A stretch of DNA of 64,000 bases. Origin: Actinomadura luteofluorescens. GTDB taxonomy: Bacteria; Actinomycetota; Actinomycetes; Streptosporangiales; Streptosporangiaceae. Location of the stretch: assembly GCF_013409365.1 (NCBI RefSeq), contig NZ_JACCBA010000001.1, forward strand, positions 6,324,001 through 6,388,000, in the 5' to 3' direction. A program made the translations under genes and the position numbers. Under the pieces are notes generated by a model. The model had not been told where the DNA came from. It was given only the letters and a program-made list of their open reading frames with translations, and made no database searches. Below, piece by piece: positions 1 through 64,000 of the stretch (position 1 is its first letter; the number at the start of each line of letters is the position of its first letter).

Positions 1-1
1 G

Positions 2-418
2 CTCGGCAAGGGCAGCATCCCCCTGTATCTGGGCCGCACCGAACGCTTCGCCACCCCCGGCCAGCGCCGCGTCCTGGAAAGCCTCAACCCCACCTGCGCC
101 GTCCAGGGCTGCGAAGTCCCCGGCGCCCTCTGCGAAGTCGACCATGTCGACGGATGGGCGCTCGGCTCGCCCACAGACATCGACCAGCTCACCCTCACCT
201 GCGGATGGCACAACCGCTGGAAGGCCACCAACCCCCACCGAGTCCACATCACCAAGACTCCGAACGGCCGCTACACCTACCGCCTCCAGCCACCGGCCGC
301 CTCCAGGCTCCCAGCCACCAAGCCCCTAACCCCGTGGACCGTAGAACCCAAAACGATCCCCCCACCCCACCGAATCACCCTCACCACACCCCCACCAACA
401 AACCCCCGCGCCCCGTAA
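2..418 (+). CDS. HNH endonuclease domain of a DUF222/13E12-repeat family protein, 5' truncated
   Basis: The first 138 readable codons are the C-terminal end of a protein whose start lies left of the window. They read through an HNH nuclease core: a CAVQGC zinc-type knuckle, then EVDHVDGW (the His-rich catalytic turn), then LTLTCGWHNRWK (the final Asn/His segment). This arrangement is typical of the HNH module that ends actinobacterial DUF222/13E12-repeat proteins, which are multicopy and of uncertain role. After the HNH core the protein ends in about 50 Pro/Thr-rich residues before a TAA stop. Only the nuclease part can be judged here; the N-terminal DUF222 region is inferred from the family. 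Confidence 0.85.
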   Translation, partial: LGKGSIPLYLGRTERFATPGQRRVLESLNPTCAVQGCEVPGALCEVDHVDGWALGSPTDIDQLTLTCGWHNRWKATNPHRVHITKTPNGRYTYRLQPPAASRLPATKPLTPWTVEPKTIPPPHRITLTTPPPTNPRAP

Positions 419-977
419 CCCAACCCCCCGCGCCATCCCCCTCCCCGTCCCCACCCCCCACCACCCAGACCAACTGGGCCACTTCCCCGTGCCCTCACTC
501 AGCGCACCCCACCACCCGCCCCGGCCAACGACAAGAGAACCGCCCCGCCCCGCTCCCTGCTAGCCCGCCCCGCCCTGCCCGCCCACGCGTGCTTCGGCTT
601 AGCCCCGCCTTGCCTCGCCAGGCCTGTCCGCGCCTCGCCCACCCCACTCGCCCCCACCTCGCCCCGCCTCACCCAGCATCGCCCCGCCCGGCCGCGTGTA
701 TGTCGGCCCTGCCCTGCCCTGCCTCGCCGGGCCTTTCCTCGCCCGCCCCCGCCCGGCAACGCGTGCTTCGGCTTCGCCTCACGTTGCCCCGCCGGGCCTT
801 TCCTCGCCCGCCCCGCTTGGCTCTGCCTCATGTCGCCCTGCCCGGCCACGCGTGTCTCGGCCTTGCCTAGCGCTGCTTGCTCTGCCTCGCCAGGACTTGC
901 CGGTGCTTGTGTTGAGTACGGAGCTCTCGTTGGTGGGGTGGCGGAGTTTTTGCTGGTGAGAAGTCGGGTGGCGCGGG
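419..977. repeat. C-rich low-complexity intergenic stretch with imperfect repeats
   Basis: No convincing gene lies here. The plus strand is almost purely C/T/G with runs of CCCCGCC and CCTCGCC. A 24-base unit beginning GCCGGGCCTTTCCTCG recurs at 726 and 791 (65 bases apart), and ACGCGTGCTTCGGCTT recurs at 585 and 759, with a decayed copy near 848. Open frames across it code for Pro/Ala/Arg-rich low-complexity peptides and look like composition artefacts. It may be a decayed duplication downstream of the HNH gene. Confidence 0.6.
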
Positions 978-1556
978 TTAGTGGATCTGTCGGGCCATGA
1001 AGATCGCTTGCTCGCCGGCCGACTCGGTGCCGTCGTAGAGCCTGGTGTCCAGCCCGCAGAAGGCGAAGCCCATCTTCAGGTAGGCGCCGATCGCGGGGGC
1101 GTTGATGTTGCTGACTTCAAGCCATACATGCCCGGCACCCTGCTCCTCGGCGAAGTCGAAGGCGTGGCTCATCAAGGTTCGTCCCAGACCCCTGCCCCTC
1201 CATCCTGGGGCGACCTCGATGTCGCAGATGGTCAGGCGCCTGTTCCATGGTTCGAAGGAGCTCTCCACGAACCCGCACAGTTCGTCTCCGCTGTAGGCGA
1301 CCACCGTCTGGCTCAGCTCGGGATCGCGGTCGGCCCGGGTGTCCTCATCGGCTGGGAAGACCTTGTGGATCGGAGGGGTCACGGGAGTCTGGCGGAGCGT
1401 GAAGCCCTCGCCCGTTTCGACCACTTCGAACACGGAATCTGTTGTGAACGACCCATCGAGCTTCGCCAAGGCCTGATCGTCCTCAGGTCGAGCAAGCCGG
1501 TAGGTGACGGCGCCCCGCACGCCGAGCACCGTCGCATCGTTCACGGTCTTCTTCAT
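978..1556 (-). CDS. streptothricin/nourseothricin N-acetyltransferase-like GNAT protein
   Basis: A 192-residue GNAT acetyltransferase. The acetyl-CoA loop is seen as VAPGWRGRGLGRTLM (R/Q-x-x-G-x-G/A motif). Beyond the general fold, it carries the signature stretches of streptothricin acetyltransferases (Sat/Nat type): LDGSFTTDSVFEV followed by GFTLRQTPVTPP near the N-terminus, WNRRLTICDIEVAP in the middle, and LEVSNINAPAIGAY plus GLDTRLYDGT near the C-terminus. Those enzymes inactivate streptothricin-class antibiotics by acetylating the beta-lysine side chain, so this is probably a resistance gene; the substrate is inferred from resemblance. I chose the ATG giving MKKTVND. An upstream ATG at 1610 with an AGAGG site is an alternative that adds 18 residues. 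It lies 132 bases downstream of a TetR gene on the same strand. Confidence 0.8.
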   Translation of the reverse strand: MKKTVNDATVLGVRGAVTYRLARPEDDQALAKLDGSFTTDSVFEVVETGEGFTLRQTPVTPPIHKVFPADEDTRADRDPELSQTVVAYSGDELCGFVESSFEPWNRRLTICDIEVAPGWRGRGLGRTLMSHAFDFAEEQGAGHVWLEVSNINAPAIGAYLKMGFAFCGLDTRLYDGTESAGEQAIFMARQIH

Positions 1557-1688
1557 GATCGACAACCTACTGCCGTACAAGCGGGAGGCTTCGTCCCGTT
1601 GCCGTGTCATGAGCAGCCTCTGTCCGCACCGCTCTGCGGTCGCGTCGGGTCCGGCAGCACCGCCGGCTGGAACGGCGTCCGTAACTCG

Positions 1689-2369
1689 TCAGGCAGGGAC
1701 CGCTCCACCTTCTCCGCGGCCGCAGGCTGGCGCTGAGCCAAGTTCGATGGCGTCTTGGTCGGCCATCCTTGTGGGGGTGGGCCAGGCGGTCATGGCGTGG
1801 GTGATGATCGATTCCAGGTCGGGGCGGGTGGCGCCGTCGCGGGCTTGTAGGGAGAGGCCCTGCACCACGGTGGTGTAGTAGCGGGCGAGGGCGTCGAGGT
1901 CGGTGGGGGACGCGGTGAGGTCGCCGTCGGTCACGCCGCGGGCCAGGCGGGCCCTGATGGCGGCGAGCATGTCGTGCCGGAGGCCGGCCAGGAACTCGCG
2001 GACCTCGTGGTTCTCCACGGCGCCGGTCGGGGCGGCGAGGACGAGCATGCAGTAGTGCGGGGCGTCGGAGCGGGTGATCTCGTCGGCGGTGGCGCGCAGC
2101 ATGGCGTGGATCGCGGCGCGGGCGGTCGGCTGCTCGCGCAGGGCGCGTCTCGGGGGTTCGCCCGAGGTCGTGCCGTAGAGCGCCATGACCTTGCGGAACA
2201 GGTCCGCTTTGCTGCCGAAGCAGGCGTAGATGCTGGCCGAGGCGATGCCCATGGCCTGGGCCAGGTCCTTGAGGGACGTGCCCTCGTAGCCCCGTTCCCA
2301 GAACACGTCCAGCGCCTGGCGCAGGGCGGTGTCCGGGTCGAACGTGCGCGGCCTGCCGCGACCAGCCAT
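1689..2369 (-). CDS. TetR/AcrR family repressor
   Basis: A 226-residue TetR-type regulator. Residues 1-60 form the helix-turn-helix domain ([20 protein letters not shown] is the recognition region); the rest is a ligand-binding helical domain with a loosely conserved C-terminal tail rich in Gly and Ala. It is transcribed divergently from the quinone oxidoreductase gene at 2480. The shared 110-base intergenic region holds two near-identical palindromic sites, so autoregulation and control of the oxidoreductase are likely. The ligand is unknown; electrophiles or quinones would fit the neighbour. Confidence 0.85.
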
Positions 2370-2387
2370 CGGGATGCGTCTCCGTAC

Positions 2388-2409
2388 TTGTTTGTCGTTC
2401 GATCAACTT
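2388..2409. promoter_or_regulatory. candidate TetR operator, copy 1
   Basis: The half-site TTGTTTGTCG is followed by TT and a degenerate right arm CGATCAACTT. The first 16 bases are identical to the copy at 2444. It sits just upstream of the TetR start at 2369. Confidence 0.6.
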
Positions 2410-2443
2410 TACCTTGACCGGCGCCTCGTGCGCGTGGGACGGT

Positions 2444-2465
2444 TTGTTTGTCGTTCGATAAACAA
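2444..2465. promoter_or_regulatory. candidate TetR operator, copy 2
   Basis: An imperfect palindrome with arms TTGTTTGTCG and CGATAAACAA (one mismatch) around TT. It is placed 56 bases after copy 1 and immediately upstream of the AGGAG ribosome site of the oxidoreductase, where bound repressor would block transcription. Confidence 0.7.
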
Positions 2466-2479
2466 ATAGGAGCCGACCG

Positions 2480-3478
2480 TTGAACCTTCCCGCCACCATG
2501 CGCGCCCTGCGGCAGACGTCGCTGAACGGCCCCCAGGACCTGCGGCTGATCGATGACGCGCCGGTACCGGGCCCCGGCCCCGGCGAGGTTCTGGTCCGGG
2601 TCACCGCCGCCGGAGTCAACTTCGTCGACGTCTCGCAGGCCCACGGCACGTTCGCGGGTGGGCCGCAGCCGCCGTATGTGGCGGGCATCGAGGGCGCGGG
2701 CGAGGTCGTCGCCCTCGGGGAGGGGGTGGACGGTCCGGAGCCCGGAACCCATGTCGTCGGCGTCGGGGTCATGGGCGGCGCGTTCGCGGAGTACATGGTG
2801 CTGCCCGCGGCCGCGGCGGTTCCCGTGCCGGTGGGCTGGGGCGACGAGCAGGCCTTGGGCATGGTCGTGAACTGGCCGACCGCGCTGGCGGCGCTCAAGC
2901 CGCTGGGCCGCATCGAAGCAGGTCAGACGGTGTTGATCCACGCCGCGGCCGGCGGGACCGGTCAGGTCGCGGTGAGGCTGGCCAAGCACTACGGCGCGAC
3001 GGTGATCGCCGCCGCCTCGCCCGGCAAGCACGAGGTCGTCCTGGCGCTGGGCGCCGACCACGTCATCGACTCGCGCGCCACCGACCTCGCCGGCGAGGTC
3101 CTGCGCCTGACGGGCGGCGCAGGCGCCGACCTGGTGCTGGAGTCGGTCGGCGGCGCCGTCCTCGACGCCAGTCTGGCCGCGGCCAAGCGGGTGACGGGAC
3201 GGGTCGTCGTCTACGGCGTGGCCGGCGGCGAAGCCGCGATCACCAACTGGGAACTGGTCTACGAGCACCAGGTCCACCTGATCGGCCTGAACATCGGCAC
3301 TCTGATCCAGGCCGCACCGCAGATCTTCGGCGAGGTCATGGGGGAGATGTCCGCGCTCCTCGCGGCCGGGGTGCTCGGCCCCGGCCGGCCCACCACCTAC
3401 GAGCTGGCCGAGGGGCCCAAGGCGCTCGCGGAACTGGAGGCGCGGGCCACCGTGGGCAAGCTGGCTCTGCTGCCTTGA
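2480..3478 (+). CDS. zinc-independent NADPH:quinone oxidoreductase (MDR superfamily)
   Basis: A 332-residue medium-chain dehydrogenase/reductase of the quinone oxidoreductase branch. The GroES-like N-terminal half carries PGPGPGEVLVRVTAAGVNFVD, and the Rossmann half has AAAGGTGQVAVRLAKHYGA (nucleotide-binding AxxGxxGxxA). The catalytic-zinc Cys/His ligands of alcohol dehydrogenases are absent, as expected for this branch, so it should reduce quinones or enones with NADPH. The TTG start is preferred because AGGAG sits 7 bases upstream; the ATG at 2498 is 25 bases from that site. Control by the divergent TetR is indicated by the palindromes at 2388 and 2444. Confidence 0.85.
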   Translation: MNLPATMRALRQTSLNGPQDLRLIDDAPVPGPGPGEVLVRVTAAGVNFVDVSQAHGTFAGGPQPPYVAGIEGAGEVVALGEGVDGPEPGTHVVGVGVMGGAFAEYMVLPAAAAVPVPVGWGDEQALGMVVNWPTALAALKPLGRIEAGQTVLIHAAAGGTGQVAVRLAKHYGATVIAAASPGKHEVVLALGADHVIDSRATDLAGEVLRLTGGAGADLVLESVGGAVLDASLAAAKRVTGRVVVYGVAGGEAAITNWELVYEHQVHLIGLNIGTLIQAAPQIFGEVMGEMSALLAAGVLGPGRPTTYELAEGPKALAELEARATVGKLALLP

Positions 3479-3488
3479 GCGGGAATGT

Positions 3489-4082
3489 TCAGTGCGCCTG
3501 GCGGGGACGGGGCTTGGCGCGGACGTGGAGGCGTTCCCCCTGGCGGCCGAAGAGGCTGAGGACCTCGACCGGGCCTTCGCCCGTGGTGCCGAACCAGTGC
3601 GGTAGCCGGGTGTCGAACTCGGCCACCTCGCCCGGGCCCAGGATCAGGTCGTGGTCGGCCAGGACCAGGCGCAGACGTCCCGAAAGCACGTAGAGCCACT
3701 CGTAGCCCTCGTGGGTGCAGAGGTCGGGCACGCGCCGGGCCGCCGGGAGGACCATCTTGTACGACTGGATCGGGCCGGGCTGGCGTGTCAGGGGGAGGAC
3801 GGTGTTGCCGTTCACCCGCCGGGGCGTCAGCCGGACGCGGGGGTCGCCGACCTCGGGGGCGCCCACCAGTTCGTCCAGCGGGACCTGGTGGGCGTGCGAG
3901 ATGGGCAGCAGCAGCTCCAGGCTTGGACGGCGCTGACCGGACTCCAGGCGCGACAGCGTGCTCTTCGAGATTCCGGTGGCCTCGGACAGCTCGGCCAGTG
4001 TCACGTTGCGCTCGGTGCGCAGCCGCTTGAGGCGCGGGCCGACCTCGGCGAGCGCGTCGGCGATGGCGGGTGGGTGATGCAT
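3489..4082 (-). CDS. XRE-family regulator with C-terminal cupin domain
   Basis: A 197-residue protein. The N-terminal helix-turn-helix (VTLAELSEATGISKSTLSRL, about residues 27-46) is followed by a cupin_2 barrel that contains GYEWLYVLSGRLRLVL and GPGEVAEFDTRLPHWF. This domain order is that of PuuR-like/cupin repressors, which sense small ligands through the barrel. It is divergent from the flavoprotein-MFS pair at 4175-6351, which it probably controls. I use the ATG at 4082; an upstream ATG would add 23 unconserved residues and run into the divergent promoter. Confidence 0.85.
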   Translation of the reverse strand: MHHPPAIADALAEVGPRLKRLRTERNVTLAELSEATGISKSTLSRLESGQRRPSLELLLPISHAHQVPLDELVGAPEVGDPRVRLTPRRVNGNTVLPLTRQPGPIQSYKMVLPAARRVPDLCTHEGYEWLYVLSGRLRLVLADHDLILGPGEVAEFDTRLPHWFGTTGEGPVEVLSLFGRQGERLHVRAKPRPRQAH

Positions 4083-4113
4083 GCCCCCATTCCACTGCGG
4101 CCGTCCCGGAAAT

Positions 4114-4129
4114 GGCAACAAAGGTTGTC
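4114..4129. promoter_or_regulatory. candidate XRE-cupin operator
   Basis: An imperfect inverted repeat, GGCAAC-AAAG-GTTGTC (5 of 6 arm positions pair), in the 92-base divergent region between the regulator and the flavoprotein gene. Confidence 0.4.
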
Positions 4130-4174
4130 GGCCGGGCGGCGGGGAGGGCACTGTCCGCGGCGGAGGTGATCGCG

Positions 4175-5155
4175 ATGAGCGATGACGAGTACGACGTCGC
4201 GGTGGTCGGTGCGGGGGCCGCCGGGTTGAACGCCGCGCTGGTGCTGGCGCGGGCGCGGCGGCGGGTCGCGGTGGTGGACGCGGGCGAGCCCCGCAACGCT
4301 CCGGCCGCGCACATGCAGGGGTTCCTGTCGCGGGACGGTATGCCGCCCGCCGCGCTGCTGGACGTGGGCCGGGCCGAGGTCGCCGGGTACGGGGCGGCTC
4401 TGATCGGCGCCCGGGTGGAGCACGTCGATCCCGGGTTCACCGTGCGCCTCGTCGGCGGTGCGGTCCTGAGCGCGCGGCGGCTGGTGGTGGCCACCGGCCT
4501 GCGGGACGAGTTGCCCGGCATCCCCGGGGTGGCGGAGCGGTGGGGGCGGGACGTGCTGCACTGCCCTTACTGCCACGGGTACGAGGTCCGCGACCAGCCC
4601 CTGGGCGTGCTGGGCACCTCGCCCGGCGCGGTGCATCAGGCCCTGCTGCTGCGGCAGTGGTCCGAGGACGTGGTGCTGTTCGCCCACACCCTGGAGCTGG
4701 ACGAGGAGGAGCGCGAACGTCTCACCGCCCGCGGCGTGCGCCTCGTGGAGGGGGAGGTCAAGCGGGTGGTCGCGGACGATCGGGTGCGCGGCGTCGAGCT
4801 GGCCGGCGGGCGGACGGTGCCGCGCCGCGCGGTGTTCCTGTTCCCGCGCATGGTTCCGCGCGACGCCCTGCTGACCGGGCTCGGCTGCGCCGTCGAGGAC
4901 GGCCGGGTCGTCACCGACCGGACCGGACGCACCACTGTGCCGGGCGTGTGGGCGGTCGGGAACGTGACCGATCCGCGCGCGCAGGTCGTCACCGCCGCCG
5001 GCATGGGCTCCGCGGCGGCCATCGCCCTCAACGCCGACCTGCTGGACGAGGACGTCCACCGCGCCATGGACCAGCACCGCGCCGTGGACCAGCACCGTGT
5101 CGTGGACCAGCACCGCGCCATCGAGCAGCACCGTGTCGGGGGTGGGGGGCGGTGA
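4175..5155 (+). CDS. thioredoxin-reductase-like NAD(P)/FAD-dependent oxidoreductase
   Basis: A 326-residue two-dinucleotide-domain flavoprotein. VAVVGAGAAGLNAALVLARA (residues 7-26) binds FAD, and CPYCHGYE (about residue 130) gives the redox CxxC in the position used by thioredoxin-reductase-like disulfide oxidases. The final GVWAVGNVTDP segment is the second FAD contact of the family. Such stand-alone proteins act on low-molecular-weight thiols or in natural-product detoxification rather than on thioredoxin. The ATG at 4175 has GGAGGT 7 bases upstream. The C-terminus carries an unusual 4 x 6-residue repeat (see 5068). It overlaps the MFS gene by GTGA, so the two are co-translated. Confidence 0.8.
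   Translation: MSDDEYDVAVVGAGAAGLNAALVLARARRRVAVVDAGEPRNAPAAHMQGFLSRDGMPPAALLDVGRAEVAGYGAALIGARVEHVDPGFTVRLVGGAVLSARRLVVATGLRDELPGIPGVAERWGRDVLHCPYCHGYEVRDQPLGVLGTSPGAVHQALLLRQWSEDVVLFAHTLELDEEERERLTARGVRLVEGEVKRVVADDRVRGVELAGGRTVPRRAVFLFPRMVPRDALLTGLGCAVEDGRVVTDRTGRTTVPGVWAVGNVTDPRAQVVTAAGMGSAAAIALNADLLDEDVHRAMDQHRAVDQHRVVDQHRAIEQHRVGGGGR
5068..5139 (+). repeat. four 18-base in-frame tandem repeats
   Basis: Four contiguous 18-base units (starting 5068, 5086, 5104 and 5122) encode MDQHRA, VDQHRV, VDQHRA and IEQHRV at the very end of the flavoprotein. Units 1/3 and 2/4 are most alike, which suggests a 36-base duplication of an 18-base pair. The tail is hydrophilic and His-rich. Confidence 0.85.
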
Positions 5156-6351
5156 GTGTCGGAGTCGTGTCGGAGCCGGCTTCGGTCTCCGGGAGGAGGT
5201 TGCCGCTCGGGGTCTACCTGCTCGCGTTCAGCCTGTTCGCGATGGGCAGCGCGGAGTTCCTGCTGGCCGGGGTCCTGCCGGAGATCGCCGACGATCTGCG
5301 GATCAGCCTGTCCTCGGCCGGCGCGCTGATCTCGGCGTTCGCCGCCGGGGTGGTCGTCGGGGGGCCTCCCCTCGCCGTCCTGACGCTGCGCTGGCCGCGA
5401 CGTGCCACGCTGGTGGCGACGCAGGTCGTCTTCGCGGTCTCGGTGGCGGTCGGCCTTGTGGCCGACGATTACGCGGTGCTGCTGGTCACCCGCTTCCTGT
5501 GCGGCCTGGCCTATGCGGGGTACTGGGCGGTCGCGGCGGTCACCGCGATCGGCCTCGTCACGCCCGACCGCACCGCGCGGGCTTCGGGGGTGGTCGTCAG
5601 CGGGCTCAGCCTGGCGATGGTCGCCGGGGGTCCGGCGGGCGCCCTGCTCGGCTACTTCACCGGGTGGCGGGGCGGGTTCTGGGGGGTGGTGGCCCTGACC
5701 GCCGCGGGCGCTGTCCTGAGCCTGCTCGCGGTGCCCGCGACCAGCGCGGACGCGGAGCCGAGCGTGCGGCGTGAGCTGCGCACCATGGGGCGGCCGCGGC
5801 TGTGGGTCGTCTACGCCGCCACCATCCTGAGCACCGCCGCCTACATGATCTCGTTCAACTATCTCGCGGCGTTCCTGACCGACGTCACCGGCGTTCCGGG
5901 CGTGTGGGTGCCGGCGGTCCTCGCGCTGTTCGGCGTCGGCGCCTTCATCGGGCTGTCCGTCGGGGGCCGGATCGCCGACAGGCGGCCCACGCACGCGCTC
6001 ATGGCGGGGGCGCTGGGGATAGCGGCATGTTCCGTCCTGCTCGCGGTCCTGGCCGGGCATGCGCCGGCCGTCGTCCCGCTCGTCCTACTGCTCGGGGTCG
6101 CCGGATTCGTGCTGAACCCGGCCATCTACGGGCGGGTGTTCGCCATCGCGGCAGATGCGCCGACCCTCGCAGGGGCCACGACCGTCTCGGCGTTCCAGCT
6201 TGGCATCAGCATCGTGCCGGCCCTCGCCGGTGCCGCCATGAACGCTGGCGCGGGCCTCACCTCCGTCACCTGGATCGGTGCCGGGCTGGCGGCGGCCATC
6301 GTGCCGACGGTCCTCCTCGACCGGACGCTCTCCCGCCGCGAACGGGACTGA
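5152..6351 (+). CDS. MFS transporter, DHA1 drug-efflux type
   Basis: A 399-residue, 12-helix major facilitator. MGSAEFLLAGVLPEIADDL near residue 25 and the loop-2 region VGGPPLAVLTLRWPRR resemble the Cml/arabinose-efflux (DHA1) subfamily. It starts at a GTG that overlaps the flavoprotein stop (GTGA), so both proteins come from one transcript. The pair under an XRE-cupin regulator looks like a modify-and-export unit for a toxic small molecule. A GTG at 5167 is an alternative start. The substrate is unknown. Confidence 0.85.
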   Translation: MSVGVVSEPASVSGRRLPLGVYLLAFSLFAMGSAEFLLAGVLPEIADDLRISLSSAGALISAFAAGVVVGGPPLAVLTLRWPRRATLVATQVVFAVSVAVGLVADDYAVLLVTRFLCGLAYAGYWAVAAVTAIGLVTPDRTARASGVVVSGLSLAMVAGGPAGALLGYFTGWRGGFWGVVALTAAGAVLSLLAVPATSADAEPSVRRELRTMGRPRLWVVYAATILSTAAYMISFNYLAAFLTDVTGVPGVWVPAVLALFGVGAFIGLSVGGRIADRRPTHALMAGALGIAACSVLLAVLAGHAPAVVPLVLLLGVAGFVLNPAIYGRVFAIAADAPTLAGATTVSAFQLGISIVPALAGAAMNAGAGLTSVTWIGAGLAAAIVPTVLLDRTLSRRERD

Positions 6352-6368
6352 CCAGACCACGAGGAGGC

Positions 6369-6396
6369 GCGGACCGCCCCGGCCGGGGCGGTCCGC
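6369..6396. terminator. perfect 12-bp hairpin between convergent genes
   Basis: GCGGACCGCCCC pairs with GGGGCGGTCCGC around a GGCC loop. It lies between the MFS stop and the oppositely oriented stop at 6403 and can serve both strands. No T-tract is visible, as is common in such genomes. Confidence 0.75.
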
Positions 6397-6402
6397 CGGT
6401 GG

Positions 6403-7347
6403 TCACGGGGTCTTGGTCGGGGTCGCGCTCGGTGCGCCGGGGGCGCTGGAGGGCGGCTGGGCGCCGGCGGTCTCGGTCGGGTTCGGGCCCACGAAGAGGA
6501 GGACCTGGTTCTTGGCCCAGGGGACCGCGTCGTGGACGTACCACGTGGGCGGAGCCTGGCCGGACTTCAGGACCTTGCTGGCGTTCCCTTCCATGGCGCG
6601 GTACTCCGGCACCGTGACGTGCCGCTTGCGCAGGGCCGCCAGCACCTCGTCGACGCGGTGCTTGCGGTAGGTCATGCCGTGCATGACCTCGCCCAGGGCG
6701 GTGGCGGGGGCTGTGCTGTCGTACTTCTCGCCCGGACGGGCCTCCCGCCCGAAGGCGATGGTGGCGGTGCCCTTGTAGCCGGTGCGGATCCGGACGCCGA
6801 CCGGGCAGACGTCGCCCGCGCCGCCGGTCTCGCACTCGCCCTTGGCGGTGATCGTGGTGACGTCGCGCTCGGTGGTGTTCTCGCTGGTGTCCATCATGAC
6901 GACGGTGCCGACGATGGACGGGGAGGTCGGGACCATCGACAGGGTGACGTCGAGGCCATGGGCGGCGAACTCCTCCTTGTAGCGCTTCGGGTCGGCCAGC
7001 GGGTCGCGGACGCGCACGTCGATGTAGCCGCCCTTGCGGGTGAACGTCAGCGCCGCGACCAGCCCGACGCGCGGGCTCGCCGGGGTGATGGCCGGGGCCC
7101 CGCCGGATCCGCCGTCGCGGGCCATCGCGACCGCCGTGACGGCGGCGCCGGCGATGCCCGCCGCGGCCAGCGGGAGGCCGATGAGCATGACCGGCGAGCG
7201 CCGCCTGCGCGGGGCGGCCGAGGGGACCGCGGTCGCGGTGATGCGGTCGGCGAGGGCGGTGGCCGCGTCGCCCGGCAGCAGGGCCCCGGCCTGACGGTCG
7301 GTGACGGAGGCGAGCCCCGCGATCAGTGGGTCGATGTCGCGGTTCAT
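6403..7347 (-). CDS. membrane-anchored partner of the ECF sigma factor (CU044_5270-like)
   Basis: A 314-residue protein that starts inside the stop of the ECF sigma gene (ATGA overlap), the usual arrangement for sigma/anti-sigma pairs. Residues 1-45 are cytoplasmic and a single hydrophobic segment follows (SPVMLIGLPLAAAGIAGAAV, about residues 50-70). The rest is an exported domain with a Pro/Thr/Ser-rich tail. It resembles the actinobacterial CU044_5270 group seen beside ECF sigma genes. A classical zinc anti-sigma HxxxCxxC motif is not visible, so how it restrains sigma, or whether it does, is open. Confidence 0.65.
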   Translation of the reverse strand: MNRDIDPLIAGLASVTDRQAGALLPGDAATALADRITATAVPSAAPRRRRSPVMLIGLPLAAAGIAGAAVTAVAMARDGGSGGAPAITPASPRVGLVAALTFTRKGGYIDVRVRDPLADPKRYKEEFAAHGLDVTLSMVPTSPSIVGTVVMMDTSENTTERDVTTITAKGECETGGAGDVCPVGVRIRTGYKGTATIAFGREARPGEKYDSTAPATALGEVMHGMTYRKHRVDEVLAALRKRHVTVPEYRAMEGNASKVLKSGQAPPTWYVHDAVPWAKNQVLLFVGPNPTETAGAQPPSSAPGAPSATPTKTP

Positions 7348-8030
7348 GTGGGGTCTCCGTTCGGGATCCGCCGCCCCGCGGCGGGCAGGGGCGTGGTGGG
7401 CAGGGGCGTGGCGGGCAGGGGCGTGGAGGCGGCGGGGGCGTCGGCGTCCGCGCGGGCCAGGGCGCGGGCGAACCGGCGGCGGGCGCGGTGCAAGCGGATC
7501 CGCACCGCGTTGCGGGAGCAGCCGAGGACGGTCGCGATCTCGCCGTGGTCGAGCCCCTCCCAGCCGACCAGGGCCAGCAGCTCGCGGTCGGACTCGGGCA
7601 GGCCGCGGAACGCGGCGCCGACACCGGCCAGGTCGCCGTCGGGCGCGTCGTGGCCGGTCAGGCCGTCGCGCACCTGGGAGCCGAGGTCGGCGGCCAGCGC
7701 GGACCGGCGGCGCTCGCCGCGGTGGTGGTTGGCCAGGACGCGCCGGGCCACCCCGTACAGCCACAGGCGGGCCTCGTCACCGGGCGGGACGTCGTCGAGC
7801 CGCCGCCAGGCCGTGAGGAACGTCTCCGCCAGGACGTCGGCGGCGTCCTGCGGGTCGCTGGTGCGGCGCAGCGCGTACCCGAGGATGCGGGCGCGGTTGG
7901 CCGCGTAGACGTCCTCGAAGCGGCGGCGCCGGTCGTCGGGCGGGCGGGATTCCTGCGCGTGGGGTGTTCGCGATGGGGATGGCAAGCCCTCTCCTCTCGT
8001 CGCGGCGTTCTCACCGGACGCAGGGCACAT
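7344..8030 (-). CDS. ECF RNA polymerase sigma factor
   Basis: A 228-residue group 4 sigma factor. Region 2 covers about residues 35-105 (FEDVYAANRARILGYALRRT, then WLYGVARRVLANHHR for -10 recognition). Region 4 covers about 140-190 (LPESDRELLALVGWEGLDHG, then GCSRNAVRIRLHRARRR as the -35 helix-turn-helix). After region 4 the protein ends in a Pro/Leu/Thr repeat (PLPATPLPTTPLPAAG) encoded by 15-base repeats near 7380-7425. It is co-translated with the membrane protein at 6403. Upstream, a 15-base direct repeat (ACGCGGCGCAGCACT) starts at 8067 and 8084. Confidence 0.88.
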   Translation of the reverse strand: MCPASGENAATRGEGLPSPSRTPHAQESRPPDDRRRRFEDVYAANRARILGYALRRTSDPQDAADVLAETFLTAWRRLDDVPPGDEARLWLYGVARRVLANHHRGERRRSALAADLGSQVRDGLTGHDAPDGDLAGVGAAFRGLPESDRELLALVGWEGLDHGEIATVLGCSRNAVRIRLHRARRRFARALARADADAPAASTPLPATPLPTTPLPAAGRRIPNGDPT

Positions 8031-8066
8031 GTCCGCACATCGCCGAGCATTTCAGCACAGCTCTTC

Positions 8067-8098
8067 ACGCGGCGCAGCACTCAACGCGGCGCAGCACT
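8067..8098. repeat. direct repeat upstream of the ECF sigma gene
   Basis: ACGCGGCGCAGCACT occurs at 8067-8081 and 8084-8098, a 17-base period. It lies 36-68 bases upstream of the sigma start, within its probable promoter region. It could be a regulator site or a chance duplication. Confidence 0.5.
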
Positions 8099-8124
8099 TC
8101 AACGGAGACTTTCCCGCTCTGCCG

Positions 8125-8168
8125 CTCAGGCCGCCGTCCCGGGGCGGGGACCGGGGCGGCGGCCTGAG
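8125..8168. terminator. perfect 12-bp stem downstream of geosmin synthase
   Basis: CTCAGGCCGCCG pairs with CGGCGGCCTGAG. It is placed 12 bases beyond the geoA stop on the minus strand and separates it from the ECF sigma promoter. Confidence 0.65.
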
Positions 8169-8179
8169 AGGGGCGCCGC

Positions 8180-10378
<2,199 letters not shown>

Positions 10379-10391
10379 TCACTGAAAGTGA
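10379..10391. promoter_or_regulatory. palindrome between geoA and a divergent small gene
   Basis: TCACT-GAA-AGTGA, a perfect 5-3-5 inverted repeat in the 112-base divergent region, about 50 bases upstream of the geoA start. It is a candidate regulator site in an otherwise unremarkable promoter. Confidence 0.4.
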
Positions 10392-10439
10392 TACATTGCT
10401 TGCCGGAATCTCCCCCCAATACGGGGGTAAGCCGAGGTC

Positions 10440-10862
10440 ATGTCGAAGTCGCGCAAACCTGCCGCGGCCAACGACCCGCTGGAGCAGAACCTCGTGCTCG
10501 CCCGGCGTGTGGTCGAGGCGGCGCAGGAAGAGATGATCAATAAGGCCCGGCAGCGCGTCCCGGCGCTGCGCCTGGGGGCCGTGGCCGGGGCGTTCGGGGT
10601 CATGGCGACCGCGGCCACCTACCGCATGAACGTGCTGCTGCTGGAGAGGAAGCTGCCCCCCGAGCTGGCGTCGTTCATCACCGCCGCCGTGTACGGGGGA
10701 GGGGCGGGCGCGGCGGCGATGGCGGCGTCCCGCAAGTGGAAGGGGCTGCCGGCGCCGCTGCCGACCGACACGGCCCCGGCAGGTGGTGGAGATCCTCACC
10801 GACAACGACTGATCGCCCGGGGCCGGGCACGGCCCTTCGACGCGGCGGCCGAGGTTCTGTGA
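10440..10862 (+). CDS. small membrane protein, holin-superfamily-III-like; possible 3' frameshift
   Basis: A 140-residue protein. Residues 1-40 are polar (VLARRVVEAAQEEMINKARQ). Two hydrophobic segments follow around residues 45-60 and 80-97, and then a basic tail. The pattern resembles small actinobacterial Holin-X/phage holin-family proteins, which are usually chromosomal and of unknown role. The last 25 residues look unnatural. Dropping one C from the CCCC run at 10774-10777 gives TARQVVEILTDND and a TGA at 10810-10812, which is a natural-looking end for this group. Either a real frameshift or a base-call error is possible. Confidence 0.6.
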   Translation: MSKSRKPAAANDPLEQNLVLARRVVEAAQEEMINKARQRVPALRLGAVAGAFGVMATAATYRMNVLLLERKLPPELASFITAAVYGGGAGAAAMAASRKWKGLPAPLPTDTAPAGGGDPHRQRLIARGRARPFDAAAEVL

Positions 10863-10874
10863 CCGATGGGAGAT

Positions 10875-10892
10875 CCGGGGTAGGCACCCCGG
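10875..10892 (+). promoter_or_regulatory. hairpin abutting the start codon of the iron-sulfur subunit
   Basis: CCGGGGT-AGGC-ACCCCGG, a perfect 7-bp stem ending one base before the ATG at 10894. It covers the position where a ribosome site should lie, so it may limit translation initiation. It could also be a chance structure. Confidence 0.4.
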
Positions 10893-10893
10893 C

Positions 10894-11439
10894 ATGGACA
10901 GCGAAGCCACCCCGGTGCGCGCCGACGTCACCTTGGTCGTGAACGGGACCGAGCACCGGCTCAACGTCGACACCCGAGCGTCCCTCCTGGACGTGCTGCG
11001 CGAGGAACTCGGCCTGACAGGGTCGAAGAAGGGCTGCGACCACGGCCAGTGCGGAGCCTGCACCATCCTTCTCGACGGGCACCGGGCGAACGGATGCCTG
11101 GCCTTGGCCGTCGCCCATGATGGAGCGGACGTCGTCACGGTCGAAGGTCTGGCGCAGGACGGTGAGCTCAGCCCCGTCCAGAAGGCGTTCGTGGAGAACG
11201 ACGCCTTCCAGTGCGGGTACTGCACGCCCGGCCAGCTCTGCTCCGCCACGGGGATGCTGGACGAGGCCGAACGCGGCTGGCCCAGCGCCGTCACCGGCGA
11301 TCTGGGGGCCGATCCCGTCCTGGACGACGACGAGATACGCGAGCGCATGAGCGGCAACCTGTGCCGGTGCGGCGCCTATGTCGGCATAGTCGCGGCCCTC
11401 AGGCAGGCCGCGCGGCGCCGGGAGGGGGCTGAGGCATGA
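10894..11439 (+). CDS. molybdenum hydroxylase, [2Fe-2S] subunit (PaoA/XdhC-like)
   Basis: A 181-residue protein with two [2Fe-2S] clusters. The plant-ferredoxin-type cluster is GCDHGQCGACT plus a downstream Cys (NGC). The all-helical cluster is CGYCTPGQL plus CRCGAY. It passes electrons from the molybdopterin subunit to FAD. It is the first gene of a three-gene operon; its stop overlaps the FAD-subunit start at 11436. The family includes xanthine dehydrogenase and aldehyde oxidoreductases. Confidence 0.92.
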   Translation: MDSEATPVRADVTLVVNGTEHRLNVDTRASLLDVLREELGLTGSKKGCDHGQCGACTILLDGHRANGCLALAVAHDGADVVTVEGLAQDGELSPVQKAFVENDAFQCGYCTPGQLCSATGMLDEAERGWPSAVTGDLGADPVLDDDEIRERMSGNLCRCGAYVGIVAALRQAARRREGAEA

Positions 11440-12410
11440 GGCCCTTCGCTTACGAGCGCGCCACCAGCGCGGAGGACGCCCTGCGACGCCACCAGGACGG
11501 AGCCGTCTACCTGGGCGGGGGAACCAACCTCGTCGACCTGATGCGGCTCGGGGTGGAGGAGCCGGCCAGGCTCGTCGACGTGGCGCATCTCCCGTACGAC
11601 CAGATCGAACTGCGGCCGGACGGGAGCCTCGTCATCGGCGCGGCGGTGACCAACAGCGCCGTCGCCGCCGACCGGACCGTCCGCGAGGGCCATCCGGTCC
11701 TGGCGCAGGCGGTGCTCGCGGGGGCGTCCGGCCAGATCCGCAACCTCGCCACGGTCGGCGGGAACCTGCTCCAGCGGACCCGCTGCTCCTACTTCCAGGA
11801 CGCCTCCAAACCGTGCAACAAGCGCGCCCCGGGCAGCGGGTGCCCGGCGCGGGAGGGCGAGCACCACAACCTGGCGATCATGGGTCATTCGGACGCCTGC
11901 GTCGCGACGCACCCGTCCGACATGGCCGTGGCGCTGGCCGCTCTGGACGCGTCCGTACGCGTCCGGGGGCGCGGCGGGGAGAGGACCGTCCCCATCGAAG
12001 ACCTGTACAGGCTCCCCGGTGACGAACCGCAGCGCGACACCACGCTCGAAGCGGGCGACCTCATCACCGCCGTCGAGGTCCCCGTGCTGGGCGTGCCGTC
12101 CCGCTACCGCAAGGTCCGCGAGCGCGCGTCGTTCGCGTTCGCGCTGGTCTCCATCGCGGCGGCGCTGGACGTCGACGGCGGCCGGGTGCGGGACGTCCGG
12201 CTGGCCCTCGGCGGCGTCGCCCACAAGCCGTGGCGGGCGCGGCGCGCCGAAGAGGCCCTGCGCGGCGCGGAGGCGACCGAGGAGTCCTTCGTGCGCGCCG
12301 CCGAGGCCGAGCTGGAGGCCGCGGAGCCGCTGCGCGACAACGCCTACAAGGTGCCGCTGGCGCGCAACCTGATCGTCCGGACGCTGACCGAGCTGGGGGA
12401 GGAGTCATGA
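11436..12410 (+). CDS. molybdenum hydroxylase, FAD subunit (PaoB-like)
   Basis: A 324-residue FAD-binding subunit. GGGTNLVDLMRLGVEEPARL contacts FAD, and ATVGGNLLQRTRCSYFQD leads into an insertion with several cysteines (TRCSYF, KPCNKR, SGCPAR). That insertion is the feature by which PaoB-type aldehyde oxidoreductase subunits bind an extra [4Fe-4S] cluster, which separates this system from plain xanthine dehydrogenase. The start overlaps the upstream stop by four bases and the stop overlaps the catalytic-subunit start, so translation of the three is coupled. Confidence 0.88.
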   Translation: MRPFAYERATSAEDALRRHQDGAVYLGGGTNLVDLMRLGVEEPARLVDVAHLPYDQIELRPDGSLVIGAAVTNSAVAADRTVREGHPVLAQAVLAGASGQIRNLATVGGNLLQRTRCSYFQDASKPCNKRAPGSGCPAREGEHHNLAIMGHSDACVATHPSDMAVALAALDASVRVRGRGGERTVPIEDLYRLPGDEPQRDTTLEAGDLITAVEVPVLGVPSRYRKVRERASFAFALVSIAAALDVDGGRVRDVRLALGGVAHKPWRARRAEEALRGAEATEESFVRAAEAELEAAEPLRDNAYKVPLARNLIVRTLTELGEES

Positions 12411-14467
12411 CCGACCGGCTGGAGGGCCGCGAGAAGGTCACCGGGACGGCGCGGTACGCGTTCGAGTACCCCGTGCGGGACGCCGCCTACGCAGCGGCGG
12501 TCCAGGCGAGCGTGGGCAAGGGCCGGGTCGCGTCGGTCGGCGCCGAGGCCGCGCTGCGGCTGCCCGGGGTGCTCGCCGTCCTGTCGTGCGAGAACCCTCC
12601 CGAGCTCAGCGACACCTCGGACGGCGAACTGGCCCTGTTCCAGTCGCGGACGGTCTCCTACCGCGGCCAGTTCGTCGCCGCGGTGGTCGCCGAGACCCTG
12701 GAGACCGCGCGGGAGGCCGCCCGTCTCCTGCGCGTCGAGTACGCCGAGGAGGAGGCGCCGGACGTCGGGCTGCGCGCAGACCACCCGGGCCTCTACAAGC
12801 CGGACAAGGTGAACCCGGTGTTCCCCGCGGACACCGAGCAGGGCGAGCCGGAGGAGGCGTTCGCCGGCTCGGACGTCCGAGTGGACGCCGTCTACACGAC
12901 CCCGGCCGAGCACAACAACCCGATGGAGCCGCACGCCACGATCGCCCGGTGGAACGACGACGGGTCCCTCACGCTCTACGACTCCAACCAGGGCGCGTCG
13001 ACCGTCCAGTCCACGATCGCGAAGATCTTCGGGCTGGAGCGGGGCCGGGTGCACGTGGTGTCGCCGCATGTGGGCGGCGGGTTCGGCTCCAAGGGGACGC
13101 CCCGGCCGAACGTCGTGCTCGCCGCGATGGCCGCGCGCGCCGCGGGACGTCCCGTGAAGTTCGCCGTCCCGCGCCAGCAGATGTTCGCGACCACCGGCTA
13201 CCGGACCCCGACCGTCCAGCGCGTCCGGCTCGGCGCCGGCGGGGACGGGCGGCTGAACGCGATCCTGCACGAGGTGGCCGAGCAGACCTCCACCGTCAAG
13301 GAGTTCGCCGAGCAGACGGCGACGCCCACGCGCACGCTGTACCGGGCCCCGCACCGCCTCACCTCGCACCGGGTGGTGCCGCTGGACGTGCCCACGCCGT
13401 CCTGGATGCGCGCCCCGGGTGAGACGCCCGGCATGTTCGCCCTCGAGACGGCGATGGACGAGCTGGCCGTCGCGACGGGCATCGACCCGGTCGAGCTCCG
13501 CGTGCGCAACGACACCGACCGGGATCCGGAGAGCGGGCTGCCGTTCAGCTCCCGCAACCTCGTCGCGTGCCTCCGCGAAGGCGCCGAACGCTTCGGGTGG
13601 GCCGGACGCGACCCCCGGCCCGGGGCCCGCCAGGAGGGCCGCAAGCTCGTCGGTATGGGCGTCGCGTCGTCCACCTATCCCGCCTACCAGAGCCCCAATC
13701 AGGCCACGGCCCGCGCCGAGCCGGACGGGACGTTCACCGTCCGGATCGCCGCCGCCGACATCGGCACCGGCGCCCGCACCGCCCTCGCCCTGATCGCCGC
13801 CGAGACCCTCAAGGAGGACCTCGCCGACATCAGGATGGAGATCGGTGACAGCTCGTTCCCGAGGGCGTCGGTGGCGGGCGGCTCCGGCGGGACGGCCGGC
13901 TGGGGCACGGCCGTCGTGCGGGCCTGCGAGGCCCTGCGCGGCAAGCTGAACGGCGCCGTCCCGCCCGAGGGCGTCGAGGCGTCCGCCGACACCGGCGATG
14001 AGCTCAAGGCCCGGGCGGCGTACGCCCGGCACGCGTTCGGCGCGCAGTTCGCCGAGGTGGAGGTGGACGCCGACACCGGCGAGGTCCGCGTCCGCCGGAT
14101 GCTCGGCGTGTTCGCCGCCGGCCGGATCATCAACCCGACGACGGCCCGCTCCCAGTTCATCGGCGGGATGACGATGGGCGTCGGGATGGCGCTGATGGAG
14201 CAGAGCGTCATGGACCGGGAGTTCGGCGACTACCTCACCCGCGACCTCGCCCAGTACCACGTCCCGGCCTGCGCCGACATCCGCGACGTCGACGCCGCGT
14301 GGGTGGAGGAGTCCGACCCCCACCTGAACCCGATGGGCGCCAAGGGCATCGGCGAGATCGGCATCGTCGGCGCGGCGGCTGCGGTCGGCAACGCCGTCCA
14401 CCACGCCACCGGGATCCGCGTCCGCGACCTGCCCATCACCCCGGCCCGGCTCCTCCCGGAGCTCTGA
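12407..14467 (+). CDS. molybdenum hydroxylase, molybdopterin-binding catalytic subunit (PaoC-like)
   Basis: A 686-residue large subunit, short for the family as PaoC-type subunits are. VSPHVGGGFGSKG (about residue 225) is the molybdopterin loop, RAPGETPGMFALE follows, and GAKGIGEIGIVGAA near the C-terminus carries the catalytic Glu of all these hydroxylases. With the two upstream subunits it forms a periplasmic or cytoplasmic aldehyde/N-heterocycle hydroxylase; no twin-arginine signal is visible on the small subunit, so a cytoplasmic site is likelier. The substrate is unknown. It starts at the ATG overlapping the FAD-subunit stop. No XdhC-type maturation gene is adjacent. Confidence 0.9.
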   Translation: MTDRLEGREKVTGTARYAFEYPVRDAAYAAAVQASVGKGRVASVGAEAALRLPGVLAVLSCENPPELSDTSDGELALFQSRTVSYRGQFVAAVVAETLETAREAARLLRVEYAEEEAPDVGLRADHPGLYKPDKVNPVFPADTEQGEPEEAFAGSDVRVDAVYTTPAEHNNPMEPHATIARWNDDGSLTLYDSNQGASTVQSTIAKIFGLERGRVHVVSPHVGGGFGSKGTPRPNVVLAAMAARAAGRPVKFAVPRQQMFATTGYRTPTVQRVRLGAGGDGRLNAILHEVAEQTSTVKEFAEQTATPTRTLYRAPHRLTSHRVVPLDVPTPSWMRAPGETPGMFALETAMDELAVATGIDPVELRVRNDTDRDPESGLPFSSRNLVACLREGAERFGWAGRDPRPGARQEGRKLVGMGVASSTYPAYQSPNQATARAEPDGTFTVRIAAADIGTGARTALALIAAETLKEDLADIRMEIGDSSFPRASVAGGSGGTAGWGTAVVRACEALRGKLNGAVPPEGVEASADTGDELKARAAYARHAFGAQFAEVEVDADTGEVRVRRMLGVFAAGRIINPTTARSQFIGGMTMGVGMALMEQSVMDREFGDYLTRDLAQYHVPACADIRDVDAAWVEESDPHLNPMGAKGIGEIGIVGAAAAVGNAVHHATGIRVRDLPITPARLLPEL

Positions 14468-14562
14468 CCGATTGAAAAGTTCACTATCAAGGTGATCTCC
14501 GTCACCGGGCCGGGTAGAGACCGTGTACTCGGGGGCGACCACTACCCCGCGAGGTGATCGCC

Positions 14563-16227
14563 GTGTACCAGCAGGTCCTCGATCCCGTCGCCGACTCGCT
14601 CGGCTGGAGCTCCCTGGTCGCCGCGCTGCCGCTGGCCGTGCTGTTCGTCCTGCTCGGCGGCGTCCGCATGCGCGCGTGGCTGGCGTCCCTGATCGCGCTC
14701 GCCGTCGCGCTGGCCGTCGCCGTCTGGACGTACGGCATGCCCGCCGGCCAGGCGCTCCTGGCCGGCTCGGAGGGCGCCGCGTTCGGCTTCTACCCGATCC
14801 TGTGGATCGTCATCAACGCCCTCTGGGTCTACAACATCACCGTCGCCACCGGCCACTTCGACGTGCTGCGCCGGTCGTTCGCGCAGGTCAGCGACGACGA
14901 CCGGCTCCAGGCGGTGCTGATCGCGTTCTCGTTCGGCGCGCTGCTGGAGGCCCTGGCCGGGTTCGGCACGCCGGTCGCGGTCACCTCCGTCATGCTGATC
15001 GCGCTCGGCTTCCCGCCGCTCAAGGCGGCCGTCCTGGCCCTCACCGCCAACACCGCGCCCGTCGCGTTCGGCGCGATGGCGACGCCGATCCTCACGCTCG
15101 GCAAGGTCACCGGCGAGTCCAGCGACACGCTCGGCGCCATGGTCGGGCGGCAGACCCCGATCCTCGCCGTGTTCGTCCCGCTCGTCCTCGTCGTCATCGT
15201 GGACGGGCGGCGCGGCCTGCGCGAGACCTGGCCCGTCGCCCTGCTGTGCGGCGCCGCGTTCGGCGCCGCGCAGTACGTCACGGCGAACTTCGTCTCGGTG
15301 CCGCTCGCCGACGTCGTGGCGTCGCTGGTCTCGGCCGCGGCGGTCGTGCTCGCCGTCCGGCTGCGCCCGTCGGCGGCGGCCAGGCCCGCCCCGGTCGCGG
15401 GCGGCGCGGCGGACGAGCCGACCCCGGAGTTCGCCGCCCGCGTCGAGGGACGGGACGGGAGCCGGGACGGGAGCCGGGGCGCGGACCCGCGCGCCGAGGT
15501 CGCCCGCGCCTACGCGCCCTACGCGATCATCATCGCGGTCTTCGTCGTCTGCCAGATCGGGCCGGTGAAGGACCTCCTGGACCGGGCGACGCGGACGTTC
15601 TCCTGGCCGGGCCTGCACCTCACGGGCCCGTCCGGCAAGCCGCTGGCCCTGCCGACCTTCACCTTCAACTACCTCACCACGCCCGGCACGCAGATGCTCG
15701 TCGCCGGGCTGATCACCATGGCCGCCCTCGGCGTCGGCCTCCGCCGGGCCGTGCGCGCCTACTGGACGACCCTCGTCCAGCTCAGGTGGGCGATCGTCAC
15801 CGTCATGGCCGTCCTGGCGCTGGCGTTCGTGATGAACGCCTCCGGGCAGACCGTGACGCTCGGGACGTGGATGGCCGGTGCGGGCGGCGCGTTCGCGCTG
15901 CTGTCGCCGATCCTCGGCTGGCTCGGCACCGCCGTCACCGGTTCGGACACCTCGTCCAACTCGCTGTTCGGCTCCCTGCAGGTCACCGCCGCGAACAAGG
16001 CCGACCTGTCGACGGTGCTGATGGCGGCGACCAACAGTTCCGGCGGCGTCCTCGGCAAGATGGTGTCGCCGCAGAACCTCGCCATCGCCGCCGCGGCGGT
16101 CGGCCTCGACGGGCGCGAGGGCGACATCTTCCGCCGCGTCGTGCTGTGGAGCCTGCTGTTCCTCGCCGGGATGTGCCTGCTCTCCGGCCTGCAATCCACC
16201 GCGGTGCTCGACTGGATGGTCCCGTGA
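14563..16227 (+). CDS. L-lactate permease (LctP family)
   Basis: A 554-residue membrane protein with about 12-14 helices. Family signatures are GALLEALAGFGTPVAVTS in the first half and GSDTSSNSLFGSLQVTAA near the end. It imports L-lactate, and often glycolate, with protons. A soluble Arg/Asp/Gly-rich loop (about residues 270-310) separates the two halves. I chose the GTG at 14563 because GAGGTGA lies 5 bases upstream; the GTG at 14554 would overlap that site. No lactate dehydrogenase is adjacent. Confidence 0.88.
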   Translation: MYQQVLDPVADSLGWSSLVAALPLAVLFVLLGGVRMRAWLASLIALAVALAVAVWTYGMPAGQALLAGSEGAAFGFYPILWIVINALWVYNITVATGHFDVLRRSFAQVSDDDRLQAVLIAFSFGALLEALAGFGTPVAVTSVMLIALGFPPLKAAVLALTANTAPVAFGAMATPILTLGKVTGESSDTLGAMVGRQTPILAVFVPLVLVVIVDGRRGLRETWPVALLCGAAFGAAQYVTANFVSVPLADVVASLVSAAAVVLAVRLRPSAAARPAPVAGGAADEPTPEFAARVEGRDGSRDGSRGADPRAEVARAYAPYAIIIAVFVVCQIGPVKDLLDRATRTFSWPGLHLTGPSGKPLALPTFTFNYLTTPGTQMLVAGLITMAALGVGLRRAVRAYWTTLVQLRWAIVTVMAVLALAFVMNASGQTVTLGTWMAGAGGAFALLSPILGWLGTAVTGSDTSSNSLFGSLQVTAANKADLSTVLMAATNSSGGVLGKMVSPQNLAIAAAAVGLDGREGDIFRRVVLWSLLFLAGMCLLSGLQSTAVLDWMVP

Positions 16228-16242
16228 CGGGCCCGTGAGGCG

Positions 16243-16488
16243 CTACTGCCGGTAGCCTTCCACCTCGCCGGCGGGACGGACGTGGGCGTCGTCCGGGTTC
16301 TGTCCCGCCGCGATGCGGGCCCGCCGCTGGCGCAGCAGGTCCCAGCACTGGTCGAGTGCCACCTCCAGGTCCCGCAGCCGCGACTGGGCCTCGGCGTTGG
16401 AGGTCTCCGCCCGCTCGTGCGCCTGCCGGAGGGCGTGTTCCTCCTCGATGAAATCGTTGATACGTTCCAGGATCGCCTTCTCGTCCAT
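16243..16488 (-). CDS. DUF2630 family protein
   Basis: An 81-residue, charged, probably helical coiled-coil protein. RLRDLEVALDQCWDLLRQRR followed by VRPAGEVEGYRQ at the C-terminus is the DUF2630 signature of actinobacteria. Function is unknown. The ATG giving MDEKAILERINDFIEEEHAL fits the family N-terminus; an upstream in-frame ATG adds 29 unrelated residues. It is convergent with the lactate permease gene. Confidence 0.85.
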   Translation of the reverse strand: MDEKAILERINDFIEEEHALRQAHERAETSNAEAQSRLRDLEVALDQCWDLLRQRRARIAAGQNPDDAHVRPAGEVEGYRQ

Positions 16489-16610
16489 GAAATGGCTTCC
16501 GATCGTGGTTTTCCGCTCTGGTGGGGTCCAGAAGGTCCCGACAGGTGAGAGCCTTGCATATACGGGGCCGCGCACGGTAGCGGCGGCGCCCCGTTGAGGG
16601 TGAGGAGCAG

Positions 16611-17024
16611 ATGACGGTCTGGCGGATCACCGGCGGCGAGGGCGGCCCCGACCCCGGTGCGCGGGAGGCCCCCCGGTACGACATCGTCGAGCACGACTCC
16701 GCGCTGCTGCGCATCACGGCCGCGTCGGGCGTGGCCCGGGTGCTGCTCGCCGGGGAGGTCGACGTCTCCAACACCGCCGCGGTCGCGCGCGCCCTGCGCG
16801 CCGTCCGGGAACGCGGGTCCGGAGATCTGCACGCCGACCTGTCCGGGGTGGAGTTCATGGACGTCGCGGGCCTGCGCGCCTTCAGCGAGGCCGCCCGCGA
16901 CCTGCACGACCGCGACGGCCTCCTCGTCCTGCACGGGGTCCCCCCGCACATCGAGCGGCTCTTCACGCTGATCGGCTGGAACGCCACCCCCGGCCTGGAG
17001 ATCCACTGCCCGCCGCGGGGCTGA
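16611..17024 (+). CDS. STAS-domain anti-anti-sigma factor-like protein
   Basis: A 137-residue protein with a STAS fold from about residue 35. LLAGEVDVSNTAAVARAL forms the first strand-helix unit and VEFMDVAGLRAFSEAAR the phosphorylation-loop region. At the position of the regulatory Ser of SpoIIAA (DSSGL) this protein has DVAGL, so it lacks the usual phosphoacceptor; this is common in actinobacterial MEDS/STAS proteins. It probably binds an anti-sigma kinase constitutively or scaffolds one. No kinase partner is adjacent; the ATPase pair at 57.7-58.4 kb is far away. Confidence 0.8.
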   Translation: MTVWRITGGEGGPDPGAREAPRYDIVEHDSALLRITAASGVARVLLAGEVDVSNTAAVARALRAVRERGSGDLHADLSGVEFMDVAGLRAFSEAARDLHDRDGLLVLHGVPPHIERLFTLIGWNATPGLEIHCPPRG

Positions 17025-17049
17025 GGCACCGGATCGCAGAAGCGAGGCC

Positions 17050-17112
17050 CCGGCTCACGGCGGCGGGGCGCCGGCTCACGGCGGCGGGACGCCGGCTCAC
17101 GGCGGCGGAACG
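17050..17112. repeat. three 21-bp tandem repeats
   Basis: Units starting at 17050, 17071 and 17092 read CCGGCTCACGGCGGCGG followed by a variable G/A pair and CG. They are intergenic, just after the STAS stop. The 246-base gap up to 17270 holds these, the palindrome at 17194 and the promoter of the next gene. Confidence 0.85.
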
Positions 17113-17193
17113 CCGGGCGCCGGGCCACCGGATCGCCATGCCCGCGTCAGCGCTCGGCAAAGGGTGCCGGCCGCAAACGCGAACCTCTTCAGG

Positions 17194-17212
17194 AAACGGT
17201 CATATGCCGTTT
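17194..17212. promoter_or_regulatory. palindrome upstream of the acetate transporter
   Basis: AAACGG-TCATATG-CCGTTT, a perfect 6-7-6 inverted repeat whose centre CATATG is itself palindromic. It is located 58 bases before the ATG, next to TTGACC. It is a good candidate operator in the only AT-rich part of this gap. Confidence 0.55.
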
Positions 17213-17270
17213 GACCTGCTAGAACACGGTTAGGAGGGGTTTACAGCTCTCCGATTCAGAGGGGGATCTC

Positions 17271-18134
17271 ATGGCAAGGCGTAGAGAGCATCAATCCGCG
17301 CCGATGCCCGGCGAGCACACCGGATCGGCGATGCCCGCGGAGGGCATGGCCACGCCGGCGCACGGCGCGGCCGCACAGGGCCAGGGCGCGGCGATGGCGC
17401 CCCCGAGGGGCGCGGACCAGGCCGGCGAGCACGCGCTCTGGGAGGACCGCACCCGCGTCTTCCTGCAGCCCATCGCGTCGCCGTCGATCCTCGGCCTGTT
17501 CGGGCTCGCCGCCGCGGCCATGATGGTGGGCGCGTGGCAGGCCGGATGGTACGGCGGCGTCGGCACTCCGCTCATCCTGTGGCCGTTCGTGCTGACCTTC
17601 GGCGGCATCGCGCAGCTGCTGGCGGGCCTGTGGGGCTACCGGGCGCGGGACGGCGTGGCCACCGCGATGCACGGCATGTGGGGCACGTTCTTCATCGGCT
17701 GGGGCCTGCTGTTCCTGCTGGTGAGCATCGGCGCGGCGCCGGTGGCGCTGGCACCGGTCCTCGGTACCGCCTATCAGGGCTTCGCGTTCTGGTTCATCCC
17801 GCTCGCGGTGATCACCGGGCTGGGCGCGCTCGCCGCGCTCGGCGAGAACCTGATGACGGCCCTGGTCTGGGGCTGCCTGGCGGTCGGCGCGGGCTTCACG
17901 GCCGCGGGATTCTGGGCGGGCTCGACCTGGCCGCTCACCACCGGCGGCTGGCTGTTCGTCGCGGCTTCGGCGATCGCCCTGTACGCGGCCGCCGCGATGA
18001 TGTTCGCGAGCAGCTTCGGACGGACGATCCTGCCCACGGGCATGATCCGCAAGGGCGCCAACATTCCCGGCGGCCGGGGGGTCCGGCCCCTGGAGTACCG
18101 GCAGGGCGAGCCGGGCCTGAAGATCGGGCAGTGA
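17271..18134 (+). CDS. acetate/succinate transporter, SatP (GPR1/FUN34/YaaH) family
   Basis: A 287-residue protein with a soluble Gly/Ala/Met-rich N-terminal tail of about 55 residues and then six transmembrane helices. ASPSILGLFGLAAAAMM at helix 1 corresponds to the NPAPLGL-type family signature. SatP/YaaH proteins are proton-coupled acetate channels or transporters. AGAGGGGG lies 7 bases before the ATG. The C-terminal tail (GGRGVRPLEYRQGEPG) is short and basic. Confidence 0.85.
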   Translation: MARRREHQSAPMPGEHTGSAMPAEGMATPAHGAAAQGQGAAMAPPRGADQAGEHALWEDRTRVFLQPIASPSILGLFGLAAAAMMVGAWQAGWYGGVGTPLILWPFVLTFGGIAQLLAGLWGYRARDGVATAMHGMWGTFFIGWGLLFLLVSIGAAPVALAPVLGTAYQGFAFWFIPLAVITGLGALAALGENLMTALVWGCLAVGAGFTAAGFWAGSTWPLTTGGWLFVAASAIALYAAAAMMFASSFGRTILPTGMIRKGANIPGGRGVRPLEYRQGEPGLKIGQ

Positions 18135-18215
18135 TGTCCGGCGTTTCGCCTTGACATTCCCGTTACCCTATGCTGAGCCCTGGAGTACTCAAACGGGTTC
18201 GGAGGGGAAGCGGGA

Positions 18216-18401
18216 ATGTCATCGGCGGTCCGGCGGACGTGGCGGCGCCTCGTCCAGTCCTACAACCACCTGTGCGCGCGCGAGGACGGCGCGACGCGCG
18301 GCGTGACCATACCCAGCGGAGTCTGGGCCTGCGACCGCTGCCACGCGCCGCACCTCGAGCTCGCGACGCTCAAGCACCACCTCCGCACCGAGCACGCCTG
18401 A
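18216..18401 (+). CDS. 61-residue protein with a C2H2-like zinc-binding motif
   Basis: A small basic protein. The second half reads ACDRCHAPHLELATLKHHLR then TEH, giving CxxC and a pair of His residues spaced as in a C2H2 finger or zinc ribbon. The first 20 residues are Arg-rich and helical (RRTWRRLVQSYNHL). GGAGGGGA lies 8 bases upstream of the ATG, so translation is credible. I do not recognise the family; a nucleic-acid-binding role is a guess from the motif. It is convergent with the PucR-type gene. Confidence 0.6.
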   Translation: MSSAVRRTWRRLVQSYNHLCAREDGATRGVTIPSGVWACDRCHAPHLELATLKHHLRTEHA

Positions 18402-18442
18402 CGCGCCCGCCCCGGTCTCTCCGCTGATCCGGCTCGGCCGGA

Positions 18443-19639
18443 TCAGCGCAGGGAGCGGCGGGCCACCAGGGCGGCGTTCAGCAACTGGAGGTCGCCGGGG
18501 CGCCCCGGGTCCAGTCCCGTGAGGGCGCTGATACGGCGCACGCGGTAGGCGACCGTGTTCGGATGGACGTGCAGAGCCGCGCCGGTGGCGCGGCGGTCCA
18601 GGTCGAACGCCAGGTAGCGCTCCAGCGTGCCCAGCAGGTCCGGCCTGCGGTCCAGCGGAGCCAGCAGGGCCGCCAGCGCGGCGAGCGCGCCGCTCGGGCG
18701 GCTCAGCTGGTAGTCCAGCAGGACGTCGGCGAGCCGGTACAGGCCGGGCGGGCGTCCCGCCCGGCGCACCAGTTCCATGATCTCGGCGGTCTGGGCGACG
18801 GCGCCCGGCACGCCCGCCGGGCCGGTGATCTCCGCGGCGGCCGTCACCTCGATGTCGGCCGCCTTCGCCGCGCCCGCGACCAGGTCGTGCAGGACCTCCC
18901 AGCCGGTGGAGAAGGGGAGCAGGGCCGTCCCTCCCGAGGCGTCCAGGGCAGTGAGGGCGGGCTCGTCGGCGACGGCGTCCAGGGCGGTCCGGACGCGGCG
19001 GATCTTGCGGCGGGCGGCGATGCGGGCGCGCTGCCCCGAGCCCGTCTCGTCCGGATGCGGGCCGAACGCCAGCGTCAGGACGGCGTAGCGCGGCGCCGGG
19101 CGGTGCCCCGCCGTGTCCCCCGCCAGCAGCGCGGTCATCAGGGCGTGCCGGCCGCCGTGCTCCTGGCTGTCGAGGATCTGCCGCACCTCGAGGTAGGCGG
19201 CGCTGACGGCGGAGGTCAGCAGCCGCTGGAAGTCGAGGAAGTACCCGAGCGCCTCCTGGAAGGCGGGCAGGTCGGCGGGCTCGGCCCCGGCGGTCAGCTC
19301 CTCCCAGGCCATGGCCGCCCCGATCTGGTAGGCGGCGAGGATCGCGTCCAGCGGCACGCCCTCCTCGGCCCGTAGCGCCGCCGAGTCGCGCTGCCGGGCG
19401 AAGTCGGCCGCGCGGGCCGGCCGGCGCCGCTCCAGGACGTCCGCGAACTGCCGCAGGCTGTGCTGGACGATCCCGGCGATGTCCCCGGCGACCTCCTCCT
19501 GCGGCAGCTCGGCGTAGACGGGCAGCTCGGCGAGCAGCCGGGCCACGACTCTGCGGGTCAGCAGCGGCGCCCTGACCCGCAGATGGGCCGCCACCGGCCG
19601 GCCCGCCACCCGCAGCGCCGGCGTCTTGTCCCGCGTCAC
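18443..19639 (-). CDS. PucR/CdaR-type transcriptional regulator
   Basis: A 398-residue regulator. Residues 20-160 form the helical RsbRD_N-like sensory region. Residues 175-300 hold a GGDEF-like (CdaR) fold. The C-terminal helix-turn-helix of PucR type is FDLDRRATGAALHVHPNTVA followed by YRVRRISALTGLD. It is divergent from the secreted esterase at 19738; the 98-base gap carries a strong palindrome at 19684. Control of the esterase or of itself is likely. The effector is unknown. Confidence 0.85.
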   Translation of the reverse strand: MTRDKTPALRVAGRPVAAHLRVRAPLLTRRVVARLLAELPVYAELPQEEVAGDIAGIVQHSLRQFADVLERRRPARAADFARQRDSAALRAEEGVPLDAILAAYQIGAAMAWEELTAGAEPADLPAFQEALGYFLDFQRLLTSAVSAAYLEVRQILDSQEHGGRHALMTALLAGDTAGHRPAPRYAVLTLAFGPHPDETGSGQRARIAARRKIRRVRTALDAVADEPALTALDASGGTALLPFSTGWEVLHDLVAGAAKAADIEVTAAAEITGPAGVPGAVAQTAEIMELVRRAGRPPGLYRLADVLLDYQLSRPSGALAALAALLAPLDRRPDLLGTLERYLAFDLDRRATGAALHVHPNTVAYRVRRISALTGLDPGRPGDLQLLNAALVARRSLR

Positions 19640-19683
19640 AACGGCTCCCGGAAGAGTCTGTCCTCACGCCAGTTGAACGGCGT

Positions 19684-19698
19684 GTCCAGATTCTGGAC
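19684..19698. promoter_or_regulatory. candidate PucR-type operator
   Basis: GTCCAG-ATT-CTGGAC, a perfect 6-3-6 inverted repeat midway between the divergent PucR-type and GDSL genes. Confidence 0.6.
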
Positions 19699-19737
19699 GA
19701 TCACGGCGACATCGTCCATGACGCCGGGAGTCAGCTC

Positions 19738-20652
19738 ATGATGCGTCCGCGCAACGGCCGCCGCCTGTCCACCGCCCCGATCCGCAGGGGCCGGGTCCCG
19801 AAAGGCCGGGTCCTGAAGGGCGCGGCCGGCGCGATCGTCCTGGCGGGGGCGGCCCTCGGCGGGACGGCCGTGCCCGCGGCGGCGGCCGCGGGGGAGTACG
19901 TCGCGCTCGGCGACTCGATGGCGTCCGGCCCGCTCATCCCGGACATCACCGGCCCGGTCGGCTGCGGGCGCTCCACCCACAACTACGCGCACGAGCTGGC
20001 CTCCCGGCTCAGCGTCACCCTGCGTGACGTCACGTGCAGCGGCGCCAAGAGCACCCACATGACCCAGTCGCAGAGCACCAGCGTCGGCGGCGTCGACACC
20101 GGGACCGTCCCGCCGCAGTTCGACGCGCTCACCGCGTCCACCACGCTGGTGACCCTCACCATCGGCGGCAACGACGTCGGCCTCGTCGGCATCGCCCAGG
20201 ACTGCGCCACCCTCGACCCCACCGCCACCCCGTGCAAGGGCGAGTTCGAGGACCAGGTCGCCCAGCGCACCCGCGACTTCAGCCCGAAGCTGTCCGCCGT
20301 CCTGGACGGCATCCGCGCCCGCTCCCCGAAGGCCCGGATCGTCGTGACCGGCTACGGCCTCTACATCAAGCAGAACGGCTGCTGGCCCGTGCAGCCCGTG
20401 CTCCCCACGGACGCCAACTTCCTCCAGGGCTCCGTGAACGCGATGAACGACGTGATCCGCCAGCAGACGACCGCGCACGGCGGAACCTACATCGACCTGG
20501 TCACGCCCAGTGCCGGGCATGACGCCTGCCAGTCGTCCTCCAAGCGCTGGGTCGAGGGCTACGTCCCCGTCCACGCCGCCGCCCCCCTCCACCCGAACGC
20601 GTCGGGCGAGGCCGCCTACGCCGCCGTCATCGGCGGCGTTCTCGGCGCCTGA
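19738..20652 (+). CDS. secreted SGNH/GDSL-family lipase/esterase
   Basis: A 304-residue exported hydrolase. An Arg-rich n-region and a hydrophobic segment (AGAIVLAGAALGGTAVPAAA) form the signal peptide, with probable cleavage after AAA near residue 51. Block I is YVALGDSMASG (nucleophile Ser), block III is TIGGNDVGL, and the Asp/His pair sits in the C-terminal LHPNASGEAAY. Cysteines in CGRS, TCSGAK, DCATL, PCKG, GCWP and ACQSS suggest disulfides, as in Streptomyces secreted SGNH lipases. An ATG three bases later is equally possible as the start. Confidence 0.88.
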   Translation: MMRPRNGRRLSTAPIRRGRVPKGRVLKGAAGAIVLAGAALGGTAVPAAAAAGEYVALGDSMASGPLIPDITGPVGCGRSTHNYAHELASRLSVTLRDVTCSGAKSTHMTQSQSTSVGGVDTGTVPPQFDALTASTTLVTLTIGGNDVGLVGIAQDCATLDPTATPCKGEFEDQVAQRTRDFSPKLSAVLDGIRARSPKARIVVTGYGLYIKQNGCWPVQPVLPTDANFLQGSVNAMNDVIRQQTTAHGGTYIDLVTPSAGHDACQSSSKRWVEGYVPVHAAAPLHPNASGEAAYAAVIGGVLGA

Positions 20653-20662
20653 ACCCGGATGA

Positions 20663-20695
20663 CCCGTCCCGGCCAGTCCCCTCGGCCGGGACGGG
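20663..20695. terminator. 12-bp hairpin after the GDSL esterase
   Basis: CCCGTCCCGGCC pairs perfectly with GGCCGGGACGGG around a 9-base loop, 10 bases after the stop. Confidence 0.75.
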
Positions 20696-20743
20696 CCGTA
20701 AGCTGCGTGACGCCGTCGTTCTGTGCGACATCGAGGGGCTGAG

Positions 20744-21544
20744 ATGAACGAGCAGATGCGCGCCAACACCGCCGCCTACGAGCAGACGATCCGCTCGACG
20801 CTCGCGCTGGCCGCGACGTTGAGCGACGACGACTGGGACCGGCCGACCGAGTGTCCCGGCTGGACGGTCAAGGACCAGTTCTCCCACCTCGCAGGCGTGG
20901 AGCGCGACCTGCTCGGCGATCCCGCGCCGCCCGTCGAGCTGCCCGAGCTCGGCCACCTCCGCAACGACTTCGCCCGCTACCTCGAGAACGCCGTGCACGC
21001 GCGCCGGCCCGTGCCCGGCCCGCGGGTCGCGGCGGAGCTGGCGGACGCGCTCGAACGCCGCCTCGTGCAGCTGGCCGGCGAGGACCCCGACCGCGTCCTG
21101 ATGTGCCCGGACGGCAGGGAGGGCCCCTACACGCGGTTCATGGAGTTCCGCGCCATGGACTGCTGGACCCACGAGCAGGACATCCGGCGCGCGGTCGGCC
21201 GTCCGGGCAACCTCGACGCCCCGGCGGCGCGGTGCTTCTGGGACCTGCTGAGCCGCCCCCTGCCCCGCATCGTCGCGCGCGCCGCGAAGGGCGAGCCCGG
21301 CCGGAGCGCCGCCCTCTCGATCTCCGGCCCGCCCGACTTCGAGGTCGCCGTCACGGTCGGCGACGACGGCCGCGGCGCGTGGTCGGACGCCCCGGCGTCC
21401 CCGGCGGCGAGGATCGCCATGGACTGGGAGACCTACGTCCGGCTGACCGCGGGGCGCTGCGGTGCGGGCGACGTCGCCGTCCGCACCGAGGGCGACGGGG
21501 AACTGGCCGGGAGGATCCTCGCCACCATGGGCGTCACCCCCTGA
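20744..21544 (+). CDS. maleylpyruvate isomerase/DinB-family (mycothiol-linked) protein
   Basis: A 266-residue protein. The N-terminal DinB-like four-helix domain has DDWDRPTECPGWTVKDQFSH followed by LAGVERD, in which the His takes part in the metal site of mycothiol-dependent maleylpyruvate isomerases. MDCWTHEQDIRRAVGRPGN then supplies the later His/Asp positions. The C-terminal half is an MDMPI_C/SCP2-like domain. Actual isomerase activity is unproven; many paralogues are mycothiol-S-transferase-like. GAGGGG lies upstream of the ATG. Confidence 0.8.
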   Translation: MNEQMRANTAAYEQTIRSTLALAATLSDDDWDRPTECPGWTVKDQFSHLAGVERDLLGDPAPPVELPELGHLRNDFARYLENAVHARRPVPGPRVAAELADALERRLVQLAGEDPDRVLMCPDGREGPYTRFMEFRAMDCWTHEQDIRRAVGRPGNLDAPAARCFWDLLSRPLPRIVARAAKGEPGRSAALSISGPPDFEVAVTVGDDGRGAWSDAPASPAARIAMDWETYVRLTAGRCGAGDVAVRTEGDGELAGRILATMGVTP

Positions 21545-21563
21545 ACCCGTGACCCCGTGCGCC

Positions 21564-22058
21564 TCAGCGGTGCCGGACGGCGCCCGGGAAGTGGGAGGCG
21601 AGCAGGTCGGGCGACTCCTCTCGGCCGTCGAGGACGCGGTTGGTGCGGGTCACGGCCCGCCAGCCGGACGGGGTGCGGCGCAGCCGCCAGTGGTTGGCGG
21701 TGGCGCGGCGCAGCACGAAGCCGTCCGGCCGCTTGACGATCATGAGGGTGTAGCCGACGGCGGTGGCCTCGTCGCCGGCGACCGCGACGTGCGGCGGGCC
21801 GACGACGTGCGCGCAGCCGCCGGAGATCCACCGCTGGTGGTTCGCCGACCGGACCATCCCCTCGATCTCCGGGTGCCCGGTCATCATCAGCTCGTCCACG
21901 TCGTAGACGCCGTCCGGCTCCCAGAGCCCGGCGACCTCGGCCGCGCAGCCGCCGTCGACCAGCGGCCCGTAGGACAGGATCAGCCGGGTGATCTCGCGCT
22001 CGTCCTCCAGGGCGCGCAGCCGCTCCTCGAGGGCGGCCAGGCGGGCTTCGACGCTCAC
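21564..22058 (-). CDS. SnoaL-like (NTF2-fold) protein, copy 1
   Basis: A 164-residue SnoaL_4-type protein. After a charged helical lead (VSVEARLAALEERLRALEDE), EITRLILSYGPLVDGGCAAE and VAGLWEPDGVYDVDE give the typical cone-shaped NTF2 entry. ANHWRLRRTPSGWRAVTRTN is the last strand pair. Such proteins are small hydratases, isomerases or dehydratases in polyketide, steroid and aromatic pathways. It starts at a GTG overlapping the LLM stop (GTGA). The same LLM-SnoaL pair recurs at 33310-34658, so the two products probably act in sequence on one intermediate. Confidence 0.82.
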   Translation of the reverse strand: MSVEARLAALEERLRALEDEREITRLILSYGPLVDGGCAAEVAGLWEPDGVYDVDELMMTGHPEIEGMVRSANHQRWISGGCAHVVGPPHVAVAGDEATAVGYTLMIVKRPDGFVLRRATANHWRLRRTPSGWRAVTRTNRVLDGREESPDLLASHFPGAVRHR

Positions 22059-22927
22059 GCCTCCTCCCCGAACACCAGGCCGTAGTCGGCGGCCAGCCCG
22101 CGCAGGGCGGCGAGCTGTTCGCAGTAGTGCCGCGCCGACTCCGACTCCATCCGGACGCCGGCGATCGTGGCGCCCGCCTCGCGCAGCCGGGCCAGCGCCG
22201 TCCCGGCCGCCTCCGGCGCGCCGATCGGGTCGAGCGGGCGCGACGGCGCGAGGACCACGTCGAAGCCGGGCGGCACGTCGGCGTCCGCGAGCATCTCCGC
22301 GAGCGTGCGCAGCGGCAGGCCGAACGGGACCCAGCCGTCGGCGTCCAGCGCGCGGCGCAGCGAGCGGCCGGAGCGGCCGCCGATCCACAGCGGGACGCGC
22401 TCCTGGACGGCGTGCGGCTCCACGACCAGCCCGGAGTAGGAGTAGTGCTCGCCGCGGTACTCCGGCGTCCGCCGCGACAGGGACGCGCGGAGCGCGGCCA
22501 GCGCGTCGTCGGCGCGGGCGCCGCGGCCGGCGAACGGGGCGCCGAGCAGGCCGAACTCCTCCTCCAGGCTGCCGACGCCGAGGCCGAGCACGAGCCGCCC
22601 GCCGCTGACCTGGTCGAGCGTGCCGTACCGCTTGGCGATGGCGAGCGGGTGGTGGTAGCCGAGGACGAGCACCTGCGTGGCGAGCCGGATCCGGGACGTG
22701 CGGGCGGCGAGGTGGCCGAAGGTGGCGAGCGGGTCCCAGTAGACGCCGCCGCGCTGCTCGGCCGCCTCGGCCGGGACGGCGACGTGCTCGCTGCACGTCA
22801 CGTGGTGGTAGCCGAGCCGGTCGGCGGTCCCGGCGACCAGGGCGATCTCCTCGATGCCCGCGCCGCGCTCCCAGCCGGCATGGCCGGGCGGCTGCGCCAC
22901 CACCGGCGTGACGATCCCGACACGCAT
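22055..22927 (-). CDS. LLM-class, probably F420-dependent oxidoreductase, copy 1
   Basis: A 290-residue luciferase-like TIM barrel. YHHVTCSEHVAVP and QVLVLGYHHPLAIAKRYGTL followed by DQVSGGRLVLGLGVG are signatures of the F420-dependent class. In actinobacterial steroid regulons such enzymes occur, but their substrates are mostly unassigned. It heads a two-gene unit with SnoaL copy 1. Upstream lies AACGTTCTA, a motif shared with two other promoters of this cluster. Confidence 0.82.
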   Translation of the reverse strand: MRVGIVTPVVAQPPGHAGWERGAGIEEIALVAGTADRLGYHHVTCSEHVAVPAEAAEQRGGVYWDPLATFGHLAARTSRIRLATQVLVLGYHHPLAIAKRYGTLDQVSGGRLVLGLGVGSLEEEFGLLGAPFAGRGARADDALAALRASLSRRTPEYRGEHYSYSGLVVEPHAVQERVPLWIGGRSGRSLRRALDADGWVPFGLPLRTLAEMLADADVPPGFDVVLAPSRPLDPIGAPEAAGTALARLREAGATIAGVRMESESARHYCEQLAALRGLAADYGLVFGEEA

Positions 22928-22951
22928 CGCTGCTCCCCTCGTTGGCAGAAA

Positions 22952-22960
22952 AACGTTCTA
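22952..22960. promoter_or_regulatory. GAACGTT-type candidate regulator site, copy 1
   Basis: AACGTTCTA on the plus strand, 25 bases upstream of the LLM start. The GAACGTT core recurs at 40170 and 45488 upstream of kshA/hsaA and of a KstD-family/TetR pair. The GTTCTA half resembles the half-site of KstR-type operators, but a second conserved half is not present. Confidence 0.4.
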
Positions 22961-23053
22961 TCACGGCGCCCGGGCCCACCTGGGGTGCGGTCCCACTCGC
23001 CTTCGATCCAGCTGACCTGGTCTTACGCCCCCTCTTCCGTTGACAGCAAGCGG

Positions 23054-23083
23054 TTGCTACATTCCAGGTAACAAGAATTCATT
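23054..23083. promoter_or_regulatory. candidate operators upstream of the IclR gene
   Basis: TTGCTAC-ATTCCAG-GTAACAA is a 7-7-7 inverted repeat with one mismatch. It abuts AGAATTCATT at 23074-23083, the reverse complement of the AATGAATTCT present 12-21 bases before the CoA-ligase start at 48945. The region is strikingly AT-rich for this genome. Confidence 0.5.
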
Positions 23084-23106
23084 TCAGTCATGTTCTGGGA
23101 GGTGCG

Positions 23107-24087
23107 ATGACCGAGGCCACGATGCCGGAGGCAGCGACGCCGGAGGCCATGACCGCGCCGGAGGCCGGGAGCGGGGCGGGGGTCATGGCGCGGCGGGAGG
23201 TCATGTCGACCGCGCGCCGGGAGTCGCCGCCGTCGATGATCGAGCGGATGACGCTGATCCTCGACGCGTTCAACGGGCCCACCGCCCGGCTGACCCTGGA
23301 GGACGTCGCCCGCCGCACCCGGCTGCCGCGCTCCACCGCGCACCGCATCCTCGACCAGCTCGTCCGGCAGCGCTGGCTCGCGCACCACTCGTTCGGCTAT
23401 GGGCTCGGCCAGCGCGCCCTCGGCCTCGGCGGGCAGGACGGCGGGCACGGCAAGATCCGTGAGGCCGCCGCGCCGCTGCTGCACGAGCTGCAGGTCACCA
23501 CCGGGCTCGTCGCGCACCTGGCCGTCCTGGACGGCGCCGACATCTTCTACCTGGACAAGCTCGGCGGGCGGCTCGCCACCTCCGTCCCGTCGCGGGTCGG
23601 CGGCCGCGCCCCGGCGCACTGCACCGCGCTCGGCAAGGCGATGCTGGCGTGGCTGGAGCCCGAGCAGGTGGACGCGCTGCTCGGCTCGGGCATCAGCCGC
23701 TTCACCAGCCGCACGATCGGCGAGCTCGGCACCCTCCACCAGGAGCTGCACCGCATCCGGCAGCGCCGCGGCCTGGCCTTCGAGCGCGGCGAGTCCTACC
23801 CCGGCATCGCCTGCGTCGCCGCGGCGATCCGCGGCGCGGAGGGGCCCGTCGCCGGGATCTCCCTGGTCGGCGACATCCGCGCGCCGCTGGAGAACGTCGC
23901 GCCGCTGGTCGTCACCGCCGCCCGCGAGGCCTCGCAGATCCTCTTCCCCGGCTCGGCCCCCGGGTCCCGCGCGGGACGCCCCGGCGGGCGCACCCGGCGC
24001 GCCGTCCGGACCGGCGAGGAGACCAGCTGGTCGCCGGAGACGATGAACCGGCTGCTCGCGGTCGACGGGCGCGGCGACTGGATGTGA
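23107..24087 (+). CDS. IclR-family transcriptional regulator
   Basis: A 326-residue protein. After a variable Ala/Met-rich N-terminus of about 40 residues comes the winged helix-turn-helix (LTLEDVARRTRLPRSTAHRI), then the GAF-like IclR effector domain with CTALGKAMLAWL and GESYPGIACVAAAI. A long Arg-rich tail ends in EETMNRLL-like residues. IclR proteins often control aromatic and steroid catabolism. Sitting at the edge of the cluster and next to hsaB, it is a prime candidate for its local regulator. Several Met codons near the start leave the exact N-terminus open. Confidence 0.88.
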   Translation: MTEATMPEAATPEAMTAPEAGSGAGVMARREVMSTARRESPPSMIERMTLILDAFNGPTARLTLEDVARRTRLPRSTAHRILDQLVRQRWLAHHSFGYGLGQRALGLGGQDGGHGKIREAAAPLLHELQVTTGLVAHLAVLDGADIFYLDKLGGRLATSVPSRVGGRAPAHCTALGKAMLAWLEPEQVDALLGSGISRFTSRTIGELGTLHQELHRIRQRRGLAFERGESYPGIACVAAAIRGAEGPVAGISLVGDIRAPLENVAPLVVTAAREASQILFPGSAPGSRAGRPGGRTRRAVRTGEETSWSPETMNRLLAVDGRGDWM

Positions 24088-24124
24088 CGGGCGGCCGGAG
24101 GTGAGGTCGACGCCGGGGGCGAGG

Positions 24125-24739
24125 TCAGCCCCAGCCCCACCGGTCGCCGATGCCCCACGGGTCGGGCGCGATCGGCGCGTCGGGCTCCCCGACGCCGAAC
24201 CGGCTGCGGAAGAACACCATCGGGCGCCGCCACGCGCCGTCCACCACCTCGTGCCGGTCCACCGCCAGGACCCGCCCGATCACCACCTCGTGGTCGCCGG
24301 CCTCGTGCACGTCGTGCACGACGCAGTGGACCGCGAGCAGGACGTCAGGCAGGGCGGGGGCGCCCCACCGCGACTCCTCCCAGTCCAGCCCCTCGAACTT
24401 GGTGCCCCGGCTCGACCCGAACCGCTCGCACAGGTCGCGCTGCTCCTCGCCGAGCACGTTCACGCAGAACCGCCCCGCGGAGCGGATCCGGGGCCACGAC
24501 CGGCCGCGCCTGTCCGCGCAGAACAGGATCAGAGGCGGGTCCAGCGACACCGACGCGAACGACTGGCAGGCGAAGCCGACCGGCTCGCCGCCGTCGAGGG
24601 CGGTGACGACCGTGACGCCCGTCGCGAACTCCGCCATGGCCTTGCGGAAGTCCGCCGGTTCCGGCGCGGCCGCGGCGTCCGCCCGCGAGTCGTTCGCGAC
24701 GGCGTCGTGCAGGGGCGTGAGCGCTGGCTCGGCTGGCAT
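24125..24739 (-). CDS. hsaB: flavin reductase component of 3-HSA hydroxylase (HsaB-like)
   Basis: A 204-residue flavin reductase of the HpaC/HsaB type. FATGVTVVTALDGGEPVGFA then CQSFASVSLDPPLILFC is the flavin site, and SAGRFCVNVLGEEQ and GDHEVVIGRV follow. In steroid catabolism HsaB uses NADH to supply reduced flavin to HsaA, which hydroxylates 3-HSA (the opened A-ring phenol). It is the only such reductase in the window, while two HsaA-like oxygenases are present. A 30-residue N-terminal lead is extra. It is divergent from the hsaD-kstD-kshB-hsaA-like operon. Confidence 0.82.
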   Translation of the reverse strand: MPAEPALTPLHDAVANDSRADAAAAPEPADFRKAMAEFATGVTVVTALDGGEPVGFACQSFASVSLDPPLILFCADRRGRSWPRIRSAGRFCVNVLGEEQRDLCERFGSSRGTKFEGLDWEESRWGAPALPDVLLAVHCVVHDVHEAGDHEVVIGRVLAVDRHEVVDGAWRRPMVFFRSRFGVGEPDAPIAPDPWGIGDRWGWG

Positions 24740-24778
24740 GTGTTCACCTCGGGGCTGCGAGCGGGCGGGCGTTCGGAT

Positions 24779-24807
24779 CCACTATGCGGTATTTCCACTA
24801 ACGGGTA
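24779..24807. promoter_or_regulatory. 16-base-period direct repeat in the hsaB/hsaD divergent region
   Basis: CCACTATGCGGTA (24779) and CCACTAACGGGTA (24795) match at 10 of 13 positions. They sit about 40-68 bases upstream of the hsaB start, with GGTATTTCC between them. The 284-base gap between the two starts holds no gene. It is a candidate IclR or TetR site. Confidence 0.45.
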
Positions 24808-25023
24808 CTCACCCGGCACCGGTCAAGGGGCGGCCGGTGAGCCCGAAGGTAGGCACGCCCCCGCGCGGCCACGCGCCCCGATCCCGATGAGTGGAAGCGG
24901 CCGCCGGGACGGGCCCGCCGGGCCGCCCCGGGACCCGCGTCCCGCTGATCGGGATCCACCGCCTGACCACGCCGTCCCGCCGATTACGTTCCGGACAAGC
25001 CACCGTCGAAGGACTGGGAGATC

Positions 25024-25893
25024 ATGCCTGCGGAGCTGACCTACGAGTCGACGTTGCGCGAGCTCGCCACCGACCAGGGCGTCCTGCGCTACCACGAGGC
25101 CGGCGAGGGCCCGCCGCTGCTGCTGCTGCACGGCTCCGGTCCCGGCGTCACCGGCTGGCGCAACTACCGCGGCAACCTCGCCCGGTTCGCCGAGCACTTC
25201 CGCTGCCTGGTCCTGGAGTTCCCCGGCTTCGGGGTCAGCGACCCCACCGACGAGCACCCGATGATGGCCGCCGGCGGAGCCGTCGTGCGGTTCCTGGACG
25301 GCCTCGGCCTCGACCAGGTCGACGTCATCGGCAACTCCATGGGCGGCATCGTCGCGACGCAGGTGGCACTGCGGCATCCCGAGCGCGTCCGGCGGCTGGT
25401 CACCATCGGCGGGATCGGGCGCAACGTCTTCAGCCCCGCGCCCGGCGAGGGGATCAGGCTGCTGGCGGAGTTCACCGACGACCCGACCCGCGAGGGCCTC
25501 GTCCGGTGGCTGAACTCGATGGTGTACGACCCGCGGATCGTCACCGAGGAGATGATCGAGGAGCGCTGGAAGCAGGCCACCGACCCGGGCACCCTCGCCA
25601 GCGCGCGCCGCATGTACGGGTCGAAGGCGATGGCGGCCCGCGCGAAGGCGATGGCGGCCTCCGACGAGCCGCCCTACTGGGCGATGCTCCACAGGCTCAA
25701 GGCCGAGACGCTGATCACCTGGGGCCGGGACGACCGGGTCAGCCCCGTCGACATGATGCTCGTGCCGATGCGCACGATCCCGAACGTCCAGGTGAACATC
25801 TTCCCGAACTGCGGGCACTGGGTGATGATCGAGCAGAAGTCCGCCTGGGAGAGCGCCGTGCTGGCGTTCCTGACCCGGAAGGACGAGCGGTGA
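25024..25893 (+). CDS. hsaD: meta-cleavage product hydrolase (HsaD-like alpha/beta hydrolase)
   Basis: A 289-residue alpha/beta hydrolase. The oxyanion loop is LLHGSGPGVTGW, the nucleophile elbow GNSMGG (Ser105), the acid Asp in GRDDRVSPVDM (236/237) and the base His in NCGHWV (265). This layout and the NMVYDP-type lid are those of C-C bond hydrolases acting on extradiol ring-cleavage products; HsaD hydrolyses the DSHA product of HsaC. An HsaC-like enzyme is encoded at 30909. It opens an operon with 4-base overlaps into the next two genes. Other esterase activities cannot be excluded by sequence. Confidence 0.78.
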   Translation: MPAELTYESTLRELATDQGVLRYHEAGEGPPLLLLHGSGPGVTGWRNYRGNLARFAEHFRCLVLEFPGFGVSDPTDEHPMMAAGGAVVRFLDGLGLDQVDVIGNSMGGIVATQVALRHPERVRRLVTIGGIGRNVFSPAPGEGIRLLAEFTDDPTREGLVRWLNSMVYDPRIVTEEMIEERWKQATDPGTLASARRMYGSKAMAARAKAMAASDEPPYWAMLHRLKAETLITWGRDDRVSPVDMMLVPMRTIPNVQVNIFPNCGHWVMIEQKSAWESAVLAFLTRKDER

Positions 25894-27608
25894 GCGACCA
25901 GGCGGCGAACGGCCGGGAGCGAGCGGGCGGCTGGGACCACGAGTACGACCTCGTCATCGTCGGCAGCGGCGGCGGCGGGATGGCCGCGGCGCTGGCCGCG
26001 CACGACGAGGGGCTCTCCACGCTGATCGTGGAGAAGGGCAAGAAGTTCGGCGGCTCCACCGCGATCTCCGGCGGCGGCATCTGGATCCCCAACAACCCGA
26101 CGCTGAAGGCGCGCGGCCACGACGACAGCCGCGAGTCGATCCGCCGCTACCTGGACCGGCTCACCGAGGGGCGCGTCCCCGCGGCGCGGCTGGACGCGTT
26201 CGTCGACAACGGGCCCGCCGCCATGGAGCTGCTCTGCCGCAGCAGGTGGATGCAGTTCTTCTGGACGAAGGGCTACGCCGACTACCACCCCGAGTACGAG
26301 GGCGGGCGCCCGCTCGGCCGGTCCATCGAGGCCAAGCCGTTCGACACCCGCAAGCTCGGCGACGACGAGCGGTTCCAGCGGCCGAACAGCATGAAGGGCC
26401 CGCTCGGCCTGTGGATCACCGCGAAGGACTACCACGACCTCGCGATGGCCAAGCGCACCTGGACGGGCCGGCGCGCGTCGCTGGTCGCGGCGTGGCGCGT
26501 GTCGTCCAACATGGTCCGCCGCCGCCACATGGCGACCGGCGGCCGGGCGCTCGCCGCGCGGATGCGGATGGCGCTGAAGGACGCCGGGATCCCGCTCTGG
26601 CTGAAGACCCCCATGACCGAGCTCGTCGTCGAGGACGGCCGCGTCACCGGCGTCGTCGTCCGGCGCGACGGCGAGGCGCTGCGCGTCCGCGGGCGCCGGG
26701 GCGTCCTGCTCGCGACGGGCGGCTTCGACCACAACCAGGAGATGCGCGACGCCTACCTGCCGAAGGGCGGCCAGGAGGACTTCGCGATGGGCGCCCGCGA
26801 GAACACCGGCGACGGCATCCGCGCCGGTGAGAGCGTCGGCGCGGCGCTGGACCTGATGGACGACGCCTGGTGGATGCCCGCCGTCCGGCACCCGGCCGGG
26901 GCGACGATCCCGCTGCTGTCGGAGCGCTGCATCCCGCGGTCGGTGATCGTGGGCCAGGACGGCAAGCGGTTCACCAACGAGTCGGCCCCGTACGTCAACT
27001 TCGTCCACGACCAGCTGGAGGGCGGGCACGTCCCCTGCTGGTTCGTGATGGACGCCAAGGCCCGGGCCCGCTACCCGTTCGCGCAGATCCTGCCGGGCGC
27101 GCCGATCCCGAAGGCGTTCTACGAGGCGGGCATCGCGTTCAAGGCGGACACGCTCGCCGAGCTGGCCGGCAAGATCGGCGTCCCGGCGGACGCGCTCGGC
27201 GAGACCGTCGAGACGTTCAACCGGTACGCGCGCGACGGCAAGGACCCCGAGTTCGGCCGCGGCGACTCCGCCTACGACCGCTACTACGGCGACCCGAACC
27301 TGAAGAACCCGAACCTGGACGAGATCGAGGGCGGGCCGTACCACGCGTTCCGGATGGAGGTCGGCGACCTCGGCACCAAGGGCGGCCTCGTCTCCGACGA
27401 GCACGCCCGCGTCCTGCGCGGGGACGGGACGGTCATCGAGGGCCTGTACGTGACGGGCAACTCCTCGGCGTCGGTGATGGGCAACGAGTACGCGGGCCCG
27501 GGCGCCACGATCGGCCCGGCGATCGTGTTCGGCTACATCGCCGCCCGGCACGCCGCCGGGCGGGCCGGCACCGGGGGGTCCGCCGGGAAGGCCGCGGGAC
27601 GCTCATGA
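25890..27608 (+). CDS. kstD: 3-ketosteroid delta1-dehydrogenase family flavoprotein (KstD, copy 1)
   Basis: A 572-residue FAD protein of the usual KstD length. The FAD-binding motif is YDLVIVGSGGGGMAAALAAH (about 19-38). The C-terminal GLYVTGNSSASVMG, with NEYAGPGATIG following, keeps the Tyr-x-x-x-Gly that binds and activates the C3 ketone in characterised KstDs. The enzyme would introduce the C1-C2 double bond, which together with 9-alpha-hydroxylation opens ring B. GTG start overlapping the hsaD stop (GTGA). Of the three KstD-family proteins here, this has the most canonical signature. Confidence 0.82.
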   Translation: MSDQAANGRERAGGWDHEYDLVIVGSGGGGMAAALAAHDEGLSTLIVEKGKKFGGSTAISGGGIWIPNNPTLKARGHDDSRESIRRYLDRLTEGRVPAARLDAFVDNGPAAMELLCRSRWMQFFWTKGYADYHPEYEGGRPLGRSIEAKPFDTRKLGDDERFQRPNSMKGPLGLWITAKDYHDLAMAKRTWTGRRASLVAAWRVSSNMVRRRHMATGGRALAARMRMALKDAGIPLWLKTPMTELVVEDGRVTGVVVRRDGEALRVRGRRGVLLATGGFDHNQEMRDAYLPKGGQEDFAMGARENTGDGIRAGESVGAALDLMDDAWWMPAVRHPAGATIPLLSERCIPRSVIVGQDGKRFTNESAPYVNFVHDQLEGGHVPCWFVMDAKARARYPFAQILPGAPIPKAFYEAGIAFKADTLAELAGKIGVPADALGETVETFNRYARDGKDPEFGRGDSAYDRYYGDPNLKNPNLDEIEGGPYHAFRMEVGDLGTKGGLVSDEHARVLRGDGTVIEGLYVTGNSSASVMGNEYAGPGATIGPAIVFGYIAARHAAGRAGTGGSAGKAAGRS

Positions 27609-28630
27609 CGGCACTGAAGGCGCGGGTGGTGGAGGTCGTCCGGGAGACGGCCGACGCGCACTCCCTCGTCCTCGAACCCGTCGAGGGCGGCCGGGAGCGG
27701 TTCGCCTACCGGCCCGGGCAGTTCCTCACCGTCCGGGTCCCGGCCGAGGGCGGCTGGGCCGCGCGCTGCTACTCGCTGTGCAGCTCGCCGCTCACCGACG
27801 ACCGGCCGAAGGTGACGGTCAAGCGGGTCGCGGGCGGGGTCGGATCCAACTGGATCTGCGACAACGTCACGGCGGGCGACGTCCTGGAGGTGCTGCGCCC
27901 GGCGGGCACGTTCACCCCGCCCTCGCTCGACGAGGACCTGCTGCTCGTCGCGGGCGGCAGCGGCATCACCCCGGTCATGTCGATCCTCAAGTCGTGCCTG
28001 GCGGGCGGCTCCGCGAAGGTGGCGCTGCTGTACGCCAACCGGGACGAGCGGTCCGTGATCTTCGCCGACGAGCTGAGGGAGCTGACCGAGCGGCACCCGG
28101 ACCGGCTCACCGTCGTCCACCTGCTGGAGTCGGTGCAGGGCCTGCCGACGGCCGCCGCCGTCCGGTCGCTGGCGGGCCCCTACGCGGGGCGTCCCGCGTA
28201 CGTGTGCGGGCCCGAGATCTTCATGGACCTGGTCTCCGGGACGCTCACCGGCCTCGGCGCGAAGGTGCACGCCGAGCGGTTCTTCTCGCTGGAGGGCGAT
28301 CCGTTCGAGGAGCCCGAGGCCGCCCCGGACGAGGCGGAGGCGGAGAACGGCGACGCCGGCGAGATCGAGGTCGAGCTGGACGGCGAGACCCGCACGGTCG
28401 CCTGGCGCAGGTCCGAGCGGCTCCTCGACGCGCTGCTGCGCGCCGGGGTCGACGCGCCGTTCTCCTGCCGGGAGGGTTCCTGCTCGGCGTGCGCCTGCGT
28501 GGCGCTGGAGGGCGAGGTCACCCTGGACGCCAACACGGTCCTCGACGAGCAGGATCTCGCCGACGGCCTCATCCTCGCCTGTCAGGCGAGGCCGGTCACC
28601 GACCGGCTGAAGATCACCTACGACGGCTGA
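27605..28630 (+). CDS. kshB: 3-ketosteroid 9-alpha-hydroxylase reductase (KshB-like)
   Basis: A 341-residue three-domain reductase. The FAD domain has RCYSLCSSP; the NAD domain has LLVAGGSGITPVMSILKS and YVCGPEIFMD; a C-terminal plant-type [2Fe-2S] ferredoxin domain has CREGSCSACAC and a distal CQAR. An acidic linker (EEPEAAPDEAEAENGDAGE) joins them. KshB passes electrons from NADH to the Rieske oxygenase KshA, encoded at 38987. PaaE- or HmpX-type reductases share the layout, so the assignment leans on context. The ATG overlaps the kstD stop. Confidence 0.78.
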   Translation: MTALKARVVEVVRETADAHSLVLEPVEGGRERFAYRPGQFLTVRVPAEGGWAARCYSLCSSPLTDDRPKVTVKRVAGGVGSNWICDNVTAGDVLEVLRPAGTFTPPSLDEDLLLVAGGSGITPVMSILKSCLAGGSAKVALLYANRDERSVIFADELRELTERHPDRLTVVHLLESVQGLPTAAAVRSLAGPYAGRPAYVCGPEIFMDLVSGTLTGLGAKVHAERFFSLEGDPFEEPEAAPDEAEAENGDAGEIEVELDGETRTVAWRRSERLLDALLRAGVDAPFSCREGSCSACACVALEGEVTLDANTVLDEQDLADGLILACQARPVTDRLKITYDG

Positions 28631-28652
28631 CGAAACATACGGGAGACAGGCG

Positions 28653-29837
28653 ATGGCTGACCGCGTGCTTGACACGATCATGGAGAGGGCGGAGCAGATC
28701 CGCGAGCTCGGCCCGGCCAACGAGGCGCTCGGCCGGCTCGACGACGAGGCGGCGAAGATCCTCAAGGACTCGGGCGCGATCCGGCTGCTCCAGCCGGAGG
28801 CGCACGGCGGCCTGGAGGTCCACCCCCGCGAGTTCGCCGAGACTGTGATGGGGATCGCCTCCCTGGACGGCTCCACCGGCTGGGTCGCCGGCATCGTCGG
28901 TGTCCACCCGTGGGAGATGGCCTACGCCGACCCGAAGGTGCGCGAGGAGATCTGGGGCGAGGACCCCGACACCTGGATCGCCTCCCCGTACGCGCCGATG
29001 GGCATCGCCCGGCCGGTGGACGGCGGCTACGTCTTCAACGGCCGCTGGCAGTTCTCCTCCGGCACCGACCACTGCGACTGGATCTTCCTCGGCGCGATGC
29101 TGGGCGACGACGAGGGCAAGATGGCGCAGCCGCCGCGGTCGCTGCACATGATCCTGCCGCGCTCGGACTACGAGATCGTCGAGGACTCCTGGGACGTCGC
29201 CGGGCTCAAGGGCACCGGAAGCAAGGACATCATCGTCAGGGACGCGTTCGTCCCGGCGTACCGGACGCTGGAGTACTCCAAGGTCGTGGACGGTTCGGCG
29301 CCGCGCGAGGCGGGGCTGACCAACCCGTCCTACCTGATGCCGTTCTCCTGCGTGTTCCCGCTCGGCATCTCCTCCGCCGTGATCGGCATCGCCGAGGGCG
29401 CCCTGCACCACCACCTGGCCTACCAGCGCAACCGCGTCCAGATCACCGGCACGAAGATCAAGGACGACCCGTACGTGCTGTACGCGATCAGCGAGGCGGC
29501 CGAGGAGATCAAGACGTCCCGCACGGCGCTGCTCGACAACTGCTCGCGCATGTACGACATGGTCGCCGCGGGGCACGTGCCGACGTTCGCCGAGCGCGCC
29601 GCCGGGCGCCGCACCCAGGTCCGCGCGGCGTGGCGGGCGGTGCAGGCGATGAACGAGATCGTCGTGCGGTCCGGCGGCAACGCGATGCGCAGCGACAACC
29701 CGATCCAGCGGTTCTGGCGGGACGCGCACGTCGGCCTCGCCCACGCCATCCACGTCCCGGGCTCGGTCTACCACGTCTCCGCCCTGACGGACCTGGACAT
29801 CGAGCCGCCGCAGGGCCCGATGCGGTCGATGATCTGA
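28653..29837 (+). CDS. HsaA-like flavin-dependent monooxygenase (acyl-CoA dehydrogenase fold), copy 1
   Basis: A 394-residue group D flavin monooxygenase. GSTGWVAGIVGVHPWEMAY and IASPYAPMGIARPVDGGYVF lead into GRWQFSSGTDH; QRFWRDAHVGLAHAIHVPG is near the C-terminus. These match HsaA, which hydroxylates the phenolic A-ring of 3-HSA using HsaB-supplied FMNH2. The C-terminus (IEPPQGPMRSMI) differs from the EFGL...NLV-type end of classical HsaA, which the paralogue at 40288 keeps. It follows kshB by 22 bases in the same operon. It may act on a differently substituted phenol. Confidence 0.75.
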   Translation: MADRVLDTIMERAEQIRELGPANEALGRLDDEAAKILKDSGAIRLLQPEAHGGLEVHPREFAETVMGIASLDGSTGWVAGIVGVHPWEMAYADPKVREEIWGEDPDTWIASPYAPMGIARPVDGGYVFNGRWQFSSGTDHCDWIFLGAMLGDDEGKMAQPPRSLHMILPRSDYEIVEDSWDVAGLKGTGSKDIIVRDAFVPAYRTLEYSKVVDGSAPREAGLTNPSYLMPFSCVFPLGISSAVIGIAEGALHHHLAYQRNRVQITGTKIKDDPYVLYAISEAAEEIKTSRTALLDNCSRMYDMVAAGHVPTFAERAAGRRTQVRAAWRAVQAMNEIVVRSGGNAMRSDNPIQRFWRDAHVGLAHAIHVPGSVYHVSALTDLDIEPPQGPMRSMI

Positions 29838-29850
29838 GCCCCGCGGACTC

Positions 29851-29895
29851 GCGGCGTGCCGGGGGAGTGGGCGCCTCCACCACCCGGCACGCCGC
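29851..29895. terminator. bidirectional 13-bp hairpin
   Basis: GCGGCGTGCCGGG pairs perfectly with CCCGGCACGCCGC around a 19-base loop. It lies between the convergent HsaA-like gene and the SDR at 29920. Confidence 0.75.
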
Positions 29896-29919
29896 GTTCC
29901 AACCGGGCCCGGCCCGCTC

Positions 29920-30756
29920 CTAGGCGAGCAGGCCGAGGTCGGCGACGAGCCTGGGCGTCCAGACGACCCGGCCCAGGTACTCCTCCGCTGCCGGGTCGGT
30001 GACCAGCCAGACCACGGCCGCCGCAGGCGCCTCCTCCGGCGTCGGCTCGAACCCCTCGTCCTTCAGGCTGTCGAGGCCGCCGCGCGCCGCGCCCGCCTCG
30101 GTGACGACGAATCCGGGGTCGAGGTTGAACGCGCGGACGCCGGCGGCGCGGTACTCGGCGTTGACCGCGCCGGCGAGGCGCCCGAACGCCGCCTTGGACG
30201 CCGAGTACGCCACGCCCCAGCCGCCCTCGCCGGGCGGTCCGGGCGGGTCGGTGGTCGCCGACCCCGAGCACAGGTTGACGATCGTCCCGCCGCCCCGCTC
30301 CAGCATCGCGGGCAGGACGGCCTGGAGCAGGACGATCTGGTTCAGGTAGTTGCCGGTGACGGTCCGCGCCGCCACCTCCGGGTCGAGGTCGAGGAACCGC
30401 TCGTGGGTGCCCGCGATGTGCGCGACCGCGTTGTTGACGAGGACGTCCACGCGCCCCCACGCGTCCAGGACCGTCCCGGCGGCGGCCGTCACGCTCGCCC
30501 GGTCGAGCAGGTCCATCCGCACCGGCAGGGCCCGCGCGCCGAGCGCCTCGATCTCCGCTCCGGTGCGTTCCAGGCTGCCCGGGACGGGGATCGGCTCCGC
30601 CCGCCCGTGGCGCGGCGGTATCCGGCCCCGGCCCTCCTCGACCGTGCGCGCGGTGAACGCGACGTCGTACCCGGCGGCGGCCAGCGCGAGCGCCGTCCGC
30701 CTGCCGATGCCCCGGCTCGCCCCGGTCACCATCGCGACCGGCCTGTTCGTCGTCAT
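29920..30756 (-). CDS. short-chain dehydrogenase/reductase
   Basis: A 278-residue classical SDR. TGASRGIGRR binds the cofactor, VLVNNAV is the central NNAG-type motif, and YSASKAAF holds the catalytic Tyr/Lys. An insertion of about 20 residues (GRIPPRHGRAEPIPVPG) follows the second strand, and the substrate loop is Pro/Gly-rich. AGGAGG lies before the ATG. Monocistronic and divergent from the hsaC operon. An alcohol or keto group of a ring-degradation intermediate is the likely substrate, but none can be named. Confidence 0.82.
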   Translation of the reverse strand: MTTNRPVAMVTGASRGIGRRTALALAAAGYDVAFTARTVEEGRGRIPPRHGRAEPIPVPGSLERTGAEIEALGARALPVRMDLLDRASVTAAAGTVLDAWGRVDVLVNNAVAHIAGTHERFLDLDPEVAARTVTGNYLNQIVLLQAVLPAMLERGGGTIVNLCSGSATTDPPGPPGEGGWGVAYSASKAAFGRLAGAVNAEYRAAGVRAFNLDPGFVVTEAGAARGGLDSLKDEGFEPTPEEAPAAAVVWLVTDPAAEEYLGRVVWTPRLVADLGLLA

Positions 30757-30908
30757 CAGACCTCCTCCGGAGATGAGAGCCGCCGCCGTCCGCCCGCCGC
30801 AGGAAGACTCTCACTCAGCGGGAAGGGCCCGGCGGCCCGCCCCGGGATTTGGCAGGTTGAGCCTCGACGGCCGCCGCGCGGGCCGCTATCCAGAAGGGAC
30901 CGAGGACA

Positions 30909-31820
30909 GTGACGCAGATCCGAGGGCTGGGATATCTGAAGGTCCAGACCCGGCACATCGACCGCTGGCGCGAGTTCGCCCTGGACGGGCTCGGCTTCGC
31001 CGAGGGGAGCGGACCGGACCCGGACGGCCTCTACCTGCGCATGGACGAGCGACGCTCGCGCCTCCAGGTGCTGCCCGGCGACACCGACCGGGTGCTGGCC
31101 GTCGGCTGGGAGGTCCGCGACCAGTACGCGCTGGCCGCCGTCCGCGAGGCCGTGGAGAAGTCCGGGACGGCCGTGACGAAGCTGACGTCCAAGGAGGCGG
31201 CCGAGCGCGACGCGGAGGAGGCCATCGCGTTCACCGACCCGGGCGGTACCCCCGTCGAGGTGTTCTGGGGCCCGCTCCTCGACCACGGCCCCCTGCGCAC
31301 CGGCTTCGCGCAGAAGTTCGTGACCGGCCCCATGGGCATGGGCCACGTCGTGCTGCCCACCCCGAACTTCAACGAGACCGTCGCGTTCTACGCCGAGGTC
31401 CTCGGGTTCCTGCCGCGCGGCGCGATGAAGGTCGGCGGCGGCGCCGCGAAGGTCAGGTTCATGGGCGTCAACCAGCGCCACCACAGCATCGCGATCTGCC
31501 CGGCGCCGTTCGACGGCGACCCGGGCCTCGTCCACCTCATGGTGGAGGTCGACACGCTCGACGCGGTCGGCATCGCGCTCGACACCATCACGAAGAAGGG
31601 CTTCTCGATCTCCTCCACGCTGGGCCGCCACACCAACGACAAGATGGTGTCGTTCTACGTGCGCGCCCCCGGCGGCTGGGACGTCGAGTACGGCTGCGAG
31701 GGCATGCTCGTGGACGAGGCGTACTACACCGCCGAGGAGATCACCAGGGACAGCTACTGGGGCCACGACTGGTCCGGGTCCGAGCCGCTGGCCGCCTTCG
31801 TCCCGCCGAAGAAGGGCTGA
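30909..31820 (+). CDS. hsaC: iron-dependent extradiol dioxygenase (HsaC-like)
   Basis: A 303-residue two-module vicinal-oxygen-chelate dioxygenase of normal length for HsaC/BphC. Iron ligands are visible as His146 (MGMGHVVLP), His209 (LVHLMVEV) and Glu260 (WDVEYGCEG). LGRHTNDKMVSFYVRAPGG holds the active-site His/Tyr region. HsaC cleaves the catechol 3,4-DHSA next to the hydroxyls; its product is the substrate of the HsaD-like hydrolase. First gene of a six-gene operon running to 37100. GTG start (VTQIRGLGYL). Confidence 0.88.
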   Translation: MTQIRGLGYLKVQTRHIDRWREFALDGLGFAEGSGPDPDGLYLRMDERRSRLQVLPGDTDRVLAVGWEVRDQYALAAVREAVEKSGTAVTKLTSKEAAERDAEEAIAFTDPGGTPVEVFWGPLLDHGPLRTGFAQKFVTGPMGMGHVVLPTPNFNETVAFYAEVLGFLPRGAMKVGGGAAKVRFMGVNQRHHSIAICPAPFDGDPGLVHLMVEVDTLDAVGIALDTITKKGFSISSTLGRHTNDKMVSFYVRAPGGWDVEYGCEGMLVDEAYYTAEEITRDSYWGHDWSGSEPLAAFVPPKKG

Positions 31821-31825
31821 CGCCG

Positions 31826-33313
31826 ATGGCGAGGCCCTCGGTGGAACCGGTCGGCGCCGCGGAGGCGGAGCCCGACCACGAGTGCGACGTGCTGGTGGTC
31901 GGCTTCGGCGCCGCCGGCGCCGCCGCGGCGTACGAGGCCGCGGCGGGTGGCGCGGACGTGCTCGTCCTGGAACGGTCGAGCGGCCCCGGCGGGACGTCCG
32001 CGCAGTCGGGCGGGGAGCTGTACCTCGGCGGCGGCACGCGGGTGCAGAAGGCGTGCGGCTTCGACGACACTCCCGACGACATGTTCGCCTTCCTCACGGC
32101 GGCGCTGGGCCCGCACGCCGACGCGGAGAAGCTGCGGCTGTACTGCGACGGGAGCGTGGAGCACTTCGAGTGGTTCCGCTCGCTCGGCGTCCCGTTCAGG
32201 GAGAGCCTGTTCGACGCGCCGGGCTGGATGCCGTACACCGAGGACGGCCTGATGTGGCTCGGCGAGAACGCCTGGCCGTACAACGAGATCGCCCGGCCCG
32301 CGCCGCGCGGGCACCGCCCGGAGACGCCGATGTTCGCCGGCGGCATCCTCATGGAGAAGCTGATCGCGGCCGCCGCCGGGGCGGGCGCCGTCGCCCACCA
32401 GGACACCTGCGCCACGAACCTCGTCGTGGACGCCGCCGGCCGTGTCACCGGCGTCGTCGCGCGCAGGTTCGGCGACCGGGTGGTGTACCGGGCGCGCAGG
32501 GGCGTCGTCCTGACCTCCGGCGGGTTCGTCGACAACGAGGAGATGCTCGCCGACCACGCCCCGGTGCTGCTCGGGCACGACAAGGTCAGCGACGGCACCA
32601 GCGACGGGTCCGGCATCCGGATGGCGACCGCGCTCGGCGCCGCGACCCGCCGCATGGCGTCGGTGGAGATCGCGCTCACCGCCAACCCCGCCGTCATCTG
32701 CCGCGGCATGCTCGTCGACGGCCTCGGCCGCCGGTTCATCAACGAGGACGTCTACCCGGGCCTGTTCAGCCACCGGGCCGTCCAGCACCAGCCCGGCCCC
32801 TACTGGGCGATCATCGACGAGGCCGGGCACGACGAGATCGCCGAGGCCGACATGTGGGGCGTCCGCCCCAAGCACGCGGCGGAGACGGTCGCGGAGCTGG
32901 AGGAGCCGCTCGGCCTGCCGCCCGGTTCGCTGGAGGCGACCGTCGAGACCTACAACCGGTTCGCGGAGCGGGGCGAGGACCCCTACTTCCACAAGGACCC
33001 CAGGTGGCTGCGCCCCCTGAAGGGGCCGTTCGCGGCGATCGACCCGGCCGACGGGTTCTTCGGCGCCGGCGGGCACGGCGCCGGGACCGGCGCGGGCGGG
33101 TTCACCCTCGGCGGCCTCGACACCACCGTGGACGGCGAGGTCCGCAACCACTCCGGTGAGCCGATCCCCGGCCTGTACGCCGCCGGGCGCACCGCGTCCG
33201 GCATCCACGGCGAGGGCTACATCAGCGGGACGTCCCTCGGCGACGGCACGTTCTTCGGCCGCCGTGCCGGGCGCGCCGCCGCCGCGTCCGAGAACCGGGA
33301 GGCGACCGAATGA
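31826..33313 (+). CDS. KstD/fumarate-reductase-family FAD dehydrogenase, copy 2
   Basis: A 495-residue flavoprotein. CDVLVVGFGAAGAAAAYEAA binds FAD. The C-terminal signature is GLYAAGRTASGIHGEGYISG followed by TSLGDGTFFGRRAG. In place of the Tyr-x-G-P-G of classical delta1-KstD it has GYISG, which is the form seen in a distinct actinobacterial subgroup, so a different regiochemistry (for example delta4 dehydrogenation) is possible. It follows hsaC by five bases and overlaps the LLM gene start (ATGA). Confidence 0.78.
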   Translation: MARPSVEPVGAAEAEPDHECDVLVVGFGAAGAAAAYEAAAGGADVLVLERSSGPGGTSAQSGGELYLGGGTRVQKACGFDDTPDDMFAFLTAALGPHADAEKLRLYCDGSVEHFEWFRSLGVPFRESLFDAPGWMPYTEDGLMWLGENAWPYNEIARPAPRGHRPETPMFAGGILMEKLIAAAAGAGAVAHQDTCATNLVVDAAGRVTGVVARRFGDRVVYRARRGVVLTSGGFVDNEEMLADHAPVLLGHDKVSDGTSDGSGIRMATALGAATRRMASVEIALTANPAVICRGMLVDGLGRRFINEDVYPGLFSHRAVQHQPGPYWAIIDEAGHDEIAEADMWGVRPKHAAETVAELEEPLGLPPGSLEATVETYNRFAERGEDPYFHKDPRWLRPLKGPFAAIDPADGFFGAGGHGAGTGAGGFTLGGLDTTVDGEVRNHSGEPIPGLYAAGRTASGIHGEGYISGTSLGDGTFFGRRAGRAAAASENREATE

Positions 33314-34197
33314 AGTACGCCGTCCTGCTTCCCGTGGCGGCGGGCGTCACCGCCGATCCCGCGTGGATCGGCGAGTACGCCCGGCACGCGGAGGCCTGCG
33401 GCTTCGAGTCGGTCGGCGCGGTCGAGCACGCGGTGGTGGCGAGCGGCTACTCAAGCGTCTACCCGTACGACAGTTCGGGGCGGATGGAGCTGGCCGACGA
33501 CCTGGACATCCCCGACCCGCTGGACCTGCTGGCGTTCCTCGCCGGCCGGACGGGGCGGATCGGGCTCGCCACCGGCGTGCTCGTCCTGCCGAACCACCAC
33601 CCGGTGGTGCTGGCCAAGCGGCTCGCCACGGTCGACGCGCTGTCGGGCGGGCGGCTGCGGCTCGTCGTCGGCATGGGCTGGATGCGCGAGGAGATCGAGG
33701 CGTGCGGCGCCGACTTCGAGACGCGCGGCCGCCGCGGCGACGAGCAGCTCCGGGTGCTGCGCATGCTGTGGGACGACACCGCGCCCGGGGGAGCGTCCCA
33801 CGACGGGGAGTTCTTCCGGTTCGAGGGTGCGATGAGCTACCCCAAACCCGTCCAGGAGGGCGGGATCCCGATCCACATCGGCGGCCACTCCAGGGCCGCC
33901 GCGCGCCGCGCGGGCCGCTACGGCGACGGCCTCCAGCCGCTCGGCGTGGCGGGGGACGAGCTGCGCGGCCTGGTGGCGCTGATGCGGGAGGAGGCCGGCA
34001 GGAGCGGCCGCGACCCGGACGCCCTCGAACTCACCCTCGGCCACTCGCTGTCGGCGGTCACGCCGGAGAAGGCGGAGAAGCTGGCCGCCCTCGGCGCGGA
34101 CCGGCTCGTCCTGCGCGGGACCGTGACGGCGGACCTCGGCGAGGCCGTGGACGAGCTGTCCGCCTGCGCGGAGCGTCTGGGCCTTTCGGGATCATGA
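33310..34197 (+). CDS. LLM-class, probably F420-dependent oxidoreductase, copy 2
   Basis: A 295-residue luciferase-like barrel. LATGVLVLPNHHPVVLAKRL and ATVDALSGGRLRLVVGMGWM are the F420-dependent class signatures; IPIHIGGHSRAAARRAGRYG is the phosphate/cofactor loop. It overlaps the upstream flavoprotein (ATGA) and the downstream SnoaL gene (ATGA), exactly the arrangement of copy 1 at 22055. The reaction is unknown; hydride transfer to or from a ketone or enone intermediate would fit. Confidence 0.82.
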   Translation: MKYAVLLPVAAGVTADPAWIGEYARHAEACGFESVGAVEHAVVASGYSSVYPYDSSGRMELADDLDIPDPLDLLAFLAGRTGRIGLATGVLVLPNHHPVVLAKRLATVDALSGGRLRLVVGMGWMREEIEACGADFETRGRRGDEQLRVLRMLWDDTAPGGASHDGEFFRFEGAMSYPKPVQEGGIPIHIGGHSRAAARRAGRYGDGLQPLGVAGDELRGLVALMREEAGRSGRDPDALELTLGHSLSAVTPEKAEKLAALGADRLVLRGTVTADLGEAVDELSACAERLGLSGS

Positions 34198-34658
34198 CGC
34201 TCGAAGCCGCCGGCCGGCTCGCGCTCGGCGACCTCGTCGCCCGGTACGCGCTGCACGCCGACCGCCGCGAGATCGACGCCATGGCGGGCCTGTTCGCGCC
34301 GGACGCGGTCCTCGTCCTGCCCGACGCCCCCGGCGAGCTCGACCCCGTGCGGACCTTCACCGGGCGCGCCGAGATCGCCGCGACCCTGGGGGCGCTGCAC
34401 GGCGTCCCGGTCACCTTCCACGCCCTCGCCGGGGAGGTGTTCGACGCGGGACCCGAGCCCGGCACCGCCACCGGCGAGATCGCCTGCGTCGCCCACCATC
34501 TGAGCGACCGCGAGGACGGCGCCGCCCGGGACCTGGTGTGGCACTGCCGCTACACCGACGCCTACCGGCTGGACGGCGGGACGTGGCGGTTCGCGCGGCG
34601 CGAGCAGCGGATCGACTCCATCGAGACCCGGCCCGTCCGGAGGCGGCGCCGTGGCTGA
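34194..34658 (+). CDS. SnoaL-like (NTF2-fold) protein, copy 2
   Basis: A 154-residue SnoaL_4-like protein. LGDLVARYALHADRREIDAM followed by AGLFAPDAVLVLPD is the entry helix/strand; VWHCRYTDAYRLDGGTWRFA ends the cone. An Arg-rich tail closes it. It overlaps the LLM stop by four bases and the next SDR start by eight. Paired with LLM copy 2; see 21564 for the parallel unit. Confidence 0.8.
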   Translation: MTLEAAGRLALGDLVARYALHADRREIDAMAGLFAPDAVLVLPDAPGELDPVRTFTGRAEIAATLGALHGVPVTFHALAGEVFDAGPEPGTATGEIACVAHHLSDREDGAARDLVWHCRYTDAYRLDGGTWRFARREQRIDSIETRPVRRRRRG

Positions 34659-35463
34659 GACCTCACGGGTCAGCGTCGTGACCGGCGGGGCCCTCGGCAT
34701 CGGCGGCGCGATCTCCCGCCGCCTCGCCGCGGGCGGCGACCTGGTGATCCTCAACGACATCGACGCGGACGCCGCCGAACGCGCCCGCGCCGCCATCGAG
34801 GCCGCCGGGGGCCGCTGCGTCACGGTCGCCGGAGACATCGTCGAGGACGCGACCGTCGCGGACGTCGCGGCGGCCGCCCTCGCCCACGGCGGCGCCGACG
34901 TCCTGGTCAACAACGTCGGCGACTTCCGCCCCGCCGCCGCGTCGTTCCAGGACAGCACGCCCGGCCAGTGGCAGCGCCTCTACGAGCTGAACCTCCTGCA
35001 CGTCTTCAAGCTGACCCACGCGCTGCTGCCAGCCATGATCGACCGGCGCGCGGGCAGCATCGTCAACAACTCGACGGTCGAGGCGTTCCGCGGCATCCCG
35101 CAGCACCCGGTGTACTCGGCGTTCAACGCGGGCGTCTCGGCGTTCACGCGCAGCCTCGCCGTCGCGGTCGGCCGGCACGGCGTCCGCGTCAACGCGATCG
35201 CCCCCGACCTCGCCGACACCGAGCAGACCCCCGCGGCGTGGATGCGGCGCGGCTACGACGAGGGCCTGGAGCACACCTGGGTCCCGCTCGCCCGCTTCGG
35301 CGACCCCGGCGACTACGCCGCCGTCGTCGCGTTCCTCGCCTCCGACGACGCCCGGTTCGTCACCGGCCACACGATCCCCGTCGACGGCGGCACGCTCGCC
35401 GCGTCCGGCTGGTTCGTCCGCGCCGACGACCAGGGCTGGACGAACCGCCCGCACCGCGCCTAG
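34651..35463 (+). CDS. SDR-family protein with Asn in place of the catalytic Lys
   Basis: A 270-residue SDR. TGGALGIGGAISRRLA and VLVNNVGDF are normal, and the catalytic Ser is in IVNNSTVEAF. The active-site motif reads YSAFNAGVSAF, so the Tyr is kept but the Lys four residues later is Asn. That Lys normally lowers the Tyr pKa and holds the ribose, so activity may be altered or lost unless another residue compensates. It has an extended C-terminus (ASGWFVRADDQGWTNRPHRA). GTG start inside the SnoaL coding end. Transcribed with hsaC. Confidence 0.78.
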   Translation: MAETSRVSVVTGGALGIGGAISRRLAAGGDLVILNDIDADAAERARAAIEAAGGRCVTVAGDIVEDATVADVAAAALAHGGADVLVNNVGDFRPAAASFQDSTPGQWQRLYELNLLHVFKLTHALLPAMIDRRAGSIVNNSTVEAFRGIPQHPVYSAFNAGVSAFTRSLAVAVGRHGVRVNAIAPDLADTEQTPAAWMRRGYDEGLEHTWVPLARFGDPGDYAAVVAFLASDDARFVTGHTIPVDGGTLAASGWFVRADDQGWTNRPHRA

Positions 35464-35483
35464 ACGAGAGAGGCCAGGGTCGC

Positions 35484-37100
35484 ATGCAGGACGAGAAGAG
35501 GACCGTGCCCGGCAGGACCGCCGTGCTGGGCGACGACCGTCCCGCCCGCGAGACCGCGTTCGCGGAACTGGTGGCGGCGCGCGGCGGCGACGACCGGACG
35601 GGCCTGTGCTTCGAGGACCGCTCCTGGACCTGGCGGGAGGTCGTCGCGGAGTCCCTGCGGCGGGCCTCCCTCGTCCGGGACCTGCCCGGCCACGTCGGCC
35701 TGTTCCTGGAGAACGGCCCCGAGCACCTGTTCTGGCTGCTGGGCGCGGCCCTCGCCGGCGTCCCCGTCGTGGAGCTGAACCCGACGCGGCGGGGCGCCGA
35801 ACTGGCCCGCGACATCACCCACACCGACTGCGCGCTGCTGGTCACCGAGGCGTCCCGCGCGCCGCTGCTCGACGGCCTCACGCGGGTCCCGTCCCTGGCG
35901 GTCGACACCGCCGCGTACGCGGAGCGGCTGGCCTCCGCCCGCCTCGCCGCCCCCGCCCCGGTGGACCCCGACACGGTCTTCTCGCTGGTGTTCACGTCGG
36001 GGACGACGTCCGCGCCCAAGGCGGTGATCTGCACGCAGCGCAGGCTGGGCCGGATCGCCGTCCAGCAGCGCGACCGGCGCCGCCTCACGTGCGACGACGT
36101 GTTCTACGTGGTCATGCCGATGTTCCACTCCAACGCGCTGATGGCCGGGATCGCGCCCGCCGTCGCCGCCGGCGGCCGCATCGTGCTGCGCCGCCGGTTC
36201 TCGGCCTCGGGGTTCCTGCCGGATGTGCGCCGCCACGGCGTCACGTTCTTCAACTACGTCGGCAAGCCCCTCAGCTACATCCTGGCCGTCCCGGAGAAGC
36301 CGGACGACGCCGACAACACGCTCCGCATCGCGTTCGGCAACGAGGCGGCGCAGCGCGACATCGACGCGTTCGCCCGCCGCTTCGGCTGCACCGTGATCGA
36401 CTCCTACGGGTCGAGCGAGGGCGAGATCCGCCTCAACCGCGTCCCGGGCACGCCGCCCGGCTCGCTGGGCGTCGCCGAGGCGGGCACCGTCGTGATGGAC
36501 CCCGAGACCCTGCGCGAGTGCCCGCGCGCCGAGTTCGACGCGAACGGGCTGCTCCTCAACGCCGACGAGGCCATCGGCGAGATCGTCGACACGATGGGCG
36601 CCGCCAAGTTCGAGGGCTACTACAACAACCCCGAGGCGACGGCGCGGCGCGTCCGCAACGGCTGGACCTGGTCGGGCGACCTCGCCTACCGCGACGCCGA
36701 CGGCTACTGGTACTTCGCCGGGCGCGACGACGACTGGCTGCGCGTGGACGGCGAGAACTTCGCCGCCGCCCCGGTCGAGCGCCTCCTGGCCCGCTTCGAG
36801 CCCTTCACCGACGTCGCCGTCTACGCCGTCCCGGACGACCGCGTGGGCGACCAGGTGATGGCGGCCGTCACCCTGGCCCCGGGCCGCGCCTTCGACCCGT
36901 CCGCCTTCACCGCCTTCCTGGCCGCCCAGCCGGACCTCGGCACGAAGTGGACCCCGCGCTACGTCCGCGTGGTGGAGGCCCTGCCCCGCACCCCGACCAA
37001 CAAGGTCGTCAAGCGCGTCCTCCGCACCGAGGGCCGCGACGCCACCGGCCCCGTCTACGAGCATTGCGACGGCTCCTACGTCCCCCGCGGCTCAGCCTGA
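35484..37100 (+). CDS. acyl-CoA synthetase, FadD17-like
   Basis: A 538-residue adenylate-forming ligase. The P-loop is FTSGTTSAPKAV, followed by MPMFHSNALMAGIAPAVAAG, and YGSSEGEI is the A5-type motif. The C-terminal lysine loop is RTPTNKVVKRVL. LNPTRRGAELARDI, RRRFSASGFLPDVRRHG and NYVGKPLSYILAVPEKPDDA closely resemble mycobacterial FadD17, a steroid side-chain CoA ligase for C24 carboxylates. That resemblance was judged by eye. Last gene of the hsaC operon. Confidence 0.8.
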   Translation: MQDEKRTVPGRTAVLGDDRPARETAFAELVAARGGDDRTGLCFEDRSWTWREVVAESLRRASLVRDLPGHVGLFLENGPEHLFWLLGAALAGVPVVELNPTRRGAELARDITHTDCALLVTEASRAPLLDGLTRVPSLAVDTAAYAERLASARLAAPAPVDPDTVFSLVFTSGTTSAPKAVICTQRRLGRIAVQQRDRRRLTCDDVFYVVMPMFHSNALMAGIAPAVAAGGRIVLRRRFSASGFLPDVRRHGVTFFNYVGKPLSYILAVPEKPDDADNTLRIAFGNEAAQRDIDAFARRFGCTVIDSYGSSEGEIRLNRVPGTPPGSLGVAEAGTVVMDPETLRECPRAEFDANGLLLNADEAIGEIVDTMGAAKFEGYYNNPEATARRVRNGWTWSGDLAYRDADGYWYFAGRDDDWLRVDGENFAAAPVERLLARFEPFTDVAVYAVPDDRVGDQVMAAVTLAPGRAFDPSAFTAFLAAQPDLGTKWTPRYVRVVEALPRTPTNKVVKRVLRTEGRDATGPVYEHCDGSYVPRGSA

Positions 37101-37180
37101 GAGGGAGAGACCGGCGACCGGGGCGCGGGCATGGTGAACGGACATGCTCCACGCCTACCGGACGCCGGCCGCGGAGCGTG

Positions 37181-37969
37181 TCAGGACGGCTTCGGAAGCA
37201 TGCGCTTCATCGCGGCGTGGGCCCCGGCGACGAGCTTCTCGCGGGGGAAACCGGCCCGTTTGCGGGCCATGTCGTAGTTGCCGCCCGCGACCCAGACCGG
37301 GCCGTCCGCCAGGTGTTCGAGGCCCTCGCGCGCGACGTCGTCGGGCTCGGCGACGTTCAGGCCCGGCATGTCCATGTTCAGGCCGGCGCGCTCCATCGCC
37401 GGGGTGCGGGTCACGCCGAGGACCAGTTCCAGGACGTCCACGCCGTGCTCGCGCATCTCCAGCCACAGCCCCTCGGCGAAGACGCGGCCGAACGCCTTCA
37501 CCGCCGAGTAGATGCTGATCTGCGGCTGCCCCATGTAGCCGGCGAGGGAGCCGACCAGCAGGATGCCGCCGCGCCCCCGCTCCTTCATCAGCGCGCCGAA
37601 GTGGTGCGTCAGCGCGAGCTGGGCGGTGATGTTGAGGTCGATGACGCCCTGGAAGCGGTCCAGGTCGCCGGTGACGAACTCGTGGCCGTAGCTGTTCGCG
37701 CCCGCGTTGAAGACCAGCAGCCCGACGTCCAGGCCGTCGGTCACCTCGCGGATCGCCTTGAGCGGGTCCGGGGCGACCAGGTCCAGTTCGAGGGTGCGCA
37801 CCTCGACGCCCTTCGCGCGGACGGCCTCGGCCGCCTCCGCCAGCGGTCCCGGCTTGCGCGCGATCAGCACGAGGTTGAGGCCCGCGTCGGCGAGGCGGTG
37901 CGCGAAGGCCGAGCCGACGCCCTCCGAGCCGCCCGCGATGACGGCCCACGGGCCGTATCGGTCGATCAT
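37181..37969 (-). CDS. short-chain dehydrogenase/reductase
   Basis: A 262-residue SDR. VIAGGSEGVGSAFAHRLADA is the Rossmann motif (GGSEGVG rather than TGxxxGIG), VFNAGAN replaces NNAG, and YSAVKAFGRVF holds Tyr and Lys. The C-terminus is long and basic. This variant belongs to SDRs often annotated as 17-beta-hydroxysteroid-dehydrogenase-like. Last gene of the four-gene kshA operon, joined by an ATGA overlap. Confidence 0.78.
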   Translation of the reverse strand: MIDRYGPWAVIAGGSEGVGSAFAHRLADAGLNLVLIARKPGPLAEAAEAVRAKGVEVRTLELDLVAPDPLKAIREVTDGLDVGLLVFNAGANSYGHEFVTGDLDRFQGVIDLNITAQLALTHHFGALMKERGRGGILLVGSLAGYMGQPQISIYSAVKAFGRVFAEGLWLEMREHGVDVLELVLGVTRTPAMERAGLNMDMPGLNVAEPDDVAREGLEHLADGPVWVAGGNYDMARKRAGFPREKLVAGAHAAMKRMLPKPS

Positions 37970-38757
37970 TGCTCTCCGTCCAGGTCCGGGGTCCAGGCGA
38001 CGCCGTTGATGTGCGAGCCGCCGTCCGCGAACAGGGTGTTTCCGGTCAGGTAGCGGGCGTCCTCTGACGCCAGGAACACCGCCACGGGGGCGATGTCGGT
38101 CTCCGGGTCGCCGAGGCGGCCCATCGGGTTGGCGCGGTCGGCGGCCGCCTCGATCTCCGGGTGCGCGGCCGCCATCCGGCGGAACGCCGCGCTCTTGGCG
38201 CCCGGGCAGATCGCGTTGACGACGACGCCGGCCGGCGCCCACTCGCGGGCGGCCGTGCGGGTCAGCGCCCGGAGGGCCTCCTTGGCCGAGTTGTACTCCA
38301 GGGTCCCCATGTGGGCGTTGACGCCGTTCAGCGAGCACATGTTGACGACGCGCCCCCACCCGCGGGCCTTCATGTGCGGGAACGCGGCCTGCATCGCCCA
38401 CAGCGGGCCGTAGTAGCCCATCGCGAACCCGCGCGCGAGCTGCTCGTCGGTCTTGGTCTCCACCCGGCTCACCGTCCCGGCGCCCCAGGCGTTGTTGACC
38501 AGGACGTCCACGGAGCCCCACGTGCCGACCGCCGCGTCCACCATCGCGTGGACCTGCGCCCTGTCGGTGACGTCCGTCCGGACGAACCGGGCGTTCGCCC
38601 CGATCTCCGCGGCGACCCGCTCCCCGGACTCCGGGTCGAGCTCGGCCACCAGCACGCGGGCCCCCTCGGCGGCGAACCGGCGGGCGACGCCGCGCCCGAT
38701 CCCGTCGCCCGCGCCGGTCACGACCGCGACCCGCCCGGCCAGCCGTCCGCCCGTCAC
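37966..38757 (-). CDS. short-chain dehydrogenase/reductase
   Basis: A 263-residue classical SDR. VVTGAGDGIGRGVARRFAAE binds NAD(P), VDVLVNNAWGAGT follows, and LEYNSAKEALRAL holds the active-site Tyr and Lys. The end ITGN-like GNTLFADGGSHINGVAW is the usual SDR C-terminus. GTG start chosen because it overlaps the upstream stop (GTGA) and begins TGGRLAGRVAVVTG. Third gene of the kshA operon. Confidence 0.82.
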   Translation of the reverse strand: MTGGRLAGRVAVVTGAGDGIGRGVARRFAAEGARVLVAELDPESGERVAAEIGANARFVRTDVTDRAQVHAMVDAAVGTWGSVDVLVNNAWGAGTVSRVETKTDEQLARGFAMGYYGPLWAMQAAFPHMKARGWGRVVNMCSLNGVNAHMGTLEYNSAKEALRALTRTAAREWAPAGVVVNAICPGAKSAAFRRMAAAHPEIEAAADRANPMGRLGDPETDIAPVAVFLASEDARYLTGNTLFADGGSHINGVAWTPDLDGEQ

Positions 38758-38990
38758 TCGACCACCGTGATCGCGCCGTTGAGCGCGGCCTCCTGGATCG
38801 CCGAGCGCAGCGCCGGGCAGGTCGCGTGCGGGTCGTCCAGACCCGTGCACGCCTCCCGGGCCTCGGCGTTCCACTGGATGCTCGTCTGCTCCCAGCTCGA
38901 CTTGCGCACCATCACCTCGGCGGCGCAGCGGCGGCAGCGGACCGGCAGCAGCGGCCCGTCGAGGAGGCGCTCGTCCTGGCGGGTCGTCAC
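38754..38990 (-). CDS. 78-residue cysteine-containing protein in the kshA operon
   Basis: A small acidic protein tied to kshA by overlapping GTGA on both sides. It contains CRRC near residues 19-22 (VRCRRCAAEVMVRKSSWEQT), then Cys in EACTGLDD and ATCPALRSAI. Four cysteines in two groups could bind zinc or an iron-sulfur cluster, or form disulfides; the spacing is not that of a plant-type ferredoxin. I do not recognise a named family. Position between a Rieske oxygenase and two SDRs, and coupled translation, argue for a role with KshA, such as an electron or metal accessory. Confidence 0.65.
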   Translation of the reverse strand: MTTRQDERLLDGPLLPVRCRRCAAEVMVRKSSWEQTSIQWNAEAREACTGLDDPHATCPALRSAIQEAALNGAITVVE

Positions 38991-40144
38991 GCCGACGCCC
39001 CCTCGGCCTCCCGGGCGGCCATGTTCGCGTCGACCTCCTTCTGCCAGGACTCCACCGGACGGGTCGTGTCGATCTCGTACTCGAACCGGTCGGTCATCTC
39101 CGGCGTGACGTCGTCGGCGTCCACGTAGAACTGCTCGTACCAGCGGCGCAGCTGGTAGACGGGCCCGTCCTCCTCGCAGAGCAGCGGGTTGTCGATGCGG
39201 GTCTTGTTCCGCCAGATCTCGATGTCCTGCTCGAAGCCCGTCAGGATGAAGTCCGACAGCTTCTGCGCGGTCGCCTCGGCGGCGTCGGCCGGGAGCGCGT
39301 CGCTGTGCTGCACGATGATGCCCGAGTGCAGCGAGAACGAGTTCTCGTCGATCGGGTAGTGGCAGTTGATCAGGACGGAGTGCAGGTCGTACCCCTCGTA
39401 GTGGTACGTCAGCTCGTCGATCATGAAGGAGGGGCCGTGGTAGGACGCCACGGAGGTGTTGCCGAGCATCTTCGGCCCGCCCCCGCCGCCCTCGCGGCGC
39501 GCGTCCTCCCGCGTCCGGCCCTTCATGATCTGCGTGGCCACCTGGCCCTCGAAGATGTTCTTGAAGTACGTCGGGAACGACTTGTGGATGTAGAAGAAGT
39601 GCGCCATGTCCACGACGTTGTCGATGACCTCGCGCGCGTTGGTGTGGACGACCGTCTCCGTCCAGCGCCAGTCGGTCCAGTCGTCGCGGGTGGCGCCCTC
39701 GATCACCGGGATCGTCACGTCCTCCGGCGGCTTCCTGCCCTCCGGGTCGTTCCAGACGAACAGCAGGCCGTCCTGCTCCATCGTCGGCCACGCGGCCGTG
39801 CGGGCCCGCAGCGGGACGCGGCGCGCGTAGGGGATCTGCTTGCAGCGGCCGTCGCCGCCCCAGCGCCAGTCGTGGAACGGGCACGCGATCGCGTTGCCCT
39901 TGACGGTGCCCTGGGACAGGTCGCCGCCCATGTGCCGGCAGTAGGCGTCCAGGACGTTCGTCGTGCCGTCCTCACCGGTGAACACCACGAGCTTCTGCCC
40001 GAACGCGGTCACCGTGTGGGGCTTGCCGTCCCGGAACTTCTCGGCCAGCCCGAGGCAGTGCCAACCCCGGGCGAAACGGCGGGTGATCGCCTCCGCCTCG
40101 ATGGCGCGGACGGCGTCCGACTCGGTTGCGGTCACGTGGATCAT
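38987..40144 (-). CDS. kshA: 3-ketosteroid 9-alpha-hydroxylase oxygenase (KshA)
   Basis: A 385-residue Rieske non-heme iron oxygenase. The Rieske cluster ligands are Cys69/His71 (YCRHMGGDLS) and Cys88/His91 (CPFHDWRWGGDGR). The mononuclear iron site is DNVVDMAHFFYIH (Asp179, His182, His187) with Asp307 in GFEQDIEIW. RIDNPLLCEEDGPVYQLRRW and ARGWHCLGLAEKF match mycobacterial KshA almost residue for residue. It hydroxylates C9 of 3-ketosteroids, which with delta1-dehydrogenation breaks ring B. Electrons would come from the KshB-like reductase at 27605. First gene of a four-gene operon with 4-base overlaps throughout; divergent from hsaA. Confidence 0.92.
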   Translation of the reverse strand: MIHVTATESDAVRAIEAEAITRRFARGWHCLGLAEKFRDGKPHTVTAFGQKLVVFTGEDGTTNVLDAYCRHMGGDLSQGTVKGNAIACPFHDWRWGGDGRCKQIPYARRVPLRARTAAWPTMEQDGLLFVWNDPEGRKPPEDVTIPVIEGATRDDWTDWRWTETVVHTNAREVIDNVVDMAHFFYIHKSFPTYFKNIFEGQVATQIMKGRTREDARREGGGGGPKMLGNTSVASYHGPSFMIDELTYHYEGYDLHSVLINCHYPIDENSFSLHSGIIVQHSDALPADAAEATAQKLSDFILTGFEQDIEIWRNKTRIDNPLLCEEDGPVYQLRRWYEQFYVDADDVTPEMTDRFEYEIDTTRPVESWQKEVDANMAAREAEGASA

Positions 40145-40166
40145 CCCTTCAGCGATGGACGGGTGA

Positions 40167-40176
40167 TTCGAACGTT
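40167..40176. promoter_or_regulatory. GAACGTT-type candidate regulator site, copy 2
   Basis: TTCGAACGTT, 23 bases upstream of the kshA start in the 143-base kshA/hsaA divergent region. The core GAACGTT (40170-40176) recurs at 22952 and 45488. Confidence 0.45.
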
Positions 40177-40287
40177 AGGTCGCAGGTCACCGTCCCGACC
40201 GCCGAGTCCCGGTGGGCGGGACGCCCGTCCCCGCGCCGGCAGGGGACCATGGTCTCCTGCAATGGCCGTACTAGGGAAGGAGCGGGG

Positions 40288-41454
40288 ATGAGCAACGAGG
40301 TCCTGGACGCGGTGCGCGGACTGCTGCCCGGCATCGCCGAGCGGGCCCGGTCCGTGGACGAGAAGGGACGCATCCCCGCCGAGACGATCCGGGAGCTGAC
40401 CGCCGCCGGGGTGTTCCGGATGCTCCAGCCCACCCGGTACGGCGGCGCCGAGGGCGACCCGGTCGCCTTCTACGAGGTGATCCGCGCGGTCTCCGGCGCC
40501 TGCGGCTCGACCGGCTGGGTCGCCGCGGTCCTCGGCGTCCACTCCTGGCACCTCGGCCTGTTCGCCGACGAGGCGCAGCGCGAGGTGTGGGGCGCCGGCC
40601 CGGACACCCTCATCGCCTCCTCCTACGCGCCGATCGGCCGCCTCACCCCCGTCGACGGCGGCTACGAGGTGACCGGGCGCTGGTCGTTCTCGTCCGGCTG
40701 CGAGTTCGCCTCCTGGGCCCTGCTCGGCGCGCTCGTCGTCGGCGCCGAGGGCCGCCCGGTCGACTTCATGACGGTGCTCGTCCCCCGGCGCGACTACGAG
40801 ATCGCCGAGGTCTGGGACTCGATGGGGCTGCGCGGCACCGCCAGCGACGACATCGTGGTGGAGAAGGCGTTCGTCCCTTCCCACCGCGCGATGCGCAACT
40901 TCGAGCAGGCCCAGCTCCGCAATCCCGGCCGCAAGGTCAACACGGGCCCGCTCTACCGGATGCCCTTCGGGACGATCTTCACCAGCACGGTCGCCGCCAG
41001 CGTCATCGGCATGGCGGCCGGCTGCCACGACCTGTACGTGACCCGGATGCGCGACCGGATCCGCCTCAGCCTCGGCGGCGGCCGCTTCGTCGAGGACCAG
41101 TTCGCCCAGGTCGCCGTCGCCCGCGCCGCCTCGGAGATCGACGCCGCGGTCCTGCAGACCGACCGCAACGTCCGCGAGATCCACGAGTACGCCGTCCGCA
41201 ACGAGAAGATCCCGATGGAGCTGCGCCTGCGCGCCCGCCGCGACCAGGTCCGCGGCACCGAGCGCGCCATCGAGGCCATCGACATCCTCTTCAAGACCGC
41301 CGGCGGCAACTCGCTGCACCGCGGCAACGTCATCGAACGCGCCTGGCGCGACGCCCACGCCGGCAGCGTCCACGTCGCCAACGACGTCGAGCACGCCCTC
41401 TCCATGTACGGCCGGGGCGAGTTCGGCCTCAAGGTGGAGGACAACCTCGTCTGA
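40288..41454 (+). CDS. hsaA: 3-HSA 4-hydroxylase oxygenase (HsaA)
   Basis: A 388-residue flavin monooxygenase with the acyl-CoA-dehydrogenase fold. GACGSTGWVAAVLGVHSWHL, IASSYAPIGRLTPVDGGYEV, WSFSSGCEFASWALLGA and the C-terminal EFGLKVEDNLV all parallel mycobacterial HsaA. It hydroxylates 3-HSA to the catechol cleaved by HsaC, using reduced flavin from HsaB. The ATG at 40288 has AAGGAG about 10 bases upstream. Monocistronic, followed by two strong hairpins. A second HsaA-like gene lies at 28653. Confidence 0.88.
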   Translation: MSNEVLDAVRGLLPGIAERARSVDEKGRIPAETIRELTAAGVFRMLQPTRYGGAEGDPVAFYEVIRAVSGACGSTGWVAAVLGVHSWHLGLFADEAQREVWGAGPDTLIASSYAPIGRLTPVDGGYEVTGRWSFSSGCEFASWALLGALVVGAEGRPVDFMTVLVPRRDYEIAEVWDSMGLRGTASDDIVVEKAFVPSHRAMRNFEQAQLRNPGRKVNTGPLYRMPFGTIFTSTVAASVIGMAAGCHDLYVTRMRDRIRLSLGGGRFVEDQFAQVAVARAASEIDAAVLQTDRNVREIHEYAVRNEKIPMELRLRARRDQVRGTERAIEAIDILFKTAGGNSLHRGNVIERAWRDAHAGSVHVANDVEHALSMYGRGEFGLKVEDNLV

Positions 41455-41463
41455 CCACCGGAC

Positions 41464-41553
41464 CGGCGCATCCGGTTCGACGGGCGATGCGCCGACGAAG
41501 GACAGGGAACCGAAAGAGGCGGCCGCCCCCCGAACCGGTCGGGGAACGGCCGC
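41464..41553. terminator. two successive hairpins between convergent genes
   Basis: CGGCGCATC pairs with GATGCGCCG (41464-41494). Then GCGGCCG pairs with CGGCCGC (41519-41553), with an inner CCCCG/CGGGG stem. They separate hsaA from the oppositely oriented ferritin-like gene. Confidence 0.7.
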
Positions 41554-41596
41554 GGATTCCCGGCGGCTCCCGAAAGGAGCGCCGCGTGGCGTGGGG

Positions 41597-42559
41597 TCAG
41601 GAGTCCGCGCGCGCCATGTGATGGTGGTGGTGAAGGTGCTTGAGGGCGCGCTTGAACGCGCGGGCGTGCGCGGCCTCGTCGCCGGCGATCTCGGTGAAGA
41701 GGCGCGCGGCCTTGTAGGCGTGCTCGGCGCGGGCGGTGCGGGCGAAGCTCGGGTACATCTGCGTGGCCTCGTAGGTCTCACCGGCGATGCTCTTGCGCAG
41801 GTTCTCCTTGGTGCGGTGGACGAAGCCGGCGAGGTCGGCCTCCCCGGCGAAGTGCTCGGTCAGCTCGACCGCGGCGGTGCGCTCGAACAGCCGGGCCAGC
41901 TTCGGGCTGCGGGCCTTGGCGTGCTCGCCGTAGAGCGTGTACTTGGCGTTCGCGAACGCCTCGCCGTGCATCGCGGTCTCCAGGTTGCGGAGCGTCCTCG
42001 CCGAGTGCACCTTGGGCTTGCCCGCGACGACCTTGACGGGGTCGGGGGTGGGCCCCTCGGGGATCTCCCCGCGGTGGTGCTCGATGGCGTACAGCGCCTT
42101 CGCGAAGTAGCGGGCGTGCTTCAACTCGTCCGCCGCGATCTCGGTGAAGAGGCGGGCGGCGTTGTAGTCCTTGTCCTCCCGCGCCTCCTTGGCGAACCGC
42201 GGGTACATCTGCGTGCCCTCTTCGATCTCGCCCTTGATGCTCTCGCGCAGGTTGGCGGCGTCGTCGCGGACGAAGTGGATGAGGCGCGCCTCCTTGGTGA
42301 AGTGGTCGTGGAGCTCGGTGTTCGCGGTCTTCATGAACAGGGCGCGCACCTTGGGCAGGTGCTCGTAGCCGGCCTGCTCGCCGTAGAAGTGGTAGCTCGC
42401 GTGCGCCATGGCCTCGCCGTGCATCGCGGTGAGGGTGTTCTCGTAGGTCTTGTGGTGCACTACCGCCGGCGTCGCGGCCTGCGCGGGGAGCGCGGTCCCG
42501 ACCACCATCGCCGCTCCGGCGAGGACGGCGCAGGTCCGGGTGAGCCCTGACATGGTCAT
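41597..42559 (-). CDS. exported tandem ferritin-like (rubrerythrin-type) protein
   Basis: A 320-residue protein with a signal peptide (SGLTRTCAVLAGAAMVVGTA then LPAQAA). Two homologous four-helix domains follow. Domain 1 has MHGEAMAHASYHFYGEQA, ELHDHFTKEA, EGTQMYPRFA and FTEIAADELKHARYF. Domain 2 has MHGEAFANAKYTLYGEHA, ELTEHFAGEA, EATQMYPSFA and FTEIAGDEAAHARAF. Each keeps the Glu/ExxH set of a rubrerythrin diiron site, but neither has the rubredoxin Cys4 domain, so it is an 'erythrin-type' pair. The C-terminus is His-rich (HLHHHHHM). An extracytoplasmic peroxide or iron role is likely. Its place inside the steroid-like cluster may be incidental. Confidence 0.8.
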   Translation of the reverse strand: MTMSGLTRTCAVLAGAAMVVGTALPAQAATPAVVHHKTYENTLTAMHGEAMAHASYHFYGEQAGYEHLPKVRALFMKTANTELHDHFTKEARLIHFVRDDAANLRESIKGEIEEGTQMYPRFAKEAREDKDYNAARLFTEIAADELKHARYFAKALYAIEHHRGEIPEGPTPDPVKVVAGKPKVHSARTLRNLETAMHGEAFANAKYTLYGEHAKARSPKLARLFERTAAVELTEHFAGEADLAGFVHRTKENLRKSIAGETYEATQMYPSFARTARAEHAYKAARLFTEIAGDEAAHARAFKRALKHLHHHHHMARADS

Positions 42560-42606
42560 CTTCTTCCCTTTCCGACGATCGGTCGCTTTACGTAGCTGAT
42601 CAGTTA

Positions 42607-42616
42607 CTACATGTAG
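42607..42616. promoter_or_regulatory. palindrome upstream of the ferritin-like gene
   Basis: CTACATGTAG, a perfect 10-base palindrome 47 bases upstream of the start, in an AT-rich patch that also holds TACGTA and TGATCA. Candidate promoter/operator. Confidence 0.4.
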
Positions 42617-42720
42617 CGTCCGAAGGATCGTCGGCACCACCCGAAAGGGGCACGGAAAGGGTCAAATCGATACCACGGGTGTGGCCCCGTCCACCCGCGG
42701 ACGGGACCACACGGGCCAGG

Positions 42721-43878
42721 TCAGCAGTTCGTGGACGGGGTCTCGCCTCCGCGGACGGCCTGGGCGAACTTCAGCGCCGTCGCGAACGAGGCGTCGATGC
42801 TGCCCCTGTGGTCGGCGCCCTCGAACGTCCGGTACGAGACGGTTCCGTAGCGCTTGCACAGATCGTTGACGATGTTCTGCGTCGCGGCGGGGGAGACCTC
42901 GCGGTCGGCGGTGCCCTGGGCGACCAGCGTCGGGACCTTCAGGGTCAGGCCGAGCGCCTCCTGCGAGTCGTAGTAGGCCTCGAAGCGCGTCAGGTCGGCG
43001 TCCGGGCGGAACACCTTGTCCAGCGGCAGGTCCTTGCTGAACTGCTTGAGCTGGAGAAGGCACGCGTTCGTCCGGCCCGCCCTGGCGACGGCGGCTGCGT
43101 CGTCGGTCAGCAGGTCCTCGGGGACGAAGGCCGGGTCGGCCGCGTGCGCGCCGTTGAGCAGCACGAACAGGAACGGCAGCGCCACCTCGGCGCCCGGGTA
43201 CCGCGCCTTCACGTACTGCGCGGTCTGGCTCATGTTCGAGCCGGGCGCGATCGCCACGGCGCCCCTGAGCCGGATGTCGCGGGGCTTCTGCTTCGCCGCC
43301 GCCGTGTAGAGCGTCGCCTGGCCGCCCTGGCTGTGGCCGGCGACGAACCAGTCGCGTCCGATGCGGCGGTCCGCCTTGCGGGCGGCCCGGACGATGTCGG
43401 TGACGGTGTTGGCCTCGCTGGCCCCGTTCATGTACGGGTGCCCGCCGGGCGTGCCGAGTCCCTCGTAGTCGGTCTGGACGACCGCGAAGCCGTTCGCCAC
43501 CCACTTGTCCAGGTACGCCTCGGTGAGCGACAGGTAGTCGCGCACCGGGCCGCCCGGGGCGTCGGCGGAGGGAGCGCAGGCGTCGGCGGTCCCGGTGGTG
43601 CCGTGCGCCCAGCTCAGCACCGGCCAGCCGCCGGGCGGCGGGGTGCCCTTCGGAACGGCGACGGTGCCCGTGACCGTGATCCGCTTCCCGCCCACGCCCT
43701 CGGAGGCGTAGGTGACGAACCGGTTCTTCGCCGCGCTCGGCAGCGCCGCCAGGTTCGTCAGCGGCCGGCTGTCGAGCAGCGTCCCGCGCTTCGCCGGGGC
43801 GGCCTGCGCGGGGGCGGCGAGGGCGGCCGCCGCGGCGCACGCGGCGGCCGCGACGGCGACCCTTCCCGTTGATCTCAC
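42721..43878 (-). CDS. secreted lipase, LIP (secretory lipase) family
   Basis: A 385-residue exported alpha/beta hydrolase. The signal peptide is Ala-rich (VAVAAAACAAAAALAAPAQA). SWAHGTTGTADACAPSAD is the LIP-family entry, GHSQGGQAT the nucleophile elbow, and the late GTADREVSP and GADHRGS supply Asp and His. The GTG start overlaps the stop of the KstD-family gene (GTGA), with AGGAGG upstream, so it is co-expressed with it. Release of a fatty-acid or steroid ester outside the cell would fit the neighbours, but that is inference. Confidence 0.83.
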   Translation of the reverse strand: MRSTGRVAVAAAACAAAAALAAPAQAAPAKRGTLLDSRPLTNLAALPSAAKNRFVTYASEGVGGKRITVTGTVAVPKGTPPPGGWPVLSWAHGTTGTADACAPSADAPGGPVRDYLSLTEAYLDKWVANGFAVVQTDYEGLGTPGGHPYMNGASEANTVTDIVRAARKADRRIGRDWFVAGHSQGGQATLYTAAAKQKPRDIRLRGAVAIAPGSNMSQTAQYVKARYPGAEVALPFLFVLLNGAHAADPAFVPEDLLTDDAAAVARAGRTNACLLQLKQFSKDLPLDKVFRPDADLTRFEAYYDSQEALGLTLKVPTLVAQGTADREVSPAATQNIVNDLCKRYGTVSYRTFEGADHRGSIDASFATALKFAQAVRGGETPSTNC

Positions 43879-45395
43879 GTGTGGTTCCTCCTGATGTCCT
43901 GGACGGCGCGGTAGGCGAAGGCCATGGCCGACCCGATCGGCACGCCGGGCCCCGGGTAGACGGGGCCCGTGAACGAGGCGCTGGTGTTGCCGGCGGCGTA
44001 GAGCCCGGGGACGGGACGGCCCGAGCCGGTAAGGACGCGGGCGTCGGCGTCGGCGCGCAGCCCGCCCTTCGTCCCGAGGTCGCTCAGGACGACCCGCGCC
44101 GCGAGGTAGGGCGGCCGGTCGACCGGCACGACGCACGGCCCGCCGCCGGAGAAGTACAGGTCGTAGGCGTCCTCGCCGCGGTGGAAGTCCTCGTCGGCGC
44201 CCTTGGCGGCGAAGCCGTTGAACCGCTCGACCGTCGCGGCGAGCGCGTCCGCCGGGAGCCCGGTCATCTCGGCCAGCTCGGGCAGGGCGTCCGCCTGGAC
44301 CCAGGCGCCCGACGCGAGCTGGTCCTCGGCCCGCAGCGGCGGGACGGAGATCGCGGGCAGGCCGTCCGCCCGCGAGTCCCAGACCAGATGGAACGGTCCC
44401 TGCGCGGCGGCCATCCGCCGGCCCATCCGGTCGTAGGGGAGGGACTCGTTGGCGAACCGGCGGCCCGAGGCGTCCACGACCAGCCCGCCGCGGAACCCGA
44501 GGGTGAACGCGGGCCGGCCGTCCGGGCCGAGGAGGCCGGGGCAGAACCACGCCTGGTCGAGCAGGCCGGTGGAGGCGCCGATCCGGACGGCGGCCTCGAT
44601 CGCGTCGCCGGTGTTCGCGCCGTCCGGGGCCATCGTCCAGCCGGCGCCGCCCGGCACGCCGCGCTCGGCCCGCAGCGCGGTGGACGACTCGAACCCGCCC
44701 GCCGCCAGCAGGACGCCGCGCCTGGCCCGCAGCCGCACCGGACCGTCCGCGGTCTCGGCCGCGACCCCGGTGACCCGGCCGTCCTCGAGGACCAGGTCGG
44801 TCAGCGCGGTCCGCGTGCGGATCTCCCCGGCGCCGGTCGCGGTGATCGCCAGCAGCAGCCGCCCGATCAGCGCCCGGCCCTGCGCCAGCGGCCCGGACGC
44901 CGCGTGCCCGCGCCCCGCCCTGTCCCGGTCGACCGGGGGGCGGACGAGCGCCGCCAGCTCCCCGAGCCGCTCGGCCGAAAGTTCCACCGGGACGAACGAC
45001 CGCCCCATGTCCAGGCGTCCGGGCGCGTCGAAGTAGTCGGGGAACGCCTGGAAACGGAACTCGACGGCCGGGTCCTTCTCCAGGAAGTCCACCAGTTCGG
45101 GGGCCGTTTCCAGGAAGGCCTCGCGGCGTTCCTCCTCGTCGTCCCCGAGCAGCGCCCGCAGGTACGTCCGCGCGCCCTCGGTCGAGTCGCCGAGCCCGGC
45201 GCGCTCCTGCACCCGCGTCCCCGGCAGCCAGATCGCCGCACCCGAGTACGCGGACGTCCCGCCGAGCAGGCCCGTCTTCTCCAGGACGGCGGTGCGCAGC
45301 CCGCCCGCCGCGGCGGCGAGCGCGCCCGCCATCGCCCCGGCCCCGGAGCCGGCGACCACCACGTCGTACTCGTCGTCCCACCCGGCTCGTCCCAT
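43875..45395 (-). CDS. KstD-family FAD dehydrogenase, copy 3
   Basis: A 506-residue flavoprotein. YDVVVAGSGAGAMAGALAAA binds FAD. The C-terminus has GLYAAGNTSASFTG and then PVYPGPGVPIGSAMAFAYRA, keeping the Tyr-x-x-x-Gly pair of steroid dehydrogenases but with the shorter length and GVPIG variant of the KstD3-like subgroup, which often prefers saturated 5-alpha-3-ketosteroids. It begins an operon with the secreted lipase and is divergent from the KstR-like TetR gene. The ATG at 45395 (MGRAGWDDEYD) is preferred to one 120 bases upstream. Confidence 0.8.
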   Translation of the reverse strand: MGRAGWDDEYDVVVAGSGAGAMAGALAAAAGGLRTAVLEKTGLLGGTSAYSGAAIWLPGTRVQERAGLGDSTEGARTYLRALLGDDEEERREAFLETAPELVDFLEKDPAVEFRFQAFPDYFDAPGRLDMGRSFVPVELSAERLGELAALVRPPVDRDRAGRGHAASGPLAQGRALIGRLLLAITATGAGEIRTRTALTDLVLEDGRVTGVAAETADGPVRLRARRGVLLAAGGFESSTALRAERGVPGGAGWTMAPDGANTGDAIEAAVRIGASTGLLDQAWFCPGLLGPDGRPAFTLGFRGGLVVDASGRRFANESLPYDRMGRRMAAAQGPFHLVWDSRADGLPAISVPPLRAEDQLASGAWVQADALPELAEMTGLPADALAATVERFNGFAAKGADEDFHRGEDAYDLYFSGGGPCVVPVDRPPYLAARVVLSDLGTKGGLRADADARVLTGSGRPVPGLYAAGNTSASFTGPVYPGPGVPIGSAMAFAYRAVQDIRRNHT

Positions 45396-45486
45396 GTGAC
45401 ATGCCCTCCGACCTCGGGTTCCCGGCGCGGGCACACCGTAGAGCGCGGTCCGGGCGCGCAGGGGCCGCCCGTCCCACTGACCGGTA

Positions 45487-45496
45487 CGAACGTTCG
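45487..45496. promoter_or_regulatory. GAACGTTC palindrome, candidate regulator site copy 3
   Basis: CGAACGTTCG, a perfect 10-base palindrome in the 179-base region between the divergent KstD-family and TetR genes. Its core matches the sites at 22952 and 40170 and is the most symmetrical of the three. Confidence 0.5.
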
Positions 45497-45574
45497 CGGG
45501 CACGGCCCGGAGCACGGATATTCTTCCCTGGCAGGACGGGAAGGATCAGGACGCGCAAGGACGGGGGGAGGACC

Positions 45575-46210
45575 GTGGCGAGGATCGCAGCGGGCAGGCT
45601 GTCCGCCGAGCCGAGCTCGCCGGAGCAGCACGACCGGCGCGAGCGCATCCTGCGCGCCGCGTCGCGCATCGGCGCCGAGAAGTCCCTCGAACGCGTCCAG
45701 ATGCACGAGGTCGCGAAGGCCGCCGGGGTCGCGATCGGCACCCTGTACCGGTACTTCCCGTCCAAGGTCCACCTGTTCACCGCGGTCATGGCCAAGCAGG
45801 TCGACCGGCTCCGCGACCAGGTCACCGAGCCCGCGCCCGGCACCAGCCCCGAGGACGCGGTCGCCGACCTGCTGGTGCAGGCCAGCCGGCACCTGATGGC
45901 GCAGCCGGTCCTGTCGACGTCGATGCTGCACGCGTCCAACACCGCCCACGTCGCGACCGTCGCCGACACCGTCCACATCGACAGCACGTTCCGGGAGATC
46001 CTGCTGCGGGCGGTGGGGATCGAGGTGCCGACCGCGCAGGACGTCACCCTCGTCCGGCTGCTGATGCAGTGCTGGTACGGCGTGCTCCAGTCGAGCCTGA
46101 ACGGCCGGGCGTCCATGGCCGACGTCGAGAGCGACATCCGCCTGGCCTGCGAGCTGCTGCTCGCGCCCCGCTCGAACGCCCCGGCCGGCGGGGCCGCCGC
46201 CTCCCGGTGA
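45575..46210 (+). CDS. TetR-family regulator resembling KstR
   Basis: A 211-residue TetR protein. RERILRAASRIGAEKSLERV then QMHEVAKAAGVAIGTLYRYF and PSKVHLFTAVMAKQ parallels the DNA-binding domain of KstR, the steroid-catabolism repressor that responds to steroid-acyl-CoAs. The ligand domain is less alike. The GTG start has GGGGGAGG 4 bases upstream; longer in-frame starts run through the divergent promoter. Divergent from KstD copy 3; the GAACGTTC palindrome lies between. It is a strong candidate for the regulator of sites 22952, 40170 and 45488. Confidence 0.8.
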   Translation: MARIAAGRLSAEPSSPEQHDRRERILRAASRIGAEKSLERVQMHEVAKAAGVAIGTLYRYFPSKVHLFTAVMAKQVDRLRDQVTEPAPGTSPEDAVADLLVQASRHLMAQPVLSTSMLHASNTAHVATVADTVHIDSTFREILLRAVGIEVPTAQDVTLVRLLMQCWYGVLQSSLNGRASMADVESDIRLACELLLAPRSNAPAGGAAASR

Positions 46211-46257
46211 TCGGGACCGTTCCGGCGGCGTCCCGCCGCCGCGGCTAGCGTGCCGCC

Positions 46258-47007
46258 ATGAATCGCTTTGACGGCGTGAAAGTGCTGCTCACCGGGGCGG
46301 CGTCGGGGATCGGACGGGCGACCGCGATCCGCCTGGCCGCCGAGGGCGCCGCGGTGTACGCCGTGGACGTCTCGGAGCGGGGCCTCGCCGAGACGGCCGC
46401 CGCCGCGGGCGGTCCCGGCACCGTCGCCACCCGCGTGGCGGACGTCACCGACGAGGCGGCCGTGATCGCGACCGTGGCGGACGCGGCCGGCGCGCTCGGC
46501 GGCGTCGACGTCCTCGTCAACGTCGCGGGCGTCCACAAGACCACCCCGATCGAGACCCTCACGGTGGACGACCTGCACCGGATGTTCTCCGTCAACCTCG
46601 TCGGCACGGCCCTGTTCTGCCGCGAGGCCCTCAAGCACCTCCCCGACCGCACCGGCGTGATCGTCAACACCGCCTCGCTGTCGGCGACGCAGGGCAACCC
46701 GTTCATGACGGCGTACTCGGCGTCCAAGGGCGCCGTGCTGGCGTTCTCCCTCAGCCTGGCCGCCGAACTGGCCGCACGCCGCATCCGCGTCGTGCCGATC
46801 TCCCCGGGCGCCGTCGACACCCCGCTGACCAGGGCGCCGGACATGTTCCCCGGCGGCCTGGACCTCACCTACTTCTCCAAGATCCGCTCCTACTACGGCG
46901 CGGCCGAGCCCGAGCACATCGCCGCCGCGATCGCGTTCGCCGCCTCGTCCGACGCCGCCTACTTCACCGGCGCCGACCTCCGCGTGGACGGCGGCGCCCA
47001 CACCTGA
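46258..47007 (+). CDS. short-chain dehydrogenase/reductase
   Basis: A 249-residue classical SDR. LLTGAASGIGRATAIRLAAE, VLVNVAGVHK (NVAG variant) and YSASKGAVLAFSLSLA are the cofactor, central and catalytic motifs. FTGADLRVDGGAHT ends it. Followed after 11 bases by a second SDR on the same strand, so the two are probably co-transcribed. Its role in the cluster is likely oxidation of a ring hydroxyl. Confidence 0.82.
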   Translation: MNRFDGVKVLLTGAASGIGRATAIRLAAEGAAVYAVDVSERGLAETAAAAGGPGTVATRVADVTDEAAVIATVADAAGALGGVDVLVNVAGVHKTTPIETLTVDDLHRMFSVNLVGTALFCREALKHLPDRTGVIVNTASLSATQGNPFMTAYSASKGAVLAFSLSLAAELAARRIRVVPISPGAVDTPLTRAPDMFPGGLDLTYFSKIRSYYGAAEPEHIAAAIAFAASSDAAYFTGADLRVDGGAHT

Positions 47008-47018
47008 GAGGGACCACC

Positions 47019-47795
47019 ATGGCACGCACCATCGCCGTCAGCGGGACGGCGTCCGGCATCGGGAAGACGCTCGCCGGGCTGCTACGGGAGCAGGGCGACA
47101 CGGTCATCGGGGTCGACCTGCGCGACGCCGACGTGTGCGCCGACCTCGGCGGCGCCGAGGGACGGTCGCGGGCGGTCGCGCAGGTCCTGGACCTGTGCGG
47201 CGGCACCCTGGACGCCGCCGTCGCCTGCGCCGGGGTCAGCGACTTCACCGAGCTGCCCGTCAAGGTCAACTACTTCGGCGTCGTCGCGCTGATGGAGGGC
47301 CTGCGTCCCGCGCTGGCCCGGGCGGAGGCCCCGCGCGCCGCCGTCGTCGGGTCGATCGCGGGCACGCACCCCGCGGACGACGAGATCGTCCGGGACTGCC
47401 TGGCCGGGGACGAGCCCGCCGCGCTGGAGGCGGCGGCGAAGGCCGTCGCGGCGGGCGCGGGCAGCAGGACCTACCCGTCGTCGAAGGCGGCGCTGGCCCG
47501 GTGGATGCGCCGGGCGTGCGTCACCCCGGAGTGGGCGGGCGAGGGCATCCCGCTCAACGCGGTCGCGCCGGGCGTCGTCAAGACCCCGATGAGCGCGCCG
47601 CTGTTCGAGGACGAGGCGATGCTCAAGGTGATGAACGAGGCCGTCCCGATGCCGCTGAACGGCTACGCCGGGCCCGAGGTGATCGCGGAGGCGCTGCGCT
47701 GGCTGATCTCCCCGGCCAACACCCACATGACCGGCCAGGTCGTCTACGTGGACGGCGGTGCCGAAGCGACCCTGCGCGGCCCGGACACGTTCTGA
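47019..47795 (+). CDS. 3-alpha-hydroxysteroid dehydrogenase/carbonyl reductase-like SDR
   Basis: A 258-residue SDR with the unusual architecture of Comamonas HsdA. It has ISGxATGIG-like AVSGTASGIGKTLAGLLREQ, VIGVDLRDADVCADLGGAEG followed by RS (an acidic NAD-selecting strand), VKVNYFGVVALMEGL, and YPSSKAALARWMRR as active site. The end MTGQVVYVDGGAEATLRGPD is the family tail. HsdA-type enzymes interconvert 3-alpha-hydroxy- and 3-ketosteroids, as needed for entry of bile acids or reduced steroids. This supports a steroid as the cluster's substrate. Confidence 0.78.
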   Translation: MARTIAVSGTASGIGKTLAGLLREQGDTVIGVDLRDADVCADLGGAEGRSRAVAQVLDLCGGTLDAAVACAGVSDFTELPVKVNYFGVVALMEGLRPALARAEAPRAAVVGSIAGTHPADDEIVRDCLAGDEPAALEAAAKAVAAGAGSRTYPSSKAALARWMRRACVTPEWAGEGIPLNAVAPGVVKTPMSAPLFEDEAMLKVMNEAVPMPLNGYAGPEVIAEALRWLISPANTHMTGQVVYVDGGAEATLRGPDTF

Positions 47796-47800
47796 ACGCG

Positions 47801-47834
47801 GACGGCCGCCCCCGCCTCGGCGGGAGCGGCCGTC
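47801..47834. terminator. hairpin between convergent SDR genes
   Basis: GACGGCCGC pairs with GCGGCCGTC, with an inner CCCGCC/GGCGGG stem, followed by TTCT. Confidence 0.75.
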
Positions 47835-47854
47835 TTCTGCGCCCTGGTCGCGCC

Positions 47855-48775
47855 TCAGTGCTTGCTGGTGCCCGTGTCGTCGAGCGCGGCGACGCTGTAG
47901 GCGGCGTAGGTCCGGTGCGGCTCGCGGCCCTCGAAGTACGGGGTGACCTGCTCGCCGAGCTCCTCGACGGAGAAGACGCCGTCCGCCGCGGTGAACTTGT
48001 GCTCCACGGTCGGCGCGGCCATCAGCGCGACCATGTCGCCGTAGACGACGAACACCTGCCCGCTGATCTTTTCCGCCGTCGGGGACGCGAGGTAGCCGAC
48101 GAACGTCCCGACCCGCTCGGGAGCCATGGAGTCCAGCCCGCCGGGGGAGGTGCCCTCCGCGAACGTCGCCTCGGTCATCGCCGTCCGGGCGCGGGGGCAG
48201 ATCGCGTTGGCGCGCACCCCGTACCGGCCGAGGCCCGCCGCCGTCGACAGCGTCAGCGCGACGATGCCGGCCTTGGCCGCCGAGTAGTTCGGCTGGCCCG
48301 CCGACCCGAACAGGAACGCCTCGGACGCGGTGTTGACCACCCGTCCGTAGACCGGGCCGCCCGCGGCCTTGCTGGCGGCCCGCCAGTGCACGGCGGCGGC
48401 CCGCGACACCGACGCGTGGCCCTTCAGGTGGACGTGCATGACGTCGTCCCAGTCCGACTCCGACAGGTTGAACAGCATCTTGTCGCGCAGCACGCCCGCG
48501 TTGTTGACCAGGACGTCCAGGGAGCCGAACGTGTCGACGGCGGCCGACACCAGCGTGTCGCCCATCGACCAGTCGCCGACGTCGCCGGTCACGGCGACGG
48601 CCTGCCCGCCCGCCTGCTTGATCTCGGCGACGACCTCCTCGGCGGCCGGGCCCATGTCGTTGACGACGACGTTGGCGCCCCGCGCGGCCAGGGCGAGGGC
48701 CTCGCAGCGGCCCAGCCCGGCGCCCGCGCCGGTGACGACGGCGGTGCGGCCCGCCAGGGACAGGTCAGCGTTCAT
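47855..48775 (-). CDS. 17-beta-HSD4-like short-chain dehydrogenase
   Basis: A 306-residue SDR of the peroxisomal multifunctional-enzyme type. VVTGAGAGLGRCEALALAAR and VVVNDMG are diagnostic of the 17-beta-HSD4 branch, with NNAGVLRDKMLFNLSESDWD and NYSAAKAGIVALTLSTA following. A C-terminal extension of about 60 residues is present. In mycobacteria, relatives (Hsd4A and neighbours) oxidise 3-hydroxyacyl-CoA side chains and 17-beta-hydroxysteroids. GGAGG lies 5 bases before the ATG. Divergent from the FadD19-like gene, sharing the operator region 48816-48933. Confidence 0.82.
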   Translation of the reverse strand: MNADLSLAGRTAVVTGAGAGLGRCEALALAARGANVVVNDMGPAAEEVVAEIKQAGGQAVAVTGDVGDWSMGDTLVSAAVDTFGSLDVLVNNAGVLRDKMLFNLSESDWDDVMHVHLKGHASVSRAAAVHWRAASKAAGGPVYGRVVNTASEAFLFGSAGQPNYSAAKAGIVALTLSTAAGLGRYGVRANAICPRARTAMTEATFAEGTSPGGLDSMAPERVGTFVGYLASPTAEKISGQVFVVYGDMVALMAAPTVEHKFTAADGVFSVEELGEQVTPYFEGREPHRTYAAYSVAALDDTGTSKH

Positions 48776-48815
48776 CGGAGCCTCCGGTCGGTGTGGGGAA
48801 CGTCCGCCGGGAGGC

Positions 48816-48933
48816 TAGTACGTATTCTAGTTCCGCGGCCGGTGGCGTCCCGCTGAGCGGGTCGGCACCGGCCGTTCGACCGGCGCGGACCGCTGAGTGG
48901 GACACCCGTTGCCCGCGAATGAGAATGAATTCT
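48816..48933. promoter_or_regulatory. divergent promoter region with two copies of an ATTCTAGT-type site
   Basis: AGTACGTATTCTAGT near 48817 and AGAATGAATTCTAGT at 48922 share ATTCTAGT and a matching left arm; the second contains a perfect AGAAT-GA-ATTCT inverted repeat. On the minus strand the first includes TAGAAT, a good -10 for the SDR. On the plus strand TAGTCT (48933-48938) is a -10 lying 6 bases before the ATG at 48945, where no ribosome site is seen, so the CoA-ligase mRNA may be leaderless. Confidence 0.55.
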
Positions 48934-48944
48934 AGTCTCGCGGT

Positions 48945-50537
48945 ATGACGCTGAACCTGGCGACCCTCTTCGAGGCGGTGGCCGCGGCCGTGCCCGGCCG
49001 CCTCGCCCTCGTCTGCGGCGACCGTAGGGCGACCTTCGCCGAACTGGACCGGCGGGCGGACGCCGCGGCGCACCGGCTCCGCGTCGCGGGCATCGCGCCC
49101 GGGGAGCACGTCGGCGTCCACATGCTGAACAGCGCCGAGTACGTCGAGACGCTGCTCGGCTGCCTGAAGGCCCGCGCCGTCCCGGTCAACGTCAACTACC
49201 GGTACACCGACCGCGAACTGCGCCACATCTACACCGACGCCGAACTCGCGGGCCTGGTCGTGGACGCGGAGTTCGCCCCCGCCGCCGCCCGCGTGGCCGG
49301 CGACTGCCGCGCGCTCCGCCACGTGGCGGTCGTCGGGACGGACGGTGAAGCCCCGGCATGGCCGCCCCAGGTCGACGTCACCGTCTACGACGCCGACGGG
49401 ACCGAGCCCGACCCGTCCCTCCGGGAAGGCCGCAGCGCCGACGACCGCTACATCCTCTACACGGGCGGGACCACCGGGCTGCCCAAGGGCGTCGTCTGGC
49501 GCCACGAGGACTTCTACATGGCCGCCGTGAAGGGCGGGAACCCGTACGGCGACCCGCACCTCACCGCCGAGTCCCTCGCCGCCGCCGCGCGGGACGGGTT
49601 CGCGCTCAGCTACATGCTCACGATGCCGCTGATGCACGGCGCCGCGACCTACACGCTGCTGATGTCGCTGTTCACCGGCTCCACCACGGTCCTGATGCGC
49701 CGCTTCGACCCGGTCGAGGCGCTCGACCTGATCGAGCGCGAGCGGCCCGTGATCGTCACGGTGGTCGGGGACGCGATCGCCCGCCCGCTCGCCGACGCGA
49801 TCCGCGCGCACGGCGCCGGCCGCGACCTGTCCTCGTTCAAGGTGCTCGGATCCGGCGGCGCGATCCTGTCGCGCAGCGTCCAGGAGGAGTTCGCCGAGCT
49901 GATCCCCGGCCTGCACGTCAGCAACGGCTTCGGCGCCTCCGAGTCCGGTGTGGACGGCAACATCAGCGTGGGCGAGGACGGCCTGATGCGGCTCGCCGCC
50001 GGCCCGCGCGTCACCGTCGTCGACACGGACATGAGGCCGGTCCCGCCCGGTTCCGGGGAGATCGGGCACGTCGCCCGCTCCGGCCACGTCCCGCTCGGCT
50101 ACCACAACGACCCCGTGAAGACCGCCCGGACGTTCCCCGTCATCGGCGGGACGCGCTGGTCGATCCTCGGCGACATGGCCCGCGTCGAGGCCGACGGCAC
50201 CATCGTCGTCCTCGGGCGCGGCTCCGGCTGCGTCAACACCGGCGGCGAGAAGGTCTTCCCCGAAGAGGTCGAGCAGGCCCTGAAGTCGCACCCGGCCGTG
50301 ATGGATGCCCTGGTCGCCGGCGTCCCCGACGACCGCTTCGGCGAGCGCGTCGCCGCCGTCGTCGAACTGCGCCCCGGCACGACCGCCGCGGCCGAGGACC
50401 TGCGCGCCCACTGCCGCGCCCACCTGGCGGGGTACAAGATCCCCGCCCTCGTCACCTTCACCCCGATCGTCCGCTCCCCGAGCGGCAAGGCCGACTACCG
50501 CTGGGCCAAACGCGTCCTCACCGAGCCCACGGCCTGA
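48945..50537 (+). CDS. steroid acyl-CoA synthetase, FadD19-like
   Basis: A 530-residue adenylate-forming ligase. YILYTGGTTGLPKGVVWRHE is the P-loop in the GVxWRHED form typical of FadD19/FadD3. MPLMHGAATYTLLMSLFTGS, GFGASESGVDG and VNTGGEKVFPEEVEQALKSH follow, and the C-terminal lysine is in RSPSGKADYRWAK. In mycobacteria FadD19 activates long-chain sterol side-chain acids and FadD3 the HIP propionate; length and motifs favour the FadD19 side. The ATG lacks a ribosome site and probably begins a leaderless mRNA. It leads the thiolase-dehydrogenase-thioesterase genes. Confidence 0.8.
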   Translation: MTLNLATLFEAVAAAVPGRLALVCGDRRATFAELDRRADAAAHRLRVAGIAPGEHVGVHMLNSAEYVETLLGCLKARAVPVNVNYRYTDRELRHIYTDAELAGLVVDAEFAPAAARVAGDCRALRHVAVVGTDGEAPAWPPQVDVTVYDADGTEPDPSLREGRSADDRYILYTGGTTGLPKGVVWRHEDFYMAAVKGGNPYGDPHLTAESLAAAARDGFALSYMLTMPLMHGAATYTLLMSLFTGSTTVLMRRFDPVEALDLIERERPVIVTVVGDAIARPLADAIRAHGAGRDLSSFKVLGSGGAILSRSVQEEFAELIPGLHVSNGFGASESGVDGNISVGEDGLMRLAAGPRVTVVDTDMRPVPPGSGEIGHVARSGHVPLGYHNDPVKTARTFPVIGGTRWSILGDMARVEADGTIVVLGRGSGCVNTGGEKVFPEEVEQALKSHPAVMDALVAGVPDDRFGERVAAVVELRPGTTAAAEDLRAHCRAHLAGYKIPALVTFTPIVRSPSGKADYRWAKRVLTEPTA

Positions 50538-50572
50538 CCTCCCGCCTTGCGCGGGGCCCGGTGGCGCACTGA

Positions 50573-51766
<1,194 letters not shown>

Positions 51767-51773
51767 GGAGCAC

Positions 51774-53951
51774 ATGACCATCGGGCTGACCGAGGAGCAC
51801 CGCGACCTGCGCGACGCCGTGCGCGCGTTCACCTCCCGGCAGGTGACGCCCGCGGCCGTCCGCGCCGCCGTGGACGCCAGCCGGGAGAAGGCGCCCGCGT
51901 TCTGGGACGACCTCGCCGCGCAGGGCCTGCTCGGCCTGCACCTCCCCGAGGACGCCGGCGGCGCGGGCTACGGTCTGGTCGAGCTGGCCGTCGTCCTGGA
52001 GGAGCTGGGGCGCGCCGTCACCCCTGGACCGTTCCTTCCGGCGGTGCTGGCGAGCGCCGTGCTGCACCGGGCGGGGCACACCGAGCACCTGCCGTCCCTC
52101 GCCGACGGGAGCGCGGTCGGCGCCGTGGGGCTGGACGCGGGAAGCCTGACGATCTCCCGCTCGGGCGGTGGGATCACGGTGACCGGCACGTCGGGGCCCG
52201 TCCTCGGCGCCCCCCTGGCCGACGTGCTCGTCCTTCCGGTGAAGGACGGCGACGCGACGGCCTGGATCGTGCTGCCCCGGGACGCCGTGAGGGTGGACGA
52301 ACTGCCCAGCCACGACCTGACCCGGCGGCTGGCCCGGGTCGGGCTGGAGAACCGGGCCGTCCCGGGCCGTTCGGTCCTGGACCTGGACCCGCGGGCCGTG
52401 CCCGACCTCGCGGCGGTGCTCTTCGCCGCCGAGGCCTCCGGCCTGGCCGACTGGGCGACGGCGACGGCCGCCGAGTACGCCAAGGTCCGCGAGCAGTTCG
52501 GCCGTCCCATCGGGCAGTTCCAGGGGGTCAAGCACCGCTGCGCCCGGATGCTCGCGCACGCCGAGCAGGCCCGCGCCTGCGCCTGGGACGCCGCCCGCGC
52601 CCACGACGAAGGCGCGGCGCGGGAGGCGTCGCTGGCGGCGGCGGTCGCCGGGGCCACCAGCGTCCAGGCCGCGTTCCAGACCGCGAAGGACTGCGTGCAG
52701 ACCCTCGGCGGCATCGGCTTCACCTGGGAGCACGACGCGAGCCTCTACCTGCGCCGCGCCCAGACCCTCCGCGTCCTGCTCGGCTCCACCGCGTCCTGGC
52801 GCCGCCGCGTCGCCCGCCTCACCCTCGACGGCGTCCGCCGCGAACTGCGCGTCGAACTCCCCCCGGAGGCCGAGCGCATCCGCGTCGAGGTCCGCGCCGA
52901 GCTGGAGCCCGCGAAGGCCCTGGACGGCAAGGAGCGCCTCGGCTACCTCGCCGACCGCGGCTACACCTCGCCGCACCTGCCCGAACCGTGGGGCAAGGGC
53001 GCCGACGCCGTGTCCCAGCTCGTCATCGCCGAGGAGATGCGCGCCGCCGGCCTGCGCGCCCACGACATGATCATCGGCAACTGGGTGGTGCCGACGCTGA
53101 TCGCGCACGGTTCGGCCGCCCAGCACGAGCGGTTCCTGCCCGCCTCGCTGCGCGGCGACATCCGCTGGTGCCAGCTGTTCTCCGAGCCCGGGGCGGGCTC
53201 CGACCTCGCCGCCCTCGCCACCCGGGCGGAGAGGACCGAGGGCGGCTGGAAGATCACCGGGCAGAAGGTGTGGACGTCCATGGCCCGCGAGGCCGACTGG
53301 GGCATCCTGCTCGCGCGCACCGACCCGTCCGTCCCGAAGCACAGGGGCCTGTCGTACTTCCTGCTCGACATGAGGTCGCCCGGCATCGACATCCGGCCGC
53401 TGCGCGAGCTGACCGGCGACACCCTGTTCAACGAGGTGTTCCTGGACGGCGTCTTCATCCCCGACGACCTCCTCGTCGCCGCGCCGGGCGACGGCTGGAA
53501 GCTCGCCCGCACCACCCTGGCGAACGAGCGGGTCTCGCTCTCGAACGACTCGTCCCTGGGCAGCGGCGGCGAGGCCCTCCTCAAACTGGCGACGGACGCG
53601 GACGACGAGCGCCTGACCACGCTCGGCGGCATCCTCTGCGACGCGCAGTCGAGCAGCCTGTTCGGCCTGCGCACGACGCTGCGCTCCCTCGCGGGCGGCC
53701 AGCCCGGCGCCGAGTCCAGCATCGGCAAGCTGATCGGCGTCGAGCACATCCAGCAGGTGTGGGAGACGGCCGTCGACTGGATCGGCCCGGAGGCCCTCAC
53801 CGGCGAGGGGCGCGGCGGGATGGACGACCCGACCTGGATGTTCCTGAACTCCCGCAACATGTCGATCGCGGGCGGCACCACCGACGTCCAGCTGAACATC
53901 ATCGGGGAGCGCCTCCTCGGCCTCCCGCGCGACCCGCAGGCGGCGTCGTGA
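51774..53951 (+). CDS. fused double acyl-CoA dehydrogenase, FadE34-like
   Basis: A 725-residue protein holding two acyl-CoA dehydrogenase units in one chain. Unit 1 (about 1-345) has LPEDAGGAGYGLVELAVVLE and the C-terminal EQFGRPIGQFQGVKHRCARM then CVQTLGGIGFTWEHD. Unit 2 (about 370-725) has LFSEPGAGSDLAALATRAER, GQKVWTSMAREADWGILLAR and SRNMSIAGGTTDVQLNIIGE. Fusion of the two halves of a heteromeric steroid dehydrogenase is the hallmark of FadE34/ChsE3, which desaturates C24 (3-oxochol-4-en-24-oyl-type) and bile-acid CoAs. Ends in a GTGA overlap with the thioesterase. Confidence 0.85.
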   Translation: MTIGLTEEHRDLRDAVRAFTSRQVTPAAVRAAVDASREKAPAFWDDLAAQGLLGLHLPEDAGGAGYGLVELAVVLEELGRAVTPGPFLPAVLASAVLHRAGHTEHLPSLADGSAVGAVGLDAGSLTISRSGGGITVTGTSGPVLGAPLADVLVLPVKDGDATAWIVLPRDAVRVDELPSHDLTRRLARVGLENRAVPGRSVLDLDPRAVPDLAAVLFAAEASGLADWATATAAEYAKVREQFGRPIGQFQGVKHRCARMLAHAEQARACAWDAARAHDEGAAREASLAAAVAGATSVQAAFQTAKDCVQTLGGIGFTWEHDASLYLRRAQTLRVLLGSTASWRRRVARLTLDGVRRELRVELPPEAERIRVEVRAELEPAKALDGKERLGYLADRGYTSPHLPEPWGKGADAVSQLVIAEEMRAAGLRAHDMIIGNWVVPTLIAHGSAAQHERFLPASLRGDIRWCQLFSEPGAGSDLAALATRAERTEGGWKITGQKVWTSMAREADWGILLARTDPSVPKHRGLSYFLLDMRSPGIDIRPLRELTGDTLFNEVFLDGVFIPDDLLVAAPGDGWKLARTTLANERVSLSNDSSLGSGGEALLKLATDADDERLTTLGGILCDAQSSSLFGLRTTLRSLAGGQPGAESSIGKLIGVEHIQQVWETAVDWIGPEALTGEGRGGMDDPTWMFLNSRNMSIAGGTTDVQLNIIGERLLGLPRDPQAAS

Positions 53952-54559
53952 CCCTGGACCTGCAGGCCGAGCACCAGGCGACCGGCGTGGACGCGGCGGC
54001 AGCGGCGGCCCGCCGCGTCGTCGACGCGCTGGTCCGCTCCGGGGACCTCTCGGGCGCCGACATGTCCGAGGTGGCCGACCGCCTGAACGCCGTGGCCGAC
54101 GACCTGGAGGCGGCGGCCCCACCGTTGCGCGACCGCCTGGTCGACATGTGGCGCGGCGACGGCAACACCCGCCACGACCCGGTCACCGGCCCCGAGAACC
54201 CGATCGCCCCGCCGCTCGAATACACCGCCGCGGACTCCCGCACCATCGAGGCCACCGCGACGCTGGGCCTGCCCTACCAGGGCCCGCCGTCCAGCGTCCA
54301 CGGCGGGATCTCGGCCCTCCTCCTGGACCACACCTTGGGCGTGGCGAACGGGTGGGCGGGCAAGTCGGGCATGACGGCGGAACTGACCCTGCGCTACCAC
54401 CGCCTGACGCCCCTCTTCGAGCCCCTGACGATCAGCGCCCGCCAGGTCTCCGTGGACGGCCGCAGGATCCGCACTGTTGGAGCGATCCAGGCCGGTGGCG
54501 AGGACTGCGTGACCGCCGAGGGCCTCTTCATCGCCAAGTACCCGCCCCGCCCCCGCTGA
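53948..54559 (+). CDS. hotdog-fold thioesterase (PaaI/acyl-CoA thioesterase type)
   Basis: A 203-residue protein. Residues 1-75 are helical and variable. The hotdog domain follows, with NPIAPPLEYTAADSRTIEAT, YQGPPSSVHGGISALLLDHT (the HGG-x-x-x-x-x-D/H active loop) and RYHRLTPLFEPLTISARQVS. It probably hydrolyses an acyl-CoA of the side-chain pathway, for recycling CoA or overflow. The GTG start overlaps the FadE34-like stop. Convergent with the GNAT gene, only three bases apart. Confidence 0.82.
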   Translation: MTLDLQAEHQATGVDAAAAAARRVVDALVRSGDLSGADMSEVADRLNAVADDLEAAAPPLRDRLVDMWRGDGNTRHDPVTGPENPIAPPLEYTAADSRTIEATATLGLPYQGPPSSVHGGISALLLDHTLGVANGWAGKSGMTAELTLRYHRLTPLFEPLTISARQVSVDGRRIRTVGAIQAGGEDCVTAEGLFIAKYPPRPR

Positions 54560-54562
54560 CCG

Positions 54563-55156
54563 TCACCCCGTCTGAGCGAGTCGCATGGAGACGTAGTCGG
54601 TGAACCCCGCGCGCCGGGCGAACCTGACGGGGCGTCGCTGGTACTCGGTGAACCCGAGCTTGGCATAGAGGCCGAGCGCTGGGGCGTTGGTGTCCTTGAT
54701 GTCGCGGAGCACGAATTCGCGGTGGTCGGGAAGGGCGAGGATGTGCCGCATGAGCGCGGTCGCGACCCCGCGTCCCTGGCTGCCGGGCTCGGTCGTGACG
54801 AAGCCGATCTCTGCCAGGCCCGCCCGGTTCTCGTCCGCCGCGCCGAGAAACTGGGAGCGAAGGACGAGGTGGCTGATCGTGCCGTGCACCGCGCCCAGGT
54901 GGCGTCGGATCTCGGACCATCGGGGCGCGAAGCACTCCTGCGCACCCGCGGTGACAGAGGCGACGGCCGCGGGCTCCCCCTCCAGGAGGGCGACGTAGAA
55001 CCGGTTCAGCAGGACCATGTGCTCGAACGCGTCGGTGAGCTTCCGCGGGTCGGAGGAGAAGAACGCGAAGTCTTCGGCGAAGCCGTGGACCAGCACCGCG
55101 GTGATCCGCCGCCGGTAGTCCTCGCCCAGTTCGTCGCCGCGCCTGACCTCGATCAT
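54563..55156 (-). CDS. GNAT-family N-acetyltransferase
   Basis: A 197-residue GNAT protein. The CoA loop is TTEPGSQGRGVATALMRHIL, followed by LGLYAKLGFTEYQRRPVRFA. An N-terminal helical region (LVHGFAEDFAFFSSDPRKLT) precedes. Substrate unknown. The ATG overlaps the stop of the upstream TetR gene (ATGA), so the two form one unit under the TetR operator at 55780. Confidence 0.82.
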   Translation of the reverse strand: MIEVRRGDELGEDYRRRITAVLVHGFAEDFAFFSSDPRKLTDAFEHMVLLNRFYVALLEGEPAAVASVTAGAQECFAPRWSEIRRHLGAVHGTISHLVLRSQFLGAADENRAGLAEIGFVTTEPGSQGRGVATALMRHILALPDHREFVLRDIKDTNAPALGLYAKLGFTEYQRRPVRFARRAGFTDYVSMRLAQTG

Positions 55157-55761
55157 CCGGACGTTCCTTCCGTGAGTACTCTCAGCACGATGTGGACGTC
55201 CGGGACGGCGAGCTCGGCACCGAGGGCGAGCCGCATGGTCGTCAGACCGCCGAGGGTGGCGAAGTAGCATGCCGTGATCTCTGCCGGATCGCCGCTGCCG
55301 AACTCGCCGGCGGCCTGGCCCCGCCGCACGCACTCCTCGAAGGCGCGCCACATCGAGCGCTGTGCCCCGACGATCCGCTCGACCGTGCCGGGGGGCGTGT
55401 CGGTGGTGACCCCGTGGTTGACGACGACGACGAACTCGGCGGCGCCGTCGTCGGCCGTGACGTCGGCCAGAAAGCGGGCGGTGAACGCGCGGATCACGTC
55501 CTCCGGCCGCCCCTCTCCCGAAATCTCGGCCGTGAGCGCGACGAGGCCGGCGACGGCCTGGTCGAGCAGGGCCAGGTACAGCTCGTCCTTCGTGGCGTAG
55601 TGGCGGTAGATCGACCCGACGCTCACGTCCGCTTCTCGCGCGATGTCGCGAATGGTCGACGCCGCGAACCCTCGGCGGGCGAACACCCGGACGGCGGCCG
55701 TCTGGATGACCTCCTGCCTGGCCGCGCGCAGCGCGGCGTTCTGCTCGGCCGTGCGCGGCAT
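55153..55761 (-). CDS. TetR-family repressor
   Basis: A 202-residue TetR protein. FARRGFAASTIRDIAREADV then SVGSIYRHYATKDELYLALL is the DNA-binding domain. The ligand domain has a conserved acidic stretch (ADDGAAEFVVVVNH). The ATG at 55761 (MPRTAEQN) follows GGGGG; an ATG at 55794 would lie inside the palindrome at 55780 and is unlikely. Represses itself and the acetyltransferase by inference. Confidence 0.85.
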   Translation of the reverse strand: MPRTAEQNAALRAARQEVIQTAAVRVFARRGFAASTIRDIAREADVSVGSIYRHYATKDELYLALLDQAVAGLVALTAEISGEGRPEDVIRAFTARFLADVTADDGAAEFVVVVNHGVTTDTPPGTVERIVGAQRSMWRAFEECVRRGQAAGEFGSGDPAEITACYFATLGGLTTMRLALGAELAVPDVHIVLRVLTEGTSG

Positions 55762-55779
55762 GGAACCCCCGAGATGAAA

Positions 55780-55793
55780 TGAACTTTCGTTCA
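55780..55793. promoter_or_regulatory. TetR operator
   Basis: TGAAC-TTTC-GTTCA, a perfect 5-4-5 palindrome 18 bases upstream of the TetR start. Form and location are those of an autoregulatory TetR site. Confidence 0.7.
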
Positions 55794-55937
55794 CTCTACG
55801 GCAAGCGCACGGTCGAAGCGATCCCGGCCGGCCCGCCGAGGAGCCGTTGCCGCCGGTGGAGCCCGCCCTGAGATCATCGGCGGGAGGAAGCGGCCTTCGA
55901 GGAGACCGTCGACCACGACACTGACCTGCACATTCGA

Positions 55938-55972
55938 TGTGTACGCTTGTTCCTAAGGTTGTGTACGTTTGT
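55938..55972. promoter_or_regulatory. direct repeat upstream of a TetR gene
   Basis: TGTGTACGCTTGT (55938) and TGTGTACGTTTGT (55960) differ at one position and are exactly 22 bases (two helical turns) apart, ending just before the ATG at 55977. A candidate operator for the downstream TetR. The lack of a ribosome site suggests a leaderless or poorly initiated mRNA. Confidence 0.6.
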
Positions 55973-55976
55973 ACGC

Positions 55977-56549
55977 ATGGGAGAGCAGACGACGACCCGC
56001 AGGCGGACGCGCCGCACCGATCCCGGCCGCAAGGCGCGCATCATCGAGGCCGCCCTCGACGCCATCGCGGAGGACGGCGCGGCGGCCGCGACCCACCGGA
56101 GCATCGCCGCCCGCGCCGGCGTGCCGCTCGGCTCCGTCACCTACCACTTCACCGGCCTCGGCGACCTGCACGCTCAGGCGTTCGCCCGGTACGTGGCCGA
56201 GGCGTCGGCGGCGTTCGAAGCCCTGTTCGCAGGCGTCGAGACCCGCGAGCAGCTCGTCGACGTCCTGGTCGACTACGTGCACGGGGGTCCGGCCCGGCGC
56301 CGCAGCGCCACCCTCGGGTTCGAGCTCCACCTCGCCGCGCTCAGGGCACCCGCCCTCCGCTCCCTCACCCAAGCCTGGACGTCTGACAGCCGCGCAGTGC
56401 TGGCACGCTTCACCGGCCCCGACGTAGCCGCTCGCCTGGACGCGCTGCTGGAAGGGATGGTCATGCACGCACTCCTCAGCACCGAGCCGGAGCCGCGCGA
56501 AGCGACGCGGGCGGCGATCGTGCAGACGCTGGGGGAGGCGCGTCCGTGA
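55977..56549 (+). CDS. TetR-family regulator
   Basis: A 190-residue TetR protein. An Arg/Thr-rich start (GEQTTTRRRTRRTDPGRK) leads into IAEDGAAAATHRSIAARAGV then PLGSVTYHFTGLGDLHAQAF. GMVMHALLSTEPEP lies near the C-terminus. It overlaps the start of the epoxide hydrolase gene (GTGA), so it probably controls that gene. I use the ATG at 55977 since the upstream frame runs through the repeat sites. Confidence 0.85.
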   Translation: MGEQTTTRRRTRRTDPGRKARIIEAALDAIAEDGAAAATHRSIAARAGVPLGSVTYHFTGLGDLHAQAFARYVAEASAAFEALFAGVETREQLVDVLVDYVHGGPARRRSATLGFELHLAALRAPALRSLTQAWTSDSRAVLARFTGPDVAARLDALLEGMVMHALLSTEPEPREATRAAIVQTLGEARP

Positions 56550-57669
56550 CACCCGTGATCACCGTCCCCGACGCCGACCTGGACGACCTGCGCTCACGCC
56601 TGCGGCGCACCCGGTGGCCGGACACCTGGCCCGTCCCCGGCTGGAGCGCCGGCACCGACCCCGCCGAGCTGCGACGCCTGACCGCCTACTGGGCGGACGG
56701 CTACGACTGGCGCACCCACGAGGCCGCCATCAACGCACTCCCGTCCCACTTCGCGGACATCGACGGAACCCCCGTCCACTACCTCCGCTTCGACGGAGAG
56801 CACCCGGACGCGCTGCCGATCGTCCTGACGCACGGCTGGCCCAGCACCGTCCTCGAACTCGTCGAGCTGGCACGCCGCCTTTCAGCACCGTCGCACTACG
56901 GAGGCGTTCCGGCCGACGCGTTCACCGTCATCGTCCCGTCCCTCCCAGGCTTCGCGTTCTCACCGCAGCGTCCGTCGCTCGAAGCAGAGCAGACGCACGA
57001 GCTCTGGCACCGCCTCATGCACGACGAACTCGGCTTCACCCGCTATGCCGCCCACGGCGGCGACCTAGGAGCCGGAATCAGTGCCCGCCTGGCCGAGAGG
57101 CCCACCCCGAAGCACTCGTCGGCATCCACGTCCTCGCGGTCGCCGCACCGCCCACCTACGACCCCGCGACCCTCACCCCGCAGGAGCAAGCGCACCTCGA
57201 CTCCGTCTCTGCCTGGAGCGCCGAAGAGGGCGGCTACCAGCACGAACAAAGCACGCGCCCGCTCACACTGGGATACGGCCTGACCGACTCCCCGACCGGC
57301 CTGCTCGCCTGGATCGTGGAGAAGTACCGCGCCTGGAGCGACTGCGGAGGCGACCTGTCCTCCCGGTTCAGCGACGACTTCGTCCTGACGCAGGCGTCCC
57401 TCTACTGGTTCACCAACACCATCGGGACGTCCTTCCGCCCCTACTACGAGTACAACCGCGGCCTGACGAGACGCGTGGAGAAGGTGGACGTCCCCACGGC
57501 CCTGGCCCTCTTCCCGGCAGACCTGGCCCACCCACCCAGCACCTGGGCCGAACGCACCTACAACCTCACGAGGTACAAGGTCATGCCGCGCGGCGGCCAC
57601 TTCGCCGCCCACGAAGAACCCGCCCTACTCGCAGACGACCTGACCGAGTTCTTCCGCCCCCTCCGCTAG
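56546..57669 (+). pseudogene. epoxide hydrolase (EHN-type) gene interrupted by a frameshift
   Basis: The first frame gives the EHN domain (LDDLRSRLRRTRWPDTWPVP, HFADIDGTPVHYLRF) and the catalytic half with LTHGWPSTVLELVELARRL, LPGFAFS and AAHGGDLGAGISARLAE, where the nucleophile Asp is expected in GGDLG. Near 57100-57112 the frame breaks: translation becomes low-complexity and stops at 57283. The missing half continues in another frame from about 57105 (EALVGIHVLAVAAPPTYDPA, FTNTIGTSFRPYYEYNRG, RYKVMPRGGHFAAHEEP with the catalytic His) to 57669. One missing base, or two extra, in AGGCCCACCCCG would explain it. Either a recent pseudogene or a base-call error. Intact length would be about 370 residues, normal for the family. 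Confidence 0.8.
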
Positions 57670-57675
57670 AAGGGG

Positions 57676-58020
57676 TCACCAGGTGGACGGGAACATGCGG
57701 TGCTTGAGGAGCAGGTCGACCTGCTCGGCCGCTGCCTCGGCGTCCCCGCATGGGACCAGGTAGCCGAACCGCCCGCGCTGCGCCCGGTGGTATGCCCAGC
57801 CGCCGGGGACGGCCCGGACGCTCACCACGACCCCGACGTCCTCGGCGACGCCGCTCGCATAGACCCAGAGCAGCGGCACCGGCAGGGGGAACTCCTCGGG
57901 CTCATAGAGCCTGACGCACCGCCAGCCTCGCGAACCGACCGCCCTGGCGAGCATCTCCAGGAACCGCACCGCCGTCCGGTGTCCCCGGCGGGTACGCCAC
58001 CTCAGCAGAAGCCGCTCCAT
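57676..58020 (-). CDS. 114-residue protein of unknown function
   Basis: A small basic protein, Arg/Trp-rich at the N-terminus (MERLLLRWRTRRGHRTAVRF), then VYASGVAEDVGVVVSVRAVP and a conserved-looking YLVPCGDAEAAAEQVDLLLK with a FPSTW end. It overlaps the upstream ATPase stop by one base (TGATG), so the pair is co-translated. I do not recognise the family; small partners of this kind are common next to stand-alone anti-sigma-type ATPases in actinomycetes. Confidence 0.65.
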   Translation of the reverse strand: MERLLLRWRTRRGHRTAVRFLEMLARAVGSRGWRCVRLYEPEEFPLPVPLLWVYASGVAEDVGVVVSVRAVPGGWAYHRAQRGRFGYLVPCGDAEAAAEQVDLLLKHRMFPSTW

Positions 58021-58400
58021 CAGAAGGCCACCCTCGCCCACACCCATTTGCCGTGCGGCTCGGTTCTGGTGACCCCGCACTCTGCGGCCAGCGCCTGCAC
58101 GATCGGCAGGCCCCGCCCCCGCGTCCCGGCGTCGTGCCCAGGTTCGAGTGCCCGCGCGTCCGGGACGATGTCCTCCAGGGACAGTTCGACGATCGGACGC
58201 AGCACGGGCATGGCATCGGACGAGTCCCACACCGCGAGCATGACGGTTCGCACCTCTCGCACGAACCTGACCCGGATCTCCCGATAAAGGGTAACCTCCA
58301 CCGCATTGGCGACTAATTCGCCGGCCACCTGGGAAACGTCCCCGGCGATCCCCGCAAGCCCCCATTCGCGAAGCCGAAACCCCACGAGCGTCCGCACCAA
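58020..58400 (-). CDS. ATP-binding protein of the anti-sigma-factor kinase type (HATPase_c)
   Basis: A 126-residue GHKL ATPase like SpoIIAB/RsbW. VSQVAGELVANAVEVTLYRE is the N-box; VWDSSDAMPVL is the G1-type segment (the usual DNG/DxG is degenerate as DSSD); GTRGRGLPIVQALAAECGV is the G2 box. Such stand-alone domains phosphorylate STAS antagonists or bind sigma factors. The start is uncertain: a TTG at 58400 or a GTG one codon later, both without a clear ribosome site. Confidence 0.78.
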   Translation of the reverse strand: MVRTLVGFRLREWGLAGIAGDVSQVAGELVANAVEVTLYREIRVRFVREVRTVMLAVWDSSDAMPVLRPIVELSLEDIVPDARALEPGHDAGTRGRGLPIVQALAAECGVTRTEPHGKWVWARVAF

Positions 58401-58873
58401 CCCCGCCGTCGACCGCCTGGTTGGGCTCGCTGCCCTGCACGGCGAATCCGGACTGGTGCGGCATGGTGCCCGGCATGCCGCCGATCAAGGAGGGGGAACC
58501 GGCTCCGCGCTCGCCAGGAAGCTGGCCAAGGGGCTTCCCGCCGGGCTCCGCAGCGGTTGGAACGCACGGAAGAGCTATCAGGTGTACCTGGGCTTTGACA
58601 AAACGGAACGGACATATATGCAGGTACCGTGAACAATCTGCTCGGGAAGCGGCAATCGAAACGCGGCGCGAGATTAAGGGTTTCACCGATCACGTCCGGT
58701 TCGGGAGTAACTCGAGGCGAGGCGTGCGCGATCGAGTAAGTCATGCTCAATCGGAATTCACACTACGTTGATAAAATCAACAGCATTGATCCGCAGCGTG
58801 GCGAGTACTACAAGCCTGCCGTAACATGAGATAAGGCATGACTTAAGTCTAATGGCTACCAGGTGGGTTTGAA
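58401..58873. other. intergenic stretch turning AT-rich, no gene recognised
   Basis: The first 230 bases keep genome-like GC but no frame looks coding. From about 58650 the sequence becomes clearly richer in A and T. It includes a perfect hairpin GTTGAT-AAA-ATCAAC at 58767-58781 and probably the promoter of the immunity gene. A 22-base stretch at 58413-58434 recurs exactly at 59664-59685 inside the S51-type gene. Likely a site of past insertion or deletion. Confidence 0.55.
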
Positions 58874-59359
58874 GTGCCGAACATGGAGATATTGAAACCG
58901 TCCCGGCGGAAGCTACGGGAGGGCGACGTCTTCGCCTTCCGCGTTCCCCGGGCCGGCGAGCATTTCATGTTCGGCCGGGTGATCAGGGTCGACATGCCGA
59001 TGGGAGATTCTCCCATGCCGGGGGACAACCTCGTCTACCTCTACGGCCATCGTTCGAAGGAGAAGGTCCCCGAGCTGGGAGCGCTGACGGTGGACGACCT
59101 GCTGGTCCCACCGAAGTTCATCAACCGGCAGCCCTGGCTCAAGGGCTTCTTTGAGAACGTCGTGCACGCGCCGCTCGAAGACAGTGACGTGCTCGCCCGG
59201 CATTGCTTCCGCAAGCCGCTAAAAGAAGTTTATGTAAACGACCGGGGCGATGTGCTCGCCGAGCGCATCGAGCCCTGCGGTTTCTTCGCATTGGACAGCT
59301 ATCTGACGCTCGATGACGCCATCAGCGAGGCCTTGGGTGTGGCTCCCGCGAGCGACTGA
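58874..59359 (+). CDS. Imm26-family immunity protein-like
   Basis: A 161-residue protein. REGDVFAFRVPRAGEHFMFG then RVI is the Imm26 opening. NLVYLYGHRS, DLLVPPKFINRQPWLKGFF and a C-terminal FFALDSYLTLDDAI follow the family pattern. Imm26 proteins protect against polymorphic toxins delivered by neighbours, and often appear without the toxin. No toxin gene is nearby. Base composition is less GC-rich than the surroundings, which suggests acquisition. The GTG start has AGGTGGG 6 bases upstream; an ATG at 58883 is also possible. Confidence 0.7.
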   Translation: MPNMEILKPSRRKLREGDVFAFRVPRAGEHFMFGRVIRVDMPMGDSPMPGDNLVYLYGHRSKEKVPELGALTVDDLLVPPKFINRQPWLKGFFENVVHAPLEDSDVLARHCFRKPLKEVYVNDRGDVLAERIEPCGFFALDSYLTLDDAISEALGVAPASD

Positions 59360-59539
59360 ACACCGGTATTTCTAGCAGAAAGGGGCTTTTCCGGGAACCT
59401 GCACCCGCACACGGACGCGGCACAGGTGTGCGCGGCGTCCATGGTCCGCAAAGCGCCAGAGGCCGGTCATCTCCTCATCAGCCCCCAGGCGTTCGGAGCG
59501 CTGATGGACCGTTTGAAACGCGGCGATCAGGTTTGCTGA
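59360..59539 (+). pseudogene. DUF397-like remnant
   Basis: Directly after the immunity gene stop, one frame reads FSGN (59387) and later VRKAPEAGHLLISPQAFGAL then MDRLKRGDQVC before a TGA. DUF397 proteins have a SSxSGN start, a VRDSK-type middle and a final helix ending in KRG/KxG, so this looks like a shortened, decayed member. The first Met is at 59441 (32 codons). Alternatively a chance frame. Confidence 0.4.
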
Positions 59540-59608
59540 CCGTTGTCCCACAGGGAGCCTCGGCTGGGGTCGGGGCTCGGTCGTGTAGGGGCGGGGGACG
59601 ATCGGGGG

Positions 59609-60226
59609 GTGACGTTCTTGGGGGCGCGGTTGTTTCTGGGGTCGGCTGGGTTGGGGGCGTTGCCCGCCTGGTTGGGCTCGCTGCCAGACGTGCCGCGCCG
59701 GGCGGTGCTCGTTCCCACGGCGGCGAATCCGCTGCCGTCCGCGCCCTTCGTCCGTGCCGCCGCCGAAATGCTCAGGGGCGAAGGGTTGGCGGTGGACGTC
59801 TTCGATCTCGAAGGCGCCTCGGGTGACGGCGTCCGGCGCGTGCTGGACGGGGTTCAGGTCGTTTTCGTCACCGGGGGTATCCGCTCTTCCTGCTGGAGCA
59901 TGTTCGTCGCAGCGGGGGTCGATCGCGTTGCCGTGCCCTCTGTCGGCGACGGGTCCCTGGCCTACGTGGGGATCTCGGCCGGGGCGGCTCTCGCCGGGCC
60001 GGATCTGCGGCCGCTGCGAGGTTCCGACGATCCCGGGACGGTCGACTCCACCGCCGGGCTCGGCCTGGTCCCGTTCGTCGTGCTGCCGCACCGGAACCGG
60101 GGACGGGCCGCGCGGCACGACCGGCTGGCCCGCGAGCCCGGACGGGCGTGGCCCGTGATCTCGATCAATGACGACCAGGCCGTCGGCGTCGCCGGCTGCG
60201 GCTTCGAGGTCCTGGAATCTCGGTAG
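59609..60226 (+). CDS. peptidase S51 (dipeptidase E-like) family protein
   Basis: A 205-residue class I glutamine-amidotransferase-like hydrolase. VLVPTAANPLPSAPFVRAAA, VVFVTGG, and YVGISAGAALAGPDLRPLRG, where the nucleophile Ser sits in GISAG, then PFVVLPHRN with the probable catalytic His. S51 enzymes cleave Asp-X dipeptides or act as cyanophycinase-like peptidases. The region between FVTGG and YVGISAG (IRSSCWSMFVAAGVDRVAVP) departs from the usual N-T-F-x-L-L segment, so specificity may differ. GTG start after a G-run. Confidence 0.72.
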   Translation: MTFLGARLFLGSAGLGALPAWLGSLPDVPRRAVLVPTAANPLPSAPFVRAAAEMLRGEGLAVDVFDLEGASGDGVRRVLDGVQVVFVTGGIRSSCWSMFVAAGVDRVAVPSVGDGSLAYVGISAGAALAGPDLRPLRGSDDPGTVDSTAGLGLVPFVVLPHRNRGRAARHDRLAREPGRAWPVISINDDQAVGVAGCGFEVLESR

Positions 60227-60312
60227 GGGGCGCAGGAGGCAGGTTGGGCTGCTGACTTCCTGCCGCGGCGAGGGTGATCGCCGTAAGTGCCGATCATCCT
60301 GTGCCATGGACG

Positions 60313-60370
60313 GTGGTGGGTGACACCCGCGTATGAGCCGCGTGTGCCAAGCAACCCAGACACCCACCAC
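60313..60370 (+). promoter_or_regulatory. inverted repeat in the 5' leader of the 60385 gene
   Basis: GTGGTGGGTG (60313-60322) pairs perfectly with CACCCACCAC (60361-60370), just before AAGGAG and the ATG at 60385. Folded in the mRNA it would sit beside the ribosome site and could modulate translation. Confidence 0.5.
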
Positions 60371-60384
60371 TCAAGGAGCACGAC

Positions 60385-61008
60385 ATGTGTCGTCTTCTCA
60401 GTCCGCGCCTTCTGACCATGAAGTCCGACCGCCGTCCCATCATCGTGGGCGGTTCGGCTCCGGTGACCGTCGTCGCCGAGGACCGTGAGGACATCCAGGT
60501 CATCCTGGAAGGCGTCAACCTCAAGAGGATCGCCGAGCGGGCCATCCTGGAGCCCGCCAACGACAAGCACGTCTTCATCAGGTGTGAGCGCCTGTGGAAG
60601 AGGGGCGGGTACCTCACGGCGGTCATCCTGCGCGTCCCGCGCGGCTCCGACTACATCCGCGTGGACACGTGGGGCCGTATCACCGTGACCGGCCCGCTCC
60701 GGGTCGCGCACCTGCACGCCGCCAAGAGCATCGAGGTCGAGGAGATTCCCTCGTACTCCTCGTTCCAGATGAGGACCACGCGCCGCCACGGTCAGCCCAT
60801 CAAGGTCGGGAGGACCAGCGGTGACCTCACGGCGTGGACCAAGGGCGGGTCCGTGCAGATCGTGGCGGACCACCCCCAGAGCCTCCGCGTCAGCACCATC
60901 GGAGGCGACATCGATCTCCACGGCTGCTGGGGCAACAAAGCCCTGGAGATCTTCGGCGACAGGGGGCGCGTGACCTATCGACGGGATACCTGTCCCCGCA
61001 ACGGGTAA
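60385..61008 (+). CDS. 207-residue beta-rich protein of unknown function
   Basis: No family recognised with confidence. After MCRLLSPRLLTMKSDRRP, the chain alternates short hydrophobic strands and turns (VTVVAEDREDIQVILEGVNL, DYIRVDTWGRITVTGPLRVA, SGDLTAWTKGGSVQIVADHP, LRVSTIGGDIDLHGCWGNKA). The repeating 'strand-G-strand' pattern recalls DUF4097-type adhesin beta-solenoids. No signal peptide, so probably cytoplasmic. AAGGAG lies 7 bases before the ATG and two hairpins follow the stop, so it is a well-formed single-gene transcript. Confidence 0.6.
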   Translation: MCRLLSPRLLTMKSDRRPIIVGGSAPVTVVAEDREDIQVILEGVNLKRIAERAILEPANDKHVFIRCERLWKRGGYLTAVILRVPRGSDYIRVDTWGRITVTGPLRVAHLHAAKSIEVEEIPSYSSFQMRTTRRHGQPIKVGRTSGDLTAWTKGGSVQIVADHPQSLRVSTIGGDIDLHGCWGNKALEIFGDRGRVTYRRDTCPRNG

Positions 61009-61037
61009 CGGCCACTCGCCGTCACCTGCCACTAGGA

Positions 61038-61091
61038 CTTCGGCGCCAGCCGAAGCCCCCAGAAGGGCCCGGCGTTAGCCGGGCCCTTCTG
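61038..61091 (+). terminator. double hairpin terminator
   Basis: CTTCGGC-GCCA-GCCGAAG (61038-61055), then a perfect 14-bp stem CAGAAGGGCCCGGC/GCCGGGCCCTTCTG with a GTTA loop (61060-61091). Confidence 0.85.
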
Positions 61092-61168
61092 TTCGCCCAT
61101 CGTCAGTTCGCGACCGAGCGCCCATTCGTCGCCAGGTTCCTTGGACGGATGGCCCTCTTGGTCACGGC

Positions 61169-61174
61169 ACTAGC
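61169..61174. repeat. target-site duplication, left copy
   Basis: ACTAGC, identical to 62259-62264, flanking the IS481-type element. Confidence 0.85.
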
Positions 61175-62258
61175 TGTACTCGGTCATGATCTTGGTGACA
61201 GTCGGGTGATGGGTGGCTTGCCGCCCAGGGCCGAGTGGGGGCGTGTGGTGTTGTAGTGCTCCAGCCAGGGCTTGAGGGCTTGGGTGCGTTGGTCGTTGCT
61301 GGTGTAGGGGCGCCGGTAGGCCCATTCGGTGGCCAGGGTGCGGTTGAGTCGTTCGGCTTTGCCGTTGGTCCAGGGATGGCGGGGTCGGGTGAACTTTTGG
61401 CGGGCGCCCAGTTGGGCGCAGGCCTGCTGGAAGGCGGCCGAGACGCGGTAGTTCTTGGCGTTGTCGGTGAGCACCCGGTGGATCCGGGTGATGCCGTGGC
61501 CGGCGAAGAACGCTGCGGCTCGGGTGAGGAAGGCGGCGGTGGTGGTGCCTTTCTCGTCGGGCAGGACTTCGGCGTAGGCCAGGCGGGTGTGGTCGTCGAT
61601 GGCGGTGTGGACGAAGTCGTAGCCGATGCCGCGGACGCGGACGGCTTGGCCGCGGCCGTGTGCCCGCCAGCCGCCGCCGTCGGGGATGCGGCCGAGTTTC
61701 TTGACGTCCAGGTGGATCATCTCGCCCGGTGCGTCGTGCTCGTAGCGGCGCTCGCTCGCGCGGGACGCGCGGATCCGGGTGCCGGTCAGCGGGTCGCAGG
61801 CCGCCAGCACCGGCACACCGTGACGGCGCAGGATCCGGGTGACGGTGCGGGCCGGCACTCCGGTGGCCGCCGCGATGTGGTCGGGCCCGGCACGCAACTC
61901 ATCTCGGGCGGCCAGCACCCGCTCCTCGGTCTTGACCGGGGTCCGGGACGGGCACGCGCGCGGCCCGCTGCGCCGCTCGGCCAGCCCGGCCCAGCCTTGG
62001 TCACGGAACCGTCGGACCCACCGGTGCGCGCATTGCCGCGACACCCCGAGCTCGGCGGCGACGTGCGCGACCGCACGCCGGTCGAACACGACACGGCGAA
62101 CCAGTAGACATCTGCCATGAAGCGTCAGCCGGGCATTAGCGTGACCCACAAGGACCTCCTGGTGACGGTGAAGTCGGTGAAACTCCACTACGCCAGGAGG
62201 TCCTCTTGCTGATCAAAGACCTACCGGTCAGGTGTCACCAAGATCATGGCCAAGTACA
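61175..62258. mobile_element. complete IS481-family insertion sequence (1084 bp)
   Basis: The ends are 26-base inverted repeats that begin TGTACTCGGTCATGATCT (left) and, read inwards from the right, TGTACTTGGCCATGATCT; 24 of 26 positions match. A 6-base duplication ACTAGC lies outside both ends. One transposase gene fills the element on the minus strand and its stop codon lies inside the left repeat. Intact ends, an intact gene and an exact duplication indicate recent insertion. Confidence 0.92.
61184..62149 (-). CDS. IS481-family transposase
   Basis: A 321-residue DDE transposase. The N-terminal helix-turn-helix is VAHVAAELGVSRQCAHRWVR. The catalytic triad is read as Asp in MIHLDVKKLGRIPDGGGWRA, Asp in HRVLTDNAKNYR and Glu in PWTNGKAERLNRTLATEW, the usual IS481 spacing. 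The GTG at 62149 (VGHANARLTLHGRCLLVRRV) has AGGAGG upstream and matches the family N-terminus; a longer start at 62188 is unlikely. Confidence 0.92.
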   Translation of the reverse strand: MGHANARLTLHGRCLLVRRVVFDRRAVAHVAAELGVSRQCAHRWVRRFRDQGWAGLAERRSGPRACPSRTPVKTEERVLAARDELRAGPDHIAAATGVPARTVTRILRRHGVPVLAACDPLTGTRIRASRASERRYEHDAPGEMIHLDVKKLGRIPDGGGWRAHGRGQAVRVRGIGYDFVHTAIDDHTRLAYAEVLPDEKGTTTAAFLTRAAAFFAGHGITRIHRVLTDNAKNYRVSAAFQQACAQLGARQKFTRPRHPWTNGKAERLNRTLATEWAYRRPYTSNDQRTQALKPWLEHYNTTRPHSALGGKPPITRLSPRS

Positions 62259-62264
62259 ACTAGC
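62259..62264. repeat. target-site duplication, right copy
   Basis: ACTAGC. On the minus strand it contains the TAG stop codon of the lipoprotein gene (62260-62262), so the insertion re-created the stop. Confidence 0.85.
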
Positions 62265-63003
62265 GGCCGGTGCCCAGGGCGGTGTGCGCCGTGCAGCCCT
62301 TTGCGGCCTCTGTCTGGGACGGGAGCCATGCCTTCGTCTTGCCCGGGGCGACTCTGGCGAGGACGCAGCGGGGTTTGCTCGGGGGCGCGGAGTCCGCGAC
62401 CAGGGCCACGCCAACGGCGAAGTCGGATTCGGACTCGGTCTGGATTCTGATCGCGGGGTGCAGGGCGAGCTTCGCCAGCGCGGCGCGGACGTCCTTCTCC
62501 TCGACACCCCGGCCCGAGGGAAGCGTCTTCACCTTGGGGAGGGCTCGCTCGATACGGGCGGCGGAAAGCGGTGGTGTCTCGGGCCAGGGGGCGAACGTCG
62601 GGGGAGCCCCGCCGGGGCAGGGGGTTCGTGGCGGGACGGCGTCCCATTCGCCAGGGCTGCCGTCGAAGGCCAGGTCGTAGCAGCGGTCCACGGTGACCCG
62701 TCCGGGGCCGTGGAACAGGCTCTCGCTCTGCTGCGCGGTGCCGGAGACCTTCACGATCACTCGGACGCCGCCCGGGGCGCCGGTGTCCGTGCCCGACACC
62801 CTCAGGACCTCGACGCCCTTGAGGTCCGCGATGTGGTGGCCGATGTCGCCCGCCTTGACGAGCCGGGTTCCGTACATGGCGTTGACCACCTGCTTGGCCT
62901 TGTCGCGCGCGTCGTCCGCGGCGTTCTCCTGGGCCGCGGCGTCCGCGCAGCCGGCGGTGGCCAGGGCGGTGACGGCGAGGGCCGCGATCACGGTGAGTCG
63001 CAT
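62260..63003 (-). CDS. putative lipoprotein
   Basis: A 247-residue exported protein. The signal and lipobox are RLTVIAALAVTALATAGC with Cys19 as the lipidation site. The mature part has an acidic helical lead (AQENAADDARDKAKQVVNAM) and then a mixed domain with Cys pairs (RCYDL/TPCPG, RCVLA/GCTAH). No family recognised. Its stop codon sits in the IS target duplication. Downstream of MerR with 11 bases between, on the same strand. Confidence 0.72.
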   Translation of the reverse strand: MRLTVIAALAVTALATAGCADAAAQENAADDARDKAKQVVNAMYGTRLVKAGDIGHHIADLKGVEVLRVSGTDTGAPGGVRVIVKVSGTAQQSESLFHGPGRVTVDRCYDLAFDGSPGEWDAVPPRTPCPGGAPPTFAPWPETPPLSAARIERALPKVKTLPSGRGVEEKDVRAALAKLALHPAIRIQTESESDFAVGVALVADSAPPSKPRCVLARVAPGKTKAWLPSQTEAAKGCTAHTALGTGR

Positions 63004-63014
63004 CGGATGCCCGC

Positions 63015-63413
63015 CTACGCCCGCGGCGGTGCGGGGTTCGCGGGCAGGGGGCCGAGGCGGTGCAGGGCGGTGGCGAGGATCGAGTCGAGCGCCTGCTGGG
63101 CCGTCCTGAGCCTGGTGATCGCCCCAGTGATGCGCGACTGCTCCTGCCGCAGCCGGGCGATCGTGGTCGGGCAGGACGACGGCACCATCCGTCCGTTCTC
63201 GTCGTGGACGCAGGGCAGGAGCTGGGCGATGGTCGCGGTGGGGAGCCCGGCCGTGAGCAGGGCCCGGATGTGGCGCACCGCGGTGGCGTCGGCGTCGCTG
63301 TACTCCCGGTAGCCGTTGGCCAGCCGTGCCGGGTGCAGCAGCCCCTGGTCCTCGTAGTAGCGCAGCAGGCGCCGGCTGACCCCTGTCGCGTCGGCGAGCT
63401 CCCCGATCCGCAT
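63015..63413 (-). CDS. MerR-family regulator
   Basis: A 132-residue MerR protein. MRIGELADATGVSRRLLRYY then EDQGLLHPARLANGYREY is the DNA-binding domain, with an antiparallel dimer helix at the end. A single Cys-free C-terminus points away from metal sensing by the classical MerR Cys triad. GGAGGAG precedes the ATG at 63413. Divergent from the SDR at 63500, with a MerR-type promoter between them. Confidence 0.87.
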   Translation of the reverse strand: MRIGELADATGVSRRLLRYYEDQGLLHPARLANGYREYSDADATAVRHIRALLTAGLPTATIAQLLPCVHDENGRMVPSSCPTTIARLRQEQSRITGAITRLRTAQQALDSILATALHRLGPLPANPAPPRA

Positions 63414-63429
63414 CCGCTCTCCTCCCGGC

Positions 63430-63461
63430 TTGACCCTCACATGAATGTGACGCCTTAGCGT
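63430..63461 (+). promoter_or_regulatory. MerR-type promoter with dyad operator
   Basis: TTGACC (-35, 63430) and TAGCGT (-10, 63456) are 20 bases apart, overlong as in MerR-activated promoters. The spacer holds a perfect palindrome TCACAT-GA-ATGTGA (63437-63450). It faces the SDR gene. Confidence 0.75.
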
Positions 63462-63499
63462 GCCAAGTAGTGCCGACCAAGATTTCGAGGAGGCGGAGA

Positions 63500-64000
63500 G
63501 TGTCCGGAGCAGTGATCATCGGAGCGGGCCCGGGTATCGGTCAGGCGGTGGCGCGCAGGTTCGCCCGGGAGGGATATCCGATCGCCCTCGTGGCCCGAGG
63601 CGAGGAGACGCTGCGAGCCGCGGCTCGTGCCGTCGAGCCCAGCGGAGTGCCCGTCCTCACCCTCGCGGCCGACTGCGCCGACGAGGACGCCCTGCGCGCC
63701 GCCCTGGACCGGGCCGTCGCCGAGTTCGGCCTGCCCGACGTCGTGGTCTACAACGCCGCGATCGTCCAGGCCGATGTGCCGGGGGAGCTGCCGGTGCGCG
63801 GGCACCTGGACGCTTGGGCGGTCAACGTCGTGGGCGCGCACACCGCCGCCGCCCACCTGGCGCCGGAGATGGCGCGCCGCGGGAGCGGGTCGATCCTCCT
63901 CACCGGCGGCATGCCCGAGCCGAAATGGCAGTACACCAGCCTGTCCCTGGGCAAGGCGGGGGTCCGGACCCTGGTCCGAATCCTCGACCAGCGGTACGGG
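63500..64000 (+). CDS. short-chain dehydrogenase/reductase, 3' truncated by the window edge
   Basis: 167 codons are present. VIIGAGPGIGQAVARRFARE is the cofactor motif (GxGPGIG, as in a subgroup acting on small carbonyls), VVVYNAAI replaces NNAG, and the expected Tyr/Lys region reads YTSLSLGKAG, where the spacing Tyr-x5-Lys differs from Tyr-x3-Lys. GTG start with GAGGAGGCGGAG upstream. The MerR-type promoter suggests induction by the MerR ligand. Confidence 0.8.
   Translation, partial: MSGAVIIGAGPGIGQAVARRFAREGYPIALVARGEETLRAAARAVEPSGVPVLTLAADCADEDALRAALDRAVAEFGLPDVVVYNAAIVQADVPGELPVRGHLDAWAVNVVGAHTAAAHLAPEMARRGSGSILLTGGMPEPKWQYTSLSLGKAGVRTLVRILDQRYG

Follow-up and report, generated by a model that had tools for sequence, protein, structure and literature searches.

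Gene calling by codon usage between positions 21564 and 54559 of the window, that is, of the whole 64,000-nucleotide stretch of DNA that was analysed, gave 31 genes, which together encode a steroid pathway for rings A/B and the side chain. The NCBIfam scan covered 30 of the 31 genes, all except 41597-42559, and the Pfam scan took in ten proteins, eight of them from the cluster; scores below are in bits and are set against the cut-off of the model. At the left end, two reverse-strand genes encode a SnoaL_4 (NTF2-like) protein (21564-22058; PF13577, 91.7) and an F420-dependent LLM-class oxidoreductase (22055-22927; TIGR03619, 212.6 above 166.9), and the forward strand follows with an IclR-type regulator, PcaR/PobR-like (23107-24087; TIGR02431, 117.5, under the cut-off of 284.75). 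The gene of an HsaB-like flavin reductase (24125-24739, reverse strand; NF045630, 193.8, cut-off 230) is divergent from a forward series for an HsaD-like hydrolase (25024-25893; NF045632, 264.9, cut-off 400), a KstD-like flavoprotein (25890-27608), a KshB-type FAD/[2Fe-2S] reductase assigned at family level (27605-28630; TIGR02160, 251.6, cut-off 420.8) and a divergent paralogue of the flavin monooxygenase HsaA (28653-29837; NF045629, 375.6, cut-off 450; best PDB match 2OR0, 576 bits). This flavoprotein passes NF009473 (PRK12835, named only 'FAD-binding protein') with 903.4 against 837 and reaches 682.5 on the 3-oxosteroid 1-dehydrogenase model NF005882 (PRK07843; cut-off 788).

Past an SDR on the reverse strand (29920-30756; NCBIfam, Pfam), the forward strand encodes an HsaC-like extradiol dioxygenase (30909-31820), which scores 316.2 on NF045631 (cut-off 450) and 355 versus 366 on BphC, has 2ZI8 as best PDB match and is the genome's only strong match. 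It is followed, on the same strand, by a KstD-superfamily FAD dehydrogenase (31841-33313; NF005510, 635.8 above 481), a further F420-dependent LLM oxidoreductase (33310-34197; TIGR03619, 264.2 above 166.9), a further SnoaL_4 protein (34194-34658; PF13577, 75.3), an SDR (34651-35463; NCBIfam) and a CasI/FadD17-like acyl-CoA synthetase (35484-37100; NF052587, 606.4, cut-off 900; FadD17, 538, cut-off 850), a paralogue of the true CasI downstream. The reverse strand then carries two SDRs (37181-37969, NCBIfam; 37966-38757, NF005559, 218.1 above 215), a 78-aa four-cysteine protein (38754-38990) and KshA, the oxygenase of 3-ketosteroid 9-alpha-hydroxylase (38987-40144). KshA matches PDB entries 4QDF_B (618 bits), 4QDC (513) and 2ZYL (482), and its PDB matches at E<=1e-20 are solved KSH oxygenases only. 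On the other side of its promoter lies an HsaA of canonical type (40288-41454, forward strand; NF045629, 625.5 above 450; PDB 2RFQ, 433 bits).

Further reverse-strand genes encode a rubrerythrin-like protein (41597-42559; PF02915, 100.7) and an alpha/beta hydrolase (42721-43878; PF12146, PF03583), both with an N-terminus that looks signal-like by eye, and a second KstD-family flavoprotein (43875-45395; NF009474, 487, cut-off 675). A KstR-like TetR regulator (45575-46210; NF033703, 120.2, cut-off 280), an SDR (46258-47007; NCBIfam) and a coniferyl-alcohol dehydrogenase-like SDR (47019-47795; NF009092, 112.7, cut-off 242) are on the forward strand. The SDR at 47855-48775 (reverse strand; 3-oxoacyl-ACP reductase model NF005862, 414.7 above 414) is putatively of 3-hydroxyacyl-CoA-dehydrogenase type and, as we assume, resembles Hsd4A. 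On the forward strand, the side-chain operon holds an acyl-CoA ligase of the PRK07798 model (48945-50537; 643.2 above 543, the CasG model giving only 194, cut-off 750), which we take to be of FadD19 type, a steroid 3-ketoacyl-CoA thiolase of FadA5/CasB type (50606-51766; NF005889, 662.2 above 515; second genomic copy at 2.389 Mb), a fused two-domain acyl-CoA dehydrogenase of 725 aa with a probable CasC-like role (51774-53951) and a PF20859 (RHA1_ro05818_N) protein (53948-54559; 80.1 above 27), which also has a weak hotdog thioesterase-like match (4HBT, 20.0, cut-off 20.6). The fused dehydrogenase is IpdE2-like over 8-345 (171, cut-off 450) and pimC-like over 353-590 (179, cut-off 624), with Pfam ACAD domains in both halves. 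Judged from gene lists and the synteny of relatives, 54563-64000 makes up the first 9.4 kb of the 14.1 kb lying between two halves of a cluster. A tRNA-Val predicted by ARAGORN was set aside, with 0 Rfam matches at gathering level.

KstD, KshA/B and HsaA-D are thus all found within one block, KstD, KshB and HsaB-D at family level and under the named cut-offs. The curated cut-off of a steroid-named or close model was passed by HsaA 40288-41454, the thiolase and the PRK07798 ligase; HsaB, HsaC, HsaD, the second HsaA, the ligase 35484-37100 and the regulator 45575-46210 matched the right models below cut-off. The preliminary description had placed KshA, HsaA, HsaB, HsaC, FadA5, a fused acyl-CoA dehydrogenase and FadD17/FadD19-, KshB- and HsaD-like genes in the block, together with three KstD-superfamily flavoproteins and seven SDRs, and this inventory was borne out by gene calling, NCBIfam/Pfam scans and PDB matches, with none of the three flavoproteins reaching the cut-off of any model that has ketosteroid dehydrogenase in its name.

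Palindromes of the TCCCGGTSACCGGGA type, known from the lithocholate-induced cluster of Nocardioides simplex, recur at promoters of the block and of the cluster's other half. In the block they were found in the divergent promoters of hsaB/hsaD (TCCCGCTGATCGGGA, 24940-24954, two mismatches), kshA/hsaA (TCCCGGTGGGCGGGA, 40207-40221, two) and kstD/tetR (TCCCACTGACCGGTA, 45472-45486, three), just before the SDR operon and across the end of the tetR gene (TCCCGGTGATCGGGA, 46202-46216, one) and in the divergent promoter ahead of the side-chain operon (TCCCGCTGAGCGGGT, 48848-48862, three). The count of 23 matches, with 7.35 expected, was reached by none of 100 shuffles. At the seven divergent promoters of both halves the best sites have 1, 2, 2, 3, 3, 4 and 4 mismatches. 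The 45 other divergent promoters in the 344 kb have at least 4, save for one that fronts fadD3; the two cluster promoters with only four-mismatch sites are no better than 6 of those 45. Ahead of hsaEGF there was no palindrome at up to 3 mismatches, unlike in N. simplex. As a query for KstR-type sites in the window we used TNNAACNNGTTNNA, which we take to be the KstR operator consensus; at up to one mismatch it gave five sites, all with one mismatch, where 2.22 were expected and 9 of 100 shuffles reached five, and KstR operators were dropped, the count being near chance.

The second half of the cluster, from casG to casP, lies at 6392702-6408825 of the chromosome, beyond the window, and starts about 14.1 kb past gene 53948-54559. 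It encodes CasG, a steroid-24-oyl-CoA synthetase (6392702-6394309; 889.2 above 750), a CasH-like OYE (6401043-6402290; PF00724 and BaiCD-like matches, 189 of 825, no CasH model being among the matches), CasI, a steroid-22-oyl-CoA synthetase (6402274-6403983; 994.4 above 900, compared with 606 of 900 for the paralogue in the window), and a C3 side-chain set like CasL, CasM, CasN, CasO and CasP, with two ACADs, ChsH2 domains, MaoC and Ltp2. The Ltp2 (CasP) scores 706 above 469 and has 6OK1 (789 bits) as sole PDB match at E<=1e-60, a Thermomonospora curvata structure according to PMC12329534, and it retains the YDHF tyrosine and Tyr344 given there as catalytic. The ChsH/Ltp2-like genes lie some 27-30 kb after the block ends, 17-21 kb beyond the window. 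Among the scanned genes no separate CasD-type C5-side-chain enoyl-CoA hydratase gene was recognised. FadD3 (708 above 657) is encoded 6.8 kb past casP, at 6.41 Mb; fadD3 excepted, the C/D-ring genes stand apart from the cluster, with ipd-type genes at 8.64-8.67 Mb, and HsaEGF-like genes are at 0.35 Mb. HsaF has 4LRS, presumably from Thermomonospora curvata, as the best of four PDB matches at E<=1e-80.

We compared this arrangement with that of relatives. In a complete genome of the same genus (G364) both halves adjoin, 113 bp apart from match to match, and in three other genomes (G299, G087, G303) they lie within about 4 kb of one another. In a set of 35 same-genus genomes, an orthologue of kshA at 84% or more is present in 17, and casI (E<=1e-180) in 16, all of which have kshA as well, 11 of them with both genes on one contig; the 18 genomes that lack the kshA orthologue have no casI. 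In the related G241, hsaEGF is near casP rather than apart, as at 0.35 Mb here, and a locus of Pimelobacter simplex ATCC 6946 (L057) has the order casH-casG-SDR-...-kshA. The preliminary description had called the gene set unusual, and this did not hold: the ChsH/Ltp2 genes, which it had missed in the block along with HsaEFG and IpdAB, are part of this cluster in relatives, and the set is therefore ordinary for an actinobacterial cholate cluster once the second half is counted. The cluster looked unusual because the window edge cuts it. HsaEFG-like, IpdAB-like and ChsH/Ltp2-like genes do lie elsewhere on the chromosome, as had been supposed, but ChsH/Ltp2 are not borrowed from afar.

These observations of gene families, synteny, copy number and motif placement suggest that 21564-54559 very probably belongs to an actinobacterial 9,10-seco degradation cluster for bile acids (cholate type), of which it holds the ring-A/B half and some of the side-chain operon; the chromosome is of Actinomadura type. 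The earlier idea, that the cluster is dedicated to a bile-acid-like steroid carboxylated at C24 and relies on a lower pathway encoded elsewhere, is upheld by CasG and CasI, over their cut-offs in the other half, and by the distant HsaEGF-like and ipd-type genes. Against this reading, the three KstD-like proteins in the window, and most of its Hsa proteins, score under the cut-offs of steroid-named models. The genome has no second strong match to KshA or HsaC, and therefore the cluster is no extra beside an ordinary cholesterol locus; it is of a known kind and here seemingly the sole steroid-ring-opening cluster of the genome.

Several published systems resemble it. Thermomonospora curvata grows on cholate and not on cholesterol, and has its cholate genes in one cluster and C/D-ring genes in another, with no set of cholesterol orthologues, according to Bergstrand et al. 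2016 (PMC4810484). By that description it shares with our organism the family Thermomonosporaceae and the layout, whereas here 14.1 kb divide the cholate cluster in two and hsaEGF stands apart at 0.35 Mb; Ltp2 and HsaF here have 6OK1 and 4LRS as sole and best PDB matches at the E cut-offs given above. Table 1 of PMC8399759, from which we know the Rhodococcus jostii RHA1 cholate cluster, lists KstD3, HsaA3-D3, KshA3, KstD3b and CasB-CasP, the same enzyme set by gene list, with C/D-ring genes elsewhere; the domain of 53948-54559 is named after RHA1_ro05818. RHA1 differs in also having a cholesterol cluster and, by locus number, HsaE3G3F3 beside HsaA3. In Nocardioides simplex VKM Ac-2033D, cluster E is induced by lithocholate and not by cholesterol and carries the Lcin1 palindrome, but there clusters D and E stand beside a cholesterol cluster (PMC7593942); here we found a single cluster, split in two, and none for cholesterol. 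Clusters 2 and 3 of Saccharopolyspora hirsuta likewise hold kshA, two kstD, hsaA3B3C3D3 and casACEHI, in a strain that degrades cholesterol too (PMC8708139). An open-licence literature search with Actinomadura as a term gave no mention of Actinomadura among the matches listed.

The alternative that survives best, although we consider it unlikely, is a general cluster serving bile acids and sterols, with sterols entering through a P450/FadA5 locus at 2.39 Mb and the ligase at 48945. The PRK07798 ligase speaks against a bile-acid-only reading, as bile acids need no C8-chain ligase, and sterol use may be possible because of that locus (k052-k056, 2389467-2397314), where a second FadA5-type thiolase (648 above 515) lies beside two P450s, one of them, at about 2.396 Mb, CYP125-like (8VXI, 538 bits). 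A palindrome, TCCCTCTCACCGGGA (two mismatches), is just upstream of this thiolase, and in G241 and G303 too a FadA5-type gene is within 4 kb of a motif-bearing P450. The motif, an I-helix motif that we presume to mark CYP125, occurred in none of 22 readable P450 frames (of 30 P450 loci fetched), and a DNA-pattern search found five motif P450s in the genome; since one of these is CYP125-like, an absence of CYP125 is not claimed. A P450 next to mycobacterial kshA was sought as a reference with two regular expressions, and none was found within the stretches covered. On the other side, the P450 shares just 42-47% identity with ten reference P450s that group with one CYP125 checked against the PDB, the 2.39-Mb neighbourhood looks partly biosynthetic by eye, and T. 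curvata does not grow on cholesterol (PMC4810484).

Less probable still is a role in breaking down some other natural steroid, hydroxylated or conjugated, such as an ecdysteroid or plant steroid. The accessory genes (two SnoaL proteins, two F420 oxidoreductases, seven SDRs) would suit it, as would five genes of the block with no match in the G364 stretch (29920, 33310, 34194, 34651 and 41597); CasG, CasI, the CasH-like OYE and the CasL-P-like genes, by contrast, fit a side chain that is a C5 acid.

The preliminary description had also judged that this is not the standard cholesterol cluster and had found Mce4 and Cyp125 missing from the block; the genome does have mce operons, none assigned to Mce4, and Cyp125 only as the CYP125-like P450. 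The 24 MlaD matches form four mce operons (3.99, 5.45, 6.233 and 6.257 Mb), all of them outside the window, and by eye no steroid genes were recognised beside the last two, which lie closest. The absence of a cholesterol cluster was judged in this genome only, by KshA/HsaC copies and mce positions. A rearranged ordinary cholesterol/phytosterol cluster, favoured by a KshA about 70% identical to many actinobacterial copies, mycobacterial ones included, by the FadA5-type thiolase and PRK07798 ligase in the block and by the mce operons and CYP125-like P450 in the genome, is very improbable. No mce operon lies within the window or next to the block, and no steroid ring genes were recognised among the genes listed around the four operons (by eye, first 50-60 residues); CasG and CasI score above their cut-offs and are neighbours of the block in relatives; KstR-type sites are near chance; and the same-family T. 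curvata, with this layout, does not grow on cholesterol (PMC4810484).

The 78-aa protein gene lies directly behind kshA with a 4-bp overlap, and in 78 of 80 kshA loci (the best 80 of at least 587 confirmed, a sample used for several counts) kshA is directly followed, on its own strand, by a gene for such a protein; the genera of these loci include Actinomadura, Mycobacterium, Nocardioides, Streptomyces and Rhodococcus. The protein has four invariant cysteines and a T-S-x-Q-W core; its NCBI homologues are named ferredoxin, the scans gave no Pfam or NCBIfam family for 38754-38990, and the structure model (mean pLDDT 76) had an uninformative best PDB match (E 1.9). We put forward, as a distinctly tentative idea, that it could be an overlooked third component of 3-ketosteroid 9-alpha-hydroxylase, a small partner of KshA that would bind a metal or iron-sulphur and serve in delivery or assembly. 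This kshA-linked protein offers a cheap and concrete test of whether KSH has a third partner.

For the bile-acid cluster, we infer substrate, flux and regulator as follows. Judging from the families, CasG would activate the C24 acid to its CoA ester, and acetyl-CoA would be removed by the fused acyl-CoA dehydrogenase, a hydratase, the 47855 SDR and the thiolase. The C3 remnant may then leave as propionyl-CoA through CasI, CasL/N, CasM/O and the Ltp2-type CasP, beyond the window. HSD-type SDRs, the CasH-like OYE and KstD-like flavoproteins would make the 3-keto-1,4-diene, KshA/KshB would open ring B, and HsaA/HsaB with HsaC would open ring A, the product being split by HsaD. The final steps would fall to HsaEGF (0.35 Mb), FadD3 (6.41 Mb) and the ipd-type genes (8.64-8.67 Mb). 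Both halves may be controlled by the TetR (KstR-like) or the IclR regulator through the TCCCGGTSACCGGGA-type palindrome, which offers a concrete and cheap test of which regulator reads bile acids.

In actinobacteria the cholate pathway is usually accompanied by a cholesterol pathway, and functional tests are blurred because most cholate-pathway actinobacteria carry both. This genome and the 16 of 35 same-genus genomes with kshA and casI would add many cholate-only cases, if they too are without a cholesterol cluster.

The block at 21564-54559 holds 31 genes by a codon-usage gene call, in a single-contig genome of 9.62 Mb of which the window spans 6324001-6388000. An NCBIfam scan, covering 30 of the 31 genes, upheld at family level the gene names of the preliminary description. 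Curated cut-offs were exceeded by HsaA at 40288, a FadA5-type thiolase at 50606 and a PRK07798 ligase at 48945; the KstD-like protein at 25890 also exceeded one, but in a subfamily named merely FAD-binding protein. HsaB, HsaC, HsaD and the other HsaA (28653) gave clear matches that fell below the cut-offs of steroid-named models, as did the CasI/FadD17-like ligase, the KstR-like regulator and all three KstD-like proteins; such scores would be as expected for paralogues of cholesterol enzymes. In the PDB, KshA matched solely KSH oxygenases at E≤1e-20, and the nearest entries were 2RFQ for HsaA 40288, 2OR0 for HsaA 28653 and 2ZI8 for HsaC. HsaA 40288 and HsaA 28653 are distinct paralogues. Among the best 80 of at least 587 confirmed kshA loci, both were present (≥50% identity) in at least 14 and one or the other in at least 49, counts that are lower bounds because flanks of no more than 10 kb were covered. 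Elsewhere in the window, three forward-strand genes (10894-14467) resemble, by eye from their first residues, the three subunits (small, medium, large) of a molybdenum hydroxylase of the xanthine/CO-dehydrogenase type. A tRNA-Val called by ARAGORN at 28536-28615 (reverse strand) overlaps the KshB-like gene's end in antisense and is probably a false positive; Rfam gave no hit in the window at gathering level.

The steroid block is real, but as first seen the cluster was cut by the window, and its casG to casP half lies outside, at 6392702-6408825. A class-wide search of 345 genomes with the CasI model placed the true CasI of this genome some 24 kb beyond the block, at 6402286-6403977. The proposal of a dedicated cluster for a bile-acid-like C24 steroid is supported, with casG (889 bits against a cut-off of 750) and casI (994 against 900) both in this second half. 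Also encoded there are an SDR, a branched-chain-type ABC transporter, a CasH-like OYE, a MaoC protein and two acyl-CoA dehydrogenases. One further protein combines ChsH2 dehydratase, zinc-ribbon and OB domains, and another is an aldolase of the Ltp2 type (706 against 469). FadD3 (708 against 657) follows at 6415624. In RHA1, camABCD is described as an ABC transporter for cholate metabolites (PMC8399759). The sole PDB match of Ltp2 at E≤1e-60 was 6OK1 (789 bits), and it keeps tyrosines 294 (YDHF) and 344, the two described as catalytic in T. curvata Ltp2 (PMC12329534). The gap between the halves is 14.1 kb, from 54563-64000 of the window on to chromosome position 6392701; judged by eye, two of its genes are TetR-like and one, at 61184-62089, is transposase-like.

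In relatives the two halves form one cluster. In two genomes of the same family (G299, G087) and a class-mate (G303), no more than about 4 kb separates the last window gene from casG, and casI comes after; casL to casP are next in G299 and G087, and in G303 just casL and casN were matched. In a genome of the same genus (G364) nothing interrupts the order that leads from the 20744-21544 homologue, by way of that of 53948-54559, to casG and on to casP; the matches to 53948-54559 and casG stand 113 bp apart. The corresponding spacing is 5.3 kb in G368, 14.9 kb in G346 and 14.1 kb here. Three further genomes with a strong CasI match (G031, G107, G290) showed a partial set within the stretches fetched. 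A kshA orthologue (≥84%) occurs in 17 of 35 same-genus genomes and casI in 16, all of them among the 17 (0 of the other 18); the one genome with kshA but no casI match, G369, is 93% complete and consists of 620 draft contigs. In 11 of the 16, both genes share a contig. Of the best 80 kshA loci in named genomes, 41 hold six or more cluster genes at ≥50% identity, and 12 have a cas gene at ≥55% within the short flanks. By KshA, the nearest named relative among the matches listed, from which own or near records may be absent, is Actinomadura sp. WMMA1423 (95%), followed in that list by other Actinomadura at 84-89%. In WMMA1423 (G384) the cluster-type thiolase was not found at E≤1e-120, just the second genomic thiolase, and homologues of 57676 and 58020 adjoin that of the 47855 SDR. 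The gene complement is thus not kept whole in every strain.

The search for a second, canonical cholesterol locus, suggested in the preliminary description, came out negative. No second strong HsaC or KshA was found in the genome (next matches E 3.8e-9 and 2.4e-5, respectively), none of its four mce operons lies beside the block, and by these measures a canonical cholesterol cluster was not found. Chromosome positions 2389467-2397314 carry a second FadA5-type thiolase and a tandem pair of P450s. One of the P450s is CYP125-like; it matched 8VXI (538 bits) and 3IVY (381 bits), the nearest entries being named CYP125MRCA. A cluster-like palindrome stands directly upstream of the thiolase. Because of this locus, we do not claim that the strain is unable to use sterols. 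A further locus, at 2363715-2368473, groups another CasI/FadD17-like ligase with two acyl-CoA dehydrogenases and a TetR gene resembling the cluster's own (33%).

The lower pathway is encoded elsewhere, as anticipated. The genome has one 4-hydroxy-2-oxovalerate aldolase above cut-off, at 352673 (best PDB match 4LRS), with five weaker, sub-cut-off matches in other places. It lies in a run at 350983-353686 together with a gene that resembles a hydratase (273 of 409 for the best model), and the middle gene is named HsaG by position and by eye. Ipd-type genes lie at 8.643-8.672 Mb: CoA-transferase pairs (8666776-8668217), a FabK-like protein, IpdC-type by position (225 of 453), and EchA20-type (PRK07938, 411 against 260), FadA6-type (PRK07801, 717 against 591) and IpdF-type (PRK07831, 460 against 336) proteins, models that we take to be tied to the Ipd, FadA6 and EchA20 names. 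This arrangement agrees with that reported for T. curvata by Bergstrand et al.

The lithocholate-induced cluster E of N. simplex is described as bearing a palindrome, TCCCGGT[C/G]ACCGGGA (Lcin1; PMC7593942). With up to 3 mismatches it occurs 23 times in the window against 7.35 expected (0 of 100 shuffles reached 23), many matches falling within genes. The seven divergent promoters of both halves had best mismatches of 1, 2, 2, 3, 3, 4 and 4. The best of these sites lies outside the window, in the promoter that casG shares with the adjacent SDR gene. The surrounding 344 kb contains 45 other divergent promoters, of which the one fronting fadD3 had 1 mismatch and the rest 4-7. Upstream of kshA, a site with ≤4 mismatches was present in 62 of the best 80 loci, which are related and not independent. 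A stretch taken from within kshA had such a site in 12 of 80 loci, and mononucleotide shuffling produced one in 12% of cases. No such palindrome with up to 3 mismatches precedes hsaEGF here. Candidate binders are the TetR protein encoded at 45575 and the IclR protein encoded at 23107.

Directly downstream of kshA, on the same strand in 78 of the best 80 loci, lies a gene for a 78-aa four-cysteine protein, here at 38754-38990 (reverse strand) with a 4-bp overlap with the kshA end. No homologue was matched at kshA loci L066 and L089, and at the Rhodococcus plasmid loci L133 and L134 it is present, not immediately behind kshA. Two alignments, of 28 and 27 sequences, show no variation at Cys19, Cys22, Cys48 and Cys58. 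Several homologues are called ferredoxin by NCBI; the cysteine spacing presumably differs from the plant-type ferredoxin pattern. The protein had no family match in Pfam or NCBIfam, and its predicted model (mean pLDDT 76) gave no fold match in a PDB search.

Taken together, the substrate would be taken up and its C24 acid activated with CoA, the side chain would be shortened by one thiolytic and one aldolytic round, ring A would be oxidized before KSH opens ring B, and HsaAB and HsaC would open ring A, with HsaEGF, FadD3 and the Ipd enzymes taking over the products. The families and gene positions in this route are observed in the genome; its substrate, step order and regulation are inferred by analogy with the RHA1, N. 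simplex and T. curvata systems. R. rhodochrous KshA1, which groups with RHA1 KshA3, is described as apparently dedicated to cholate (PMC4064121). RHA1 plasmid pRHL1 carries, at 946499-987395 (locus L133, an unannotated record), a kshA-hsaA-hsaC-hsaD-hsaGF-casH-like set that is related to this one, with identities of 58-71%. The block is a member of the known kind of actinobacterial cholate cluster, here split, and appears to be its genome's sole cluster for 9,10-seco ring opening.
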